The notes beneath the pieces were generated by a model, which was not told the DNA's origin, searched no databases, and saw only the letters and a program-made list of their open reading frames with translations. This document shows, in pieces, positions 1-42,350 of a DNA stretch of 42,350 nt. The translations under genes and the position numbers were made by a program. Source of the stretch: an uncultured Bacteroidales bacterium (GTDB lineage Bacteria; Bacteroidota; Bacteroidia; Bacteroidales; Bacteroidaceae); assembly GCA_902802265.1 (NCBI GenBank), contig CADCLN010000026.1:1-42350 (forward strand), in the 5' to 3' direction. Every line of letters starts with the position of its first letter. Position 1 is the first letter of the stretch.

Positions 1-1
1 G

Positions 2-103
2 ACAGAACAGGTTAGGGAGATATGCGAGAAGGTCGGCATTAGCCCTATTCCTTACAAGATGAGAAAATCTGTAGGGGTACAATTTTTAGGGCAAAAAAAA
101 TGA
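2..103 (+). CDS. 3' end of an unidentified gene (partial)
   Basis: An open frame enters from the left edge and ends at TGA 101-103, giving 33 residues that finish IPYKMRKSVGVQFLGQKK. The composition looks like a real protein C-terminus (mixed polar and hydrophobic, basic end). It lies on the same strand as the operon that begins 300 bp further on, but a repeat and a promoter separate them. The fragment is too short to assign to a family, and I do not recognise it. It could also be chance open frame. Confidence 0.4.
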   Translation, partial: TEQVREICEKVGISPIPYKMRKSVGVQFLGQKK

Positions 104-150
104 AGGCGCAGAAAATCAAGTGGTTAAAGAACCTGATATCAGCAATACGG

Positions 151-287
151 GTTAAAGGGACGATACTATTGTCCGCTGCCAGCATCCCATTCGTCCCTTT
201 AACTTCCAAGCGAAACGATAACTTCCTTTTAACTTCCCTTTAACTTCCAAACAAAGCATAACTTCCCTTTTAACTTCCAAGCGAAGC
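151..287. repeat. Word-array palindrome, family A (copy 1)
   Basis: The left part reads GTTAAAGGGACGATACTATT and is answered by ATTCGTCCCTTTAACTTCC, so the outer 10-15 nt pair around a centre containing CGCTGCCAGCATCCC. To the right the word AACTTCC(C)TTTT recurs four to five times, with short AAGCGAAG / AAACAAAGC interruptions. A second copy with the same centre lies at 22081-22227. The rest of 104-354 holds nothing else I can support. Function unknown. A long imperfect hairpin could form in RNA. Confidence 0.8.
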
Positions 288-354
288 CCCCATGCGGAAC
301 AACTCGCTATTTCCGGTCGATATAAGGAGCGAAAATAAAAAACACAGCCAAAAG

Positions 355-386
355 TTTGCCCAAAAGGTTTTTTTTTACTTATTTTG
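355..386 (+). promoter_or_regulatory. Probable Bacteroidota promoter of the glycolipid operon
   Basis: A TTTG (355-358) is followed after exactly 20 bp by TTATTTTG (379-386), one mismatch from the TAnnTTTG -7 box. The ATG of the first operon gene is at 408, so the leader would be only about 15 nt. This is inferred from consensus alone. Confidence 0.5.
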
Positions 387-407
387 CACGGAAAATGAAC
401 GTTCATC

Positions 408-1535
408 ATGGCTTATCCCGTATTACCAACCTCGGAAGCGTGCTGTGGATGTGGCGCCTGTAGTCAGGTCTGCCGCTGGGATTGCATCTCGATGGAGAGG
501 GACAAGGAGGGTTTTCTCTACCCGAAAGTGCATACGGAAGTGTGCAAGGAGTGCGGACTGTGCATGAGGGTGTGCCCGTCGTTGAAGAAGGAAACTGCAA
601 AACCGCACAATGGCACGCCTCTCCATGCTTTCGCTGCCATCAACCCCGATGAATGTGTGCGCAGAGAGAGCAGTTCGGGCGGTGTGTTCACGTTGCTGGC
701 AGAACAGATGGCGGAGAAGGGAGGCGTGGTGTTTGGTGCTGCGTTTGACAAGGACTGGAATGTGGTACACACTCGGACAGACAGCAAAGAGGGGCTGAGG
801 GCGTTTCGTGGCAGCAAGTATGTGCAGAGCGAAACGGGGCAGACGTTCCGCGAGGCGAAGGAACTGCTGGAGGCTGGCAGGGAGGTGCTGTTTGTCGGTA
901 CACCTTGTCAGATTATGGGTCTTCGGGGGTTTCTGGGGAAGCCTTACGAGGGGTTGCTGGCGGTGGACTTCATCTGCCATGGTGTGCCCAGCCCTGCGGT
1001 GTGGCAGTGGTATCTGAAGCGTCAGGCTCGGCATTATGCCAAGGAGCACTGGACGGCGTGGCTGCGATATTGGCTGAGGCCGCTGTCACTGATTCGGAGG
1101 GTGGAGTTTCGCAACAAGGAGAAGGGCTGGAAGCAGTATCATTTCGTGTTGAGGGTTTCGCAGGCACGTCAGGACATGGTCTATCACAAGAATCCCTATA
1201 TGCGTGCTTTCCTGAAGGATGTGGATTTGCGTCCGTCATGTCACCATTGTTTTGCAAAGGGTGGAAGCAGCGGCAGCGACATCACGCTGGCTGATTTCTG
1301 GAATGTGCACAGGGTGGTGGACGGTTTTGACGATGACGGCGGCACAAGTTTGGTGCTGGTGAACACGGAGAGGGGTGCCAGGGTCTTCGATGCACTGGAA
1401 TGCAGGAAGCAGGAGGTGGTTTTCCAGGATGCGATACAGTATAACAGGGCGTGGGCGGCGTCTTACCCTGCCAACCCCGACCGCTGTACGTTCTTTGAGG
1501 AGTACAGGAATTGTTTTGACAGTTTTATTACATGA
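408..1535 (+). CDS. Coenzyme F420 hydrogenase/dehydrogenase beta-subunit family iron-sulfur protein
   Basis: This is a 375-residue cytoplasmic protein with two 4Fe-4S motifs at the N-terminus: C12, C15, C18, C22 and C46, C49, C52, C56-Pro. They are followed by an FrhB-type region with the typical RESSSGGVFTLLAE stretch (about 85-98), VGTPCQIMGLR near 164 and DFICHGVPSP near 187. In non-methanogens this family is repeatedly found in exopolysaccharide clusters beside pyruvyl transferases, as here. Its exact redox role there is not settled, and F420 use should not be assumed. The stop overlaps the next start by 4 bp (ATGA at 1532), so the two are probably translationally coupled. The start at 408 is the first in-frame ATG after the promoter. 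The sense strand is G-rich, unlike the later genes of the operon. Confidence 0.85.
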   Translation: MAYPVLPTSEACCGCGACSQVCRWDCISMERDKEGFLYPKVHTEVCKECGLCMRVCPSLKKETAKPHNGTPLHAFAAINPDECVRRESSSGGVFTLLAEQMAEKGGVVFGAAFDKDWNVVHTRTDSKEGLRAFRGSKYVQSETGQTFREAKELLEAGREVLFVGTPCQIMGLRGFLGKPYEGLLAVDFICHGVPSPAVWQWYLKRQARHYAKEHWTAWLRYWLRPLSLIRRVEFRNKEKGWKQYHFVLRVSQARQDMVYHKNPYMRAFLKDVDLRPSCHHCFAKGGSSGSDITLADFWNVHRVVDGFDDDGGTSLVLVNTERGARVFDALECRKQEVVFQDAIQYNRAWAASYPANPDRCTFFEEYRNCFDSFIT

Positions 1536-2719
1536 GAATTGCTATAACAACGTTTTTTCAGTCGCAGACCAACTATGGGCAGTTGCTGCAGGCGTATGCG
1601 CTGCAGGTGGTGCTGAAGCGGATGGGACACTATCCCTACACCATTCGGTATGGGTTTCATGAGTATTTGCAGCCTGTACACGGCGAGATGGTGGAGATTC
1701 CGTCGGCGGTGCCTGTGCCGCCGCATACGTTGAAAGAGAGGTTGAAGGCTTTTCTGAAGGAACGGTTTGGACGGCCAGAGAGTGGCGAACCGCTCCCTGC
1801 GGGAACCAGGGAGGACAGGCATTTCGATGATTTTCGCCGCATGCACGTAAACTTGTCGCAGTACGTCTATAATTGTGTGGAGGATTTGCAGAAATACCCG
1901 CCCCTGGCAGATTGCTACCTGACGGGGAGCGACCAGGTGTGGGCGCAGCTGTTGTCGAACCCGAACAACCGGACATTCTTCCTAGATTTTGGTTTTCCTG
2001 ACACGAAGCGGATTGCATACGCTCCGAGTTTTGCGGTGGAAAAATACCCTGCGGAACTTTGCGAAGAGTTGCAGGCACAGCTGAAGCGTTTCGATGCCAT
2101 CAGCGTGAGGGAGCCGTCGGGGGTGGAGATTTGCAGGAAGGTGGGCTATGATGCCAAGCTGGTGCTTGACCCCACATTGCTGCTCGGCGGCTGGCACTAC
2201 AGGTGGTTAGCCAGGGAATCGGAGACGGCATTGCCTCGACGGTTCATGCTGGTGTATCATGTGAACGTTACCGACGCGGAGGATTTGCACTGGAAGATGT
2301 TCAGCAAATATAATCGGCAGAAGGGCCTTCGCAACATCGCTGTACATGCCAACGGAGAGGGGGAAAAGGATATTGAGATACTGAAGGATGCGGAGTACTG
2401 GTACCCCACCATTCAGGACTGGATTCGGCTGATTGCCGCGAGCCGCTATGTGCTTACGACATCGTTCCACGGCTTGATTTTCTCCATCTTGCTGCACAAG
2501 CCCTTCTTTGTCTGCCTCAGACCCGACAGCCAGTTTGCAGGGAACAATCGGGTGATAAACGTCCTTTCGGTGTTGGGACTGGAGGACAGAATCGTAACGG
2601 ATGATACTGACATCCGGAAGATGCTGAGAAAACCTATCAACTGGTGGGCTATAGACAGGAAACTGAAGGTGTTGCGGAGGGAATCTTTGCGGTATCTGAC
2701 CAATAGTCTTTGGAAATGA
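1532..2719 (+). CDS. Polysaccharide pyruvyl transferase family protein
   Basis: This 395-residue protein resembles CsaB/WcaK-type enzymes, which transfer a pyruvate ketal from phosphoenolpyruvate onto a sugar of a surface polymer. Family hallmarks seen: the N-terminal TFFQSQTNYGQLLQAYAL (family FxNYGxxLQ), YLTGSDQVWAQ near 130, FLDFGFPDTKRIAYAPSFA near 150, the SVREPSGVEIC segment with AKLVLDPTLLL near 210, and the C-terminal TTSFHGLIFSILLHKPFF near 310, where the FHG histidine is the conserved catalytic-region residue. It overlaps the preceding iron-sulfur gene by 4 bp, which matches the recurrent pairing of these families. A 152-bp gap filled with repeats separates it from the next gene. 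Acceptor sugar unknown. Confidence 0.88.
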   Translation: MRIAITTFFQSQTNYGQLLQAYALQVVLKRMGHYPYTIRYGFHEYLQPVHGEMVEIPSAVPVPPHTLKERLKAFLKERFGRPESGEPLPAGTREDRHFDDFRRMHVNLSQYVYNCVEDLQKYPPLADCYLTGSDQVWAQLLSNPNNRTFFLDFGFPDTKRIAYAPSFAVEKYPAELCEELQAQLKRFDAISVREPSGVEICRKVGYDAKLVLDPTLLLGGWHYRWLARESETALPRRFMLVYHVNVTDAEDLHWKMFSKYNRQKGLRNIAVHANGEGEKDIEILKDAEYWYPTIQDWIRLIAASRYVLTTSFHGLIFSILLHKPFFVCLRPDSQFAGNNRVINVLSVLGLEDRIVTDDTDIRKMLRKPINWWAIDRKLKVLRRESLRYLTNSLWK

Positions 2720-2721
2720 AT

Positions 2722-2838
2722 CTATTTACTATTTACTATTTACCATTTTGGCTGCGCATGGGGTGAAGAAGAAATCTGTGAAATCCGTGGTAAAGAAAAA
2801 TCTGTGTAATCTGAAAAATCCGTGTAATCTGTGGTGAA
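2722..2838. repeat. Compound repeat: half family C array plus family F words
   Basis: Positions 2722-2763 carry the family C words TTTACTA/TTTACCA followed by the centre GGCTGCGCATGG, which is also the centre of the 37.6-kb copy, but the reverse-complement arm is missing. From about 2771 to 2838 the words change to AATCTGTG / AATCCGTG (family F), five or six times. The element fills the gap between the pyruvyl transferase and the glycosyltransferase genes. No other feature is visible in the gap. Confidence 0.75.
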
Positions 2839-2871
2839 GAATGAACAAAAAATAAAACATATCAAAACGAC

Positions 2872-4902
2872 ATGAAGATTTCAATTATTACCGTTGTATA
2901 TAATGACTTGGAGGGACTGAAAAAGACCGTTCAGTCGGTGTTGTCACAAACTGACAAACATTTTGAATACATCGTCATTGATGGAGGTTCGACGGATGGA
3001 ACTAAGGAGTATCTGTCGGCCTTAGACATTGTGAACAAAAAGGTCAGCGAACCCGACAAAGGCATTTACAACGCCATGAACAAGGCCGTCGGGATGGCCG
3101 AAGGGGAGTTTTGCATCTTCATGAATGCTGGCGACAAGTTTCACGACGACGAGGTCATTGCCAAAGCAAACGAGTGTCTGGGTGATGCCGATTTGTATGT
3201 GGGCCACACGGTGGAAGTGGGTGCAGAGAAGTCGCAATGCTTCACAGCTCCTCAGACCATGACGATTGAGCATCTGCTGAAAACGTCCATTTACCATCAA
3301 TCGACGTTCACCAAAACACGGTTGCTGAAGGCACACCCCTACAACGAGCATTACCGCATCGTCAGCGACTGGGCTTTCTTCTTTGAGCAATGGCTGCGCG
3401 GAGCTATATATCAACCGCTTGATTTCTTTGTGTCCTACTATTACCTGGGTGGCTACAGCGCACAGAATGTCGAGACGATAGAGGTGGAGCGCAAGGATGT
3501 CATTTGCAAACTTTTGCCCATACGCGTACAGGAGAGATTTGTGAATGCTGAAAAACGAAAAGCGAAAGACGAAAAACAGGAAAGCAGGATAGAGCGAAAG
3601 ATTAGGAAGTCTATGGAAAAGTCTCCCGTCTCTCGCGACCTTTCGCTGATTCGCTATGGTACTAAGTTCCTGTTCAAGGACCTTTTCCACCAGGAAGCAA
3701 AGCCTCATAAACGGGAGAGGGAGGCATCCGACTGCATCCGTGTACTGTTCGACAGCCAGGCTTTTGACATGCAAACTCACGGCGGTGTGTCTCGCTGCTT
3801 TACAGAACTTTCCACCCATCTGCCAGTAGACATCAAGGCACAGATGGGTGTGGTTGAAACGGATAACACATACCTCAACAACATCGGTTTCCCTCCAGCA
3901 GGACAGACTTATGAACGATTCATGATGCCTGGGCACAACAGCCTCAAGAAGTTCTGTTATAAGCTGAAATATAATTTCAAATATGGTTATTACAGCAAGT
4001 GGGACATTAAGCCGAACCTGAATCGGTATGAGACCATCAGACTGCTCTCGGAAGGCAACGTGGATGTGTTCCACCCCACGTTCTTCTCACCTTATTTCCT
4101 CCCTTATCTGCAGGATACGCCGTTTGTGCTAACTGTTCACGACATGATTACGGAGTTGTACCCGCAGTATTATCCTGCCGACGAACCACAGCTGAACAAC
4201 AAGCGGGTGCTGATTCCCCGTGCAAACCACATTGTCGCCGTGAGCCAAAACACGAAGCGAGACATCATGCGCTTCTTCGATGTGCCCGAAGAGAAAATCA
4301 CCGTGATCTACCATGGTGCAGACACCCCCCCCTACACACCGACTCCCGATGCCAACAAGTACGGCGAATATATTCTCTATGTAGGTGAAAGACATTGGTA
4401 TAAGAATTTCAACCAGTTTCTCCACGATATTGTCCCCATCCTGAACAGGCACAAGGATATGAAAGTGGTATGCACAGGTAAACCATTCAGTTACGAAGAA
4501 AAGATATTGCTGGACTTCCTTTCCCTGACCGACCGTTTCGTGCAAATCTATGTCAAGTCTGACCAAGACTTCATGGACCTGTACCACAATGCCATTTGCT
4601 TTGTCTATCCATCGGAATATGAAGGGTTTGGAATCCCCATTCTGGAAGCATACAAGGCTGATTGTCCGGTGATGCTGAACCATGCCTCTTGCTTTCCAGA
4701 AATTGCAGGCGATGCTGCCGTCTATTTCCACATGAAGGATGGCAAGTCTGACTTTGAAGAGCAGTTCGAGACGCTCTACCACCTCAACAGCAATGAGCGG
4801 GAAGCCTTGCTACAGAAGCAGCGGGAACGTCTGACACTCTATACGTGGGAGAAGTCTGCCCAGCAATTAGCAGAAGTGTATAAAAAACTGATGAAAAATT
4901 GA
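2872..4902 (+). CDS. Two-domain glycosyltransferase, GT2 fused to GT4
   Basis: The 676-residue protein is two enzymes in one chain. Residues 1 to about 225 are a GT2 (GT-A fold) domain: KISIITVVYNDLEGLKKTV, IDGGSTDGTKEYL, EPDKGIYNAMNKAV, then NAGD in the DxD position. Residues about 225-285 are a charged, probably helical linker rich in Lys, Glu and Arg. Residues about 285-676 are a GT4 (GT-B) domain: DSQAFDMQTHGGVSRCF, VLTVHDMITELYP, YVGERHWYKNF, and the nucleotide-sugar motif SEYEGFGIPILEAYKA with its paired glutamates. The protein is cytoplasmic or peripheral. It probably adds two consecutive sugars to one acceptor. The stop overlaps the next gene's start. The GT2 half resembles the separate GT2 at 36687-37484 (shared VVTINYNN/VVTVVYND, DGGS, GIYNA(L/M)NK patterns). 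Confidence 0.9.
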   Translation: MKISIITVVYNDLEGLKKTVQSVLSQTDKHFEYIVIDGGSTDGTKEYLSALDIVNKKVSEPDKGIYNAMNKAVGMAEGEFCIFMNAGDKFHDDEVIAKANECLGDADLYVGHTVEVGAEKSQCFTAPQTMTIEHLLKTSIYHQSTFTKTRLLKAHPYNEHYRIVSDWAFFFEQWLRGAIYQPLDFFVSYYYLGGYSAQNVETIEVERKDVICKLLPIRVQERFVNAEKRKAKDEKQESRIERKIRKSMEKSPVSRDLSLIRYGTKFLFKDLFHQEAKPHKREREASDCIRVLFDSQAFDMQTHGGVSRCFTELSTHLPVDIKAQMGVVETDNTYLNNIGFPPAGQTYERFMMPGHNSLKKFCYKLKYNFKYGYYSKWDIKPNLNRYETIRLLSEGNVDVFHPTFFSPYFLPYLQDTPFVLTVHDMITELYPQYYPADEPQLNNKRVLIPRANHIVAVSQNTKRDIMRFFDVPEEKITVIYHGADTPPYTPTPDANKYGEYILYVGERHWYKNFNQFLHDIVPILNRHKDMKVVCTGKPFSYEEKILLDFLSLTDRFVQIYVKSDQDFMDLYHNAICFVYPSEYEGFGIPILEAYKADCPVMLNHASCFPEIAGDAAVYFHMKDGKSDFEEQFETLYHLNSNEREALLQKQRERLTLYTWEKSAQQLAEVYKKLMKN

Positions 4903-6875
4903 AAAGATTGATTCACATACAAAGAGGGGCATACAGCAATGCTGTGGCGTTGGTGTGCAACCTGCTGCTGGTCTATGCTGTCTATGCCCTGTGCCGCCTG
5001 GAGTTTGTGCTGGAAAACTGGCAGACATTTCAAGGTACCCTGTTCCAGAACAGCTGGACGGACTTGCTAAAGGGAAGCCTGCTGTTCGACACCTCGGCCA
5101 TTCTCTACACCAATGCCCTCTATGCCCTGCTGATGCTGCTACCGGCACCATGGGCTGAAAGCAATGTCTGGCGAAGGATAGCCAAGTGGATATTCCTGAT
5201 AGTCAATTCGGTCTGTGTGACTGCAAACCTTGCCGATTCGGTCTATTTCCAATATACAGGACGACGCACCACCATGTCGGTATTCAGCGAATTCCACCAC
5301 GAAAACAATCTGGGCAGCATTTTCCTGACAGAGTTTCTGCGCCACTGGTATTTGGTGCTGTTTGCCATCCTTTTGTGGATGATGATTTACCTGCTCTACA
5401 GCCATCCTCAGAGCAAAACCCGACGCTTTGGCTGGCGACGACACACAGCCTACTACCTCATCACCACCACTTGTCTTTTTTTCTATATTCCTCTGACCAT
5501 CTGCGGAATGCGTGGCGGAGCAACCACCGCTGTGCGACCGATAACCCTCAGCAATGCAAACCAGTATGTAAACCATCCCACCGAGGCGGCAGTCGTGCTG
5601 AATACACCTTTCTCCTTGATTCGTACCCTCAACAAGACAACCTTTGTGAACCCCGAATATTTCTCGAAAGAAGAACTGGCTGCACTCTATTCCCCCGTTC
5701 ACACCACAGCTGCCACCGATTCATTGACCAAGAAAAACGTCGTGGTGCTCATTGTGGAAAGTTTTGGCCGTGAATACATTGGAGCCTATAACGAACTGAG
5801 CGAAGACAAGGGCTATACACCTTTCATCGACTCCCTCTATCCCCACTGCCTCAGCTTCGACTACACTTTTGCCAACGGACGTAAAAGTATCGACGGAATG
5901 CCTTCCATCCTCAGCAGCATCCCTATGTTTGTCGAGCCTTTCTTCCTCACACCAGCTTCCTTGAACGATGTCAGCGGGCTGGCTGGTGAATTGGGGAAAG
6001 TGGGCTATCAATCAGCCTTTTTCCACGGTGCCGAAAACGGTTCAATGGGCTTTTTGGCTTTTGCCCGAACCACAGGTTTTCAGCATTACTACGGTCGCAC
6101 AGAGTACAATGCCGACCCCCGATTCGGCGGTGACAAGGATTTCGACGGCATGTGGGCAATATGGGACGAACCCTTCCTGCAATTCTATGCCTTGAAAATG
6201 AACGAAATGCAAGAACCTTTCATCACGGCCCTTTTTACGGCTTCTTCACACCACCCCTATGCCGTACCTTCTATATATAAAGATGTGTACCCCGACGAAG
6301 ACCCCAACCCCATCCATAAGTGCATACGCTACACCGACATGGCGTTGAGAAAGTTTTTCGACACAGCACGACAGCAACCATGGTACGAAAATACAATCTT
6401 CGTCCTGACCAGCGACCACACCAACTGGAGCGACCACGCTGAATATCAGACCGACTTGGGACTTTTCGGTGCACCTATCCTTTTCTTCGACCCTTCCGGC
6501 ACACTGCCAGCTGGTCGCCGCCACTGCATCGCTCAGCAAATCGACATCATGCCGACAGTGCTCAGCTATTTGGGCTACCCTAAACCTTACATTGCCTTTG
6601 GCTCAGACCTGATTACCACAGCCGACTCCGCTACTTGGGCTGTCAACTACCTGAACGGCATCTACCAATATGTCTCTGGTGACTACGTCCTGCAATTCGA
6701 CGGCGAAAAATCCACGGCTCTCTACGACATCAAGTCCGATTGGCTCATGCAGCACAACTTGCTGAAAAACTCACCGTCGGAAACCACAGCAATAGCCATG
6801 GAACGCCGTCTAAAAGCCATCATCCAGAGTTATATGTCTCGTATGAACAACAACCAACTTGAAATAGCAAAATAA
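4899..6875 (+). CDS. LTA-synthase-like membrane phosphotransferase (sulfatase/alkaline phosphatase superfamily)
   Basis: 658 residues starting at a TTG that overlaps the preceding stop by 4 bp (TTGA), which leaves little room for another start. About five membrane segments occupy residues 1-200 (for example 9-28, 90-110, 140-162, 178-200). An extracytoplasmic sulfatase-fold domain fills about 285-630. Metal and catalytic motifs seen: VVVLIVESFGREYIG (Glu ligand), ANGRKSIDGMPSI (Ser/Thr nucleophile region), TSDHTNWSDH (Asp-His ligands), and the SSHHPYAVP substrate-side loop. Relatives move phosphoglycerol or phosphoethanolamine from phospholipid to an envelope glycan or lipid. With pyruvyl transferase, acyltransferase and glycosyltransferases around it, head-group decoration of an exported glycolipid is the best inference. 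Whether the donor is phosphatidylethanolamine or phosphatidylglycerol cannot be read here. Confidence 0.88.
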   Translation: MKRLIHIQRGAYSNAVALVCNLLLVYAVYALCRLEFVLENWQTFQGTLFQNSWTDLLKGSLLFDTSAILYTNALYALLMLLPAPWAESNVWRRIAKWIFLIVNSVCVTANLADSVYFQYTGRRTTMSVFSEFHHENNLGSIFLTEFLRHWYLVLFAILLWMMIYLLYSHPQSKTRRFGWRRHTAYYLITTTCLFFYIPLTICGMRGGATTAVRPITLSNANQYVNHPTEAAVVLNTPFSLIRTLNKTTFVNPEYFSKEELAALYSPVHTTAATDSLTKKNVVVLIVESFGREYIGAYNELSEDKGYTPFIDSLYPHCLSFDYTFANGRKSIDGMPSILSSIPMFVEPFFLTPASLNDVSGLAGELGKVGYQSAFFHGAENGSMGFLAFARTTGFQHYYGRTEYNADPRFGGDKDFDGMWAIWDEPFLQFYALKMNEMQEPFITALFTASSHHPYAVPSIYKDVYPDEDPNPIHKCIRYTDMALRKFFDTARQQPWYENTIFVLTSDHTNWSDHAEYQTDLGLFGAPILFFDPSGTLPAGRRHCIAQQIDIMPTVLSYLGYPKPYIAFGSDLITTADSATWAVNYLNGIYQYVSGDYVLQFDGEKSTALYDIKSDWLMQHNLLKNSPSETTAIAMERRLKAIIQSYMSRMNNNQLEIAK

Positions 6876-6895
6876 CGTCATAACCCTCCTGCAAT

Positions 6896-8716
6896 ATGCA
6901 AAAACCGCAACCACACAGGTTCAAATCTGGCTTTGCCTACTTCCTGATTCTTACCGCAGCCCTCACCCTGCTCTTCATCTGGTATTTGCTCGATAGCCAG
7001 GTGCTGCCCGTCATGGACTTCATGGGCTGGGTGTTCTACCTCACATCCTCCATCAGCCACGCAGCCTGTTTCAGCCTTATGGCCTACATCGTATATGCTG
7101 TGTTCAGCCTGTTCCGATTAAGCAAAACGGCACGCATCGTCATGTCTCTGCTGGCTACTTTGCTGTTGCTGACAGGCTATGTCAACGAACAGGTTTATCA
7201 AATCTACCGATTCCATATCAACGGCTTTGTCCTGAACATGCTGACTGGTCCTGGAGCCTCACAAATCTTCACCTTCGACTGGCGTCTGAAACTCCTCTAC
7301 AGCGCCTACCTCCTGCTCATCTTTGCCGTCTGCATCGGTGGATGGTGGATAGCAGACCGCATGGCAAAACGACTGAAACGTAAGCACATTCTCCTTGCCG
7401 TCAGCATCCTCGTCGGCAGCACGCTCTTTGCACACATCTACCACATCTTTGCTTCTTTTTACCAAAAACAATCTGTCATCGTCAGTGAACGCCTCCTGCC
7501 GTACTATTTCCCCACGACCAGCTACGGACTGCTGACCGAAACCCTGCATCTCACACCTCCAGCAACCGCAGACCTTGACATCAGTCCGGCGGGCGGCGAC
7601 ATGGTCTATCCGCTACAACCGCTCGACGGCGATTCTGCCCGCTACAACGTTCTGCTCATCCTCATCGACTCGTGGAACCCCCGTTCCCTCACCCCCGAAT
7701 GTATGCCAAACACTTACCGCTATGCCCTTCAGAACCAATGGTACAAAAACCACCTCAGTGGCAGCAACGGTACCCGCAGCGGCGTCTTCAGCCTCGTCTT
7801 CGCCATTCCTTCCTACTACTGGAACATGGCAGAGGCAAACCACATCACACCTGTCATCTTCGACGTCTGCCGTCAGGAAGGCATCACTTTCCGCAACTAT
7901 CCTGGTGCCTCCCAGCTCGATCCACCCTTTGGCCGAGTACTTTTTGCCCGTGAAAAAAACGTCCGCATCGAAACACCTGGATCCACCGTATATGAACGGG
8001 ACGCACAGATAACACAGGACTTCATCCAGCAAACAACAGACTCGCCCTTCTTCTCCTTCCTCTTCTACGACGGACCACACAGCTTTGAGCTCGACCCCCA
8101 TCGTCCCTGTCCCTTCCAACCCAGCTGGCCATACGCCGACTACTCCAAACTGCACAATGACCTCGACCCCACCCCCTTCTGGAATCTTTACCGCAACACT
8201 TGCTACCAGACCGACCAACTTATAGGACAGGTTCTTACAGCCCTCGATGAAAGCGGACTTGCCGACCACACCATGGTCGTCATTACGGGGGACCACAGCC
8301 AGGAGTTCAATGAAAACCACAAAAACTACTGGGGCCACAACAGCAATTTCTCACAGCACCAAATCAAAGTCCCCCTCATTGTGCATATCCCTGGCGAAAA
8401 GCCACAGATATACACACACCGCACTACACACTACGACATCGTCCCCACCATCCTCACGACCGCCATGAACGTCACCACCCCACCCTCAGCCTACTCCACC
8501 GGACACCTCCTGACCGACACCACCAGCCGATCCTGGCACATCGTCGGTTCGGAACTCAACTACGCCTTCATCATCCCTGGTGACACCATTCTTGAGAAAA
8601 GTGCCGAAGGCGGACTGCAAGTCTATGATGCCCACATGAACCCCGTCAGCGACTACCACTTTGACGTACAAGCGTTTAACAAAGCTACCGAAATCCTTAA
8701 CCGATTCCTGAAATGA
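6896..8716 (+). CDS. DUF3413/YejM-like sulfatase-fold inner membrane protein
   Basis: 606 residues. The N-terminal ~190 residues are membrane segments of the DUF3413 type (YFLILTAALTLLFIWYLLD, SHAACFSLMAYIVYAVFSLF, IVMSLLATLLLLTGYVNEQVY, LLYSAYLLLIFAVCIGGWW). The periplasmic domain from about 250 carries VLLILIDSWNPRSL, SGSNGTRSGVFSLVF (candidate Thr nucleophile) and VVITGDHSQEFNEN with the later HNS-NFSQHQIKVPL loop. In Enterobacteriaceae the homologue YejM/PbgA senses outer-membrane lipopolysaccharide and controls LpxC turnover. In Bacteroidota its role is unproven, and since the active-site residues look retained it may be an enzyme. It lies 20 bp after the LTA-synthase-like gene and overlaps the acyltransferase gene by 4 bp, so it is part of the same operon. 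The sense strand is markedly C-rich. Confidence 0.85.
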   Translation: MQKPQPHRFKSGFAYFLILTAALTLLFIWYLLDSQVLPVMDFMGWVFYLTSSISHAACFSLMAYIVYAVFSLFRLSKTARIVMSLLATLLLLTGYVNEQVYQIYRFHINGFVLNMLTGPGASQIFTFDWRLKLLYSAYLLLIFAVCIGGWWIADRMAKRLKRKHILLAVSILVGSTLFAHIYHIFASFYQKQSVIVSERLLPYYFPTTSYGLLTETLHLTPPATADLDISPAGGDMVYPLQPLDGDSARYNVLLILIDSWNPRSLTPECMPNTYRYALQNQWYKNHLSGSNGTRSGVFSLVFAIPSYYWNMAEANHITPVIFDVCRQEGITFRNYPGASQLDPPFGRVLFAREKNVRIETPGSTVYERDAQITQDFIQQTTDSPFFSFLFYDGPHSFELDPHRPCPFQPSWPYADYSKLHNDLDPTPFWNLYRNTCYQTDQLIGQVLTALDESGLADHTMVVITGDHSQEFNENHKNYWGHNSNFSQHQIKVPLIVHIPGEKPQIYTHRTTHYDIVPTILTTAMNVTTPPSAYSTGHLLTDTTSRSWHIVGSELNYAFIIPGDTILEKSAEGGLQVYDAHMNPVSDYHFDVQAFNKATEILNRFLK

Positions 8717-9627
8717 CTTACCTACTCTTCTACCTTCTCTCCCTCCTTCCGCTGCGCATCCTCTACCTCATCAGCGACTGCTGCTACTTCTGGCTCTACA
8801 GAGTCTTTCGCTACCGCCACCACATCGTCCGAAAAAACCTTACAGACAGCTTTCCCGAAAAAACCGAAGGTCAGCGCCGAGACATTGAGCGCCGCTTCTA
8901 CCACTGGCTTTGCGACTACTTCCTGGAGACGGTCAAGCTGACCACCATGTCCCGCAAAGAGATGCACCGCCGAATGCAATTCCCTGGCATCGAACAAATG
9001 AATGCCGACTTAGCTCAAGGCCGATCCGTATGCATCCTTCTGGGGCACTACTGCAACTGGGAATGGGTCAGCAGCATACCCAGCCACTGTCCACCTCAAA
9101 CGCAGGGTGCACAAATTTTTCACCCCTTGGAAAACAAAACTTTCGACAACATTTTCTGCCGCATCCGAACCCGTTTCGGGTCTAAGAACATCCGCAAGGA
9201 CGACACCTTCCAAACCCTGCTACGCTGGAAGAAGGAAGGCCGCATCTGCTACACCGGCTTCATTGCCGACCAAGTCCCTGGCTACAAAGAAATGCACTAC
9301 TGGACCACCTTTCTCAGCCATCCCCAAACACCCGTCTTCACCGGTGCTGAACGCCTCTCCCGCATCCTCGATTACACCGTCTATTACGTTGACCTGCGCC
9401 GACCTCGCCGAGGCTACTATGTCGGCACCTTTATCAAACTCACCGACAACCCTGGCGCCCTCCCCAAATTCCAACTCACACAACGCTACGTTGAAATGCT
9501 CGAAGCCACCATCCGCCGCAACCCGCCCTACTGGCTCTGGAGCCACAACCGATGGAAACGCACCCGATCCGAATTCGACGCCCTCTTCAACGAACAGGAA
9601 CGCCATCGCATCCTCAATAAACTATAG
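8713..9627 (+). CDS. LpxL/HtrB-type lysophospholipid (lipid A) acyltransferase
   Basis: 304 residues with an N-terminal membrane anchor (LLFYLLSLLPLRILYLISDCCYFWLYRVF). The acyltransferase HX4(D/E) site is LLGHYCNWEW near residues 110-121, preceded by the typical RHHIVRKNLTDSFPEKTEGQRRDIERRFY segment, and followed by GFIADQVPG and a TGAERLSR motif. Family members attach secondary acyl chains to lipid A or related glycolipids on the cytoplasmic face of the inner membrane. The gene overlaps the YejM-like gene by 4 bp and is followed after 19 bp by a WaaE-like glycosyltransferase, which supports a lipid A or core assembly role. The C-terminal FDALFNEQERHRIL ends normally. Full length for the family. 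Confidence 0.88.
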   Translation: MTYLLFYLLSLLPLRILYLISDCCYFWLYRVFRYRHHIVRKNLTDSFPEKTEGQRRDIERRFYHWLCDYFLETVKLTTMSRKEMHRRMQFPGIEQMNADLAQGRSVCILLGHYCNWEWVSSIPSHCPPQTQGAQIFHPLENKTFDNIFCRIRTRFGSKNIRKDDTFQTLLRWKKEGRICYTGFIADQVPGYKEMHYWTTFLSHPQTPVFTGAERLSRILDYTVYYVDLRRPRRGYYVGTFIKLTDNPGALPKFQLTQRYVEMLEATIRRNPPYWLWSHNRWKRTRSEFDALFNEQERHRILNKL

Positions 9628-9646
9628 ATAAAAAAATTAAAACCCC

Positions 9647-10411
9647 ATGATCACCGTCATCATCAACACCTACAACGCCGAAAAACACCTTGAACGCGTC
9701 CTCGAAAGTGTCAAACATTTCGACGAAATCCTCCTCGTCGATATGGAGTCCAAAGACCAGACCCTGACCATAGCCCAAAACCACGGCGCACACATCCTCA
9801 CCTTCCCCCGTGGTGAACACAACATCGTAGAGCCCGCCCGCCAATTCGCCATCAACCACGCCACCCACGAATGGTGCCTTGTCGTCGATGCCGACGAAAT
9901 CGTCCCCCCACAGCTCCACGACTACCTTTACCAAATCATTCAGCAGCCCGACTGCCCCGACGGTCTCTACATCCCCCGCAAAAACTACTTCATGGGCCGT
10001 TTCATGCACGCATACTATCCCGACTACAACCTCCGCTTCTTTCGGAGAGAAAAAACCACTTGGCCACCCATCATCCACATCCAGCCCCAAGTCTCAGGCT
10101 CCATCGGACACATCCCTGCCAACCACAAAGAACTTGCCCTGGACCACCTCGCCGACGACACCATATCCCAACGCCTGCAGAAAACCGACCAATATACCGA
10201 CAACGAACTCCGCAAGAAAGCCCTGAAGCACTACCCACCCCTGGCCCTCATCTATCGGCCCCTACACCGATTCCTGAAATCCTACTTTCTCAAAAAAGGT
10301 TTTCTCGACGGCACACCTGGTTTCATCCGATCCTGTCTCGACGGCTACTACCAGTTCATCATGATAGCGAAAATGTTTGAAGCCAGAAACAAGACAACCA
10401 CACACCATTAG
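9647..10411 (+). CDS. WaaE/KdtX-like GT2 glycosyltransferase (LPS core type)
   Basis: 254 residues, all one GT2 domain: MITVIINTYNAEKHLERVLE, DEILLVDMESKDQTL, NHGAHILTFPRGEHNIVEPAR, and the DxD-type VVDADEIVPPQL near residue 85. The 'YNAE...L..V...DEI..VD..S.D.T' layout is that of WaaE/LgtF enzymes, which add a glucose or heptose-linked sugar to LPS core. It is the last gene of the operon, 19 bp after the acyltransferase, and a likely terminator follows. The sense strand is extremely C- and A-rich and G-poor (codons such as ATC, CTC, CCC), the opposite of the first gene in the operon. Acceptor unproven. Confidence 0.86.
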   Translation: MITVIINTYNAEKHLERVLESVKHFDEILLVDMESKDQTLTIAQNHGAHILTFPRGEHNIVEPARQFAINHATHEWCLVVDADEIVPPQLHDYLYQIIQQPDCPDGLYIPRKNYFMGRFMHAYYPDYNLRFFRREKTTWPPIIHIQPQVSGSIGHIPANHKELALDHLADDTISQRLQKTDQYTDNELRKKALKHYPPLALIYRPLHRFLKSYFLKKGFLDGTPGFIRSCLDGYYQFIMIAKMFEARNKTTTHH

Positions 10412-10444
10412 CCCCAGACAACCATCAGAATATAAGCAAAACTC

Positions 10445-10500
10445 GAAGTGCATCCCGAAAGTTTTTTGTTTAACATCCGAGGGGGCACTTCACATTTTTT
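10445..10500 (+). terminator. Possible terminator after the glycolipid operon
   Basis: GAAGTGC (10445-10451) pairs with GCACTTC (10485-10491) across a 33-nt loop, and ACATTTTTT follows. The position, just after the last operon gene and before the cobalamin promoter, fits a terminator, but the loop is long. Confidence 0.4.
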
Positions 10501-10510
10501 CCGCTTTCTT

Positions 10511-10542
10511 GTTGGTGATTTCAGTGAAAAGTCGTACCTTTG
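10511..10542 (+). promoter_or_regulatory. Promoter of the cobalamin operon
   Basis: GTTG (10511-10514) is followed after 20 bp by TACCTTTG (10535-10542), a perfect TAnnTTTG -7 box. Transcription would begin about 7 nt further on, just before the riboswitch. Confidence 0.7.
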
Positions 10543-10547
10543 CGGCG

Positions 10548-10708
10548 CAACAGGTTCCCCGAAGGGGGGATTAAAAGGGAACGGGGTGCAAATCCTCGAC
10601 TGTCCCGCAGCGGTAAATTCCTAATATCCAAGCCACTTTGTTGCCACTGGGCATAATGCCTGGGAAGGTTGTGTGGCGTTTGGAGGAACAAGTCCGAAGA
10701 CCTGCCTT
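10548..10708 (+). promoter_or_regulatory. Cobalamin riboswitch
   Basis: The conserved core words of an adenosyl/hydroxo-cobalamin aptamer occur in order: CAGGTTCCCC with GGGGGGATTAAAAGGGAA, GGGTGCAAATCC, the CTGTCCCGCAGCGGTAA segment (10598-10615), and the B12 box AGTCCGAAGACCTGCC (10691-10706). The spacing is normal. It starts a few bases after the predicted transcription start and ends 49 nt before btuB, so expression-platform pairing with the btuB start region (10710-10757) is expected. It should repress btuB and probably the whole following operon when cobalamin is plentiful. Confidence 0.93.
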
Positions 10709-10756
10709 TGCATTTATGATATTGAGGTGCCCTCGTGGATAAGGGTGCTTTAAAGT

Positions 10757-12745
10757 ATGTGTAAAAGATTCATGGCATTTACAGTCATCTGCGCAGGTAG
10801 CTTAGCGGCAACGGCGCAGACAGTGGTTGATAGTACAGCTATCAAGCTGGACGATGTCGTGGTGTGGGGTAGCACAAACAGGAAGGAGATTGTGCCGGCA
10901 CAAAGATTGATCGGTGCAGAACTGGAGGCGTTGAGCAGCAGTTCGGTAGGCGATGCCATACGGTATTTCTCCGGCGTGCAGTTGAAAGACTATGGAGGTG
11001 TGGGTGGACTGAAAACTGTAGATGTCAGGAGCATGGGCACCAACCACATGGGGGTGTTCTACGACGGCATCCAGTTGGGGAATGCTCAGAACGGACAAGT
11101 AGATCTGAGCAAGTTTAGCCTCGACAACGTGGAGAGCATCAGCCTGTACAACGGACAAAAGAGCGACATTCTGCAGTCGGCAAAGGACTATGCCGCGGCG
11201 GGAGTTATCTACATAAGAACCAGACGCCCACAGTTTGCAGAAGGAAAGAATTACAACGTCCGAGCAAGCCTGAAGGCAGGGTCGTTTGGCGTAATCAATC
11301 CGTCTTTTTTGTGGGAGCAGAAATGGTCTGCCCGTCTGAACAGCAGTTTCAACACGGAATATCTGACGGCTACGGGCAAATACAAGTTCCGCTACCGACG
11401 GGTGCTGAGCGACGGTTCGACAGCATGGGACACGACAGCCATACGCCAGAATGGCGACATGGAAGCGTTCAGGCTGGAAGGGGGACTGTTTGGACGGTTG
11501 AATGACGGGGTGTGGAATGCCAAGGTGTATTACTACACGTCGAACAAAGGCATCCCTGGAGCCATTGTCAACAATGTGTGGAAGACATCGCAGCGGCAGT
11601 GGGACCACAACTTCTTTGCCCAGGGTCAGATGAAAAAGAGCTGGGGACGGTATGAACTGATGCTGAACGGGAAATTTGCCTGGGATTACCTGCATTATCT
11701 AAGCCCCGACACGACATCCCTATATATTAACAATGTATTCCGACAGACAGAGGCATACATTTCTGTTGCCAACCACTACAGCCTCTGCGACCAGTGGGAT
11801 GTAGCCGTTACGGCGGACTACCAGTTCAACGCCCTGAATGCGGACCTGGCCAATTTTGTTTACCCCAAACGGCATACGTTCCTATGGGCTGCAGCCAGTA
11901 CATTTGAGTGGGGACGCTTCAAGGCGATGGGAAATGTGATTGGAACACACGCTTTCGACGTGACCGATGTACATCGTGCACAATGTGTGGGCAAACTGAC
12001 CCCTGCCCTCTTCCTTTCCTTCCAGCCCGTTTCAGCCATCACACTTCGTGCATACTACAAACAATCATTCCGTCAACCTACATTCAACGACCTCTATTAC
12101 ACAGACATAGGAAACATTTCGTTAGAGCCGGAATTTGCCACGCAGTACAATGTGGGGGCAACCTACCAGAAACGTTTTGGACAGTCGTGGCATTTTGAAG
12201 GAAAAGTGGATGCCTACTTCAATAAAGTAGATAACAAGATTGTAGCCATACCGAAGGGCAGTGGTCAATATCGCTGGATGATGATGAACATAGGGAAAGT
12301 GAAAATTCTGGGTGTGGACGTAAGTGCTGGGACGGAATGGAATCTGCTGAAGGACTGGACATTGAACCTGACGCTGAACTATACCTACCAACGTGCACGA
12401 GACTACACCGACCCGACCGACAACGACCCTGCATCAGGCACGTGGGGTGGGCAGATAGCCTATATACCCTGGCATAGCGGGTCGGTCGTCGGCAACCTCC
12501 GCTACAAACGCTGGATGCTGAACTACAGTTTTATATACGTAGGAGAGCGGTATCACAATTCGGCAAATATCCGCCAGAACCATGAAGAGCCGTGGTACAC
12601 GCACGACGTGAAAGTGGGCTGGAACATTCAATCCCTATCCTTATCCCTCGAAATCAACAATTTGCTCAACCAACAATATGATGTCGTACTCAATTACCCC
12701 ATGCCAGGGCGCAACTGGAAATGCATAGTAAAATACGGTTTTTAA
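10757..12745 (+). CDS. btuB: TonB-dependent cobalamin receptor BtuB
   Basis: 662-residue outer-membrane receptor. Residues 1-21 are a signal peptide (MCKRFMAFTVICAGSLAATAQ). A plug domain follows (KLDDVVVWGSTNRKEIVPAQ; DAIRYFSGVQLKDYGGVGGL; SMGTNHMGVFYDGIQLGNAQNGQVDLSKF), then a 22-strand-type barrel with NFNDLYY, PEFATQYNVGATY and the terminal aromatic residue (KCIVKYGF). There is no extra N-terminal carboxypeptidase-like domain. Assignment to cobalamin rather than another ligand rests on the riboswitch 49 nt upstream, the BtuG-like gene that overlaps its end, and the BtuF/BtuC-like genes downstream. TonB, ExbB and ExbD are not in the window. Confidence 0.92.
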   Translation: MCKRFMAFTVICAGSLAATAQTVVDSTAIKLDDVVVWGSTNRKEIVPAQRLIGAELEALSSSSVGDAIRYFSGVQLKDYGGVGGLKTVDVRSMGTNHMGVFYDGIQLGNAQNGQVDLSKFSLDNVESISLYNGQKSDILQSAKDYAAAGVIYIRTRRPQFAEGKNYNVRASLKAGSFGVINPSFLWEQKWSARLNSSFNTEYLTATGKYKFRYRRVLSDGSTAWDTTAIRQNGDMEAFRLEGGLFGRLNDGVWNAKVYYYTSNKGIPGAIVNNVWKTSQRQWDHNFFAQGQMKKSWGRYELMLNGKFAWDYLHYLSPDTTSLYINNVFRQTEAYISVANHYSLCDQWDVAVTADYQFNALNADLANFVYPKRHTFLWAAASTFEWGRFKAMGNVIGTHAFDVTDVHRAQCVGKLTPALFLSFQPVSAITLRAYYKQSFRQPTFNDLYYTDIGNISLEPEFATQYNVGATYQKRFGQSWHFEGKVDAYFNKVDNKIVAIPKGSGQYRWMMMNIGKVKILGVDVSAGTEWNLLKDWTLNLTLNYTYQRARDYTDPTDNDPASGTWGGQIAYIPWHSGSVVGNLRYKRWMLNYSFIYVGERYHNSANIRQNHEEPWYTHDVKVGWNIQSLSLSLEINNLLNQQYDVVLNYPMPGRNWKCIVKYGF

Positions 12746-13917
12746 TCCTCCTCCTGTGCGTGGCTTGCCGCCACGACACAGAAGTGTTTTTGCCCGAAGT
12801 GGAAAAAGTGGCAGAAGGCGAGGTGCTGGTGGATAGTGCTTCGCAGGCTGCCAGCAACACCTTCCTGCCTGTGTATGAACGTGTGGAGGGCTTCTACCTG
12901 CTCAACGAGGGGAACATGGGAAGCAACAAGAGCACACTGGATTACTACGACTTCTCGGCAGGGCAATACATCCGGAACATCTACGGAAATGCAAACCCCC
13001 ATGTGCCGAAAGAGCTGGGCGACGTGGGGAACGACTTGGCCATCTACGGGGGTCGGCTATATGCCGTCATCAACTGTAGCAACAAGATTGAAGTGATGAA
13101 CAGTCAGACGGCAGAGCGCATCGGTCAGGTAGATATTCCAAACTGCCGATACATCCGTTTTTCGGGTCGTTACGCCTACGTCACCAGCTATACAGGTCCG
13201 GTGGTCATCAGCGACGAGTACAAGCAGCGGGGGTACGTGGCACGGATTGACACAGCTACGCTGCAAGTGGTCGATACCTGTGTGGTGGGATTTCAGCCCG
13301 ACGGACTGGAAATTGCAGATGGGAAGATATATGTGGCTAATTCCGGCGGGTACAGGTTGGGCAACTACGAGCACACGCTGTCGGTGGTCGATCTCCAGTC
13401 GTTCCGTGAGTTGCGACGCATTCCCGTGTCGCCCAACCTGCACCATGTGCGCCTCGACAACCATGGGCAGCTGTGGGTTTCCTCACGGGGTGACTACTTC
13501 GCCGTACCCGCCAAACTGTATTGCATTGCTGTATCAACAGAAGAAGTGACCGACTCGGTGGATGTAGCTGTATCGGACTTTTGGCTCGACGGCGATTCGC
13601 TCTATTTTTACGGAACGGCGTGGAGCTATGTTTCGATGGACGACGAGATCACATACGGCATTATAAATGTAAAGACGCACCAGATTGTCAGTCGGGGCTT
13701 CATCACCGACGGCACAGTCATCAAAAAACCATACGGGATTGCCGTGAATCCGTTGACCAAGGACATCTACCTCACGGATGCCAAGAACTACGTCAATCCA
13801 GGCACACTCTATTGCTTCGACCCCGCGGGAAAGAAGAAGTGGAGCGTCCGCACGGGCGACATCCCCGCACACATTGCGTTTCGAGGCATACCAAAAAAAA
13901 ACAATAGGTATCATTAA
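12721..13917 (+). CDS. btuG: BtuG-like surface cobalamin-binding lipoprotein (YncE/DUF5074 beta-propeller)
   Basis: 398 residues. The start lies inside the last codons of btuB (25-bp overlap), which suggests coupled expression. The short signal peptide ends in FLILLLCVACRHD, and Cys16 is the likely lipidated residue. The mature part begins with EGFYLLNEGNMGSNKSTLDYYD and continues as propeller repeats: GDVGNDLAIYGGRLYAVINCSNKIEVMN, ARIDTATLQVVDTCVVGFQPDGLEIADGKIYVANSGG and KPYGIAVNPLTKDIYLTDA. In Bacteroides, BtuG is a seven-bladed propeller that caps BtuB and binds B12 at extremely high affinity. Position and motifs fit that protein closely. Full-length for the family. Confidence 0.88.
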   Translation: MHSKIRFLILLLCVACRHDTEVFLPEVEKVAEGEVLVDSASQAASNTFLPVYERVEGFYLLNEGNMGSNKSTLDYYDFSAGQYIRNIYGNANPHVPKELGDVGNDLAIYGGRLYAVINCSNKIEVMNSQTAERIGQVDIPNCRYIRFSGRYAYVTSYTGPVVISDEYKQRGYVARIDTATLQVVDTCVVGFQPDGLEIADGKIYVANSGGYRLGNYEHTLSVVDLQSFRELRRIPVSPNLHHVRLDNHGQLWVSSRGDYFAVPAKLYCIAVSTEEVTDSVDVAVSDFWLDGDSLYFYGTAWSYVSMDDEITYGIINVKTHQIVSRGFITDGTVIKKPYGIAVNPLTKDIYLTDAKNYVNPGTLYCFDPAGKKKWSVRTGDIPAHIAFRGIPKKNNRYH

Positions 13918-13930
13918 AAAATAAACACAC

Positions 13931-15040
13931 ATGAAAAGAAAAAAACTCCTTATCCTCAGTCTCCTCTGTGCCCTCTGTGCTACATCGCGGGCGCAGGAAT
14001 CTCCCTACATCAACAGGGTGTTTGAATACATGCCCGCACCTGGTCAGTTTGTGAACGAATTGCCGGAATGGGAAGAAGGCGACAACGCTGAAGCCATGCG
14101 CCAGAAGGCAGAAGACTGCATTGCCCAGCACCAGCAGATAGCCATCACGCTGGGCAGCTGGGGCGGATACGTCGTCTTCGGCTTCGACCATCCCATTCAA
14201 AACAAACCTGGCGAGTACGACTTCAAGTTGCTGGGCAACAGCCTGTATTACGAAACGGAGTCGGGGGAGGTGAGCACGAAGAGCGGTGCAGCCGAACCAG
14301 GTGTGGTGTGTGTAAGCTACGATGCCAACGGAAACAGCCTGCCCGACGATGAGTGGTATGAACTGTGGGGGTCGCACCACAGCCATTCGCTGACGAAGCA
14401 CGCCTACCGATGCACATACTTCCGCACCCCCGCCGACCATGTGGCTACGCCCCACCCCACGAACAAATACGTGAGGGACACCACATACATCCGCTGGCAA
14501 GCAGCCGACGGCGAGGAAGGCTACGTGCAGGCACTGTCGTTCCACAGGCAGGAATACTTCCCTGCTTGGATAGACACCGACTCGCTCACCTTCACGGGCA
14601 CCCGTCTGCCTTGCAACTCCGTGGCTGGCGGCGCGGGCGGCACGGACTACACCCTCTATTGCTTTGATTGGGGCTATGCCGACAACCATCCCAACAGCAC
14701 CCGTCTCGACCCCTCCGACCCCCTCATTCCTGAACATCTGCGCCATGTGTCGGAATTCAAAATTGACTGGGCTGTGGATGCCGACGGAAAAAGCGTATCA
14801 CTGCCTAACATCCAATTCGTAAAAGTCTATACAGGCGTGCAGGAGTTTAATGGTTGGCTGGGAGAAGCCAGCACAGAAGTGCTCGATGCCTGGGACCTCC
14901 ACATGCTCGATGCCGACGGAAACCCCATACCGGCAGAGGTGGAACCCAGTCCCTACGACTTGGACGGCGATGGCCGTCTGACGATTGACGACATTACGAC
15001 ACTGATAGATATGTATCTTTATGAACCGTTAAATGTATGA
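13931..15040 (+). CDS. Secreted protein of the cobalamin operon with a dockerin-like C-terminus
   Basis: 369 residues with a signal peptide (MKRKKLLILSLLCALCATSRAQE). The main domain (about 25-320) is a beta-rich cell-surface type, with VNELPEWEEGDNAEAM, ITLGSWGGYVVFGFDHPI, LLGNSLYYET, PGVVCVSYDANGNSLPDDEWYELWGSH and FDWGYADNHPN. Similar proteins sit beside btuB/btuG in other Bacteroidota cobalamin loci and carry generic 'cell surface protein' names. The last ~25 residues are DLDGDGRLTIDDITTLIDMYL, a dockerin/EF-hand-like calcium motif also used by the proteins at 39603 and 40933. It starts 13 bp after btuG. Ligand unknown. A cobalamin-related surface role is inferred from context only. Confidence 0.75.
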   Translation: MKRKKLLILSLLCALCATSRAQESPYINRVFEYMPAPGQFVNELPEWEEGDNAEAMRQKAEDCIAQHQQIAITLGSWGGYVVFGFDHPIQNKPGEYDFKLLGNSLYYETESGEVSTKSGAAEPGVVCVSYDANGNSLPDDEWYELWGSHHSHSLTKHAYRCTYFRTPADHVATPHPTNKYVRDTTYIRWQAADGEEGYVQALSFHRQEYFPAWIDTDSLTFTGTRLPCNSVAGGAGGTDYTLYCFDWGYADNHPNSTRLDPSDPLIPEHLRHVSEFKIDWAVDADGKSVSLPNIQFVKVYTGVQEFNGWLGEASTEVLDAWDLHMLDADGNPIPAEVEPSPYDLDGDGRLTIDDITTLIDMYLYEPLNV

Positions 15041-15061
15041 ACCCTTAAAAAACAAGTAATC

Positions 15062-18000
15062 ATGAAACAGTATTATTCACCCCGTTTCCTCTCTGTGCTG
15101 TGGACATTCTGTGCACTCTGTGTGGAGATGAGGGCAGACCGAGAGGTGAATCAGTTGCAGTTTGGCAAACAGCTGATTGAGGTTGCAACGGACGAAGTCA
15201 TTACGTTCTACGACCCATGGGGGACGGCGAACATAGTTGACGCCAATTCGTACAATTCGCAATCGCTGACGGTGTTTAAGCCCGCCGAGGCTGGCATGAG
15301 TGTCCAAATTACGTTTGAGAGAATCGACCTGGACCAGTACAGCAACAGCTACTACATGTACATAAACCTTTACGATGGAGTGGCAGATGCCACTGATGCC
15401 TTTGTGTGGGCAACGAGCACAAGCAGCATCAGCAGTACATCAAGTTTGGCTGGGCTGGACGGCACTTTGCTGGTCGAAAAAATCAACAACGACAACAAAC
15501 CTTCGTTGCCTGCCATCTACACTTCGGCCGCTGCCGACGGTGCGCTGAGTGTAGGCTTTATGCACCGCAATTCAAACCCCTGCGAGGGTTGGATGGCCAA
15601 GGTGAAGGTCGTGAAACTGGAGAATATGACCGTGACAGGTGCCGGCAGCAGCTATGACGCTGTGGTGGCAAGTCCCAAGTCGAAACAGAATGTGGCTTTG
15701 GCTCAGGCTTACGTGACGGCTACGGGTGTCATGAACCCCGACCACGTGACGGGCATCATGTTTACGCTGCCGCAGAACGAAGGTATGGTGAACCCCACTT
15801 CCTTGAAACTCTACAAAGGTGACAAACAGGTGAATTCCACCATAACGGCTGCCGGTGAAGGATACCTGATGGCGTTGGACGAGGCACTGAACGACGGTAC
15901 CACTACGTTTACGCTGAGAGGCGATATCCAGAGCACAGCAGCCGTGGGTGCAAAGGTAGAGGTGGCGGTGACAGGAGTCATCACTACAAACTATACAGAA
16001 GGCATTGCTCCCTTTACGGCTGGTACGCCTGTGACGGTTGTCAATCCAGCCATCGTGCTGCTGACTGCCGATGCATCGTCGGTCACGGTGGGTGAAACTC
16101 CGCTGCAGTTCTTCGATGAAGGTGGTGCCGACGGTGGCATACAAGCCAAAACCAACGGACAGGTGACATTTGTTCCTGACGCAGCAGGACGAAAAGTGAT
16201 GATTAACTTCACAAAAAATGCCATCTGGCACGGCAGTTACTACAACCAGGAACTGCGCATCTACAACGGCACGGCGGCTACAGCAGAGAATCTGATTCGC
16301 ACCCTGCAACAAGGAGAAACAGGGATTGTGCGTTCAACGGCAGCCGACGGTGCGTTGACAGTAGTGCTCTTCAGCGATGCTTTAAGTTCGACGACAGCTG
16401 CCGATGGATTTGAGGCAACCGTAAGCCTGTTTACGCCGCAGCCTATGGACTTCGACGGACTGGCTGTGGCTCAGTACACCACGGGGACGGTCTGTGCCGG
16501 TGATGCCAGCCAGCGCATCCTTGACATCAACGTGAAGACTCAAAACACAGAACCAGCCATGCAGCTGACGAAGATGGCGTTCACGACAAACGGGACCTAC
16601 GCCATCGTAACCCATGCCACCCTCTTTGCCGGAGAAAAAATGGTGGGTGAAACCGACGTCACGGGCGATGCCTTTGAAATCAGCCCGACCGAAGCACTGC
16701 CGCTGGTGGAAGGTGATAACAACTTCTATCTGGCTTATACCGTGAACGACGAGGCTCAGAACGACCAAACCATCGACGCTGCGCTCATCAGCGTGACAGC
16801 CTGGGTGAATGGTGCAGAAAAGACAGAAATGGCAACAGAAGGCAATCCTGAAGGAGTGCGCATGGTGGAGAATATCGTACTGTCGCAGGCCAATCAGGGC
16901 ACAGTGACCAAGACCGTGAATGGCGCTATCGCCTTCAATACCAAGACGGCCTCTGACTATAGCAGCTATTGCGAAGCTGGTACGGATGACCGCATGAACA
17001 TCTTTGTGCCGAAGCATGAAGGCATGGTGGCTCAGATTGATTTTTCGGAATTTAATGTGCAGTACGGTGCCTACAGCTGGAGCAACAAGTCCACTTTCAA
17101 AGTGTATGCTGGACAGGGTACTGAGGGCACCTTGCTTTGGGAACTGGGCGACAATGCTCAGGAATCGGTGGGTCCTGGACAGACCCTGCGTTCTACGGCT
17201 GCCGACGGTGCGCTGACCATTGTGTTCAACCCGAAGACTAGCTACAGTTATTATTATACAGGTTGGAAAGCTACGGTCAGTGAATATCAACCCAAGGATA
17301 TGGAGATTGCAGGCGTGGAAGTAGCACAGGCAAGTACCGCCATCGCCTCTGTCGGTGCTGCCGACCAAGCTTTGCTCACGGTGAATGTGAAAGCCGAAGG
17401 TGGGCTGAATGCCTTCCAGATGAATGGCATGAAAGTGAATATGAAAGGAACCGAGGCTAACATAACCAACGTTTCCGTTTGGGTGAATGACCAGAAACTG
17501 GGTGAAGCTGCTGCCGCCGCTGAAGTGGAAGTAACGTTTGCTGATCCTGTTACGCTGACAGAGGGCAACAACCTGTTCACGGTGAAGGTGGATGTGAGCA
17601 GTGATGCCGCTGCAGAACAAACCATCGACGCCAAGGTCGTTGCCGTGAAAGTGGGCGAGACAGAGATAGCCGTTGCAGCGGGTGACCCAGCGGGTAATCG
17701 CATCCTGAAGAATATCTACCTGTTACAGTCGGGCGACAACGGTGAAATGATTGTTTCGCGGGACTGCCCTATCATGTTCTACGACGACGGCGGCAGTGAT
17801 GCCAATGCTTCAGCGAACTTCACGGGTACTATCACTTTCGTTCCCAAAGAACCTGCCGACGCCATCATGCTCGACTTCAAAACTTGGAACGTGTATTACA
17901 CAACGAAACTGAACATCTACCAGAAGGGCGATGCCGAAGGTGGCTACGATGCCCAGTACAGCATGTACGACCATCCAGACAAGTCCCTGCCCATCCGTGC

Positions 18001-21000
18001 CCTGGGCGAGGATGGTAAAATTACCGTGCAGTTCACCACAGGCAGCAGCGGTCCTGAAGGCTTTGCTATCGAGGTGAGTGCTTACCAGAAGCAGGATGTA
18101 TATGTGAAAAGCCTCCTGGTTGAAGATGTCAGCGTGAACGAGGTATTGAAAGGCCAAACAGACGTGAAGATGCTGAAGATTACCGTGGAAGCTGACGGCG
18201 AAAAGACTCCGCTCGACATCACGGGCTTTAATCTGGGCAGCATCGCAGATGCTGCCGTTGTTGCACGCCAGACTATCTACCAGACGGGTACTTCAAACAG
18301 TTTCTCTACGCAAGAATCCTTCGAAGAGAAATACACCATCAGTGGTCCAGGCACCTACTACTTCTGGGTGGCTTACGACGTGAACACGGAAGCAGAAGTG
18401 GGTGAAACAGCACAGGCTCAGCTGGAAAGCATCGTAGCTGGCGGCGAAACCATCACCGTCATGAACGAAGAACCTGTCGTCAGCAACATTACCGTGGCGC
18501 AAGGCAAGAAGGGTACCTACACCGTGGGTGGTGAACTGGCCAACTACGCTACCATCCAGGGAGCCATTGATGATCTCGGCACACTCGGCATGGAGGGACC
18601 GGTCACGCTGAACATCCGTGCGGGTGAATACAATGAGCGTGTACACATTCCTTATATCAAAGGCATGGGCAGTACCAACACACTGACCATCCAGAGCGAA
18701 AGCGGTCTGCGCGACGTAAAGATTTACCACGACAGCTACACCTCGGGAGCTTACAGCGACGACCAGTACTCCAAAGTTTACGGCGTAGTGACCCTCCACC
18801 AAGCCAGCTACGTCACGCTGAAGGGCGTGGAAGTCACAACAACCGACCAAAACTACGATGCCGTCATCATGGTGCGAAACGAAAGCCGACACGTCATCAT
18901 TGACAACTGCTATATCCATGCTGCCACGACAACTTCAGCCCAGCAGGATATCAACCTGATTGGCCACTATGTAGAGGACAAGCGGGGTGACGAATATCTG
19001 GAAAACACCAACAACGACTACCTCACCATCAGAAACTCGTTGCTTGAGGGTGGCTACATCGGTGTGAACATGGGTGGCACCAGCATCGTAAACCCCAACC
19101 TGCCCAAGGAAGTGGGTGGTGTCATCGAAGGCAACACCTTCAAGAATCAGGGCACGAAAGCCATCTATGTGATGGACGAACTGGGTGCGAAGATTAAGGG
19201 CAACACCGTCATCGTCGATGCTGATGTAGAGACGAAGATGAGTGTGGGCATCCTGGACATGCAACTGCGAAATGCGTATGACGAACCCTTCGAGATTACA
19301 GGCAACACCTTCAACGTGGCTCCAAACACCTATTGTGTCGTGATGAACCTGCGCCAGGTGGAAGCTACGGAGGGAGCACCCATGATCGTAGCCAACAACG
19401 TCATCAACCTGGCTTCGCTCAACGCCTCTTACGCGGCACTGAAGTTCAATGGCGGAAAAATCAAGAATGTGAACATCGCCCACAACACGCTGCGCATGAC
19501 GGGTACGAATGGCGGTGCTACCCTTTGGGCAAGTTCTACGTTCTCCGACGGCTATGGCACTGGCATCAACGTGGTGAACAACATCATCCAGAACGAGACC
19601 AGCGGTTATGCCGTAAACCTCTACAACGACAACAATCTGGGCAAAGTGAATTTCCAGAACAATCTGATTTATACAGCTGGCGAGACCTTCTTCCGTGCTG
19701 CTTCAAGCACAACGGGCGACTTTGCTACCTTCGTGGAGAAAACAGGTGCTACGGGCTGTATCAACAAGGCTGCCGTGTTTGTCAGCGACGACATTCTGGA
19801 ACCTGCCAACACACTGGATGGCGATCTGCTCTGCGCTTTGCCTTTGAACTACGTCACAACTGACGTGAACGGCACGGTGCGTCCTGCGGAGAACATCTCT
19901 GTCGGCGCTTTTGAATACGACCCCGACTTGACCCGAATTCCCGTGGTAGCCGAGAACTATCCACAGGTCAGCATCGTGGATTGGCACACTGCCATGCTGT
20001 CTATGCAGACCGACATGAACGGCAAGGCCTGTGTGGCCGTATTGCGCGCCGACGCTCCGGCTCCTACGGCTGACGACCTGTTGGCTGTAGGCACTACATT
20101 CACGCTGACCAAAGACACCGAGGCATCTGTCAAAATTGACACGCTGCAGGAGAAGACCGACTACATAGCCTATCTGTTGGCAGTAAGTCCACGTGGCAAT
20201 GCTACAGAACTTATCGTCACCGATATATTTACTACACCGATGGAACCCATCGACTTGCTGATTGCTTGCACAAAGCCTGAAACCACAGTGGCTGCTGGCA
20301 GCGATACCTCCCTGAAAGTGATGGTAGCAAGCGGTCTGGCTCCATTCACCGTATGCTGGACAGACAGCAAAAATCAGCCCGTATGCGAACCTTTCCAGAC
20401 CGACCTGCTGGGTGAAGAAATCCTCACCCCGCTGACAGCCACACAGTCGGGCGACTACTATGTAGCCATTACAGACGCACAGCAGAAGACTGCACTTGAC
20501 ACCTGCCGCATCGTCGTGACAGGCGCAGCACAGATAGCCGACTTCGAGAACCTCTATCTTGCAGACGACGGGCACTGGTGCGGTCCTGACACCAAGGGCA
20601 GCAGGGAAGTAGGGCTCTACGGCGACGACCAGTATCAAGGCTCGTTCATCAGTGGTAGCTATGCCTTTAGCAATAATTATAGCATCGACTGGGGAAGTTG
20701 GTCTGGCTTCAGCTATTCCAACAGCACACGCAGCGATTTCCATTCTTACGTCACGGACCAGTGGAATGCTTGCACGGGCAGCGGGCATCAGGGTTCCGAG
20801 AGTTATGCCGTCTTCTTCGAGGACAGCTTTGCTCCGATGACTGTCACCGTGCTGAACCGACCCGACGGCGACCTTGTTCGTGGGTTCTACATCACCAATG
20901 CCGCCTGGACCGTGGATGCTATCCTGAATGGAGATGGGCAGACGGGCGAAAGGGATGCTGACGGCAAGCCTGTGGATGGCACCGTCGGATTCAAACAGGG

Positions 21001-22054
21001 CGACTACTTCCTGCTTACCATTACCGCCGACAACGACGAGGAAGTGGAATTCTACCTGGCCGACTATCGTTCTGAAAACGCCGCCGACCATTATTATGTC
21101 AGCGACTGGCAGTGGGTTGACCTCAGCGGACTGGGCGTCGTGAAGGAACTCACCTTCAGTCTGAAGAGTTCACGCAAGAATACTTGGGGCTACACCACTC
21201 CACTCTACTTCTGCATGGACGACTTCAATGGCTACGGACCAGGTCCTGCCACCATGGAAGATTTGGCCCTGGAGGAAGAAAGCTTCTGGAACGGCAGCGA
21301 CGCAGCGGGATCTTTCGTATCGGGTGCCTACCGTTTCGACAATGGTTACAAGACTAACTCATACGGCAACTACTCCTATGGGTTTGCTTACAGTAACAGG
21401 ACTTCTACTGCCTTCTCCACCTACGCAGCCGACCGTTACAACGCTTGTACGGGTGAAGGGGCTGAAGGGTCTGCCACATACGCCGTCTTCTGCATGAACA
21501 AGGCTTTGCCGATGGGGGTAGAGGTGATGAGCAGCAAAGCGGGTGACATCGTCAGCGGTTTCTACGTGACCAACGCTGCATCCACCTATCAGGCACTGAC
21601 TGAGGGCACTGACCTCGCCAAACGTTTCGGCGTGGGCGATTGGCTCAAACTCACCGTCACTGGCTATGATGCCGAAGGGGCAGAAACGGACTCTGTGGAT
21701 TTCTATCTGGCAGACTTCCGTGATGCAAATGCCACCTACATTGTTGAGACTTGGCGGTGGGTTGACCTCAGCGGACTGGGCAAGGTGAAGCGGCTCGTCT
21801 TCACCATGAGCAGTAGCGACAGCAACGCGTGGGGCATGAACACTCCCGCCTACTTCTGCCTCGACAATCTGGGCGGAGAAAAACCCGAATACGAAGAACC
21901 GCTTGTTACTTCCATCTGCCTTGTGAAGACAGACCGGACGGCTGAACCTGTAGCCATCTACAGTCTGGGCGGTGTGCTCCAGAACGAACTGCTGCCTGGC
22001 ATCAACATCGTGAAGTATGCTGACGGCACAGAGAAGAAGTTTCTTGTCAAATAA
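15062..22054 (+). CDS. Giant multidomain surface protein: CUB-like/BNR_assoc_N modules, beta-helix, two DUF4465 domains
   Basis: 2330 residues with an N-terminal signal (ending near EMRADR). Visible order: four alternations of a CUB-like domain (about 30-185, 330-460, 604-745, 883-1010; each with an FYD/FFDEGG/FYDDGG start and an S(T/A)AADGALT motif) and a ~140-residue domain like the N-terminal BNR-repeat neuraminidase region (about 190-330, 460-600, 745-880, 1012-1140). Then a right-handed beta-helix (about 1150-1620: NYATIQGAIDDL, repeated N-N-x-I/V turns), a fibronectin/Ig-like stretch (1625-1820), DUF4465 copy 1 (1825-2058), DUF4465 copy 2 (2066-2274), and a tail EPVAIYSLGG...GINIVKYADG. 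It lies in the riboswitch-controlled operon, 21 bp after its neighbour. DUF4465-type proteins recur in Bacteroidota B12 loci (I believe the BtuH binders belong here, unverified). Cell-surface capture or adhesion is the inference. Confidence 0.82.
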   Translation: MKQYYSPRFLSVLWTFCALCVEMRADREVNQLQFGKQLIEVATDEVITFYDPWGTANIVDANSYNSQSLTVFKPAEAGMSVQITFERIDLDQYSNSYYMYINLYDGVADATDAFVWATSTSSISSTSSLAGLDGTLLVEKINNDNKPSLPAIYTSAAADGALSVGFMHRNSNPCEGWMAKVKVVKLENMTVTGAGSSYDAVVASPKSKQNVALAQAYVTATGVMNPDHVTGIMFTLPQNEGMVNPTSLKLYKGDKQVNSTITAAGEGYLMALDEALNDGTTTFTLRGDIQSTAAVGAKVEVAVTGVITTNYTEGIAPFTAGTPVTVVNPAIVLLTADASSVTVGETPLQFFDEGGADGGIQAKTNGQVTFVPDAAGRKVMINFTKNAIWHGSYYNQELRIYNGTAATAENLIRTLQQGETGIVRSTAADGALTVVLFSDALSSTTAADGFEATVSLFTPQPMDFDGLAVAQYTTGTVCAGDASQRILDINVKTQNTEPAMQLTKMAFTTNGTYAIVTHATLFAGEKMVGETDVTGDAFEISPTEALPLVEGDNNFYLAYTVNDEAQNDQTIDAALISVTAWVNGAEKTEMATEGNPEGVRMVENIVLSQANQGTVTKTVNGAIAFNTKTASDYSSYCEAGTDDRMNIFVPKHEGMVAQIDFSEFNVQYGAYSWSNKSTFKVYAGQGTEGTLLWELGDNAQESVGPGQTLRSTAADGALTIVFNPKTSYSYYYTGWKATVSEYQPKDMEIAGVEVAQASTAIASVGAADQALLTVNVKAEGGLNAFQMNGMKVNMKGTEANITNVSVWVNDQKLGEAAAAAEVEVTFADPVTLTEGNNLFTVKVDVSSDAAAEQTIDAKVVAVKVGETEIAVAAGDPAGNRILKNIYLLQSGDNGEMIVSRDCPIMFYDDGGSDANASANFTGTITFVPKEPADAIMLDFKTWNVYYTTKLNIYQKGDAEGGYDAQYSMYDHPDKSLPIRALGEDGKITVQFTTGSSGPEGFAIEVSAYQKQDVYVKSLLVEDVSVNEVLKGQTDVKMLKITVEADGEKTPLDITGFNLGSIADAAVVARQTIYQTGTSNSFSTQESFEEKYTISGPGTYYFWVAYDVNTEAEVGETAQAQLESIVAGGETITVMNEEPVVSNITVAQGKKGTYTVGGELANYATIQGAIDDLGTLGMEGPVTLNIRAGEYNERVHIPYIKGMGSTNTLTIQSESGLRDVKIYHDSYTSGAYSDDQYSKVYGVVTLHQASYVTLKGVEVTTTDQNYDAVIMVRNESRHVIIDNCYIHAATTTSAQQDINLIGHYVEDKRGDEYLENTNNDYLTIRNSLLEGGYIGVNMGGTSIVNPNLPKEVGGVIEGNTFKNQGTKAIYVMDELGAKIKGNTVIVDADVETKMSVGILDMQLRNAYDEPFEITGNTFNVAPNTYCVVMNLRQVEATEGAPMIVANNVINLASLNASYAALKFNGGKIKNVNIAHNTLRMTGTNGGATLWASSTFSDGYGTGINVVNNIIQNETSGYAVNLYNDNNLGKVNFQNNLIYTAGETFFRAASSTTGDFATFVEKTGATGCINKAAVFVSDDILEPANTLDGDLLCALPLNYVTTDVNGTVRPAENISVGAFEYDPDLTRIPVVAENYPQVSIVDWHTAMLSMQTDMNGKACVAVLRADAPAPTADDLLAVGTTFTLTKDTEASVKIDTLQEKTDYIAYLLAVSPRGNATELIVTDIFTTPMEPIDLLIACTKPETTVAAGSDTSLKVMVASGLAPFTVCWTDSKNQPVCEPFQTDLLGEEILTPLTATQSGDYYVAITDAQQKTALDTCRIVVTGAAQIADFENLYLADDGHWCGPDTKGSREVGLYGDDQYQGSFISGSYAFSNNYSIDWGSWSGFSYSNSTRSDFHSYVTDQWNACTGSGHQGSESYAVFFEDSFAPMTVTVLNRPDGDLVRGFYITNAAWTVDAILNGDGQTGERDADGKPVDGTVGFKQGDYFLLTITADNDEEVEFYLADYRSENAADHYYVSDWQWVDLSGLGVVKELTFSLKSSRKNTWGYTTPLYFCMDDFNGYGPGPATMEDLALEEESFWNGSDAAGSFVSGAYRFDNGYKTNSYGNYSYGFAYSNRTSTAFSTYAADRYNACTGEGAEGSATYAVFCMNKALPMGVEVMSSKAGDIVSGFYVTNAASTYQALTEGTDLAKRFGVGDWLKLTVTGYDAEGAETDSVDFYLADFRDANATYIVETWRWVDLSGLGKVKRLVFTMSSSDSNAWGMNTPAYFCLDNLGGEKPEYEEPLVTSICLVKTDRTAEPVAIYSLGGVLQNELLPGINIVKYADGTEKKFLVK

Positions 22055-22080
22055 CTCAACTTTTGCAAGCCAAAGTCCTA

Positions 22081-22227
22081 AGGGAATTGAAAGGAATAGA
22101 AGAGGAGTTAAAGGGAAGTTAAAGGGACGATACCATTGCCCTGCCGCCAGCATAACATTCGTCCCTTTAACTTCCAAGCAAAGCGATAAGTTCCTTTTAA
22201 CTTCCCTTTAACTTCCAAGCGAAGTTG
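22081..22227. repeat. Word-array palindrome, family A (copy 2)
   Basis: Left arm: AGTTAAAGGGAAGTTAAAGG. The centre ACGATACCATTG...CAGCATAACATTCGT closely matches copy 1 at 151-287. Right arm: CCCTTTAACTTCC words with AAGCAAAGCG and AAGCGAAG interruptions. It lies inside the cobalamin operon. The rest of the gap to 22351 contains a small hairpin (CCACCC / GGGTGG near 22305-22327) and a TTGTTTGC that might be a weak promoter, and nothing else. Confidence 0.8.
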
Positions 22228-22351
22228 AATCAAATAAGTTTGTCATAACCATAAACCCTTTTTTATTAATATCATTTATTTGTTGTTTGCACTCAGCCAC
22301 TCCCACCCTCCCCTGGGTGGGGTGGCGGTGCGTTTTAAAATTTCATTTTTC

Positions 22352-23203
22352 ATGAAAAAGTTTTTTTACTTATCTCTGCTGATGGCCATGCCAGCCATGG
22401 CTCAGCAAAACAACCGAGTGGCAACCTTTGAAGACCTGCCCCTGGAGCAGGACAGTTTCTGGAACGGCAGCGACGGAACGGGGGGCTTCACTTCGGGCAG
22501 CTTCCGTTTTGAAAATGGCTGCGACGACTACGGCTCTTACCTCTATGCCTACGGTTTCTACTACAGCAACATGACGGAAACGTCGTTTGCCGACTATGCC
22601 ACCGACCAGTACAACAGCTGTGTGGGCCACGGAGCAGAGGGTTCTGCCACCTACGCCGTCTTCAATCTGAATGCGTGGAATCCTAAAGGCGTTGAGGTCC
22701 TGGACGGAGAAGGTGTTGTCAGCGGCTGCTATGTGACCAATGCCGCCAGCGCCTACCTGTCTATGCTCAATGGTGATGGCTATGCCAAGAAGTTCGACAC
22801 AGGCGACTGGTTCAAGGTCACCTTCATCGGCAAGGATGTCGCAGGTGGCGAAACAGGCCGTGTGGATTTCTATCTGGCAGACTTCCGTGAAGATGCCTAC
22901 ATCGTCAGCGATTGGCAGTGGGTTGACCTCAGCGGCTTAGGTCAAGTAGCCCGCATTGACTTCGACATGAGCAGTAGCGACAGCGGTCAGTTTGGCATGA
23001 ACACACCCGCCTACTTCTGCATCGACAATTTCGGAGCAGAAAATCCAGAGCAGCCCTCCGTCCGCATTCAGAGTCTGCAGGCAGACAGCCATGAGCCTGT
23101 AGCCATCTATACCCTGGACGGCATCCGCCGCAGCACGCTCCAGCATGGACTGAACATCGTGAAGTATGCTGACGGCACGACAAGGAAGGTCGTTGTAAAA
23201 TGA
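22352..23203 (+). CDS. Secreted single-domain DUF4465 protein of the cobalamin operon
   Basis: 283 residues. I chose the ATG at 22352 because it begins a normal signal peptide (MKKFFYLSLLMAMPAMAQQ). The upstream in-frame ATG at 22280 would add 24 residues read from GC-rich spacer. Residues about 25-235 are one DUF4465 domain: FEDLPLEQDSFWNGSDGTGG, FTSGSFRFENG, YGFYYSNMTETSFADYATDQYNS, GVVSGCYVTNAASAYLSMLNGD, DFYLADFREDAYIVSDWQW, VDLSGLGQV and NTPAYFCIDNFG. It closely resembles the second DUF4465 domain of the giant protein upstream, and both share the C-terminal tail EPVAIYTLDG...GLNIVKYADGTxRKxxVK. I infer a secreted or surface cobalamin-locus binder of BtuH type (unverified). No lipobox. 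Confidence 0.85.
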   Translation: MKKFFYLSLLMAMPAMAQQNNRVATFEDLPLEQDSFWNGSDGTGGFTSGSFRFENGCDDYGSYLYAYGFYYSNMTETSFADYATDQYNSCVGHGAEGSATYAVFNLNAWNPKGVEVLDGEGVVSGCYVTNAASAYLSMLNGDGYAKKFDTGDWFKVTFIGKDVAGGETGRVDFYLADFREDAYIVSDWQWVDLSGLGQVARIDFDMSSSDSGQFGMNTPAYFCIDNFGAENPEQPSVRIQSLQADSHEPVAIYTLDGIRRSTLQHGLNIVKYADGTTRKVVVK

Positions 23204-23209
23204 TAAAAA

Positions 23210-23353
23210 AAGACCCCCTCTAACTCCCCCTTTAGGGGGGAGGATATTTACCATGTACCATGTACCATTTACTATTTACCATTTACCATTTACTATTTAC
23301 CATCTGCCATCTCCTTTCTCCCCCTAGAGGGGGAGTTAGAGGGGGTCTCCTCT
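23210..23353. repeat. Word-array palindrome, family C, with C-rich outer arms
   Basis: The outer left arm AGACCCCCTCTAACTCCCCC (from about 23212) is the reverse complement of the outer right arm GGGGGAGTTAGAGGGGGTCT (to about 23351). Each also forms a local CCCCCTTTAGGGGG-type hairpin. Between them lies an array of TTTACCA/TTTACTA words and CATGTAC variants (about 23246-23300). The right half is translated as the start of the BtuF-like protein. The left hairpin could terminate transcripts of the DUF4465 gene. Confidence 0.8.
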
Positions 23354-24456
23354 TCCTTCTTTCCCTCACCGCTTGTGTGGGGGGTGGCAACTCTCCTTCC
23401 ACCACAGCACAGGGAGCAGACATACAGATGCAGTATGCGGGCCTGATTACCATGAAGCAGTGCCCTGGCTACATCTATGCCCAAATCCGCAACCCATGGG
23501 ATTCGGCTGCCATCCTCCACTCCTATATCCTCGTCCCGCGGGATGCACCAGAGCCCACAGGTAACCTGCCGCAGGGGGATATTGTGCGCATACCGCTAAA
23601 AAACAGCGTGGTCTATACGATGGTGCACTGCGGACTGATTGACGAACTCGGCGCATACGACCAAATCAGGGGTGTGTGCGACCTGCGCTACATAGACATT
23701 CCCAAGGTGCAAGCCGATGCCAAGACGGGCAAACTGAAAAACCTCGGTGAGGGCCTCAACCCCAACATCGAGGCTATCATCAACATGTCGCCCGATGCCA
23801 TCCTGCTTTCACCCTTCCAAAACGACGGCGGCTACGGACGTCTCAGCAAACTCGGCATCCCCATCGTGGAATGTGCCGACTACATGGAAACCTCCGCACT
23901 GGGCAGGGCTGAATGGATGAAGTTCTACGGACTGCTCTACGGACGCGAACAGACTGCCGACAGCCTTTTCCGGCAAGTTGTCTGCCGATATGATTCTCTC
24001 AAACAACTGGCTGCCACCGCCAAAGAACACCCTACCGTCGTGACCGACCTGAAGTATGGTGCCGCCTGGTATGTTCCCGCAGGAGGTAGCACCACAGGAC
24101 AAATGCTGGCGGATGCCGCCGCAGACTACATTTTCAAGGATTACCCCGAAAGCGGCAACCTCACACTCGCTCCGGAAACCGTCTTCGACCGAGCCGCCGA
24201 AGCTCAATACTGGATAATCCGCTACAACCAGGCTACCGACAAAACTTATGACGAACTGAGCCTGGAATATACCAACTATGCGCAGATGGCAGCTTTCCGC
24301 AATCATAACATTTATGCCTGCAACACAGCCCGCATACCTTTCTACAAGGAAGCTCCTTTCCACCCCGACCTTCTGCTCAGAGACTTCATTCTGATTCTCC
24401 ACCCCGACATACTAAAGGGCGAGAAAACTCGTTACTATAAGAAAATGAAAGAATGA
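23260..24456 (+). CDS. btuF: BtuF-like ABC transporter substrate-binding lipoprotein
   Basis: Up to 398 residues. The substrate-binding fold is clear: VVYTMVHCGLIDELGAYDQIRGVCD, LNPNIEAIINMSPDAILLSPFQ, GIPIVECADYMETSALGRAEWMKFYGLLYG, VVTDLKYGAAWYVPAGGSTTGQMLADA and FYKEAPFHPDLLLRDF. A lipobox FLLSLTAC places the mature Cys at residue 39. The only available in-frame start before it is the ATG at 23260 (GGGGGGAGGA lies 17-26 nt upstream), so the n-region (MYHLLFTIYHLLFTICHLL, then SPPRGGVRGG) is translated from the family C repeat. The gene overlaps the permease start by 4 bp. A B12 role is inferred from the operon, since iron-siderophore binders look alike. A GTG or TTG start within the repeat is not visible in frame. 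Confidence 0.82.
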   Translation: MYHLLFTIYHLLFTICHLLSPPRGGVRGGLLFLLSLTACVGGGNSPSTTAQGADIQMQYAGLITMKQCPGYIYAQIRNPWDSAAILHSYILVPRDAPEPTGNLPQGDIVRIPLKNSVVYTMVHCGLIDELGAYDQIRGVCDLRYIDIPKVQADAKTGKLKNLGEGLNPNIEAIINMSPDAILLSPFQNDGGYGRLSKLGIPIVECADYMETSALGRAEWMKFYGLLYGREQTADSLFRQVVCRYDSLKQLAATAKEHPTVVTDLKYGAAWYVPAGGSTTGQMLADAAADYIFKDYPESGNLTLAPETVFDRAAEAQYWIIRYNQATDKTYDELSLEYTNYAQMAAFRNHNIYACNTARIPFYKEAPFHPDLLLRDFILILHPDILKGEKTRYYKKMKE

Positions 24457-25475
24457 AAACCACCCTCCATGCCATCTTTCTCTGCTTTGCCCTCAGTGCC
24501 CTTTTCGTAGCCAATCTCTTTTTCGGCACCGTCAGCATCCCCGCTACAGAGGTCTTCGGGGCACTGACAGGAGGCGAAGTGGCAAAGGCTTCTTGGAAAT
24601 ATATCGTGCTTGAATCCCGACTGCCTGGAGCCGTCACCGCCATGCTTTGCGGAGCCTCACTCGCAGCCAGCGGACTCATGTTGCAGACGGCCTTCCGCAA
24701 TCCCCTGGCAGGTCCCTCTATCCTCGGCATCACCAACGGAGCCTCTCTCGGCGTCGCCATCGTCATGCTCGCTACCGGCGGCGTGCTTGGCACGAATATG
24801 CTCGGAGCAGATATCCAGATAGCAGGCATCCTTGCCGTCATCATGGCTGCCTTCCTCGGTTCCATCCTTGTCATGACACTGCTGCTCACCCTCAACAGTC
24901 TGATACGCAGCCACACTATGCTGCTCATTGTCGGCATCATGTTCGGCTACCTCACAGGCTCCCTCATATCCCTGCTAAACGTCTTCGCATCCTCCGACAA
25001 CGTCTTTGCCTACGTCGTCTGGGGTATGGGCAGTTTCTCCAGCGTTCCCCTTCAGCAGCTGCCCTGGTTCGCCGCTGCCTGCATCGTAGGGCTGCTCATC
25101 TCGTTGCTGCTCATAAAACCTCTCAACGCTCTGCTGCTGGGCGACCACTACGCCCAGAACCTTGGCTTCAGCATCCGTCGCATCCGCACCAGCCTCCTGC
25201 TGTCCACAGGACTGCTTACAGCTGTCAGCACCGCCTTCTGCGGCCCCGTTGCCTTCCTCGGACTGGCAACTCCCCACATTGCACGGATGCTGACAGGCAC
25301 GGAGAACCACCGTTACCTGCTGCCCGCCACCATCCTGACAGGCTCCGTCATAGCCCTGCTCTGCAACCTGCTCTGTATGCTGCCTGCCGGCACCCTCCTT
25401 CCCCTCAACGCTGTCACCCCCATGATTGGCGCACCCGTCATCCTTTACGTCATCCTGCGAAGGCGAAACGCATAG
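24453..25475 (+). CDS. btuC: BtuC/FecCD-family ABC transporter permease
   Basis: 340 residues, full length for the FecCD family, with about nine to ten membrane segments. Motifs seen: LESRLPGAVTAMLCGASLAASGLMLQ, FRNPLAGPSILGITNGASLG, LLIVGIMFGYLTGSLISLL, VVWGMGSFSSVPLQQLPW, GDHYAQNLGFSIRRIR and the cytoplasmic coupling region FCGPVAFLGLATPHIARMLTG. It overlaps the BtuF-like gene by 4 bp (ATGA) and is the last gene of the cobalamin operon, followed at once by a strong terminator. No ATPase (BtuD) gene follows, so the ATP-binding partner must be encoded elsewhere. Substrate assignment is by context. Confidence 0.88.
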   Translation: MKTTLHAIFLCFALSALFVANLFFGTVSIPATEVFGALTGGEVAKASWKYIVLESRLPGAVTAMLCGASLAASGLMLQTAFRNPLAGPSILGITNGASLGVAIVMLATGGVLGTNMLGADIQIAGILAVIMAAFLGSILVMTLLLTLNSLIRSHTMLLIVGIMFGYLTGSLISLLNVFASSDNVFAYVVWGMGSFSSVPLQQLPWFAAACIVGLLISLLLIKPLNALLLGDHYAQNLGFSIRRIRTSLLLSTGLLTAVSTAFCGPVAFLGLATPHIARMLTGTENHRYLLPATILTGSVIALLCNLLCMLPAGTLLPLNAVTPMIGAPVILYVILRRRNA

Positions 25476-25517
25476 AAAAGTGTACCATCACACCTGCTGG
25501 GTGACAGTACACTTTTC
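25476..25517 (+). terminator. Terminator of the cobalamin operon
   Basis: AAAAGTGTAC and GTACACTTTT are perfect inverted arms starting one base after the btuC stop. An inner TCAC/GTGA stem extends the hairpin. The A-run before and T-run inside the right arm suit bidirectional termination, and the minus-strand esterase gene ends 140 bp further on. Confidence 0.85.
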
Positions 25518-25556
25518 ACATATTTTGTCTATAATGAAGTTAAAGCTTTACAATTA

Positions 25557-25622
25557 TCTCTTCAAAACTTAGCACTTGTCTCTTCGAAACACGGCTGTTG
25601 TCTCTTCGAAACTTAACTGCTG
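25557..25622. repeat. Three tandem 22-bp units between convergent genes
   Basis: Units begin at 25557, 25579 and 25601. Each starts TCTCTTC(A/G)AAAC and ends in a CTTG/GTTG/GCTG-like sequence. The units are 22 bp with no spacers between them. Nothing else is recognisable in 25518-25656. Function unknown. Confidence 0.7.
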
Positions 25623-25656
25623 TTAAATCGGCGGTTATGTGATATAGTGGCTAAGA

Positions 25657-26670
25657 TTACTGCTCAATGTTATACTTTGATAACAACTCTCTGAAAGCTT
25701 TTTCTTCGGCAGACTCTTTTACGTCTTTTTCAGCTCCAAGCATCCGTGCCGTGGCGCGGTTTCTCAGTTCAAAAAATCTGTGTGCCTGTGGTGTCCACTC
25801 TAAGTACTCATAAGCGTGAGGAACTCCAGGTTCTACATAAAGCTCTGTGAAAATACCTGCCTCCATAAGCTTCTGAGCGTATGTCATGTCTTCATCGCAG
25901 AAAAGGTCAAGGCTGCCGACAATCATGAAAGTCTCGGGCAGGCCTTTCAGCTGCTGGACGGTTGCCACTGCCGGTGAGAAATAAATCATTTCCTCATCGG
26001 TAAGCTCCCTGTCCTGGCCTTCAAGGAGTTTTCCCCATCCGAAGACGTTGTTCTCCTTCGTCCAGACACAGTGTCCTGCGTATTCATTCTTGTAGATGTC
26101 CTTTTCTCCGCCGGTACGGTAGTCGAGCATGGGATAGATGAGCACTTGTCCTTTCAGCGGAACCTTTCCTTTGTCCTTGTTGTAAAGAGCCAAACGTGCA
26201 GTCAGGCCGCCACCGGCACTTTCTCCTTCGATGACGAAGTATTCTCGGTCCAACTTCAATTCCTCGGCATGTTCGTAGGCGTAAAGTAGTCCGGCATAGA
26301 CCTGTTCAAGTTCCATCGGGTATTTGTAGGAAGGGTCCAGCGAGAGCGTGTAGTCAGGAGCAATAACCGTGGCACCGCTCCCATCTGCTACACCCTGTAT
26401 CTTTGCCTCATCCATGCTCACGTTGCCAAAATGGTAGCCGCCGCCGTGAATGAAATAGACAAGCGGCGTCGTTTCGCCCTCTTTGTAATTTGATGGACGG
26501 AACACGTACAAGTTTATCCTTTCGTCGCCCACGACAATGGTCAGCTTCTCAGCGTTCTGGGGTTCTTTCCCCTCTACGCCCAAATCGATGTTCGATGTCC
26601 CCACGGGAACCGTGATGCCATCAATCAGTTCATATCCTTTTGCAAGGAGATTTGCGCTTTTCGTTTTCAT
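25657..26670 (-). CDS. HSL-type alpha/beta hydrolase (esterase/lipase)
   Basis: 337 residues from the ATG at 26670 (MKTKSANLLAKGYELIDG). An upstream in-frame ATG at 26826 would read through repeat B1 and into the neighbouring gene's end, so I reject it. Hallmarks of the hormone-sensitive-lipase family: the oxyanion motif YFIHGGGYHFGN, the nucleophile GESAGGGLTARLALYN, the acid residue region MIVGSLDLFCDEDMTYA and the histidine in EPGVPHAYEYLEW. No signal peptide, so it is probably cytoplasmic. It is the last gene of a three-gene minus-strand hydrolase cluster, separated by 124 bp (with a repeat) from the carboxylesterase upstream. Substrate unknown. Confidence 0.87.
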   Translation of the reverse strand: MKTKSANLLAKGYELIDGITVPVGTSNIDLGVEGKEPQNAEKLTIVVGDERINLYVFRPSNYKEGETTPLVYFIHGGGYHFGNVSMDEAKIQGVADGSGATVIAPDYTLSLDPSYKYPMELEQVYAGLLYAYEHAEELKLDREYFVIEGESAGGGLTARLALYNKDKGKVPLKGQVLIYPMLDYRTGGEKDIYKNEYAGHCVWTKENNVFGWGKLLEGQDRELTDEEMIYFSPAVATVQQLKGLPETFMIVGSLDLFCDEDMTYAQKLMEAGIFTELYVEPGVPHAYEYLEWTPQAHRFFELRNRATARMLGAEKDVKESAEEKAFRELLSKYNIEQ

Positions 26671-26683
26671 TGTATAAAAATTA

Positions 26684-26770
26684 AATCCGAAATCCGAGTT
26701 CCGAATTACGAGTTCCGACATCCGAAAAGCTTTGCGGAGTGCTTCTTGTAATTCGGATTTCGGATTTCGG
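26684..26770. repeat. Word-array palindrome, family B (copy 1)
   Basis: AAATCCGAAATCCGAGTTCC words (from 26684) are answered by GTAATTCGGATTTCGGATTT (to 26770). The centre AAAAGCTTTGCGGAGTGCTT shares TGCGGAGTG with copy 2 at 31027-31136. It fills the gap between the two esterase genes. Confidence 0.85.
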
Positions 26771-26794
26771 CTGGTTGTGTTTCTTCTATTTTTC

Positions 26795-28366
26795 TTAGCA
26801 GACTCTCTTGGACGATCCGTTCCCAAGGCGCTCTGCCCAGGACATCATTAGGTCTTCGCGCCTGCCGAATATGTTCTTCTGCATGCCGATGGCGTCGTCG
26901 AAGACCATCGTCTGGCGATTATCTCCTGAGAACTTCTTCCACTCGTATTTGTCGGTGGAAGGGTTGCCTGTGCGGGCGAAGTTGGCCCACATCTCCTTTA
27001 CGACGTGGCGGAACTCGCACTCGTCGGTTCCAACAATCTTTCCGCTCCCCATTGGGTCCACTATGTAAGTGTCAAACAGGTAAGGAAGCTCAGCCGCGTG
27101 TATCACGCCAAGCTCGGGGGTCAACACAGGCTTCTTGACGAAGTACATGTAGGTGTTGCCGCCTGCGGCAGAGTGCCTGATGGCCATATTGGTATTACCG
27201 GCGCGGAAGTTGATGTCGTTGCAGTATTGCTCCAGCCTGCTGCCCTCGCTCTCCGTTGCGAGTGTGGCCATGAACTCGTCGTACATCGCCTTCTCCTGCT
27301 CGTTGAGCAGCGCACGGTCTCTCTTCGCGATCCATCTCAGCGTGTCGGCGAAGCCTTCTTCGCCGCCCTCAAGCGGAACGAAGTACCTGATTTCGTCCTG
27401 GTTCGACCCAATTATCAAATCCAGCTTGGCTCTCTTCTCGTCTCCCCACATCGCGTACATCTCTGCTCGGTCTTCGGGCAGCGTGACGCCGTCGAGCAGC
27501 GGGAAGTTCGCGGCTCCGAGCAGGCAGTTCTTGTCGATGGCCACCGCCTTCTGGTAGGCGACAACCAGCTCCTCGGTGGTGAGTGCCATCAGCTCGTCCA
27601 TGGTCTGGCAGCCCGCTGCGGTCAGGAAGTTCTGGGTGACGTTGATGCCGTGCTCCATCGTTTCGCAGTAGGCAATGTTGGCGCTCTGTGCGATGCACCT
27701 CTGGAACAGTCCCTCACTCCCTTCGATGAGTGGGAGGAAAGTGACGCTTGCCGAGCCTGCTGATTCGCCGAAAATGGTCACGTTGTCAGGATTGCCTCCA
27801 AAGCCGGCGATGTTCTTCTTTACCCATCGGAGGGCCTCCAACTGGTCGAGTAGGCCGAGGTTGCCAGCCTCCTTGAAGTTCTCCCCACCAGGGACGCGCT
27901 CGAAATTCATGAAGCCCATGAAGCCAAGACGGTAGTCGATGGACACGAACACGATGTCGGGGCACTGTTTGGAGATATTGGTAAGGTCGTAGAGGGGTGA
28001 CGCTTGGGATTCGGCACAGAACCCGCCGCCGTGAATCCACACCATCACCGGCTTCTTGCTGTCAGTGCAGCTGGTATTGCAATAGATATTCAGCACGAGG
28101 CAGTCCTCGCCGAATTCCGCCGTTCCCATCGAGTCGTTCATGGGTCCGATGGGTATGTGGCCTGGCTTTGTCGCGTAATATACTCCATCGTCGTCTGCGG
28201 CAGGAAGTGCCTTCTTCCAACGAAGCTTCCCCACCGGCTGAGTTGCGTAGGGGATGCCCTTCCAGATAATCAGCTCGTCTGTCTGCTTGCCGACGAAGGT
28301 TCCATTTTTGCATTTGACGGCCAATGCAGGGTTGTCGATGCCCTCTCTAATTTTATCTAATTCCAT
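26795..28366 (-). CDS. Type-B carboxylesterase (para-nitrobenzyl-esterase-like)
   Basis: 523 residues, normal length for the family. Motifs: FVGKQTDELIIWKGIPYATQPVGKLRW near the N-terminus, the carboxylesterase signature EDCLVLNIYCN, WIHGGGFCAESQAS (oxyanion hole), the nucleophile TIFGESAGSASVTFLP, the acid region DLIIGSNQDEIRYF and the catalytic His in GVIHAAELPYLFDTYI. No signal peptide is visible, so it is probably cytoplasmic. It lies between the amidohydrolase (213-bp gap with a palindromic repeat) and the HSL-type esterase on the same strand. The three may act on one kind of ester or amide substrate, but the sequence gives no substrate. Confidence 0.9.
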   Translation of the reverse strand: MELDKIREGIDNPALAVKCKNGTFVGKQTDELIIWKGIPYATQPVGKLRWKKALPAADDDGVYYATKPGHIPIGPMNDSMGTAEFGEDCLVLNIYCNTSCTDSKKPVMVWIHGGGFCAESQASPLYDLTNISKQCPDIVFVSIDYRLGFMGFMNFERVPGGENFKEAGNLGLLDQLEALRWVKKNIAGFGGNPDNVTIFGESAGSASVTFLPLIEGSEGLFQRCIAQSANIAYCETMEHGINVTQNFLTAAGCQTMDELMALTTEELVVAYQKAVAIDKNCLLGAANFPLLDGVTLPEDRAEMYAMWGDEKRAKLDLIIGSNQDEIRYFVPLEGGEEGFADTLRWIAKRDRALLNEQEKAMYDEFMATLATESEGSRLEQYCNDINFRAGNTNMAIRHSAAGGNTYMYFVKKPVLTPELGVIHAAELPYLFDTYIVDPMGSGKIVGTDECEFRHVVKEMWANFARTGNPSTDKYEWKKFSGDNRQTMVFDDAIGMQKNIFGRREDLMMSWAERLGNGSSKRVC

Positions 28367-28445
28367 AGTTTACTACACTAATTTCCTTTTTAATTTTTAT
28401 TTGTAGCTATTCAGCGAATATTAGTTATGATGTGCTAAGTGTTCT

Positions 28446-28545
28446 TTTTAGAAACAAATCCCCATAATAGACCTTAATTCCCATAATAAGCAAGCTGGCT
28501 TCTTCGAGAAAATTATGGATAATTATGGGGATTCATTTCTAAACA
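28446..28545. repeat. Word-array palindrome, family E
   Basis: TTTTTAGAAACAAATCCCCA with CCCATAAT words (28446-28488) is answered by ATTATGGATAATTATGGGGA and TTCATTTCTAAA (to about 28543). The centre is AGCAAGCTGGCTTCTTCGAG. It may form a long hairpin and act as a terminator or processing site between the amidohydrolase and the carboxylesterase. The flanks (28367-28445, 28546-28579) show nothing else. Confidence 0.75.
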
Positions 28546-28579
28546 TCCTCATCTACCTTCATGCGCTGAATATTTACCT

Positions 28580-30244
28580 TTATTTGAACTTCTTCCCCCC
28601 GATGTACACTTCGCTTGGCGTGTTATAGCTGAAGCCCTCATGGGCGGCGGTGAAGAGGTCGTTGTCGAACACCAGGAAGTCGGCGTCCTTGCCAGCCTCG
28701 ATGGAGCCTTTCGTGGCCTCCAGACCCAGTTGTTTGGCGCCGTTGATGGTGTAGCCCAGCATCATGTCCTCGATGTCCATCTTCTCGCATGGTGACGGGT
28801 ACTCAGCCTCGACGCGCGTCCTCTCGGGCGCTTTCGCCTTCTCGTTGATGAAGCGGGTCATGCCAATTTCCATGCCGAGATACGGGCTCCAGGTGAGGAA
28901 GTCGCCGTAGATGATGTTGTCGCTTGAGAAAGTCACGTTGGCGCCGGTGTTCCACATCGTCTTGCTGCGGTACATCTTGTGGGCGCGCTCCTCGCCGAGC
29001 AGACTGCGCCAGATGTCCATCGGTTTGCCGCCCGTGCAGCCCGCGTGCCACCACGGTGTGTAGTTGGCGGTAACGCCCAACTTCGCAAAGCGATCTATGT
29101 CGGCGTCGTCTTGAATCTCCAGATGTGCGCAGGTCACTTTCACGCGGAATTTGTCGCCCAGCTCCTTGCGTGCAAGCTCTACGCCGTCCAGAACTGTACG
29201 CGATGCACGCTCGCCGACCGTATGGGCGTGGAAGTCCAGTCCTGCCTCGTTGAGCAGCTTCAGCACCTCCGCCATTTCTTCACTGCTGTAGGTGGTTCCG
29301 CCCCGCTTGTGCGTATCCACGTATGGCGTCACCTGCGCAGCCGTCTCAATTCTCAACGTGCCGTCCATGAACACCTTGAACGTGTGTACATTCAGGTGGT
29401 CGCTGTCGAACTTCTCTTGGAACCGCTTCACGTCTGCCACCACTTCCTTCGTCTTCTGCGGATTGGTCAGCGCAATGCTTCCGTCGATATATACTGGCAG
29501 CTTGCCTTGCTTGTCCAGTTCGTAGAGGCGTTCATAGATGCGCTCGTGCAAAGCTTCCCCCTCGGGGAAACCGGCGTCGAACACCGCGGTCACGCCCGCT
29601 TTGACGGAATAGTCAATCCAGCGCAGCAGCTCCGAGTCAATCTGCTCGTCGGTCACCTCCAGGTCGTCGAAAAGCATGTGCCAACCCGACGACTCGAAGG
29701 CGTTGCCCGTCACGTGGCCGTCCTTCCGCACATAGAAGCTCAGCTCCGGCACTCGGTCGGGCGTCGCGTCCGTGATGCCGTGCCTGTCGAGCACGCGGGA
29801 GTTTACCCAAACGCTGTGTCCCTCGCCCTCCAGAATCAGCATCTCTGCGTCGGGACAAATGGCGTCGAGATCCTCTTTCACGATGTCCTCTCCCTGCAGG
29901 TACTTGCGCTCCATGATGAAGCGGTAGCGCTTCTGCCCTGGGTTGCTCTTGATGCTCGCCTCCATGATGTTCAGCGCATCCTGCTTGTTCTGGGGCACGA
30001 TGAACTCGCCCGGGTCCATATAAGCGAATCCGATGCTCGTCGTCACATGCACGTGGCTGTCAATGATGCCTGGCATGATGAACTTGCCGCCGAGGTCCTT
30101 TACCTCACCTTCGTAGGCAGCCAATCCAGCCTCGTCGCCCACATAAATAAACTTTCCGTCCTTCACCGCCATCGCGGTTGCCCAAGGATTCTCTCGGTCT
30201 GCCGTGAAAATCCTCGCGTTCTTAATAATCTGATCTACTTTCAT
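28580..30244 (-). CDS. YtcJ-like metal-dependent amidohydrolase
   Basis: 554 residues, full length for the YtcJ/AepA-type amidohydrolases. N-terminal beta-sandwich (IIKNARIFTADRENPWATAMAVKDGKFIYVG) leads to the metal site KFIMPGIIDSHVHVT. Further motifs: KAGVTAVFDAGFPEG, FHAHTVGERASRTVLDG, VTCAHLEIQDDADIDRF, and FSSDNIIYGDFLTW with an Asp near the last barrel strand. C-terminal GSIEAGKDADFLVFDNDLF returns to the sandwich. The enzyme should hydrolyse an amide, carbamate or similar bond of a small molecule. It is first in the minus-strand cluster and has its own promoter near 30357-30388. Cytoplasmic (no signal peptide). Substrate unknown. Confidence 0.9.
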   Translation of the reverse strand: MKVDQIIKNARIFTADRENPWATAMAVKDGKFIYVGDEAGLAAYEGEVKDLGGKFIMPGIIDSHVHVTTSIGFAYMDPGEFIVPQNKQDALNIMEASIKSNPGQKRYRFIMERKYLQGEDIVKEDLDAICPDAEMLILEGEGHSVWVNSRVLDRHGITDATPDRVPELSFYVRKDGHVTGNAFESSGWHMLFDDLEVTDEQIDSELLRWIDYSVKAGVTAVFDAGFPEGEALHERIYERLYELDKQGKLPVYIDGSIALTNPQKTKEVVADVKRFQEKFDSDHLNVHTFKVFMDGTLRIETAAQVTPYVDTHKRGGTTYSSEEMAEVLKLLNEAGLDFHAHTVGERASRTVLDGVELARKELGDKFRVKVTCAHLEIQDDADIDRFAKLGVTANYTPWWHAGCTGGKPMDIWRSLLGEERAHKMYRSKTMWNTGANVTFSSDNIIYGDFLTWSPYLGMEIGMTRFINEKAKAPERTRVEAEYPSPCEKMDIEDMMLGYTINGAKQLGLEATKGSIEAGKDADFLVFDNDLFTAAHEGFSYNTPSEVYIGGKKFK

Positions 30245-30286
30245 TACGCAAAAATAATATTTTAGTTACTAATTACCAGTATGGCT

Positions 30287-30330
30287 TAAATCCGTAAACC
30301 TTTAGCTCGACGAAGTCAAATCCGTTGTCG
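30287..30330. repeat. Decayed family B repeat fragment
   Basis: AAATCCG, ACCTTTAGCTCGACGAAG and CAAATCCG correspond, in reverse complement, to the right half of the family B copy at 31027-31136, which has GGATTTGGCTACGCCGAGCT. It lies in the leader of the amidohydrolase gene. Confidence 0.6.
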
Positions 30331-30356
30331 TTAAATAAATTCTGTATTTTGAGCGG

Positions 30357-30388
30357 CAAAAATACGGAAAATTCCCGAAACTGTCAAA
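30357..30388 (-). promoter_or_regulatory. Promoter of the amidohydrolase gene
   Basis: Read on the minus strand, TTTG (30388-30385) is followed after exactly 20 bp by TATTTTTG (30364-30357), a perfect TAnnTTTG box. The transcript would carry a ~105-nt leader. The -33 element lies in the loop of the hairpin at 30373-30399. Confidence 0.65.
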
Positions 30389-30399
30389 TGTTTCAGGGA
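30373..30399. terminator. Hairpin, probable terminator of the PIN gene pair
   Basis: TTCCCGAAAC pairs with GTTTCAGGGA across a 7-nt loop, TGTCAAAT. T-runs flank it on both strands (TTTTTTT on plus, TTTT on minus). It lies 47 bp after the truncated PIN gene. Confidence 0.5.
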
Positions 30400-30445
30400 T
30401 TTTTTTCAAGCCAAGGCCGAGAATGACCGTCGGATTTTTCTTAGT

Positions 30446-30673
30446 TTATGTATAACGGACTATCTCGTCGTTCTTCTTTTTCTTTTGGAACATGGAGATA
30501 AACTGCGCCACGCTGAGCGATGAGATGTAGAGCTGCTTGCTCGTCAGCGAGTAGAGGTAGTGCAGGCAGTCCTCGTCGTTCTTGAAGCGGGCATCGCCGC
30601 TATAGCCGCCTACGAGGACGTTGGTGTCCACGAAGATGTGGTTTGGGTTGAAATTGATCCTCTTGTGCGTCAT
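30446..30673 (-). pseudogene. Truncated PIN-domain (VapC-type) gene
   Basis: 75 residues beginning MTHKRINFNPNHIFVDTNVL. The FVDTNVLVGGYSG stretch is the first acidic motif of PIN ribonucleases (Asp16), and ISSLSVAQFISMF matches the second helix region, where a Glu is usual and a Gln stands here. Complete PIN toxins have about 125-145 residues. This frame stops after EIVRYT, and no continuation is recognisable in any frame of 30245-30445, so the later acidic residues are missing. It follows the 59-codon gene after 3 bp, the layout of a toxin-antitoxin pair. Probably inactive as a nuclease. It could also be a deliberately short PIN-like protein. Confidence 0.6.
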
Positions 30674-30676
30674 GGG

Positions 30677-30856
30677 TCAGAATACCAGATGTGGAAACTG
30701 TTTCTTCTCCTCGTCAGTCAGTATGTGCACCCAGCTGGCTGCCCACATGCCTACGAGGTCATCTACAAGTTGACGGCGTGTCAGTCCGTTCTTCTTCAGG
30801 AGCAGTTCGAGTACGCCCTTGCGCTCCTGTTCGATTAGTTTGTCTCTTTCGCTCAT
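30677..30856 (-). CDS. Small 59-residue protein upstream of the PIN gene (possible antitoxin)
   Basis: Runs from ATG 30856 to TGA 30677: MSERDKLIEQERKGVLELLL, KKNGLTRRQLVDDLVGMWAA, then SWVHILTDEEKKQFPHLVF. It is mostly helical, with a charged first half and a TRRQLVDDL segment that could be a short DNA-binding or partner-binding helix. The stop is 3 bp before the truncated PIN gene, so they are likely cotranscribed. I do not recognise a named family. The antitoxin call rests on size and position only. Confidence 0.5.
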   Translation of the reverse strand: MSERDKLIEQERKGVLELLLKKNGLTRRQLVDDLVGMWAASWVHILTDEEKKQFPHLVF

Positions 30857-30983
30857 ATCTTTTGATGTTTAGAGGATTTCCGCTGCAAAGGCATTGTTTT
30901 TTTCTGAATCCGCTGCAACCGCGCGGGAAAATCTACAAGAATTAACGGAATATGGGCCAAGCCTGCTTTTTTATGTTGTCTGT

Positions 30984-31015
30984 TTTGAGGGTTGTGCTTT
31001 TTTTTCGTACCTTTG
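30984..31015 (+). promoter_or_regulatory. Promoter of the ABC exporter gene
   Basis: TTTG (30984-30987), exactly 20 bp, then TACCTTTG (31008-31015). Both boxes match the Bacteroidota consensus. Transcription would start near 31022, so the family B repeat is entirely within the 5' leader. Confidence 0.7.
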
Positions 31016-31026
31016 CAGCCGGAAGT

Positions 31027-31136
31027 TAAATCCGAAATCCGAATTACGAATTACGAAATGCCATGCGGAGTGTTTTCGTTGCTCACAACTCGGATTTGGC
31101 TACGCCGAGCTAAAGGTTCGTAATTCGGATTTCGTC
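31027..31136. repeat. Word-array palindrome, family B (copy 2), in the exporter leader
   Basis: AAATCCGAAATCCGAATTAC words are answered by GTTCGTAATTCGGATTTCG. The inner part carries TGCGGAGTG (as copy 1) and a second small palindrome GGCTACGCCGAGC. It ends about 22 nt before the exporter start codon. Confidence 0.85.
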
Positions 31137-31158
31137 ATTCAAAAATGGTTGAATCGAT

Positions 31159-32994
31159 ATGTTGAAACAATTTCTTTCTATCATGGCTCGCTACCTGAAG
31201 CCATATCGCAAGTATCTGGCGTGGTCGGTCGTGCTGAATTTCTTGTCGCAGTGGATGAATGTGTTTTCGTTCATGGTGTTGATTCCTATCCTGAATATCT
31301 TGTTCAAGATAGACAAGGAGATTTACGAATATCAGCCTGTGGACTGGCATCATCTGAACAAGGATGTTATCATCAATAATGCGTATGCCTGGATTCAGGA
31401 ACTGATTTCGGTGCACGGCGCTTTTCTCACGTTGGTCATCATGGGGTTGGCACTTATCGTGATGACGGGGTTGAAGACGCTGGGCTATTTTGCTTCCTCG
31501 GCGGTGATGGTTCCGCTGCGCACAGGCATTGTGCGTGACATCCGCATCGAGGTGTACGAAAAAGTGCTGAAATTGCCGCTGAGTTTCTTTTCGGAGGAAC
31601 GCAAGGGTGACATCATTGCCCGCATGAGTGCCGACGTGCAGATGGTGGAGGGGTCCATCACAAGCAGTATTGATATGCTGATTCGGCAGCCCATCGCCAT
31701 TTTGGTGTGTTTCTTCACGCTGTTCAGTGTGAGTTGGCAGCTGACGGTATTTGTCATTGTGGTGGCTCCTGTGGCTGGATGGATCATGGGCATTGTGAGC
31801 CGTAAGCTGAAGAGCCAGTCGTCGGCTGTGCAGGGACAGTGGGGCGACATCATTGCTCAGCTGGACGAAACGCTGGGCGGATTGCGCATCATCAAGGCGT
31901 TCATTGCAGAGCACAAGATGTTGCGGCGGTTCGTCTATGTGAACGATGAGTTTCGCAAGGGTATGAACGAGATGATTATCCGTCAGAATGCAGCGCACCC
32001 CATGTCGGAGTTTCTGGGCACCATCATCATCGTGATCGTGTTGTGGTTTGGCGGTTTCCTCATCCTGAATGAGTCGGACCTGATCGATGCTTCCACGTTT
32101 ATTTTCTATATGGTCATCCTGTACAGTGTCATCAATCCGCTGAAGGAGTTGTCGAAGGCGACGTATCAGATTCCGCTGGGCTTGGCCTCAATGGATCGTA
32201 TCGACTTTATCCTGAAGGCCGAGAATCCTATCAAGGAACCTGAACACCCAGAACCGTTGCCACGGTTTGAGCAGATGATTGAGCTGCGCGACGTGAGCTT
32301 CAGTTATGTGGAAGGCAGGGAGGTGCTGAAGCATATCAACCTGACGGTGCCGAAGGGGAAAACGATTGCACTGGTAGGTCAGTCGGGGTCTGGAAAAAGT
32401 ACGCTGGTGGACTTGATTCCGCGTTACCACGATGTGAAGCAGGGTGAGGTGCTGATTGACGGAAAGAATATCAAGTGTTTCGGCATTTCTGATTTGCGTG
32501 GCTTGATTGGCAATGTGAACCAGGAAGCCATTCTGTTTAACGACACATTTTATAATAATATCACTTTCGGTGTGGAGAATGCCACGATGGAACAAGTCAT
32601 CGAGGCTGCGAAGATTGCCAATGCGCATGAGTTTATCATGGAGAGCGAGCATGGCTACGACACGATGATAGGTGACCGTGGCGGCAGGCTTTCGGGTGGG
32701 CAGCGGCAACGCATCAGCATTGCCCGTGCCATTTTGAAGAATCCGCCCATCTTGATTCTGGACGAAGCCACATCGGCTCTCGACACAGAGAGTGAACGAC
32801 TGGTGCAGGAAGCGTTGGAGCGGCTGATGCGGTCGAGAACGACCATTGCCATTGCGCACCGTCTGAGTACCATCAAGAATGCTGACGAGATTTGTGTGCT
32901 CTACGAAGGTGAAATCGTGGAGCGTGGTCAGCATGAAGAGTTAATCGAAAAGAATGGTTATTATAAGCGGTTGTACGACATGCAGCAGCTCTAA
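31159..32994 (+). CDS. MsbA-like ABC exporter (fused membrane and ATPase domains)
   Basis: 611 residues. Six membrane helices fill about 1-330 (for example YLAWSVVLNFLSQWMNVFSFMVLIPIL, FLTLVIMGLALIVMTGL and the pair LTVFVIVVAPVAGWIMGIV / ILYSVINPLKELS). The ATPase domain from about 360 has Walker A GQSGSGKST (407-415), Q-loop VNQEAILF, signature LSGGQRQR (511-518), Walker B ILILDEATSALD (532 onward) and the H-loop IAHRLST. The layout is that of lipid-linked exporters such as MsbA, or generic multidrug exporters. Glycolipid export fits the neighbouring clusters. A single complete transporter half, working as a homodimer. The transcript leader contains a family B palindrome. Convergent with the GT cluster downstream. 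Confidence 0.9.
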   Translation: MLKQFLSIMARYLKPYRKYLAWSVVLNFLSQWMNVFSFMVLIPILNILFKIDKEIYEYQPVDWHHLNKDVIINNAYAWIQELISVHGAFLTLVIMGLALIVMTGLKTLGYFASSAVMVPLRTGIVRDIRIEVYEKVLKLPLSFFSEERKGDIIARMSADVQMVEGSITSSIDMLIRQPIAILVCFFTLFSVSWQLTVFVIVVAPVAGWIMGIVSRKLKSQSSAVQGQWGDIIAQLDETLGGLRIIKAFIAEHKMLRRFVYVNDEFRKGMNEMIIRQNAAHPMSEFLGTIIIVIVLWFGGFLILNESDLIDASTFIFYMVILYSVINPLKELSKATYQIPLGLASMDRIDFILKAENPIKEPEHPEPLPRFEQMIELRDVSFSYVEGREVLKHINLTVPKGKTIALVGQSGSGKSTLVDLIPRYHDVKQGEVLIDGKNIKCFGISDLRGLIGNVNQEAILFNDTFYNNITFGVENATMEQVIEAAKIANAHEFIMESEHGYDTMIGDRGGRLSGGQRQRISIARAILKNPPILILDEATSALDTESERLVQEALERLMRSRTTIAIAHRLSTIKNADEICVLYEGEIVERGQHEELIEKNGYYKRLYDMQQL

Positions 32995-32996
32995 TA

Positions 32997-33258
32997 CCAC
33001 AGATTACACAGATTTTTCATATTACACAGATTTTCATGTCTTTAATCAACAAGTTCCTGCGGAACGATGAAACGGATGAAACGGATTTTATTGAGACAGG
33101 TGTTGATTGGTCCAAGTCCGTTCAATCCGTTTAATCATCGCAAAGCGATATGTTTTTTGCACAACAAGTTCCTGCGGAACGATTAAACGGATGAAATGGA
33201 TTTTGGGGGACTAAAAATCTAATCTGTGTAATCTGAAAAATCTGTGTAATCTGTGGTT
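32997..33258. repeat. Nested palindrome of families F and D between convergent genes
   Basis: The outer arms are family F: ACCACAGATTACACAGATTT (32997 onward) and its complement AATCTGTGTAATCTGTGGTT (to 33258). Inside lies family D: AAGTTCCTGCGGAACGAT twice (33051 and 33166), each followed by GAAACGGATG/TAAACGGATG words, and between them the opposite orientation CCGTTCAATCCGTTTAATC with ATCGCAAAGCGAT. The right F arm is partly coding for the minus-strand gene ending at 33219. Confidence 0.8.
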
Positions 33259-34100
33259 GTCCAGGGTGCATCGAGTTGAGGCAGCCGCACCTCGAAGGGT
33301 TGAAAGTCGAGGGGATCGGAGGGTTCGTGGCTATGCATCCAGCAGAGTTTTGCCTTGCCGTACATGGAGGCGACAAGGGTAAAACTGCTGAGAGGACCTA
33401 TGAGGTAGTCGCAGAGAGAGAGCAGGCAGAGGTCTTCGCCTGGATTCCCCGAGGGGAAGCAGAGGTTGTAACCCTGCAGTGCGGTTCGGAAAAGGTTTTG
33501 GTCAAGGGGGATGTTGCTGCAAAAGTACAGCGTACAAGTGTCATTCCCCAATTGACGGAGTGCCTGACGAATGTAGGCAAGGTATTCTTCATCCGTAAAG
33601 TAATATTTCCCGCCGCACCATGTCTGGTAGTCGCCACGCCGGATATGGATGCCGATTTTAAGGTGCTGCGACGATGCCGTTTCTTCCAGATATTTTTGTA
33701 TTTTCCGACGGATGGCAGGCTTAAATTCAAATAGTTTCCTGATGTCGTCAAAGTATTTGAGGAAGAGGTCGAAGTGGCGAACACTCCAGCCTTCCACCAT
33801 GACGTTTCGGTGGGCAAGGATGCGTGCCTCGTTTTCAGGTTTACGCGCGGTCGAACCTTCGTAGGTGACAGTAGGGATGACCCCCCACTGTGCCAGGAAT
33901 TTGCCAGCCAAGTAGTAGAGGATGTTGTGATGGGGTGTGGTGCAGATGTGGAAGTATTGGTATTTATAGGCAAAGCGCATCGACACAGTGTGGCGATGGT
34001 GTTCTTTGGCCCAGGCATAGACATGGGCATACTGCAGGATGTTGTTACACATCTGTCCTTTATCTCGTACAAATATCATATTTATCAATGCCGTTTTCAC
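33219..34100 (-). CDS. GT11-like (alpha-1,2-fucosyltransferase-type) glycosyltransferase
   Basis: 293 residues if begun at the GTG at 34100, or 286 from the ATG at 34079 (MIFVRDKGQMCNNILQYAH). Both overlap the preceding gene, by 41 or 20 bp. Motifs: N-terminal GQMCNNILQYAHVYAWAKE in place of the GGLGNQMFQYA of classical GT11, the donor-binding LKIGIHIRRGDY (HxRRxDY motif I of alpha-1,2/1,6-fucosyltransferases), YFCSNIPLDQNLF, and CDYLIGPLSSFTLVASMYG. Fucose transfer is likely but not certain, since the N-terminal motif deviates. The last ~13 residues (TTTDYTDFSDYTD) are encoded by the family F repeat, so the original stop was probably lost when the repeat arrived. It is the last of four cotranscribed glycosyltransferase genes. 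Confidence 0.78.
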   Translation of the reverse strand: MKTALINMIFVRDKGQMCNNILQYAHVYAWAKEHHRHTVSMRFAYKYQYFHICTTPHHNILYYLAGKFLAQWGVIPTVTYEGSTARKPENEARILAHRNVMVEGWSVRHFDLFLKYFDDIRKLFEFKPAIRRKIQKYLEETASSQHLKIGIHIRRGDYQTWCGGKYYFTDEEYLAYIRQALRQLGNDTCTLYFCSNIPLDQNLFRTALQGYNLCFPSGNPGEDLCLLSLCDYLIGPLSSFTLVASMYGKAKLCWMHSHEPSDPLDFQPFEVRLPQLDAPWTTTDYTDFSDYTD

Positions 34101-35760
34101 ACCATTTCACTTTCCCCTCGATGATTTTCCGGATAGCCTTCAGGTGGGTATCCTCATTGCTGCGTGATGCTTCGGGGTGCCACAAATGGTAGAGCACACC
34201 ACCCATCTTCAGGGCTTTCTTCTGCACGCCGGCAAAGTGCATACGGTAGATGAGTTCGCTGTCTTCGTGTCCCCATTGCAGCAGGTCTTCATTGTATCCG
34301 TTCACCCTGAGAAAGTCGGACAACCAGAAGGCCATGTTGCAACCACGCATGTGGTCAATCTTGCGTGCATAGCGCAAAGCCAGATAGTGACGGAGGGGTT
34401 TGTTGCGGAATTGGTTGAGCAGGAAAGAAAGCTTCAGTCCCCGATGGCTTAACAGAAATTTCCCCGAAGCAAGGATTTTCTCCGTCTGGGCTTTCCCCAC
34501 CTTGGTGCGGCTGCCACAAACGTAGTATCCAGGCTCCATCAGTTCGAGGTGGTCGGCGATGAAGTGTTTCTCCAGCACCACGTCGCCGTCAATCTGGATG
34601 ATATATTCACCCTGTGCCTGGGCAAGTGCCTTGTTGAGAATGACCGTTCTGCGGAATCCCTCGTCGGGATGCCAAACGTGACGGATGTTCAGTTCGGGGT
34701 AGCGGCCTTGCAACTGCAGGATGAGCTGCCGCGTTTCGTCGCCCGATCCGTCGTCGGCAATGATGACTTCGCAGGGCAGAACCGTTTGCTGGCTGGCAGA
34801 CTCAATGCAGAGTTTGAGGGCTTTGGGCCAATTGTAAGTGGAAACCAGCAGGGTGATGTCGGTACGGCTGTCGGAAAACAAGTCGGGTTCTTTATAGGTG
34901 AGCTTATGGATAAAGCTCTGCCTGGCTGCCTGTTCCAGCAACAGCGGAGAATACTTTCTGCCACGGCGAAGGGCATAGAACAGATAGTGCATCGGAGCAT
35001 CGTCGTCCGTCAGATGAAGCTGTTCAACGGCTTCACGGAAGGCTTTATCCTTGCGAAGCAGGGCAATGAAGATGAAGTGGAATGTGAAGTAGTGGATAAT
35101 CGTTCCCTCGCCCTGCCAATAGCGTTCCAGCGTCTGGCAGAGTTTATGGGTGACGGGATGATGGGCATCGGACTTGATGAAACAACTCTGGATGTAAGTG
35201 CAGGCAAATTCTCCCTGTGAACGGTAGCAGAAGAAAGGTGCATCGAGAATGGCTTGGGGGATGGAAGCCGTGAGCAGACAGGTGGCATCCACCCACACAC
35301 CGCCATACTGGTCGAGCAGCCACACCCGCAGAATGTCGGAAAAGTGGATGGTCGAAATCAAGTTCTTCTGCTTGGCCTCCCAGATAAACGACGGCAATTC
35401 CACGTAGTCCTTGCAAGTCTCCTCCGTCAGCACAATGTGGGTATAACCCGCAGGCAGATGGTCATCCACAGACTGGATGCTTCGCCTGACTATCTCAGGA
35501 CACCCGTCCAAACCTTGCGACCAAAACTGCCAGATGACTTTCCGAGCCGCTTCCGCCTGCACGGGGTTTTCGTCAGGCTGAACGACGCAATATTGCTCCA
35601 GATACTGGATGCACCGATTGGGATTAAAAGGGTGCAGGCGTTCCCTGATGCGGTGACGCAAATCCTTGTCCCAGAAAACCAGCATGGAGGTGATATTGAT
35701 AAAAAACTTGCAGATTTTCAGCAAGAAATTACGGATGTACCGATGATTCATTTTTTTCAT
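34060..35760 (-). CDS. Two-domain glycosyltransferase: Caps_synth/GT32-like fused to GT2
   Basis: 566 residues. The N-terminal half (about 70-270) resembles capsular polysaccharide synthesis proteins/GT32: VIWQFWSQGLDGCPEIVRRSIQSVD, HIVLTEETCKDYVELP, ISTIHFSDILRVWLLDQYGG and the DxD-type VWVDATCLL. The C-terminal half (about 300-560) is a GT2 of chondroitin-synthase type: ITLLVSTYNWPKALKLCIES, VIIADDGSGDETRQLI, HPDEGFRRTVILNKALA, QIDGDVVLEKHF (DxD), RGCNMAFWLSDFLRVNGYNEDL and WGHEDSELIYRMHFAG. It overlaps the GT14 gene by 4 bp and the GT11-like gene downstream. Two successive sugar additions by one chain are likely. N-terminal hydrophobic segment around 12-30 could tether it to the membrane. 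Confidence 0.87.
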   Translation of the reverse strand: MKKMNHRYIRNFLLKICKFFINITSMLVFWDKDLRHRIRERLHPFNPNRCIQYLEQYCVVQPDENPVQAEAARKVIWQFWSQGLDGCPEIVRRSIQSVDDHLPAGYTHIVLTEETCKDYVELPSFIWEAKQKNLISTIHFSDILRVWLLDQYGGVWVDATCLLTASIPQAILDAPFFCYRSQGEFACTYIQSCFIKSDAHHPVTHKLCQTLERYWQGEGTIIHYFTFHFIFIALLRKDKAFREAVEQLHLTDDDAPMHYLFYALRRGRKYSPLLLEQAARQSFIHKLTYKEPDLFSDSRTDITLLVSTYNWPKALKLCIESASQQTVLPCEVIIADDGSGDETRQLILQLQGRYPELNIRHVWHPDEGFRRTVILNKALAQAQGEYIIQIDGDVVLEKHFIADHLELMEPGYYVCGSRTKVGKAQTEKILASGKFLLSHRGLKLSFLLNQFRNKPLRHYLALRYARKIDHMRGCNMAFWLSDFLRVNGYNEDLLQWGHEDSELIYRMHFAGVQKKALKMGGVLYHLWHPEASRSNEDTHLKAIRKIIEGKVKWCENGIDKYDICTR

Positions 35761-36674
35761 TCCGCAGATAGGCTTTGCATGAAGAAGGAAAGGAGGGCAT
35801 CGTCCGACCCGTCGATTTTGCGAACAAAAAACTTGTCAGAACCTCTCAATTCCTCTATGTCGTCATGTGTGAAGGTATAAGGAGCACCACGAGTCCAGTC
35901 TATCAAACGCATATTGCAGCCATAGACATCGTTCTCGCCCGTATGCCCCGTACACTCGTCGTATTTATAAATATTATTCCTGAAGGGAGAATTCCAGATA
36001 ATGGACTGCAGAAACAATTCGTCGGCACAATACGTGTGGCGAAAAGCCCTGCGCACAAAGTCGCGTTGCCCCACCAGATACTGCACAAACCCATGAGTGA
36101 CCGACACCCAGTTGGGTCCCATCCGCAGTTCCGGCAAACCGCCAATGCGCCGCCGCAGCCCCAGCCGCTTACCCATTGACAACAGGTTTCGCTGCAACAT
36201 CCGCTCCAGGTTCTGCCCCAAAGAACGATGGTCCAGCTGATTATAGTTGTGGAAGTAATGTCTCCGCAACCGCTTCCGTATGATGCCCGACGTGTCGGGT
36301 TGCTTCCAGAACTCCACAAACTCTTTCCCTTGATGGTTTTGGAAGAAAGCATGAATCTCGTCCTGCGACTTCAGCGGCAAATCAACGCCCGACAGCAAAT
36401 GATAGTAAGCATAAGAAGCCGTCTGCGCCGCCGTTTCAAACAAACGCATCTCTGCCTCAATTTGCGAATCCTCTCCCCACCATATCTTCATGGCGGGCAA
36501 TACATACAGCCCGCTCCGTTCAGCCTTCACTTCCCCGAAAAGCTTCTCGTCGGCCTTCTTGTCAATCAGCAGGAAGATGTCGTTGCGCTCGTCATCAATA
36601 AGACGAACCAACAACTGCAACAACCTGGGCTGATTGTGAGAAATGATGCAATATGCATGACGGGCAGAAACCAT
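35757..36674 (-). CDS. GT14-family beta-1,6-N-acetylglucosaminyltransferase-like protein
   Basis: 305 residues. Core-2/I-branching (GT14) motifs: HAYCIISHNQPRLLQLLVRLID at the N-terminus, DIFLLIDKKAD, IWWGEDSQIEAEMRLFETA, the family hallmark YYHLLSGVDLPLKSQDEIHAFF, GKEFVEFWKQP, MGPNWVSVTHGFVQYLVGQ, YCADELFLQSIIWNSPF and DWTRGAPYTFTHDDIEEL. GT14 enzymes are metal-independent and make beta-1,6 branches. Bacterial members occur in capsule and LPS clusters. It starts 12 bp after the GT2 gene and overlaps the bifunctional GT gene by 4 bp, so it is inside the operon. Complete. Confidence 0.88.
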   Translation of the reverse strand: MVSARHAYCIISHNQPRLLQLLVRLIDDERNDIFLLIDKKADEKLFGEVKAERSGLYVLPAMKIWWGEDSQIEAEMRLFETAAQTASYAYYHLLSGVDLPLKSQDEIHAFFQNHQGKEFVEFWKQPDTSGIIRKRLRRHYFHNYNQLDHRSLGQNLERMLQRNLLSMGKRLGLRRRIGGLPELRMGPNWVSVTHGFVQYLVGQRDFVRRAFRHTYCADELFLQSIIWNSPFRNNIYKYDECTGHTGENDVYGCNMRLIDWTRGAPYTFTHDDIEELRGSDKFFVRKIDGSDDALLSFFMQSLSAE

Positions 36675-36686
36675 ACTCTCTCTTTT

Positions 36687-37484
36687 TTACCATTTATGCA
36701 ACCACGTAATCACGTGCAGCAACGACCGAATCCATCGCCGATAACACCCACGCTCCGCACAATAATCCCGCGTCAGGATGCAAGGCTTGTTGTCAAACGT
36801 ATAAAGCTCATCCAATGCTTCCAGATACACAGCCGGAATCAGTTCCCCGAAAAACTGCCGCCGCTCCTCCTCCATTCGTTCCTGCGAACAAGAACTGATT
36901 CCCGACATGTCGTAACGGCAAACCACTATCGGAACATAGCGGAAACGCGCCCCCTCCAACTTCAGCTGCACCAGCAGTCGCCAGTCGGCAGCTATGCTGA
37001 AACGCTCGTCAAACCCTCCAAGCCGTTCAAAACAACTACGCCGCACCATCGTTGACTGATGATTCAGCGGGGACTTCCGCAGATACTGCAACGTCAGCCG
37101 CTCCGGATGCCTCCCCACGTCTTCCCTGCCAGGATAGCAGAAACACACATCGCCATAAAGCAAATCGGCATCACCCGCCGACAGCATCCGCTGCAACACA
37201 TCCGCTGCATACAGCCTGTCGCCGGCATTCAGAAAGTAGAGATACTCCCCCTGAGCCAACCGAGCGCCCTTGTTCAGCGCATTATAGATGCCGCCATCCG
37301 CTTCACTCACCACGTGGGCAAACCACTCCCCGTGTTCCTTCAGGTACTCCCTGCTTCCATCCTCGCTGCCACCGTCAATCACAATCCACTCATAATCACG
37401 GAAAGTCTGCCGAAGCATACTTTCTACCGTCAGCTTCAACCCCTGCAGATTATTATAATTGATGGTAACAACCGAAAGTTTCAT
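36687..37484 (-). CDS. GT2 glycosyltransferase (WcaA-like), first gene of the cluster
   Basis: 265 residues from the ATG at 37484 (MKLSVVTINYNNLQGLKLTV). An earlier ATG at 37541 lies upstream of the predicted transcription start and is rejected. One GT2 domain: YEWIVIDGGSEDGSREYL, VVSEADGGIYNALNKGARL, YFLNAGDRLY (NAGD in the DxD position), LNHQSTMVRRSCFERLGGFDE and AADWRLLVQLKLEG. It is close in pattern to the N-terminal half of the fusion protein at 2872-4902. Cytoplasmic. It probably begins the assembly of the glycan built by the three genes downstream. Confidence 0.88.
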   Translation of the reverse strand: MKLSVVTINYNNLQGLKLTVESMLRQTFRDYEWIVIDGGSEDGSREYLKEHGEWFAHVVSEADGGIYNALNKGARLAQGEYLYFLNAGDRLYAADVLQRMLSAGDADLLYGDVCFCYPGREDVGRHPERLTLQYLRKSPLNHQSTMVRRSCFERLGGFDERFSIAADWRLLVQLKLEGARFRYVPIVVCRYDMSGISSCSQERMEEERRQFFGELIPAVYLEALDELYTFDNKPCILTRDYCAERGCYRRWIRSLLHVITWLHKW

Positions 37485-37507
37485 ACCCGAAATCAACATT
37501 TTCGGGG

Positions 37508-37515
37508 CAAAAATA
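37508..37515 (-). promoter_or_regulatory. -7 box of the glycosyltransferase cluster
   Basis: On the minus strand the sequence is TATTTTTG, a perfect TAnnTTTG box, 24 bp before the ATG at 37484. No convincing TTTG lies at the -33 spacing. Confidence 0.5.
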
Positions 37516-37581
37516 CAACAAAAAAACGAAACGCCCACCATATTTCATAAAAAATCATTTACTTTGCAGGCGGAAAAACAA

Positions 37582-37727
37582 TAGACCCCCTCTAGGGGGA
37601 GGACATTTACCATGTACCATGTACCATTTACCATTTGGCTGCGCATGGCCGAAAAATAAATAGTAAATGGTAAATGGTAAATAGTAAATAGTAAATGGTA
37701 AATAGTAAATGGTAAATAGTAAATGAT
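37582..37727. repeat. Word-array palindrome, family C (most complete copy)
   Basis: A short C-rich hairpin (GACCCCCTCTAGGGGGAGGA) leads into TTTACCATGTACCATG and TTTACCATTT words, the centre GGCTGCGCATGGCC (about 37637-37650), then a long array of the complement, TAGTAAATGG, about seven or eight times, to 37727. The start codon of the following gene lies in the last unit. Nothing else is visible in 37516-37581 except a TTACTTTG that might be a weak plus-strand promoter. Confidence 0.9.
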
Positions 37728-39510
37728 AAGGCTTTTCATCCTGACACTCCTGATTTTCATCCTGCAGAAACCCCTGTTCATGATTTACAACGCCGACATC
37801 GACCCCTCCGTCGGCTTCATAGACTACCTCGCCGTGACAGGACACGGACTGCCGCTCGACATCACCACCACGGCCTACACCCTCGTCATCCCCTGGCTCG
37901 TCATGCTGATCGGCAGGCTATTCCCCCGACTGGACATCCTGAGACTGCTGCGTCCCTACTACCTCATCCTCTCCCCTCTGCTCGCACTCGTCTTCGTGGC
38001 AGACACCGTCATGTACAGCTTCTGGCACTTCAAGCTCGACTCCACCGTCTTCCTCTATACCGACAAACCCGCCGCAGCCTTCGCCAGCGTGTCGCCCCTC
38101 TTCCTGCTGGGCTGCCTCCTCGCCGTCATCCTCCTTGCAGCGGTCTATGGCTGGGCATACTGGATTGTTATTTACATGGTAAATGCCAGGCTTCTTCTTT
38201 TTCACCTTCTCCTCGCCCCTCTCCTCTTCCTTATGATACGAGGCGGCGTGGGCGAAAGCACAGCCAACGTCACCAAGGCATACTACAGCGACAACCCCTA
38301 CCTCAACCACGCCGCCGTGAACAGCAGCTTCAGCCTCTTCTACTCCCTCTGCCATCAGCAAGACTTCGCTGCCGAATTCCAATACTATGCCGACGACGCG
38401 GAACGAGAAGAACTCATTCAGGGCATCTTTCACACCGACAGCTACACCACCGACACCCTGCTCCGAACCCCGCGCCCCAACATCATCCTCATCGTGTGGG
38501 AAGGGTGCGCAGCCAACGCCGCAGGCTGTGTGGGCTGTCCCTTCGGAGCCACCCCCCACCTCGACCAACTCGCGGGGGAGGGCATATTCTTCTCCAACTG
38601 CTGGGCAAACACCTTCCGCACCGACCGCGCCCTCGTGTCCATCCTCACGGGGTGGCTCGGACTGCCCACAGCCAGTCTAATGCGCCTCAGCCGCAAAGCC
38701 GAAACCCTGCCAGGCCTTGCACGCACACTCCGTCGGGCAGGCTACACCACCGACTTCTGGTATGGCGGCGACATAGGCTTTACCAACATGGGCGCATTCA
38801 TGCTGCAAAACGGCTTCCAGCGCATCCATGGCGACAAGGAATTCAGCCGCGACGAACTGTTCAACGAATGGGGAGCAGCCGACGAAACCGTTTTTCAGCA
38901 CATACAGCAATACATCCAGACCCATCCCGACACGGACGCTCCCTACTTCCATACCGTCATGACCATCAGCAGCCACGAGCCCTGGACCGTGCCCCACTAC
39001 CATCGGCTCGACAACCCGATAGACAACAGCTTTGCCTACACCGACCAGTGCATCCACAACTTTATGGAAAACCTCAAAAAGAGCGGACATTGGGACAACA
39101 CCCTCTTCATCATACTGCCCGACCACGGAGCACTTTCCCGTCCCAACTACAGCTTTTCCGACCCTGCCCTCATGCACATCCCCCTCATCATGGCTGGCGG
39201 AGCCATCCGTCGGCCGCAGGTCATCCCCACCCTGATGAACCAGTCCGACCTTGCCGCCACCCTCCTGGGACAATTAGGCTTGCCCCACACCGAATACACC
39301 TTCAGCCGCGACATCCTCAGCCAAAGCTACCGATACCCCACAGCCATCCACACATCCAAGACCCACCTCACCTTCATCGACTCCACAGGAACCTCCCAAC
39401 TCGACCTCGACTCCGACCAGCCCACCGACACCGCCAACGCAGCCCAGCTGCGCATCCGCAAAGCAAAAGCCATCCTCCAAACACTCTATTTGGATGTCAA
39501 CCGACGATAA
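37723..39510 (+). CDS. LTA-synthase-like membrane phosphotransferase (sulfatase superfamily)
   Basis: 595 residues. Membrane segments lie at about 3-20, 46-65, 78-100, 125-150 and 155-172, followed by the periplasmic sulfatase-fold domain from about 245. Catalytic motifs: IILIVWEGCAANAAG (Glu ligand), WANTFRTDRALVSILTG (candidate Thr nucleophile), MTISSHEPWTVP and FIILPDHGALSRPN (Asp-His ligands), with the late HIPLIMAGG. Shorter than the homologue at 4899-6875, and of the same general type. The likely role is transfer of a phospho-head-group to a surface glycan. The start ATG lies within the family C repeat, and no later ATG precedes the first membrane helix. The sense strand is C-rich like 6896-10411. 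It stands alone, divergent from the GT cluster. Confidence 0.86.
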   Translation: MIRLFILTLLIFILQKPLFMIYNADIDPSVGFIDYLAVTGHGLPLDITTTAYTLVIPWLVMLIGRLFPRLDILRLLRPYYLILSPLLALVFVADTVMYSFWHFKLDSTVFLYTDKPAAAFASVSPLFLLGCLLAVILLAAVYGWAYWIVIYMVNARLLLFHLLLAPLLFLMIRGGVGESTANVTKAYYSDNPYLNHAAVNSSFSLFYSLCHQQDFAAEFQYYADDAEREELIQGIFHTDSYTTDTLLRTPRPNIILIVWEGCAANAAGCVGCPFGATPHLDQLAGEGIFFSNCWANTFRTDRALVSILTGWLGLPTASLMRLSRKAETLPGLARTLRRAGYTTDFWYGGDIGFTNMGAFMLQNGFQRIHGDKEFSRDELFNEWGAADETVFQHIQQYIQTHPDTDAPYFHTVMTISSHEPWTVPHYHRLDNPIDNSFAYTDQCIHNFMENLKKSGHWDNTLFIILPDHGALSRPNYSFSDPALMHIPLIMAGGAIRRPQVIPTLMNQSDLAATLLGQLGLPHTEYTFSRDILSQSYRYPTAIHTSKTHLTFIDSTGTSQLDLDSDQPTDTANAAQLRIRKAKAILQTLYLDVNRR

Positions 39511-39533
39511 AAGCACACTTTCCCCCAAAAAAA

Positions 39534-39565
39534 TTTGCGATTTCTCTCCATGCTTTGTATCTTTG
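39534..39565 (+). promoter_or_regulatory. Promoter of the tandem FISUMP genes
   Basis: TTTG (39534-39537), exactly 20 bp, then TATCTTTG (39558-39565). Both match consensus. It lies 38 bp before the ATG at 39603. The second copy of the gene has the corresponding box changed to TGTCTTAG (40888-40895). Confidence 0.7.
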
Positions 39566-39602
39566 CGAGCGAAATCATGTAAAACATAAACATATAAACA
39601 AT

Positions 39603-40841
39603 ATGAAAAAGTTATCCCTTTCTTTGCTGCTCCTTGCAGCCATCGTGCTAAGCTCAACAGCCCAGGCACAAGTGATTAACGGAGACCTGAACCACAATCA
39701 AGGTCTCGATGTGGAAGATGTCACCCTGCTCATCGACGGCTACCTCACAGGGGAGACAGAAACCGTCAGCCCCGCCGTTGACCCCTTCATGGAGGACAAC
39801 AGCCGCATCGTGGGCTCGTGGGCACATGGTACCTGACCAAGACCAACTACATCACCTACAACGCCGACGGCACCTTTAGCACCTTCGGCAACATGGGCAT
39901 GGAGGGCTACACCTACAAATTCCTGCCGTTCCAGGGACGCATCCTCACATTCTCTCCCGACGGACAGATGCTGGATGCCACCGTGCTGTACCTGACGGAC
40001 GAAATGATGTATCTGAGGGATTCTCAACACCCCTTTAGCTACGTTGTGTATTACCGCACACAGCCGCCACAGCCCGTCAACCGCATCACGCTTTCCGAAA
40101 CACAAGTCGGCATGAATGTGGGCGAAACGGTTCAACTGACCGCCGTCGTCTATCCGTCCGACGCCGACAATACGGAGGTCGTCTGGAGCAGCAGCGACGA
40201 AAACGTAGTGACCGTAGATAAACGGCAGCGGCGTACAGGTCACTTGCTTCGTGGCGGTTGCCAAGCCCCAAAACAATGGTCACGAATATGTGGATTTGGG
40301 GCTCTCTGTGAAATGGGCAACCATGAACGTGGGCGCCAATGCTCCCGAAGAGTATGGGGACTACTTTGCCTGGGGTGAAACCGATCCGAAAGCCTATTAT
40401 GACTGGTCAACCTATAAGTGGTGCAAGGGCTCAGATGATAACATGATCAAATACTGCACCAGTTCGTACTATGGTACGGTTGACAACAAGTCCACGCTTG
40501 AGCAGTCTGACGATGCAGCCCATGCGAACTGGGGCGGTACATGGCGTATGCCAACCGTTGATGAAATAAAAGAACTTGTAAATAATTGTAGCTGGGAATG
40601 GACCATTCAGAATAGTGTGAACGGTTATAAGGTAACAGGTCCGAATGGCAATTCCATCTTCTTGCCTGCCGCTGGCAACCGCTGGCATGATGAGTTCAAG
40701 AATACAGGCGGCGGCTACTACTGGTCGAGTTCGCTCGCTTATAGCAGCCATGCTCACACCCTGAACATCGTTTCAGACTTGACGGACTGTCTCAGCAGCC
40801 CTCGCTACATAGGTCTTTCTGTTCGTGCTGTGTGTCCATAG
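39603..40841 (+). pseudogene. Broken copy of the dockerin/lipocalin-like/BIG2/FISUMP secreted protein
   Basis: It starts like the intact gene at 40933 (MKKLSLSLLLLAAIVLSSTA, then INGDLNHNQGLDVEDVTLLI), but an 8-bp tandem duplication (TCGTGGGC at 39808-39815 and 39816-39823; one copy in the intact gene) shifts the frame to a TGA at 39834-39836. The lipocalin-like and BIG2 parts continue in another frame (about 39824-40221). At the 40221/40222 junction 56 bp present in the intact copy are missing, and the FISUMP domain (about 40255-40841, ending RYIGLSVRAVCP) is then back in the original frame. The two lesions therefore cancel in phase, but the middle keeps stops in frame 1. A functional full-length product is not possible as read. 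Sequencing error at the 8-bp repeat is conceivable but would not repair the 56-bp loss. Confidence 0.85.
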
Positions 40842-40932
40842 CTTCGAGAACCCTTAACTCTCAACATTAGCCAAAATATGTGCTTTGTGTCTTAGCAGGC
40901 GAAAATATGTAAAACATAAACATATAAACAAT

Positions 40933-42228
40933 ATGAAAAAGTTATCCCTTTCTTTGCTACTCCTTGCAGCCACCGTGCTGACCTCTGCGGTCCAGGCACA
41001 AGTGATTAACGGAGACTTGAACCACAACGACAACCTCGATGTGGAAGATGTCACCCTGCTCATCGACGGCTACCTCACAGGGGAGACCGAAACCGTCAGC
41101 CCCGCCGTTGACCCCTTCATGGAGGACAACAGCCGCATCGTGGGCACATGGTATCAGACCAAGACCAACTACACCACTTACAACGCCGACGGCACCTTCG
41201 GCAACATGGGCATGGAGGGCTACACCTACAAATTCTTGCCGTTCCAGGGCCGCATCCTCACATTCACTCCCGACGGACAGATGCAGGATGCCACCGTGCT
41301 GTACCTGACGGACGAGGTGATGTATTTGAGGTTTGCTCAAAACCCCTATGGCTACAACGTGTATTACCGCACATTGCCTCCACAGCCCGTCAACCGCATC
41401 GCGCTTTCCGAAACACAAGTCGGCATGAAAGTGGACGAATCGGTTCAACTGACAGCCGTCGTCTATCCGTCCGATGCCGACAATACGGAGGTCGTCTGGA
41501 GCAGCAGCGACGAAAACGTAGTGACCGTGGATAAGGGCTATGTGAAAGCCGTAGGCGAAGGCGTAGCCACCATCACCTGCACCGCAGCCGACGGCAGCGG
41601 CGTACAGGACGTCTGCTTTGTGACTGTATTCAGCAAGACCAGCAACAATGGTTACGAATATGTGGACCTGGGTCTGCCCAGTGGTTTAAAATGGGCAACC
41701 ATGAATGTGGGTGCCAATGCTCCCGAAGGGTATGGTGACTACTTTGCCTGGGGCGAAACCGAACCGAAAGACTATTATGACTGGTCAACCTATAAATGGT
41801 GCAACGGCTCGGAAAATACCCTGACCAAGTACTGCACCAGTTCAAACTATGGCACGGTTGACAACAAGACCACGCTTGACTTGGAAGACGATGCAGCCCA
41901 TGCAAATTGGGGTGGTGCATGGCGTATGCCAACCTTTGATGAATTTGTGGAACTTTGGACGAAGTGTACATGGGAATGGACATCCCTGAACGGTGTGTAC
42001 GGCCGCAAGGTGACAGGTCCGAATGGCAATTCCATTTTCTTGCCCGCTGCTGGGTGTCGCCACGGCAGTTCGCTCGACTATGCGGGCAGCTACGGCTACT
42101 ATTGGTCGAGTTCGCTCTACACAGATGATCCGCTCTACGGGTGGTACTTGAGCTTTAATTCGAGCAATTTCGGCATGAGCAGCCGCAACCGTTGCTACGG
42201 GCGGAGTGTTCGTGCTGTCTGCCAGTAG
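40933..42228 (+). CDS. Secreted dockerin-like/lipocalin-like/BIG2/FISUMP protein (intact copy)
   Basis: 431 residues from the ATG at 40933. The in-frame ATG at 40885 is rejected because the leader from 40910 on is identical to that of the broken copy and the signal peptide starts here (MKKLSLSLLLLAATVLTSAV, cleavage near VQAQ). Domains: dockerin-like EF-hand INGDLNHNDNLDVEDVTLLI (about 25-45); lipocalin-like beta region (IVGTWYQTKTNYTTYNADGT, about 66-145); BIG2 Ig-like domain (RIALSETQVGMKVDESVQLT ... VVWSSSDENVVTVDKGYVKA ... GEGVATITCTAADG, about 155-235); FISUMP domain (YEYVDLGLPSGLKWATMNVG, YGDYFAWGETEPKDYYDWST, WGGAWRMPTFDEF, GYYWSSSLY, GRSVRAVCQ, about 240-431). It is extracellular or surface bound. 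Function unknown, with ligand or glycan binding plausible. Its own -7 box is degenerate. Confidence 0.85.
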   Translation: MKKLSLSLLLLAATVLTSAVQAQVINGDLNHNDNLDVEDVTLLIDGYLTGETETVSPAVDPFMEDNSRIVGTWYQTKTNYTTYNADGTFGNMGMEGYTYKFLPFQGRILTFTPDGQMQDATVLYLTDEVMYLRFAQNPYGYNVYYRTLPPQPVNRIALSETQVGMKVDESVQLTAVVYPSDADNTEVVWSSSDENVVTVDKGYVKAVGEGVATITCTAADGSGVQDVCFVTVFSKTSNNGYEYVDLGLPSGLKWATMNVGANAPEGYGDYFAWGETEPKDYYDWSTYKWCNGSENTLTKYCTSSNYGTVDNKTTLDLEDDAAHANWGGAWRMPTFDEFVELWTKCTWEWTSLNGVYGRKVTGPNGNSIFLPAAGCRHGSSLDYAGSYGYYWSSSLYTDDPLYGWYLSFNSSNFGMSSRNRCYGRSVRAVCQ

Positions 42229-42298
42229 TCTCAGAATTTCAAATGCATCCCTTCCCTCCACGGGCAAGGACACGCAACCCCCAAAGCCTTTCGCCTGT

Positions 42299-42350
42299 GC
42301 GGAGGTGCAGGCGGCGGCTCTCAAGAAAGGAGCCGTTGCAGCACCTCCGC
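42299..42350. repeat. Inverted repeat at the window edge
   Basis: GCGGAGGTGC (42299-42308) is the exact complement of GCACCTCCGC (42341-42350). An inner CGGCTC (42315-42320) pairs with GAGCCG (42330-42335) around TCAAGAAAG. It lies 70 bp after the last gene. It could be a terminator or an element end. The right flank is outside the window. Confidence 0.7.

Follow-up and report, generated by a model that had tools for sequence, protein, structure and literature searches.

The window analysed here, a stretch of 42,350 nucleotides from a 2.88 Mb rumen Prevotellaceae/Bacteroidaceae MAG, raises the question of whether intergenic repeats of different sequence follow a single plan, in which an array of short words is followed by a centre and then by the complementary array, and what could have produced it. 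The first-pass annotation had proposed this plan for every repeat family that it named, and the sequences are indeed present where it placed them. When 12 stretches were each compared with 100 dinucleotide shuffles, A1, A2, B1, B2, C3, E and F2, as well as a G-rich palindrome enclosing the C2 words, exceeded all 100 in self-complementarity. Four places, namely B3 (30280-30335), the C half element (2722-2765), the C2 words (23246-23310) and F1 (2771-2836), are one-sided and do not go beyond their shuffles. Folding of 10 window stretches as single-stranded DNA agrees with this result, giving z-scores of -4.8 to -6.1 for A2, B1, B2, C3, E and part of F2 (33050-33180), and no excess stability for the C half element, the C2 words or F1. 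Thus, the plan holds at seven of the 11 named places.

Family A is represented by two copies on the forward strand. A1 (151-287) contains AACTTCCCTTT-type words and a partial complementary arm, with a stem of 13 pairs (GTTAAAGGGACGA/TCGTCCCTTTAAC); its self-complementarity score is 26 (shuffle maximum 20), its DNA fold has a z-score of -2.9, with 3 of 200 shuffles folding equally well, and no inverted end was recognised in it. The MITE-like A2 (22055-22230, right limit approximate; z -4.8) consists of 11-nt words GGGAAGTTAAA and their complement, and its left end, CTCAACTTTTGCAAG, matches the end of the element in related genomes, CTCAACTTTCGCAAG, with one mismatch. No strand is assigned to family B, in which B1 (26683-26770; z -6.1) has AATCCGA/AATTACG words, a centre containing TGCGGAGTG (26733-26741) without CCA, and complementary words. 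B2 (31027-31135; z -5.0) carries AATCCGA/AATTACG arms around CCATGCGGAGTG (31061-31072), together with the module GGCTACGCCGAGCTAAAGGTT, which is AACCTTTAGCTC on the minus strand (at 31107). At the decayed place B3 (30287-30335), AACCTTTAGCTC (30297) lies next to single AAATCCG words and there is no palindrome. The C half element (2722-2761, forward strand) has TTTACTA/TTTACCA words, which lie shortly 3' of a stop codon, and the centre GGCTGCGCATGG (2750-2761), without a second arm. The full element C3 (37604-37727, no strand; z -5.6), located in a gap between divergent open frames, comprises a TTTACCA arm, the same centre (37637-37648) and a TGGTAAA arm. At C2 (23211-23348, no strand), the one-sided words are enclosed by the G-rich palindrome GACCCCCTCTAACTCCCCC, with arms at 23211-23239 and 23320-23348. 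Family E, described from its window copy (28447-28543, no strand; z -5.7), has imperfect 33-nt arms, 82% complementary, with CCCATAAT/ATTATGG words. Finally, F1 (2771-2835, forward strand) contains AATCTGTGT and AATCCGTG on one side only, and the F/D nest F2 (32996-33257, no strand; z -5.4 for 33050-33180) has outer arms starting with ACCACAGATT and AATCTGTG, an interior of AAACGGATG/CATCCGTTT words and the small hairpins GTTCCTGCGGAAC and ATCGCAAAGCGAT.

Arrays of this kind are abundant in the window genome. In a 436 kb sample (the window and 20 further stretches), 70 arrays of period 6-12 are found in 35.8 kb of non-coding DNA, versus a mean of 1.2 in five shuffles; TRF also finds 45 arrays, left unsorted, in the 400.5 kb masked as coding. 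The commonest periods are 7, 9 and 11, and 7 leads in most other genomes of the genus. As tandem short words in intergenic DNA, the arrays resemble simple tandem heptamer repeats (STRR/LSSR). By eye, they often begin a few bases past a stop codon or finish near a start codon. Stretches of 19 genus genomes, of which 18 have arrays, contain 101 pairs of neighbouring arrays. Of these pairs, 39 are complementary (mean 6.3 and maximum 11 in 40 random re-pairings), and a further 23 arrays have a complementary arm that had not been called (none with shuffled flanks). A plan common to the families is thus supported. Complementarity is not a rule: 214 of 313 arrays are one-sided, and hybrid elements with non-complementary arms are also dispersed, recurring as a unit at several loci.

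The families had been described as unrelated, which does not agree with their centres. The B2 and C centres share CCATGCG, B1 and B2 share TGCGGAGTG, and a longer core in related genomes, CCATGCGG-(3-26 nt)-CGCGTYAGCC, which also contains CCATGCG, joins them. There are 112 copies of this core, distributed over 23 of the 45 genus genomes, and the reversed pattern used as control yields none. Complementary arms flank 23 of 30 core copies fetched from 23 genomes, and none after one shuffle of each. The core copies carry at least ten different arm words, including, by eye, TTTAAAG, AATTGAAG, TATAATG, ATTTACA, AGTTAGG, AATGAAG, AATTGAT, ACGATGT and AACTGTC, with AATCCGA and AGTTAAA next to a shorter core. 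A shared core with differing stem words points to non-coding mobile elements of modular make-up and unusually rapid change. The pattern search finds no long-form core in the window genome, which has seven copies of the C centre and two of CCATGCGGAGTG; hence families B and C are tied to the core through CCATGCG and through the joined form in G027. Shorter markers were discarded. TGCGGAGTG alone gives 32 matches in the window genome versus 13 for its reverse, and 3 of 30 loci lie in word arrays by eye. CCATGCGGAGTG gives 80 matches spread over 29 of the 45 genomes, with 20 in G014 alone, versus 24 for its reverse; among 30 loci, many look coding by eye, so the longer core was needed.

The CCATGCGG-core elements are dispersed in multiple copies like a MITE, but it is the core that is conserved and the arms that vary, and no clear MITE-type target duplication was seen at the three presence/absence sites described below. 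Family A resembles a MITE. An A-type copy of 168 nt in G043 is bounded by the terminal inverted repeats CAACTTTCGCAAG and CTTGCGAAAGTTG, and the ends of the copies in G012/G010 are imperfect (TTTAAGTTTCG/CGAAAGTTGAA). Two A-type sites are cleanly empty in the sister genome, one with a duplication of TTATTGAT (8-10 bp, limits ambiguous) and the other with the 7-bp TANTAAC, in which one position mismatches; TCTCTAA flanks a third filled copy, whose sister site is not clean. All evidence of target duplication comes from G012/G010 and none from the window genome. In G043, what two A-type ends enclose is a gene for an acetyl-CoA hydrolase and not for a mobilising enzyme, nor did one search expression find a frame of at least 220 aa between A-type ends 600-2200 bp apart in the loci examined.

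Comparison of sister species shows how quickly such sites change. Orthologous array sites have changed in 17 of 42 cases, versus 4 of 95 array-free windows (Fisher p 3e-7): the words are replaced at seven, the element is absent at four, and six have no alignable array. Elements are thus present in one sister and absent from the other; where G010 has a core element of about 100 bp, G012 has 4 nt, between flanks 88 and 91% identical. No clear target duplication was found at three presence/absence sites of core elements. Elsewhere in G012/G010, whole units have changed in both arms between 300-nt flanks that are 100% identical. The centre is inverted at three sites, with alignment scores (inverted/same) of 76/10, 58/9 and 32/10, the last of which also has a changed interior. 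In two neighbouring elements, both arms are switched between TTTAAAG and AATTGAAG, one 29-nt centre is unchanged, and the gene between them is identical at 400 of 404 nt; having similar left flanks, the two loci may represent one event. Such exchange is the exception, since words of the same kind occupy all seven orthologous groups of core loci and two G012/G010 core loci. Named relatives of the ABC transporter were left out of the orthology comparison because, in 22 loci, their flanks are mostly unlike the window by eye.

Of the origins proposed at first pass, the best fit is a non-autonomous element that an unseen enzyme has amplified, given the 112-copy core, the A-type inverted ends with duplications and the presence/absence in sisters. 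No autonomous element or mobilising enzyme was found in the loci examined. We consider it fairly probable that the repeats form a superfamily of short hairpin elements, intergenic and non-coding, that spread as non-autonomous mobile repeats and whose arms are reshaped by slippage and template switching and occasionally exchanged. An element would consist of a short centre between two arms of tandem 7-11-nt words, roughly 60-260 nt in all, and the window B and C elements would be short-core members of the same set. Copies would be spread by a transposase or by recombination. Slippage would then lengthen and shorten the arms, polymerase template switching inside the hairpin could re-copy one arm from the other and flip the centre, and now and then an arm might be replaced by that of another element with the same core. 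Template switching is known to cause arm homogenisation and spacer inversion in quasipalindromes (PMC8604942, PMC8794818), although it is a mutational process and not an element family, leaving dispersal and word exchange unexplained. Most copies are probably selfish or neutral, and are tolerated because they lie between genes.

A stronger version, which we advance tentatively, is that of modular mobile hairpins in which a conserved centre and exchangeable word-array arms are re-matched in place. On this reading, one centre is combined with many arm words, and arm words are not confined to a single centre. If so, the entire stem could be rewritten at one site beside a gene that remains 99% identical, a logic inverted with respect to insertion sequences, whose ends are conserved.

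It is unlikely that local mutation alone, with slippage growing the arrays and fold-back template switching making the complement, accounts for these repeats without any mobility. The one-sided majority (214/313) needs no mobile element, gains and losses of units are seen, and 24 of 395 genomes from across the phylum contain AGTGAAA arrays, a count for which the reversed word, being a rotation of the same word, provides no control. Against local mutation alone stand one core in 112 copies, A-type ends with duplications at empty sites, and mismatched hybrids recurring as a unit. Still less probable are hairpins maintained by selection as terminators, attenuators or mRNA processing/stability elements and re-invented with different words. 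The stable predicted folds and the frequent proximity to stop or start codons (by eye) would suit such roles, whereas arrays in the sampled window genome are densest in tandem gaps, at 3.05 per kb compared with 1.66 in convergent gaps and 1.14 in divergent ones, elements come and go between close sisters, and mismatched arms are dispersed. Moreover, neither the window elements nor those at five other loci match an Rfam family above its gathering score; the sole match in the window is a cobalamin riboswitch, and the other loci have none.

A REP/REPIN origin, with a RAYT (Y1) transposase as the mobiliser, is very improbable. The elements are small dispersed intergenic palindromes, like REPs, and the window genome encodes a Y1 transposase with its own flanking hairpins. 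Yet no Y1_Tnp match occurs in G036, the genome richest in core (25 copies), and none in G030 (12 copies) exceeds the cut-off, whereas the window genome, which lacks the long-form core, has two Y1 genes; G031 has one match over the cut-off. RAYT was therefore rejected as the mobiliser, Y1 not being tied to core-rich genomes. In the parts of the papers cited (PMC3733652, PMC3116915, PMC8266576), REP/REPINs are tagged palindromes of 20-40 bp tied to that transposase, and no GTAG/CGTC tag was noticed by eye beside the core. That short-read MAG assembly created the repeats is scarcely credible, even though each genus genome is a draft in about 40 to 380 contigs, as identical or near-identical elements occupy orthologous places in separate assemblies and the empty sites are clean.

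The first-pass annotation knew no named family with this design. No title or abstract opening among those searched, which left most subscription journals and all preprints outside, describes an element that combines a palindrome, word-built arms and a conserved core; the design is not wholly unprecedented, since BrickBuilt of Porphyromonas gingivalis (PMC4596501), the closest published relative found, is a MITE holding a minisatellite. Like the elements described here, BrickBuilt is an intergenic element of Bacteroidales, with tandem repeats within terminal inverted repeats and repeat numbers that vary among loci. Unlike them, it has, in the account consulted, one 23-nt repeat family without paired complementary arms around a core, and no exchange of repeat words is described there. 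Similarly partial accounts cover three further systems. The TAACTGA arrays of Beggiatoaceae, Cyanobacteria and Bacteroidetes (PMC4679880) are likewise sporadic, mostly intergenic tandem heptamers of no evident mechanism, but a single word is repeated directly in them, apart from one inverted set, and no core or word exchange is described. PINSR, a 188-bp repeat of Prevotella intermedia/nigrescens (PMC4755523), is also lineage-specific, intergenic and probably non-coding, in a related group, but lacks terminal inverted repeats, and word arrays are not mentioned. MITECca01 of Cardinium (PMC9769881) is another short non-autonomous element of Bacteroidota, but has a known parent of the IS982 family and, again, no mention of word arrays.

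For the heptamer arrays and intergenic palindromes of bacteria, a mechanism has long been missing. Where close relatives differ in filled and empty sites, in the orientation of centres and in the arms attached to a conserved core, the birth, spread and rewriting of repeats become datable and testable. The results would also be a caution that parts of the intergenic DNA of these Bacteroidales evolve much more quickly than the adjoining genes, which matters for the annotation of promoters, terminators and small RNAs. Carriage by phages was considered and rejected: among 80 viral-contig stretches (of 84 core-pattern matches), four have the long core and none of these has complementary arms, one core element has no blastn match to phages, and none of 16 viral stretches with AACCTTTAGCTCGRCG lies within word arrays by eye. 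One other viral stretch, without the long core, has a borderline arm score of 25.

The intergenic repeats of the window are real and unusual, and they are in part one modular set, accompanied by a MITE lineage, rather than the set of unrelated families proposed in the first-pass annotation. The plan attributed to all of them, an array of short tandem words, a centre and then the complementary array, holds at A1, A2, B1, B2, C3, E and F2 (letters denote word-array families, numbers their places in the window) and fails at B3, C-half, the C2 words and F1. In a self-complementarity test, eight of 12 stretches, the seven former ones and a G-rich palindrome round the C2 words, beat 100 of 100 dinucleotide shuffles, and the four latter did not exceed all 100. 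DNA folding of ten stretches agrees with the shuffle test. Non-coding sequence of the window and 20 sampled stretches (35.8 kb) contains 70 arrays with a period of 6–12, versus 1.2 on average over five shuffles. The most common periods in the sample from the window's own genome are 7 (26 arrays), 9 (20) and 11 (9). The coding mask behind these counts is heuristic (longest open frames), and the 400.5 kb that it marks as coding also hold 45 TRF arrays, unsorted. Array statistics were drawn from stretches of 19 genomes of the genus, 18 of them with arrays, yielding 313 non-coding arrays. Complementarity was found in 39 of 101 neighbouring array pairs 8–130 nt apart; partners drawn at random within a genome gave 6.3 on average and never more than 11 (40 trials). 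Same-strand likeness was seen in four pairs. A complementary arm missed by TRF is present at 23 further arrays and at none with shuffled flanks. Since 214 of the 313 arrays are one-sided, the plan is real but true of about a third of arrays.

The window makes up contig C26 of a MAG of 2.88 Mb in 63 contigs (85.65% complete), and the genus set includes 45 genomes, this one counted in. The C centre, GGCTGCGCATGG, has seven copies in the own genome, six of which, judged by eye, lie within or next to word arrays. The B2 centre, CCATGCGGAGTG, has two copies there and 80 in 29 of the 45 genus genomes (24 for the reversed pattern); in the 30 loci read it adjoins AGTTAAA words (G014), CAGTTGA words (G020), AATCCGA words (window genome) and G-rich arms (G043). 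The centre of B1 is TGCGGAGTG only. The long core conserved in kin, CCATGCGG-N3-26-CGCGTYAGCC, has 112 copies in 23 of the 45 genomes and none in the window genome; the reversed pattern, a control, has no match in the 45. A stricter form is absent from 393 order-wide genomes, among which the sole genus member is the window genome. Complementary arms flank 23 of 30 fetched core copies (23 genomes) and none after one shuffle each, and core copies carry, by eye, at least ten different arm words. A G027 stretch, CCATGCGGAGTGTATGCATCGCGTTAGCC, links the B2 centre to the centre of G010, G012, G030 and G031, which argues against unrelated families. The C centre of the window, CCATGCGCAGCC on the opposite strand, appears to be a shortened core. 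A second module, AACCTTTAGCTCG, present in 50 copies in the own genome and found in 22 of 301 genomes of the family, adjoins several different words in sampled stretches.

Family A represents the MITE-like lineage. A 168-nt element in G043 has the ends CAACTTTCGCAAG and CTTGCGAAAGTTG, and window copy A2 starts with CTCAACTTTTGCAAG. Its words vary by species: GAAGTTAAA in G043, GGAGTTAAA in G010 and G012, and GGGAAGTTAAA in the window. Two copies face a clean empty site in the sister genome, with duplications: TTATTGAT, of 8–10 bp, at one and TANTAAC, of 7 bp with a single mismatch, at the other. The elements also nest, because some core elements of G027/G030 sit, by eye, within A-type ends. 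Copy number, empty sites and presence/absence show that the elements are dispersed. Across 20 of 24 genomes, the gap after the ABC transporter gene is nearly empty in G035, G032, G033, G023 and G038, holds AGTGAAA words in G014 and G027, ATTTACA words and the core in G030 and G031, an A-type element in G043 and the F/D nest (32996–33257) in the window, whose transporter (31159–32991) is closest to those of rumen Prevotellaceae/Bacteroidaceae MAGs. Named relatives of the transporter gene are accompanied by other repeat arrays as well, of units with TTACGAAATTATCTC and of GATTTAGGCACC-type units (upstream of the gene at locus L070, downstream at L072). In the phylum sample, a few distantly related genomes are densely populated with AGTGAAA arrays (144 overlapping matches in G443, 62 in G658).

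Sister species were compared over nine contig pairs of G012/G010, G035/G032, G030/G027 and G033/G023, where 107 array clusters gave 42 sites after removal of 34 without orthologous flanks, 11 with flanks below 85% or too short, and 20 reciprocal ones. Words are kept at 25 sites, of which 6 are identical, 9 differ in length and 10 carry substitutions; at seven the words differ. At six more no array could be aligned, two of those sites scoring 23 and 25, just below the cut of 28. Presence/absence differences between orthologous intergenic regions, which the first-pass annotation had proposed to look for, do occur, the element being absent from four sites. Intergenic stretches of at most 60 nt that hold no array, treated alike but compared in one direction only, served as control (49 dropped for lack of orthologous flanks, 25 for flanks below 85% or too short): 91 of 95 align, three do not and one is absent. 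Changed sites thus number 17/42 with arrays versus 4/95 without (Fisher p 3e-7).

Two of the seven word-changed sites, X and Y, are neighbours; both have TTTAAAG arms in G010 and AATTGAAG arms in G012, and the gene between them is identical at 400 of 404 nt. X has the same 29-nt centre in both genomes. Because the left flanks of X and Y are similar, one event plus conversion between the two is possible. Elsewhere in G010, at 65335, AATTGAAG arms accompany a different centre. The same kind of words is found in all seven orthologous core-locus groups examined and at two further G012/G010 core loci, counting against frequent exchange. Three sites have an inverted centre between sisters, one each in G012/G010 (alignment score 76 inverted, 10 the same way), G027/G030 (58 and 9; flanks 98%) and G035/G032 (32 and 10; interior changed). 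One G012/G010 site, whose 300-nt flanks are 100% identical, shows differences of whole 9-nt units in both arms.

Slippage would account for gain and loss of whole units in the arms. Template switching in inverted repeats is reported to make the two arms alike and to invert the spacer between them (PMC8604942, PMC8794818), and such switching inside the hairpin fits the centre inversions and matched arms. We infer that arms may be exchanged round a fixed centre, and our preferred guess is copying from another element with the same centre. Alternatively, the hairpins may have a selected function; however, array density is greatest in tandem gaps, mismatched arms also spread, and Rfam has no family matches at the elements searched. 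Mobilisation by a RAYT is unlikely. The Y1 (IS200-like) transposase gene of locus L058 (contig C23 of the own genome, 37777–38118, ~158 aa), with its own small hairpins on the flanks, resembles a RAYT accompanied by REP-like repeats that differ from the word arrays.

Among known repeats, BrickBuilt is a Bacteroidales MITE carrying a minisatellite (PMC4596501), TAACTGA arrays are mainly intergenic heptamers without evident mechanism (PMC4679880), and PINSR, an intergenic repeat of Prevotella, lacks inverted ends (PMC4755523). The available excerpts of all three papers describe neither two complementary word arms round a conserved core nor word exchange.

A 22-nt tandem repeat, TCTCTTCGAAACTTAGCACTTG, at 25557–25615 of the window recurs near position 2175 of L058, beside the Y1 transposase gene. 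A second Y1_Tnp gene (contig C31 of the own genome, 1795–2043; 328 aa frame; locus L059) has same-strand TTGCAATG arrays on both sides of its neighbourhood. The window also contains a cobalamin riboswitch at 10534–10723 (+) (RF00174, 112.5 bits) and, at 39551–41988, large direct duplications, three pairs of ~270–300 nt that are 84–91% identical; stretches of this region match many G014 contigs.
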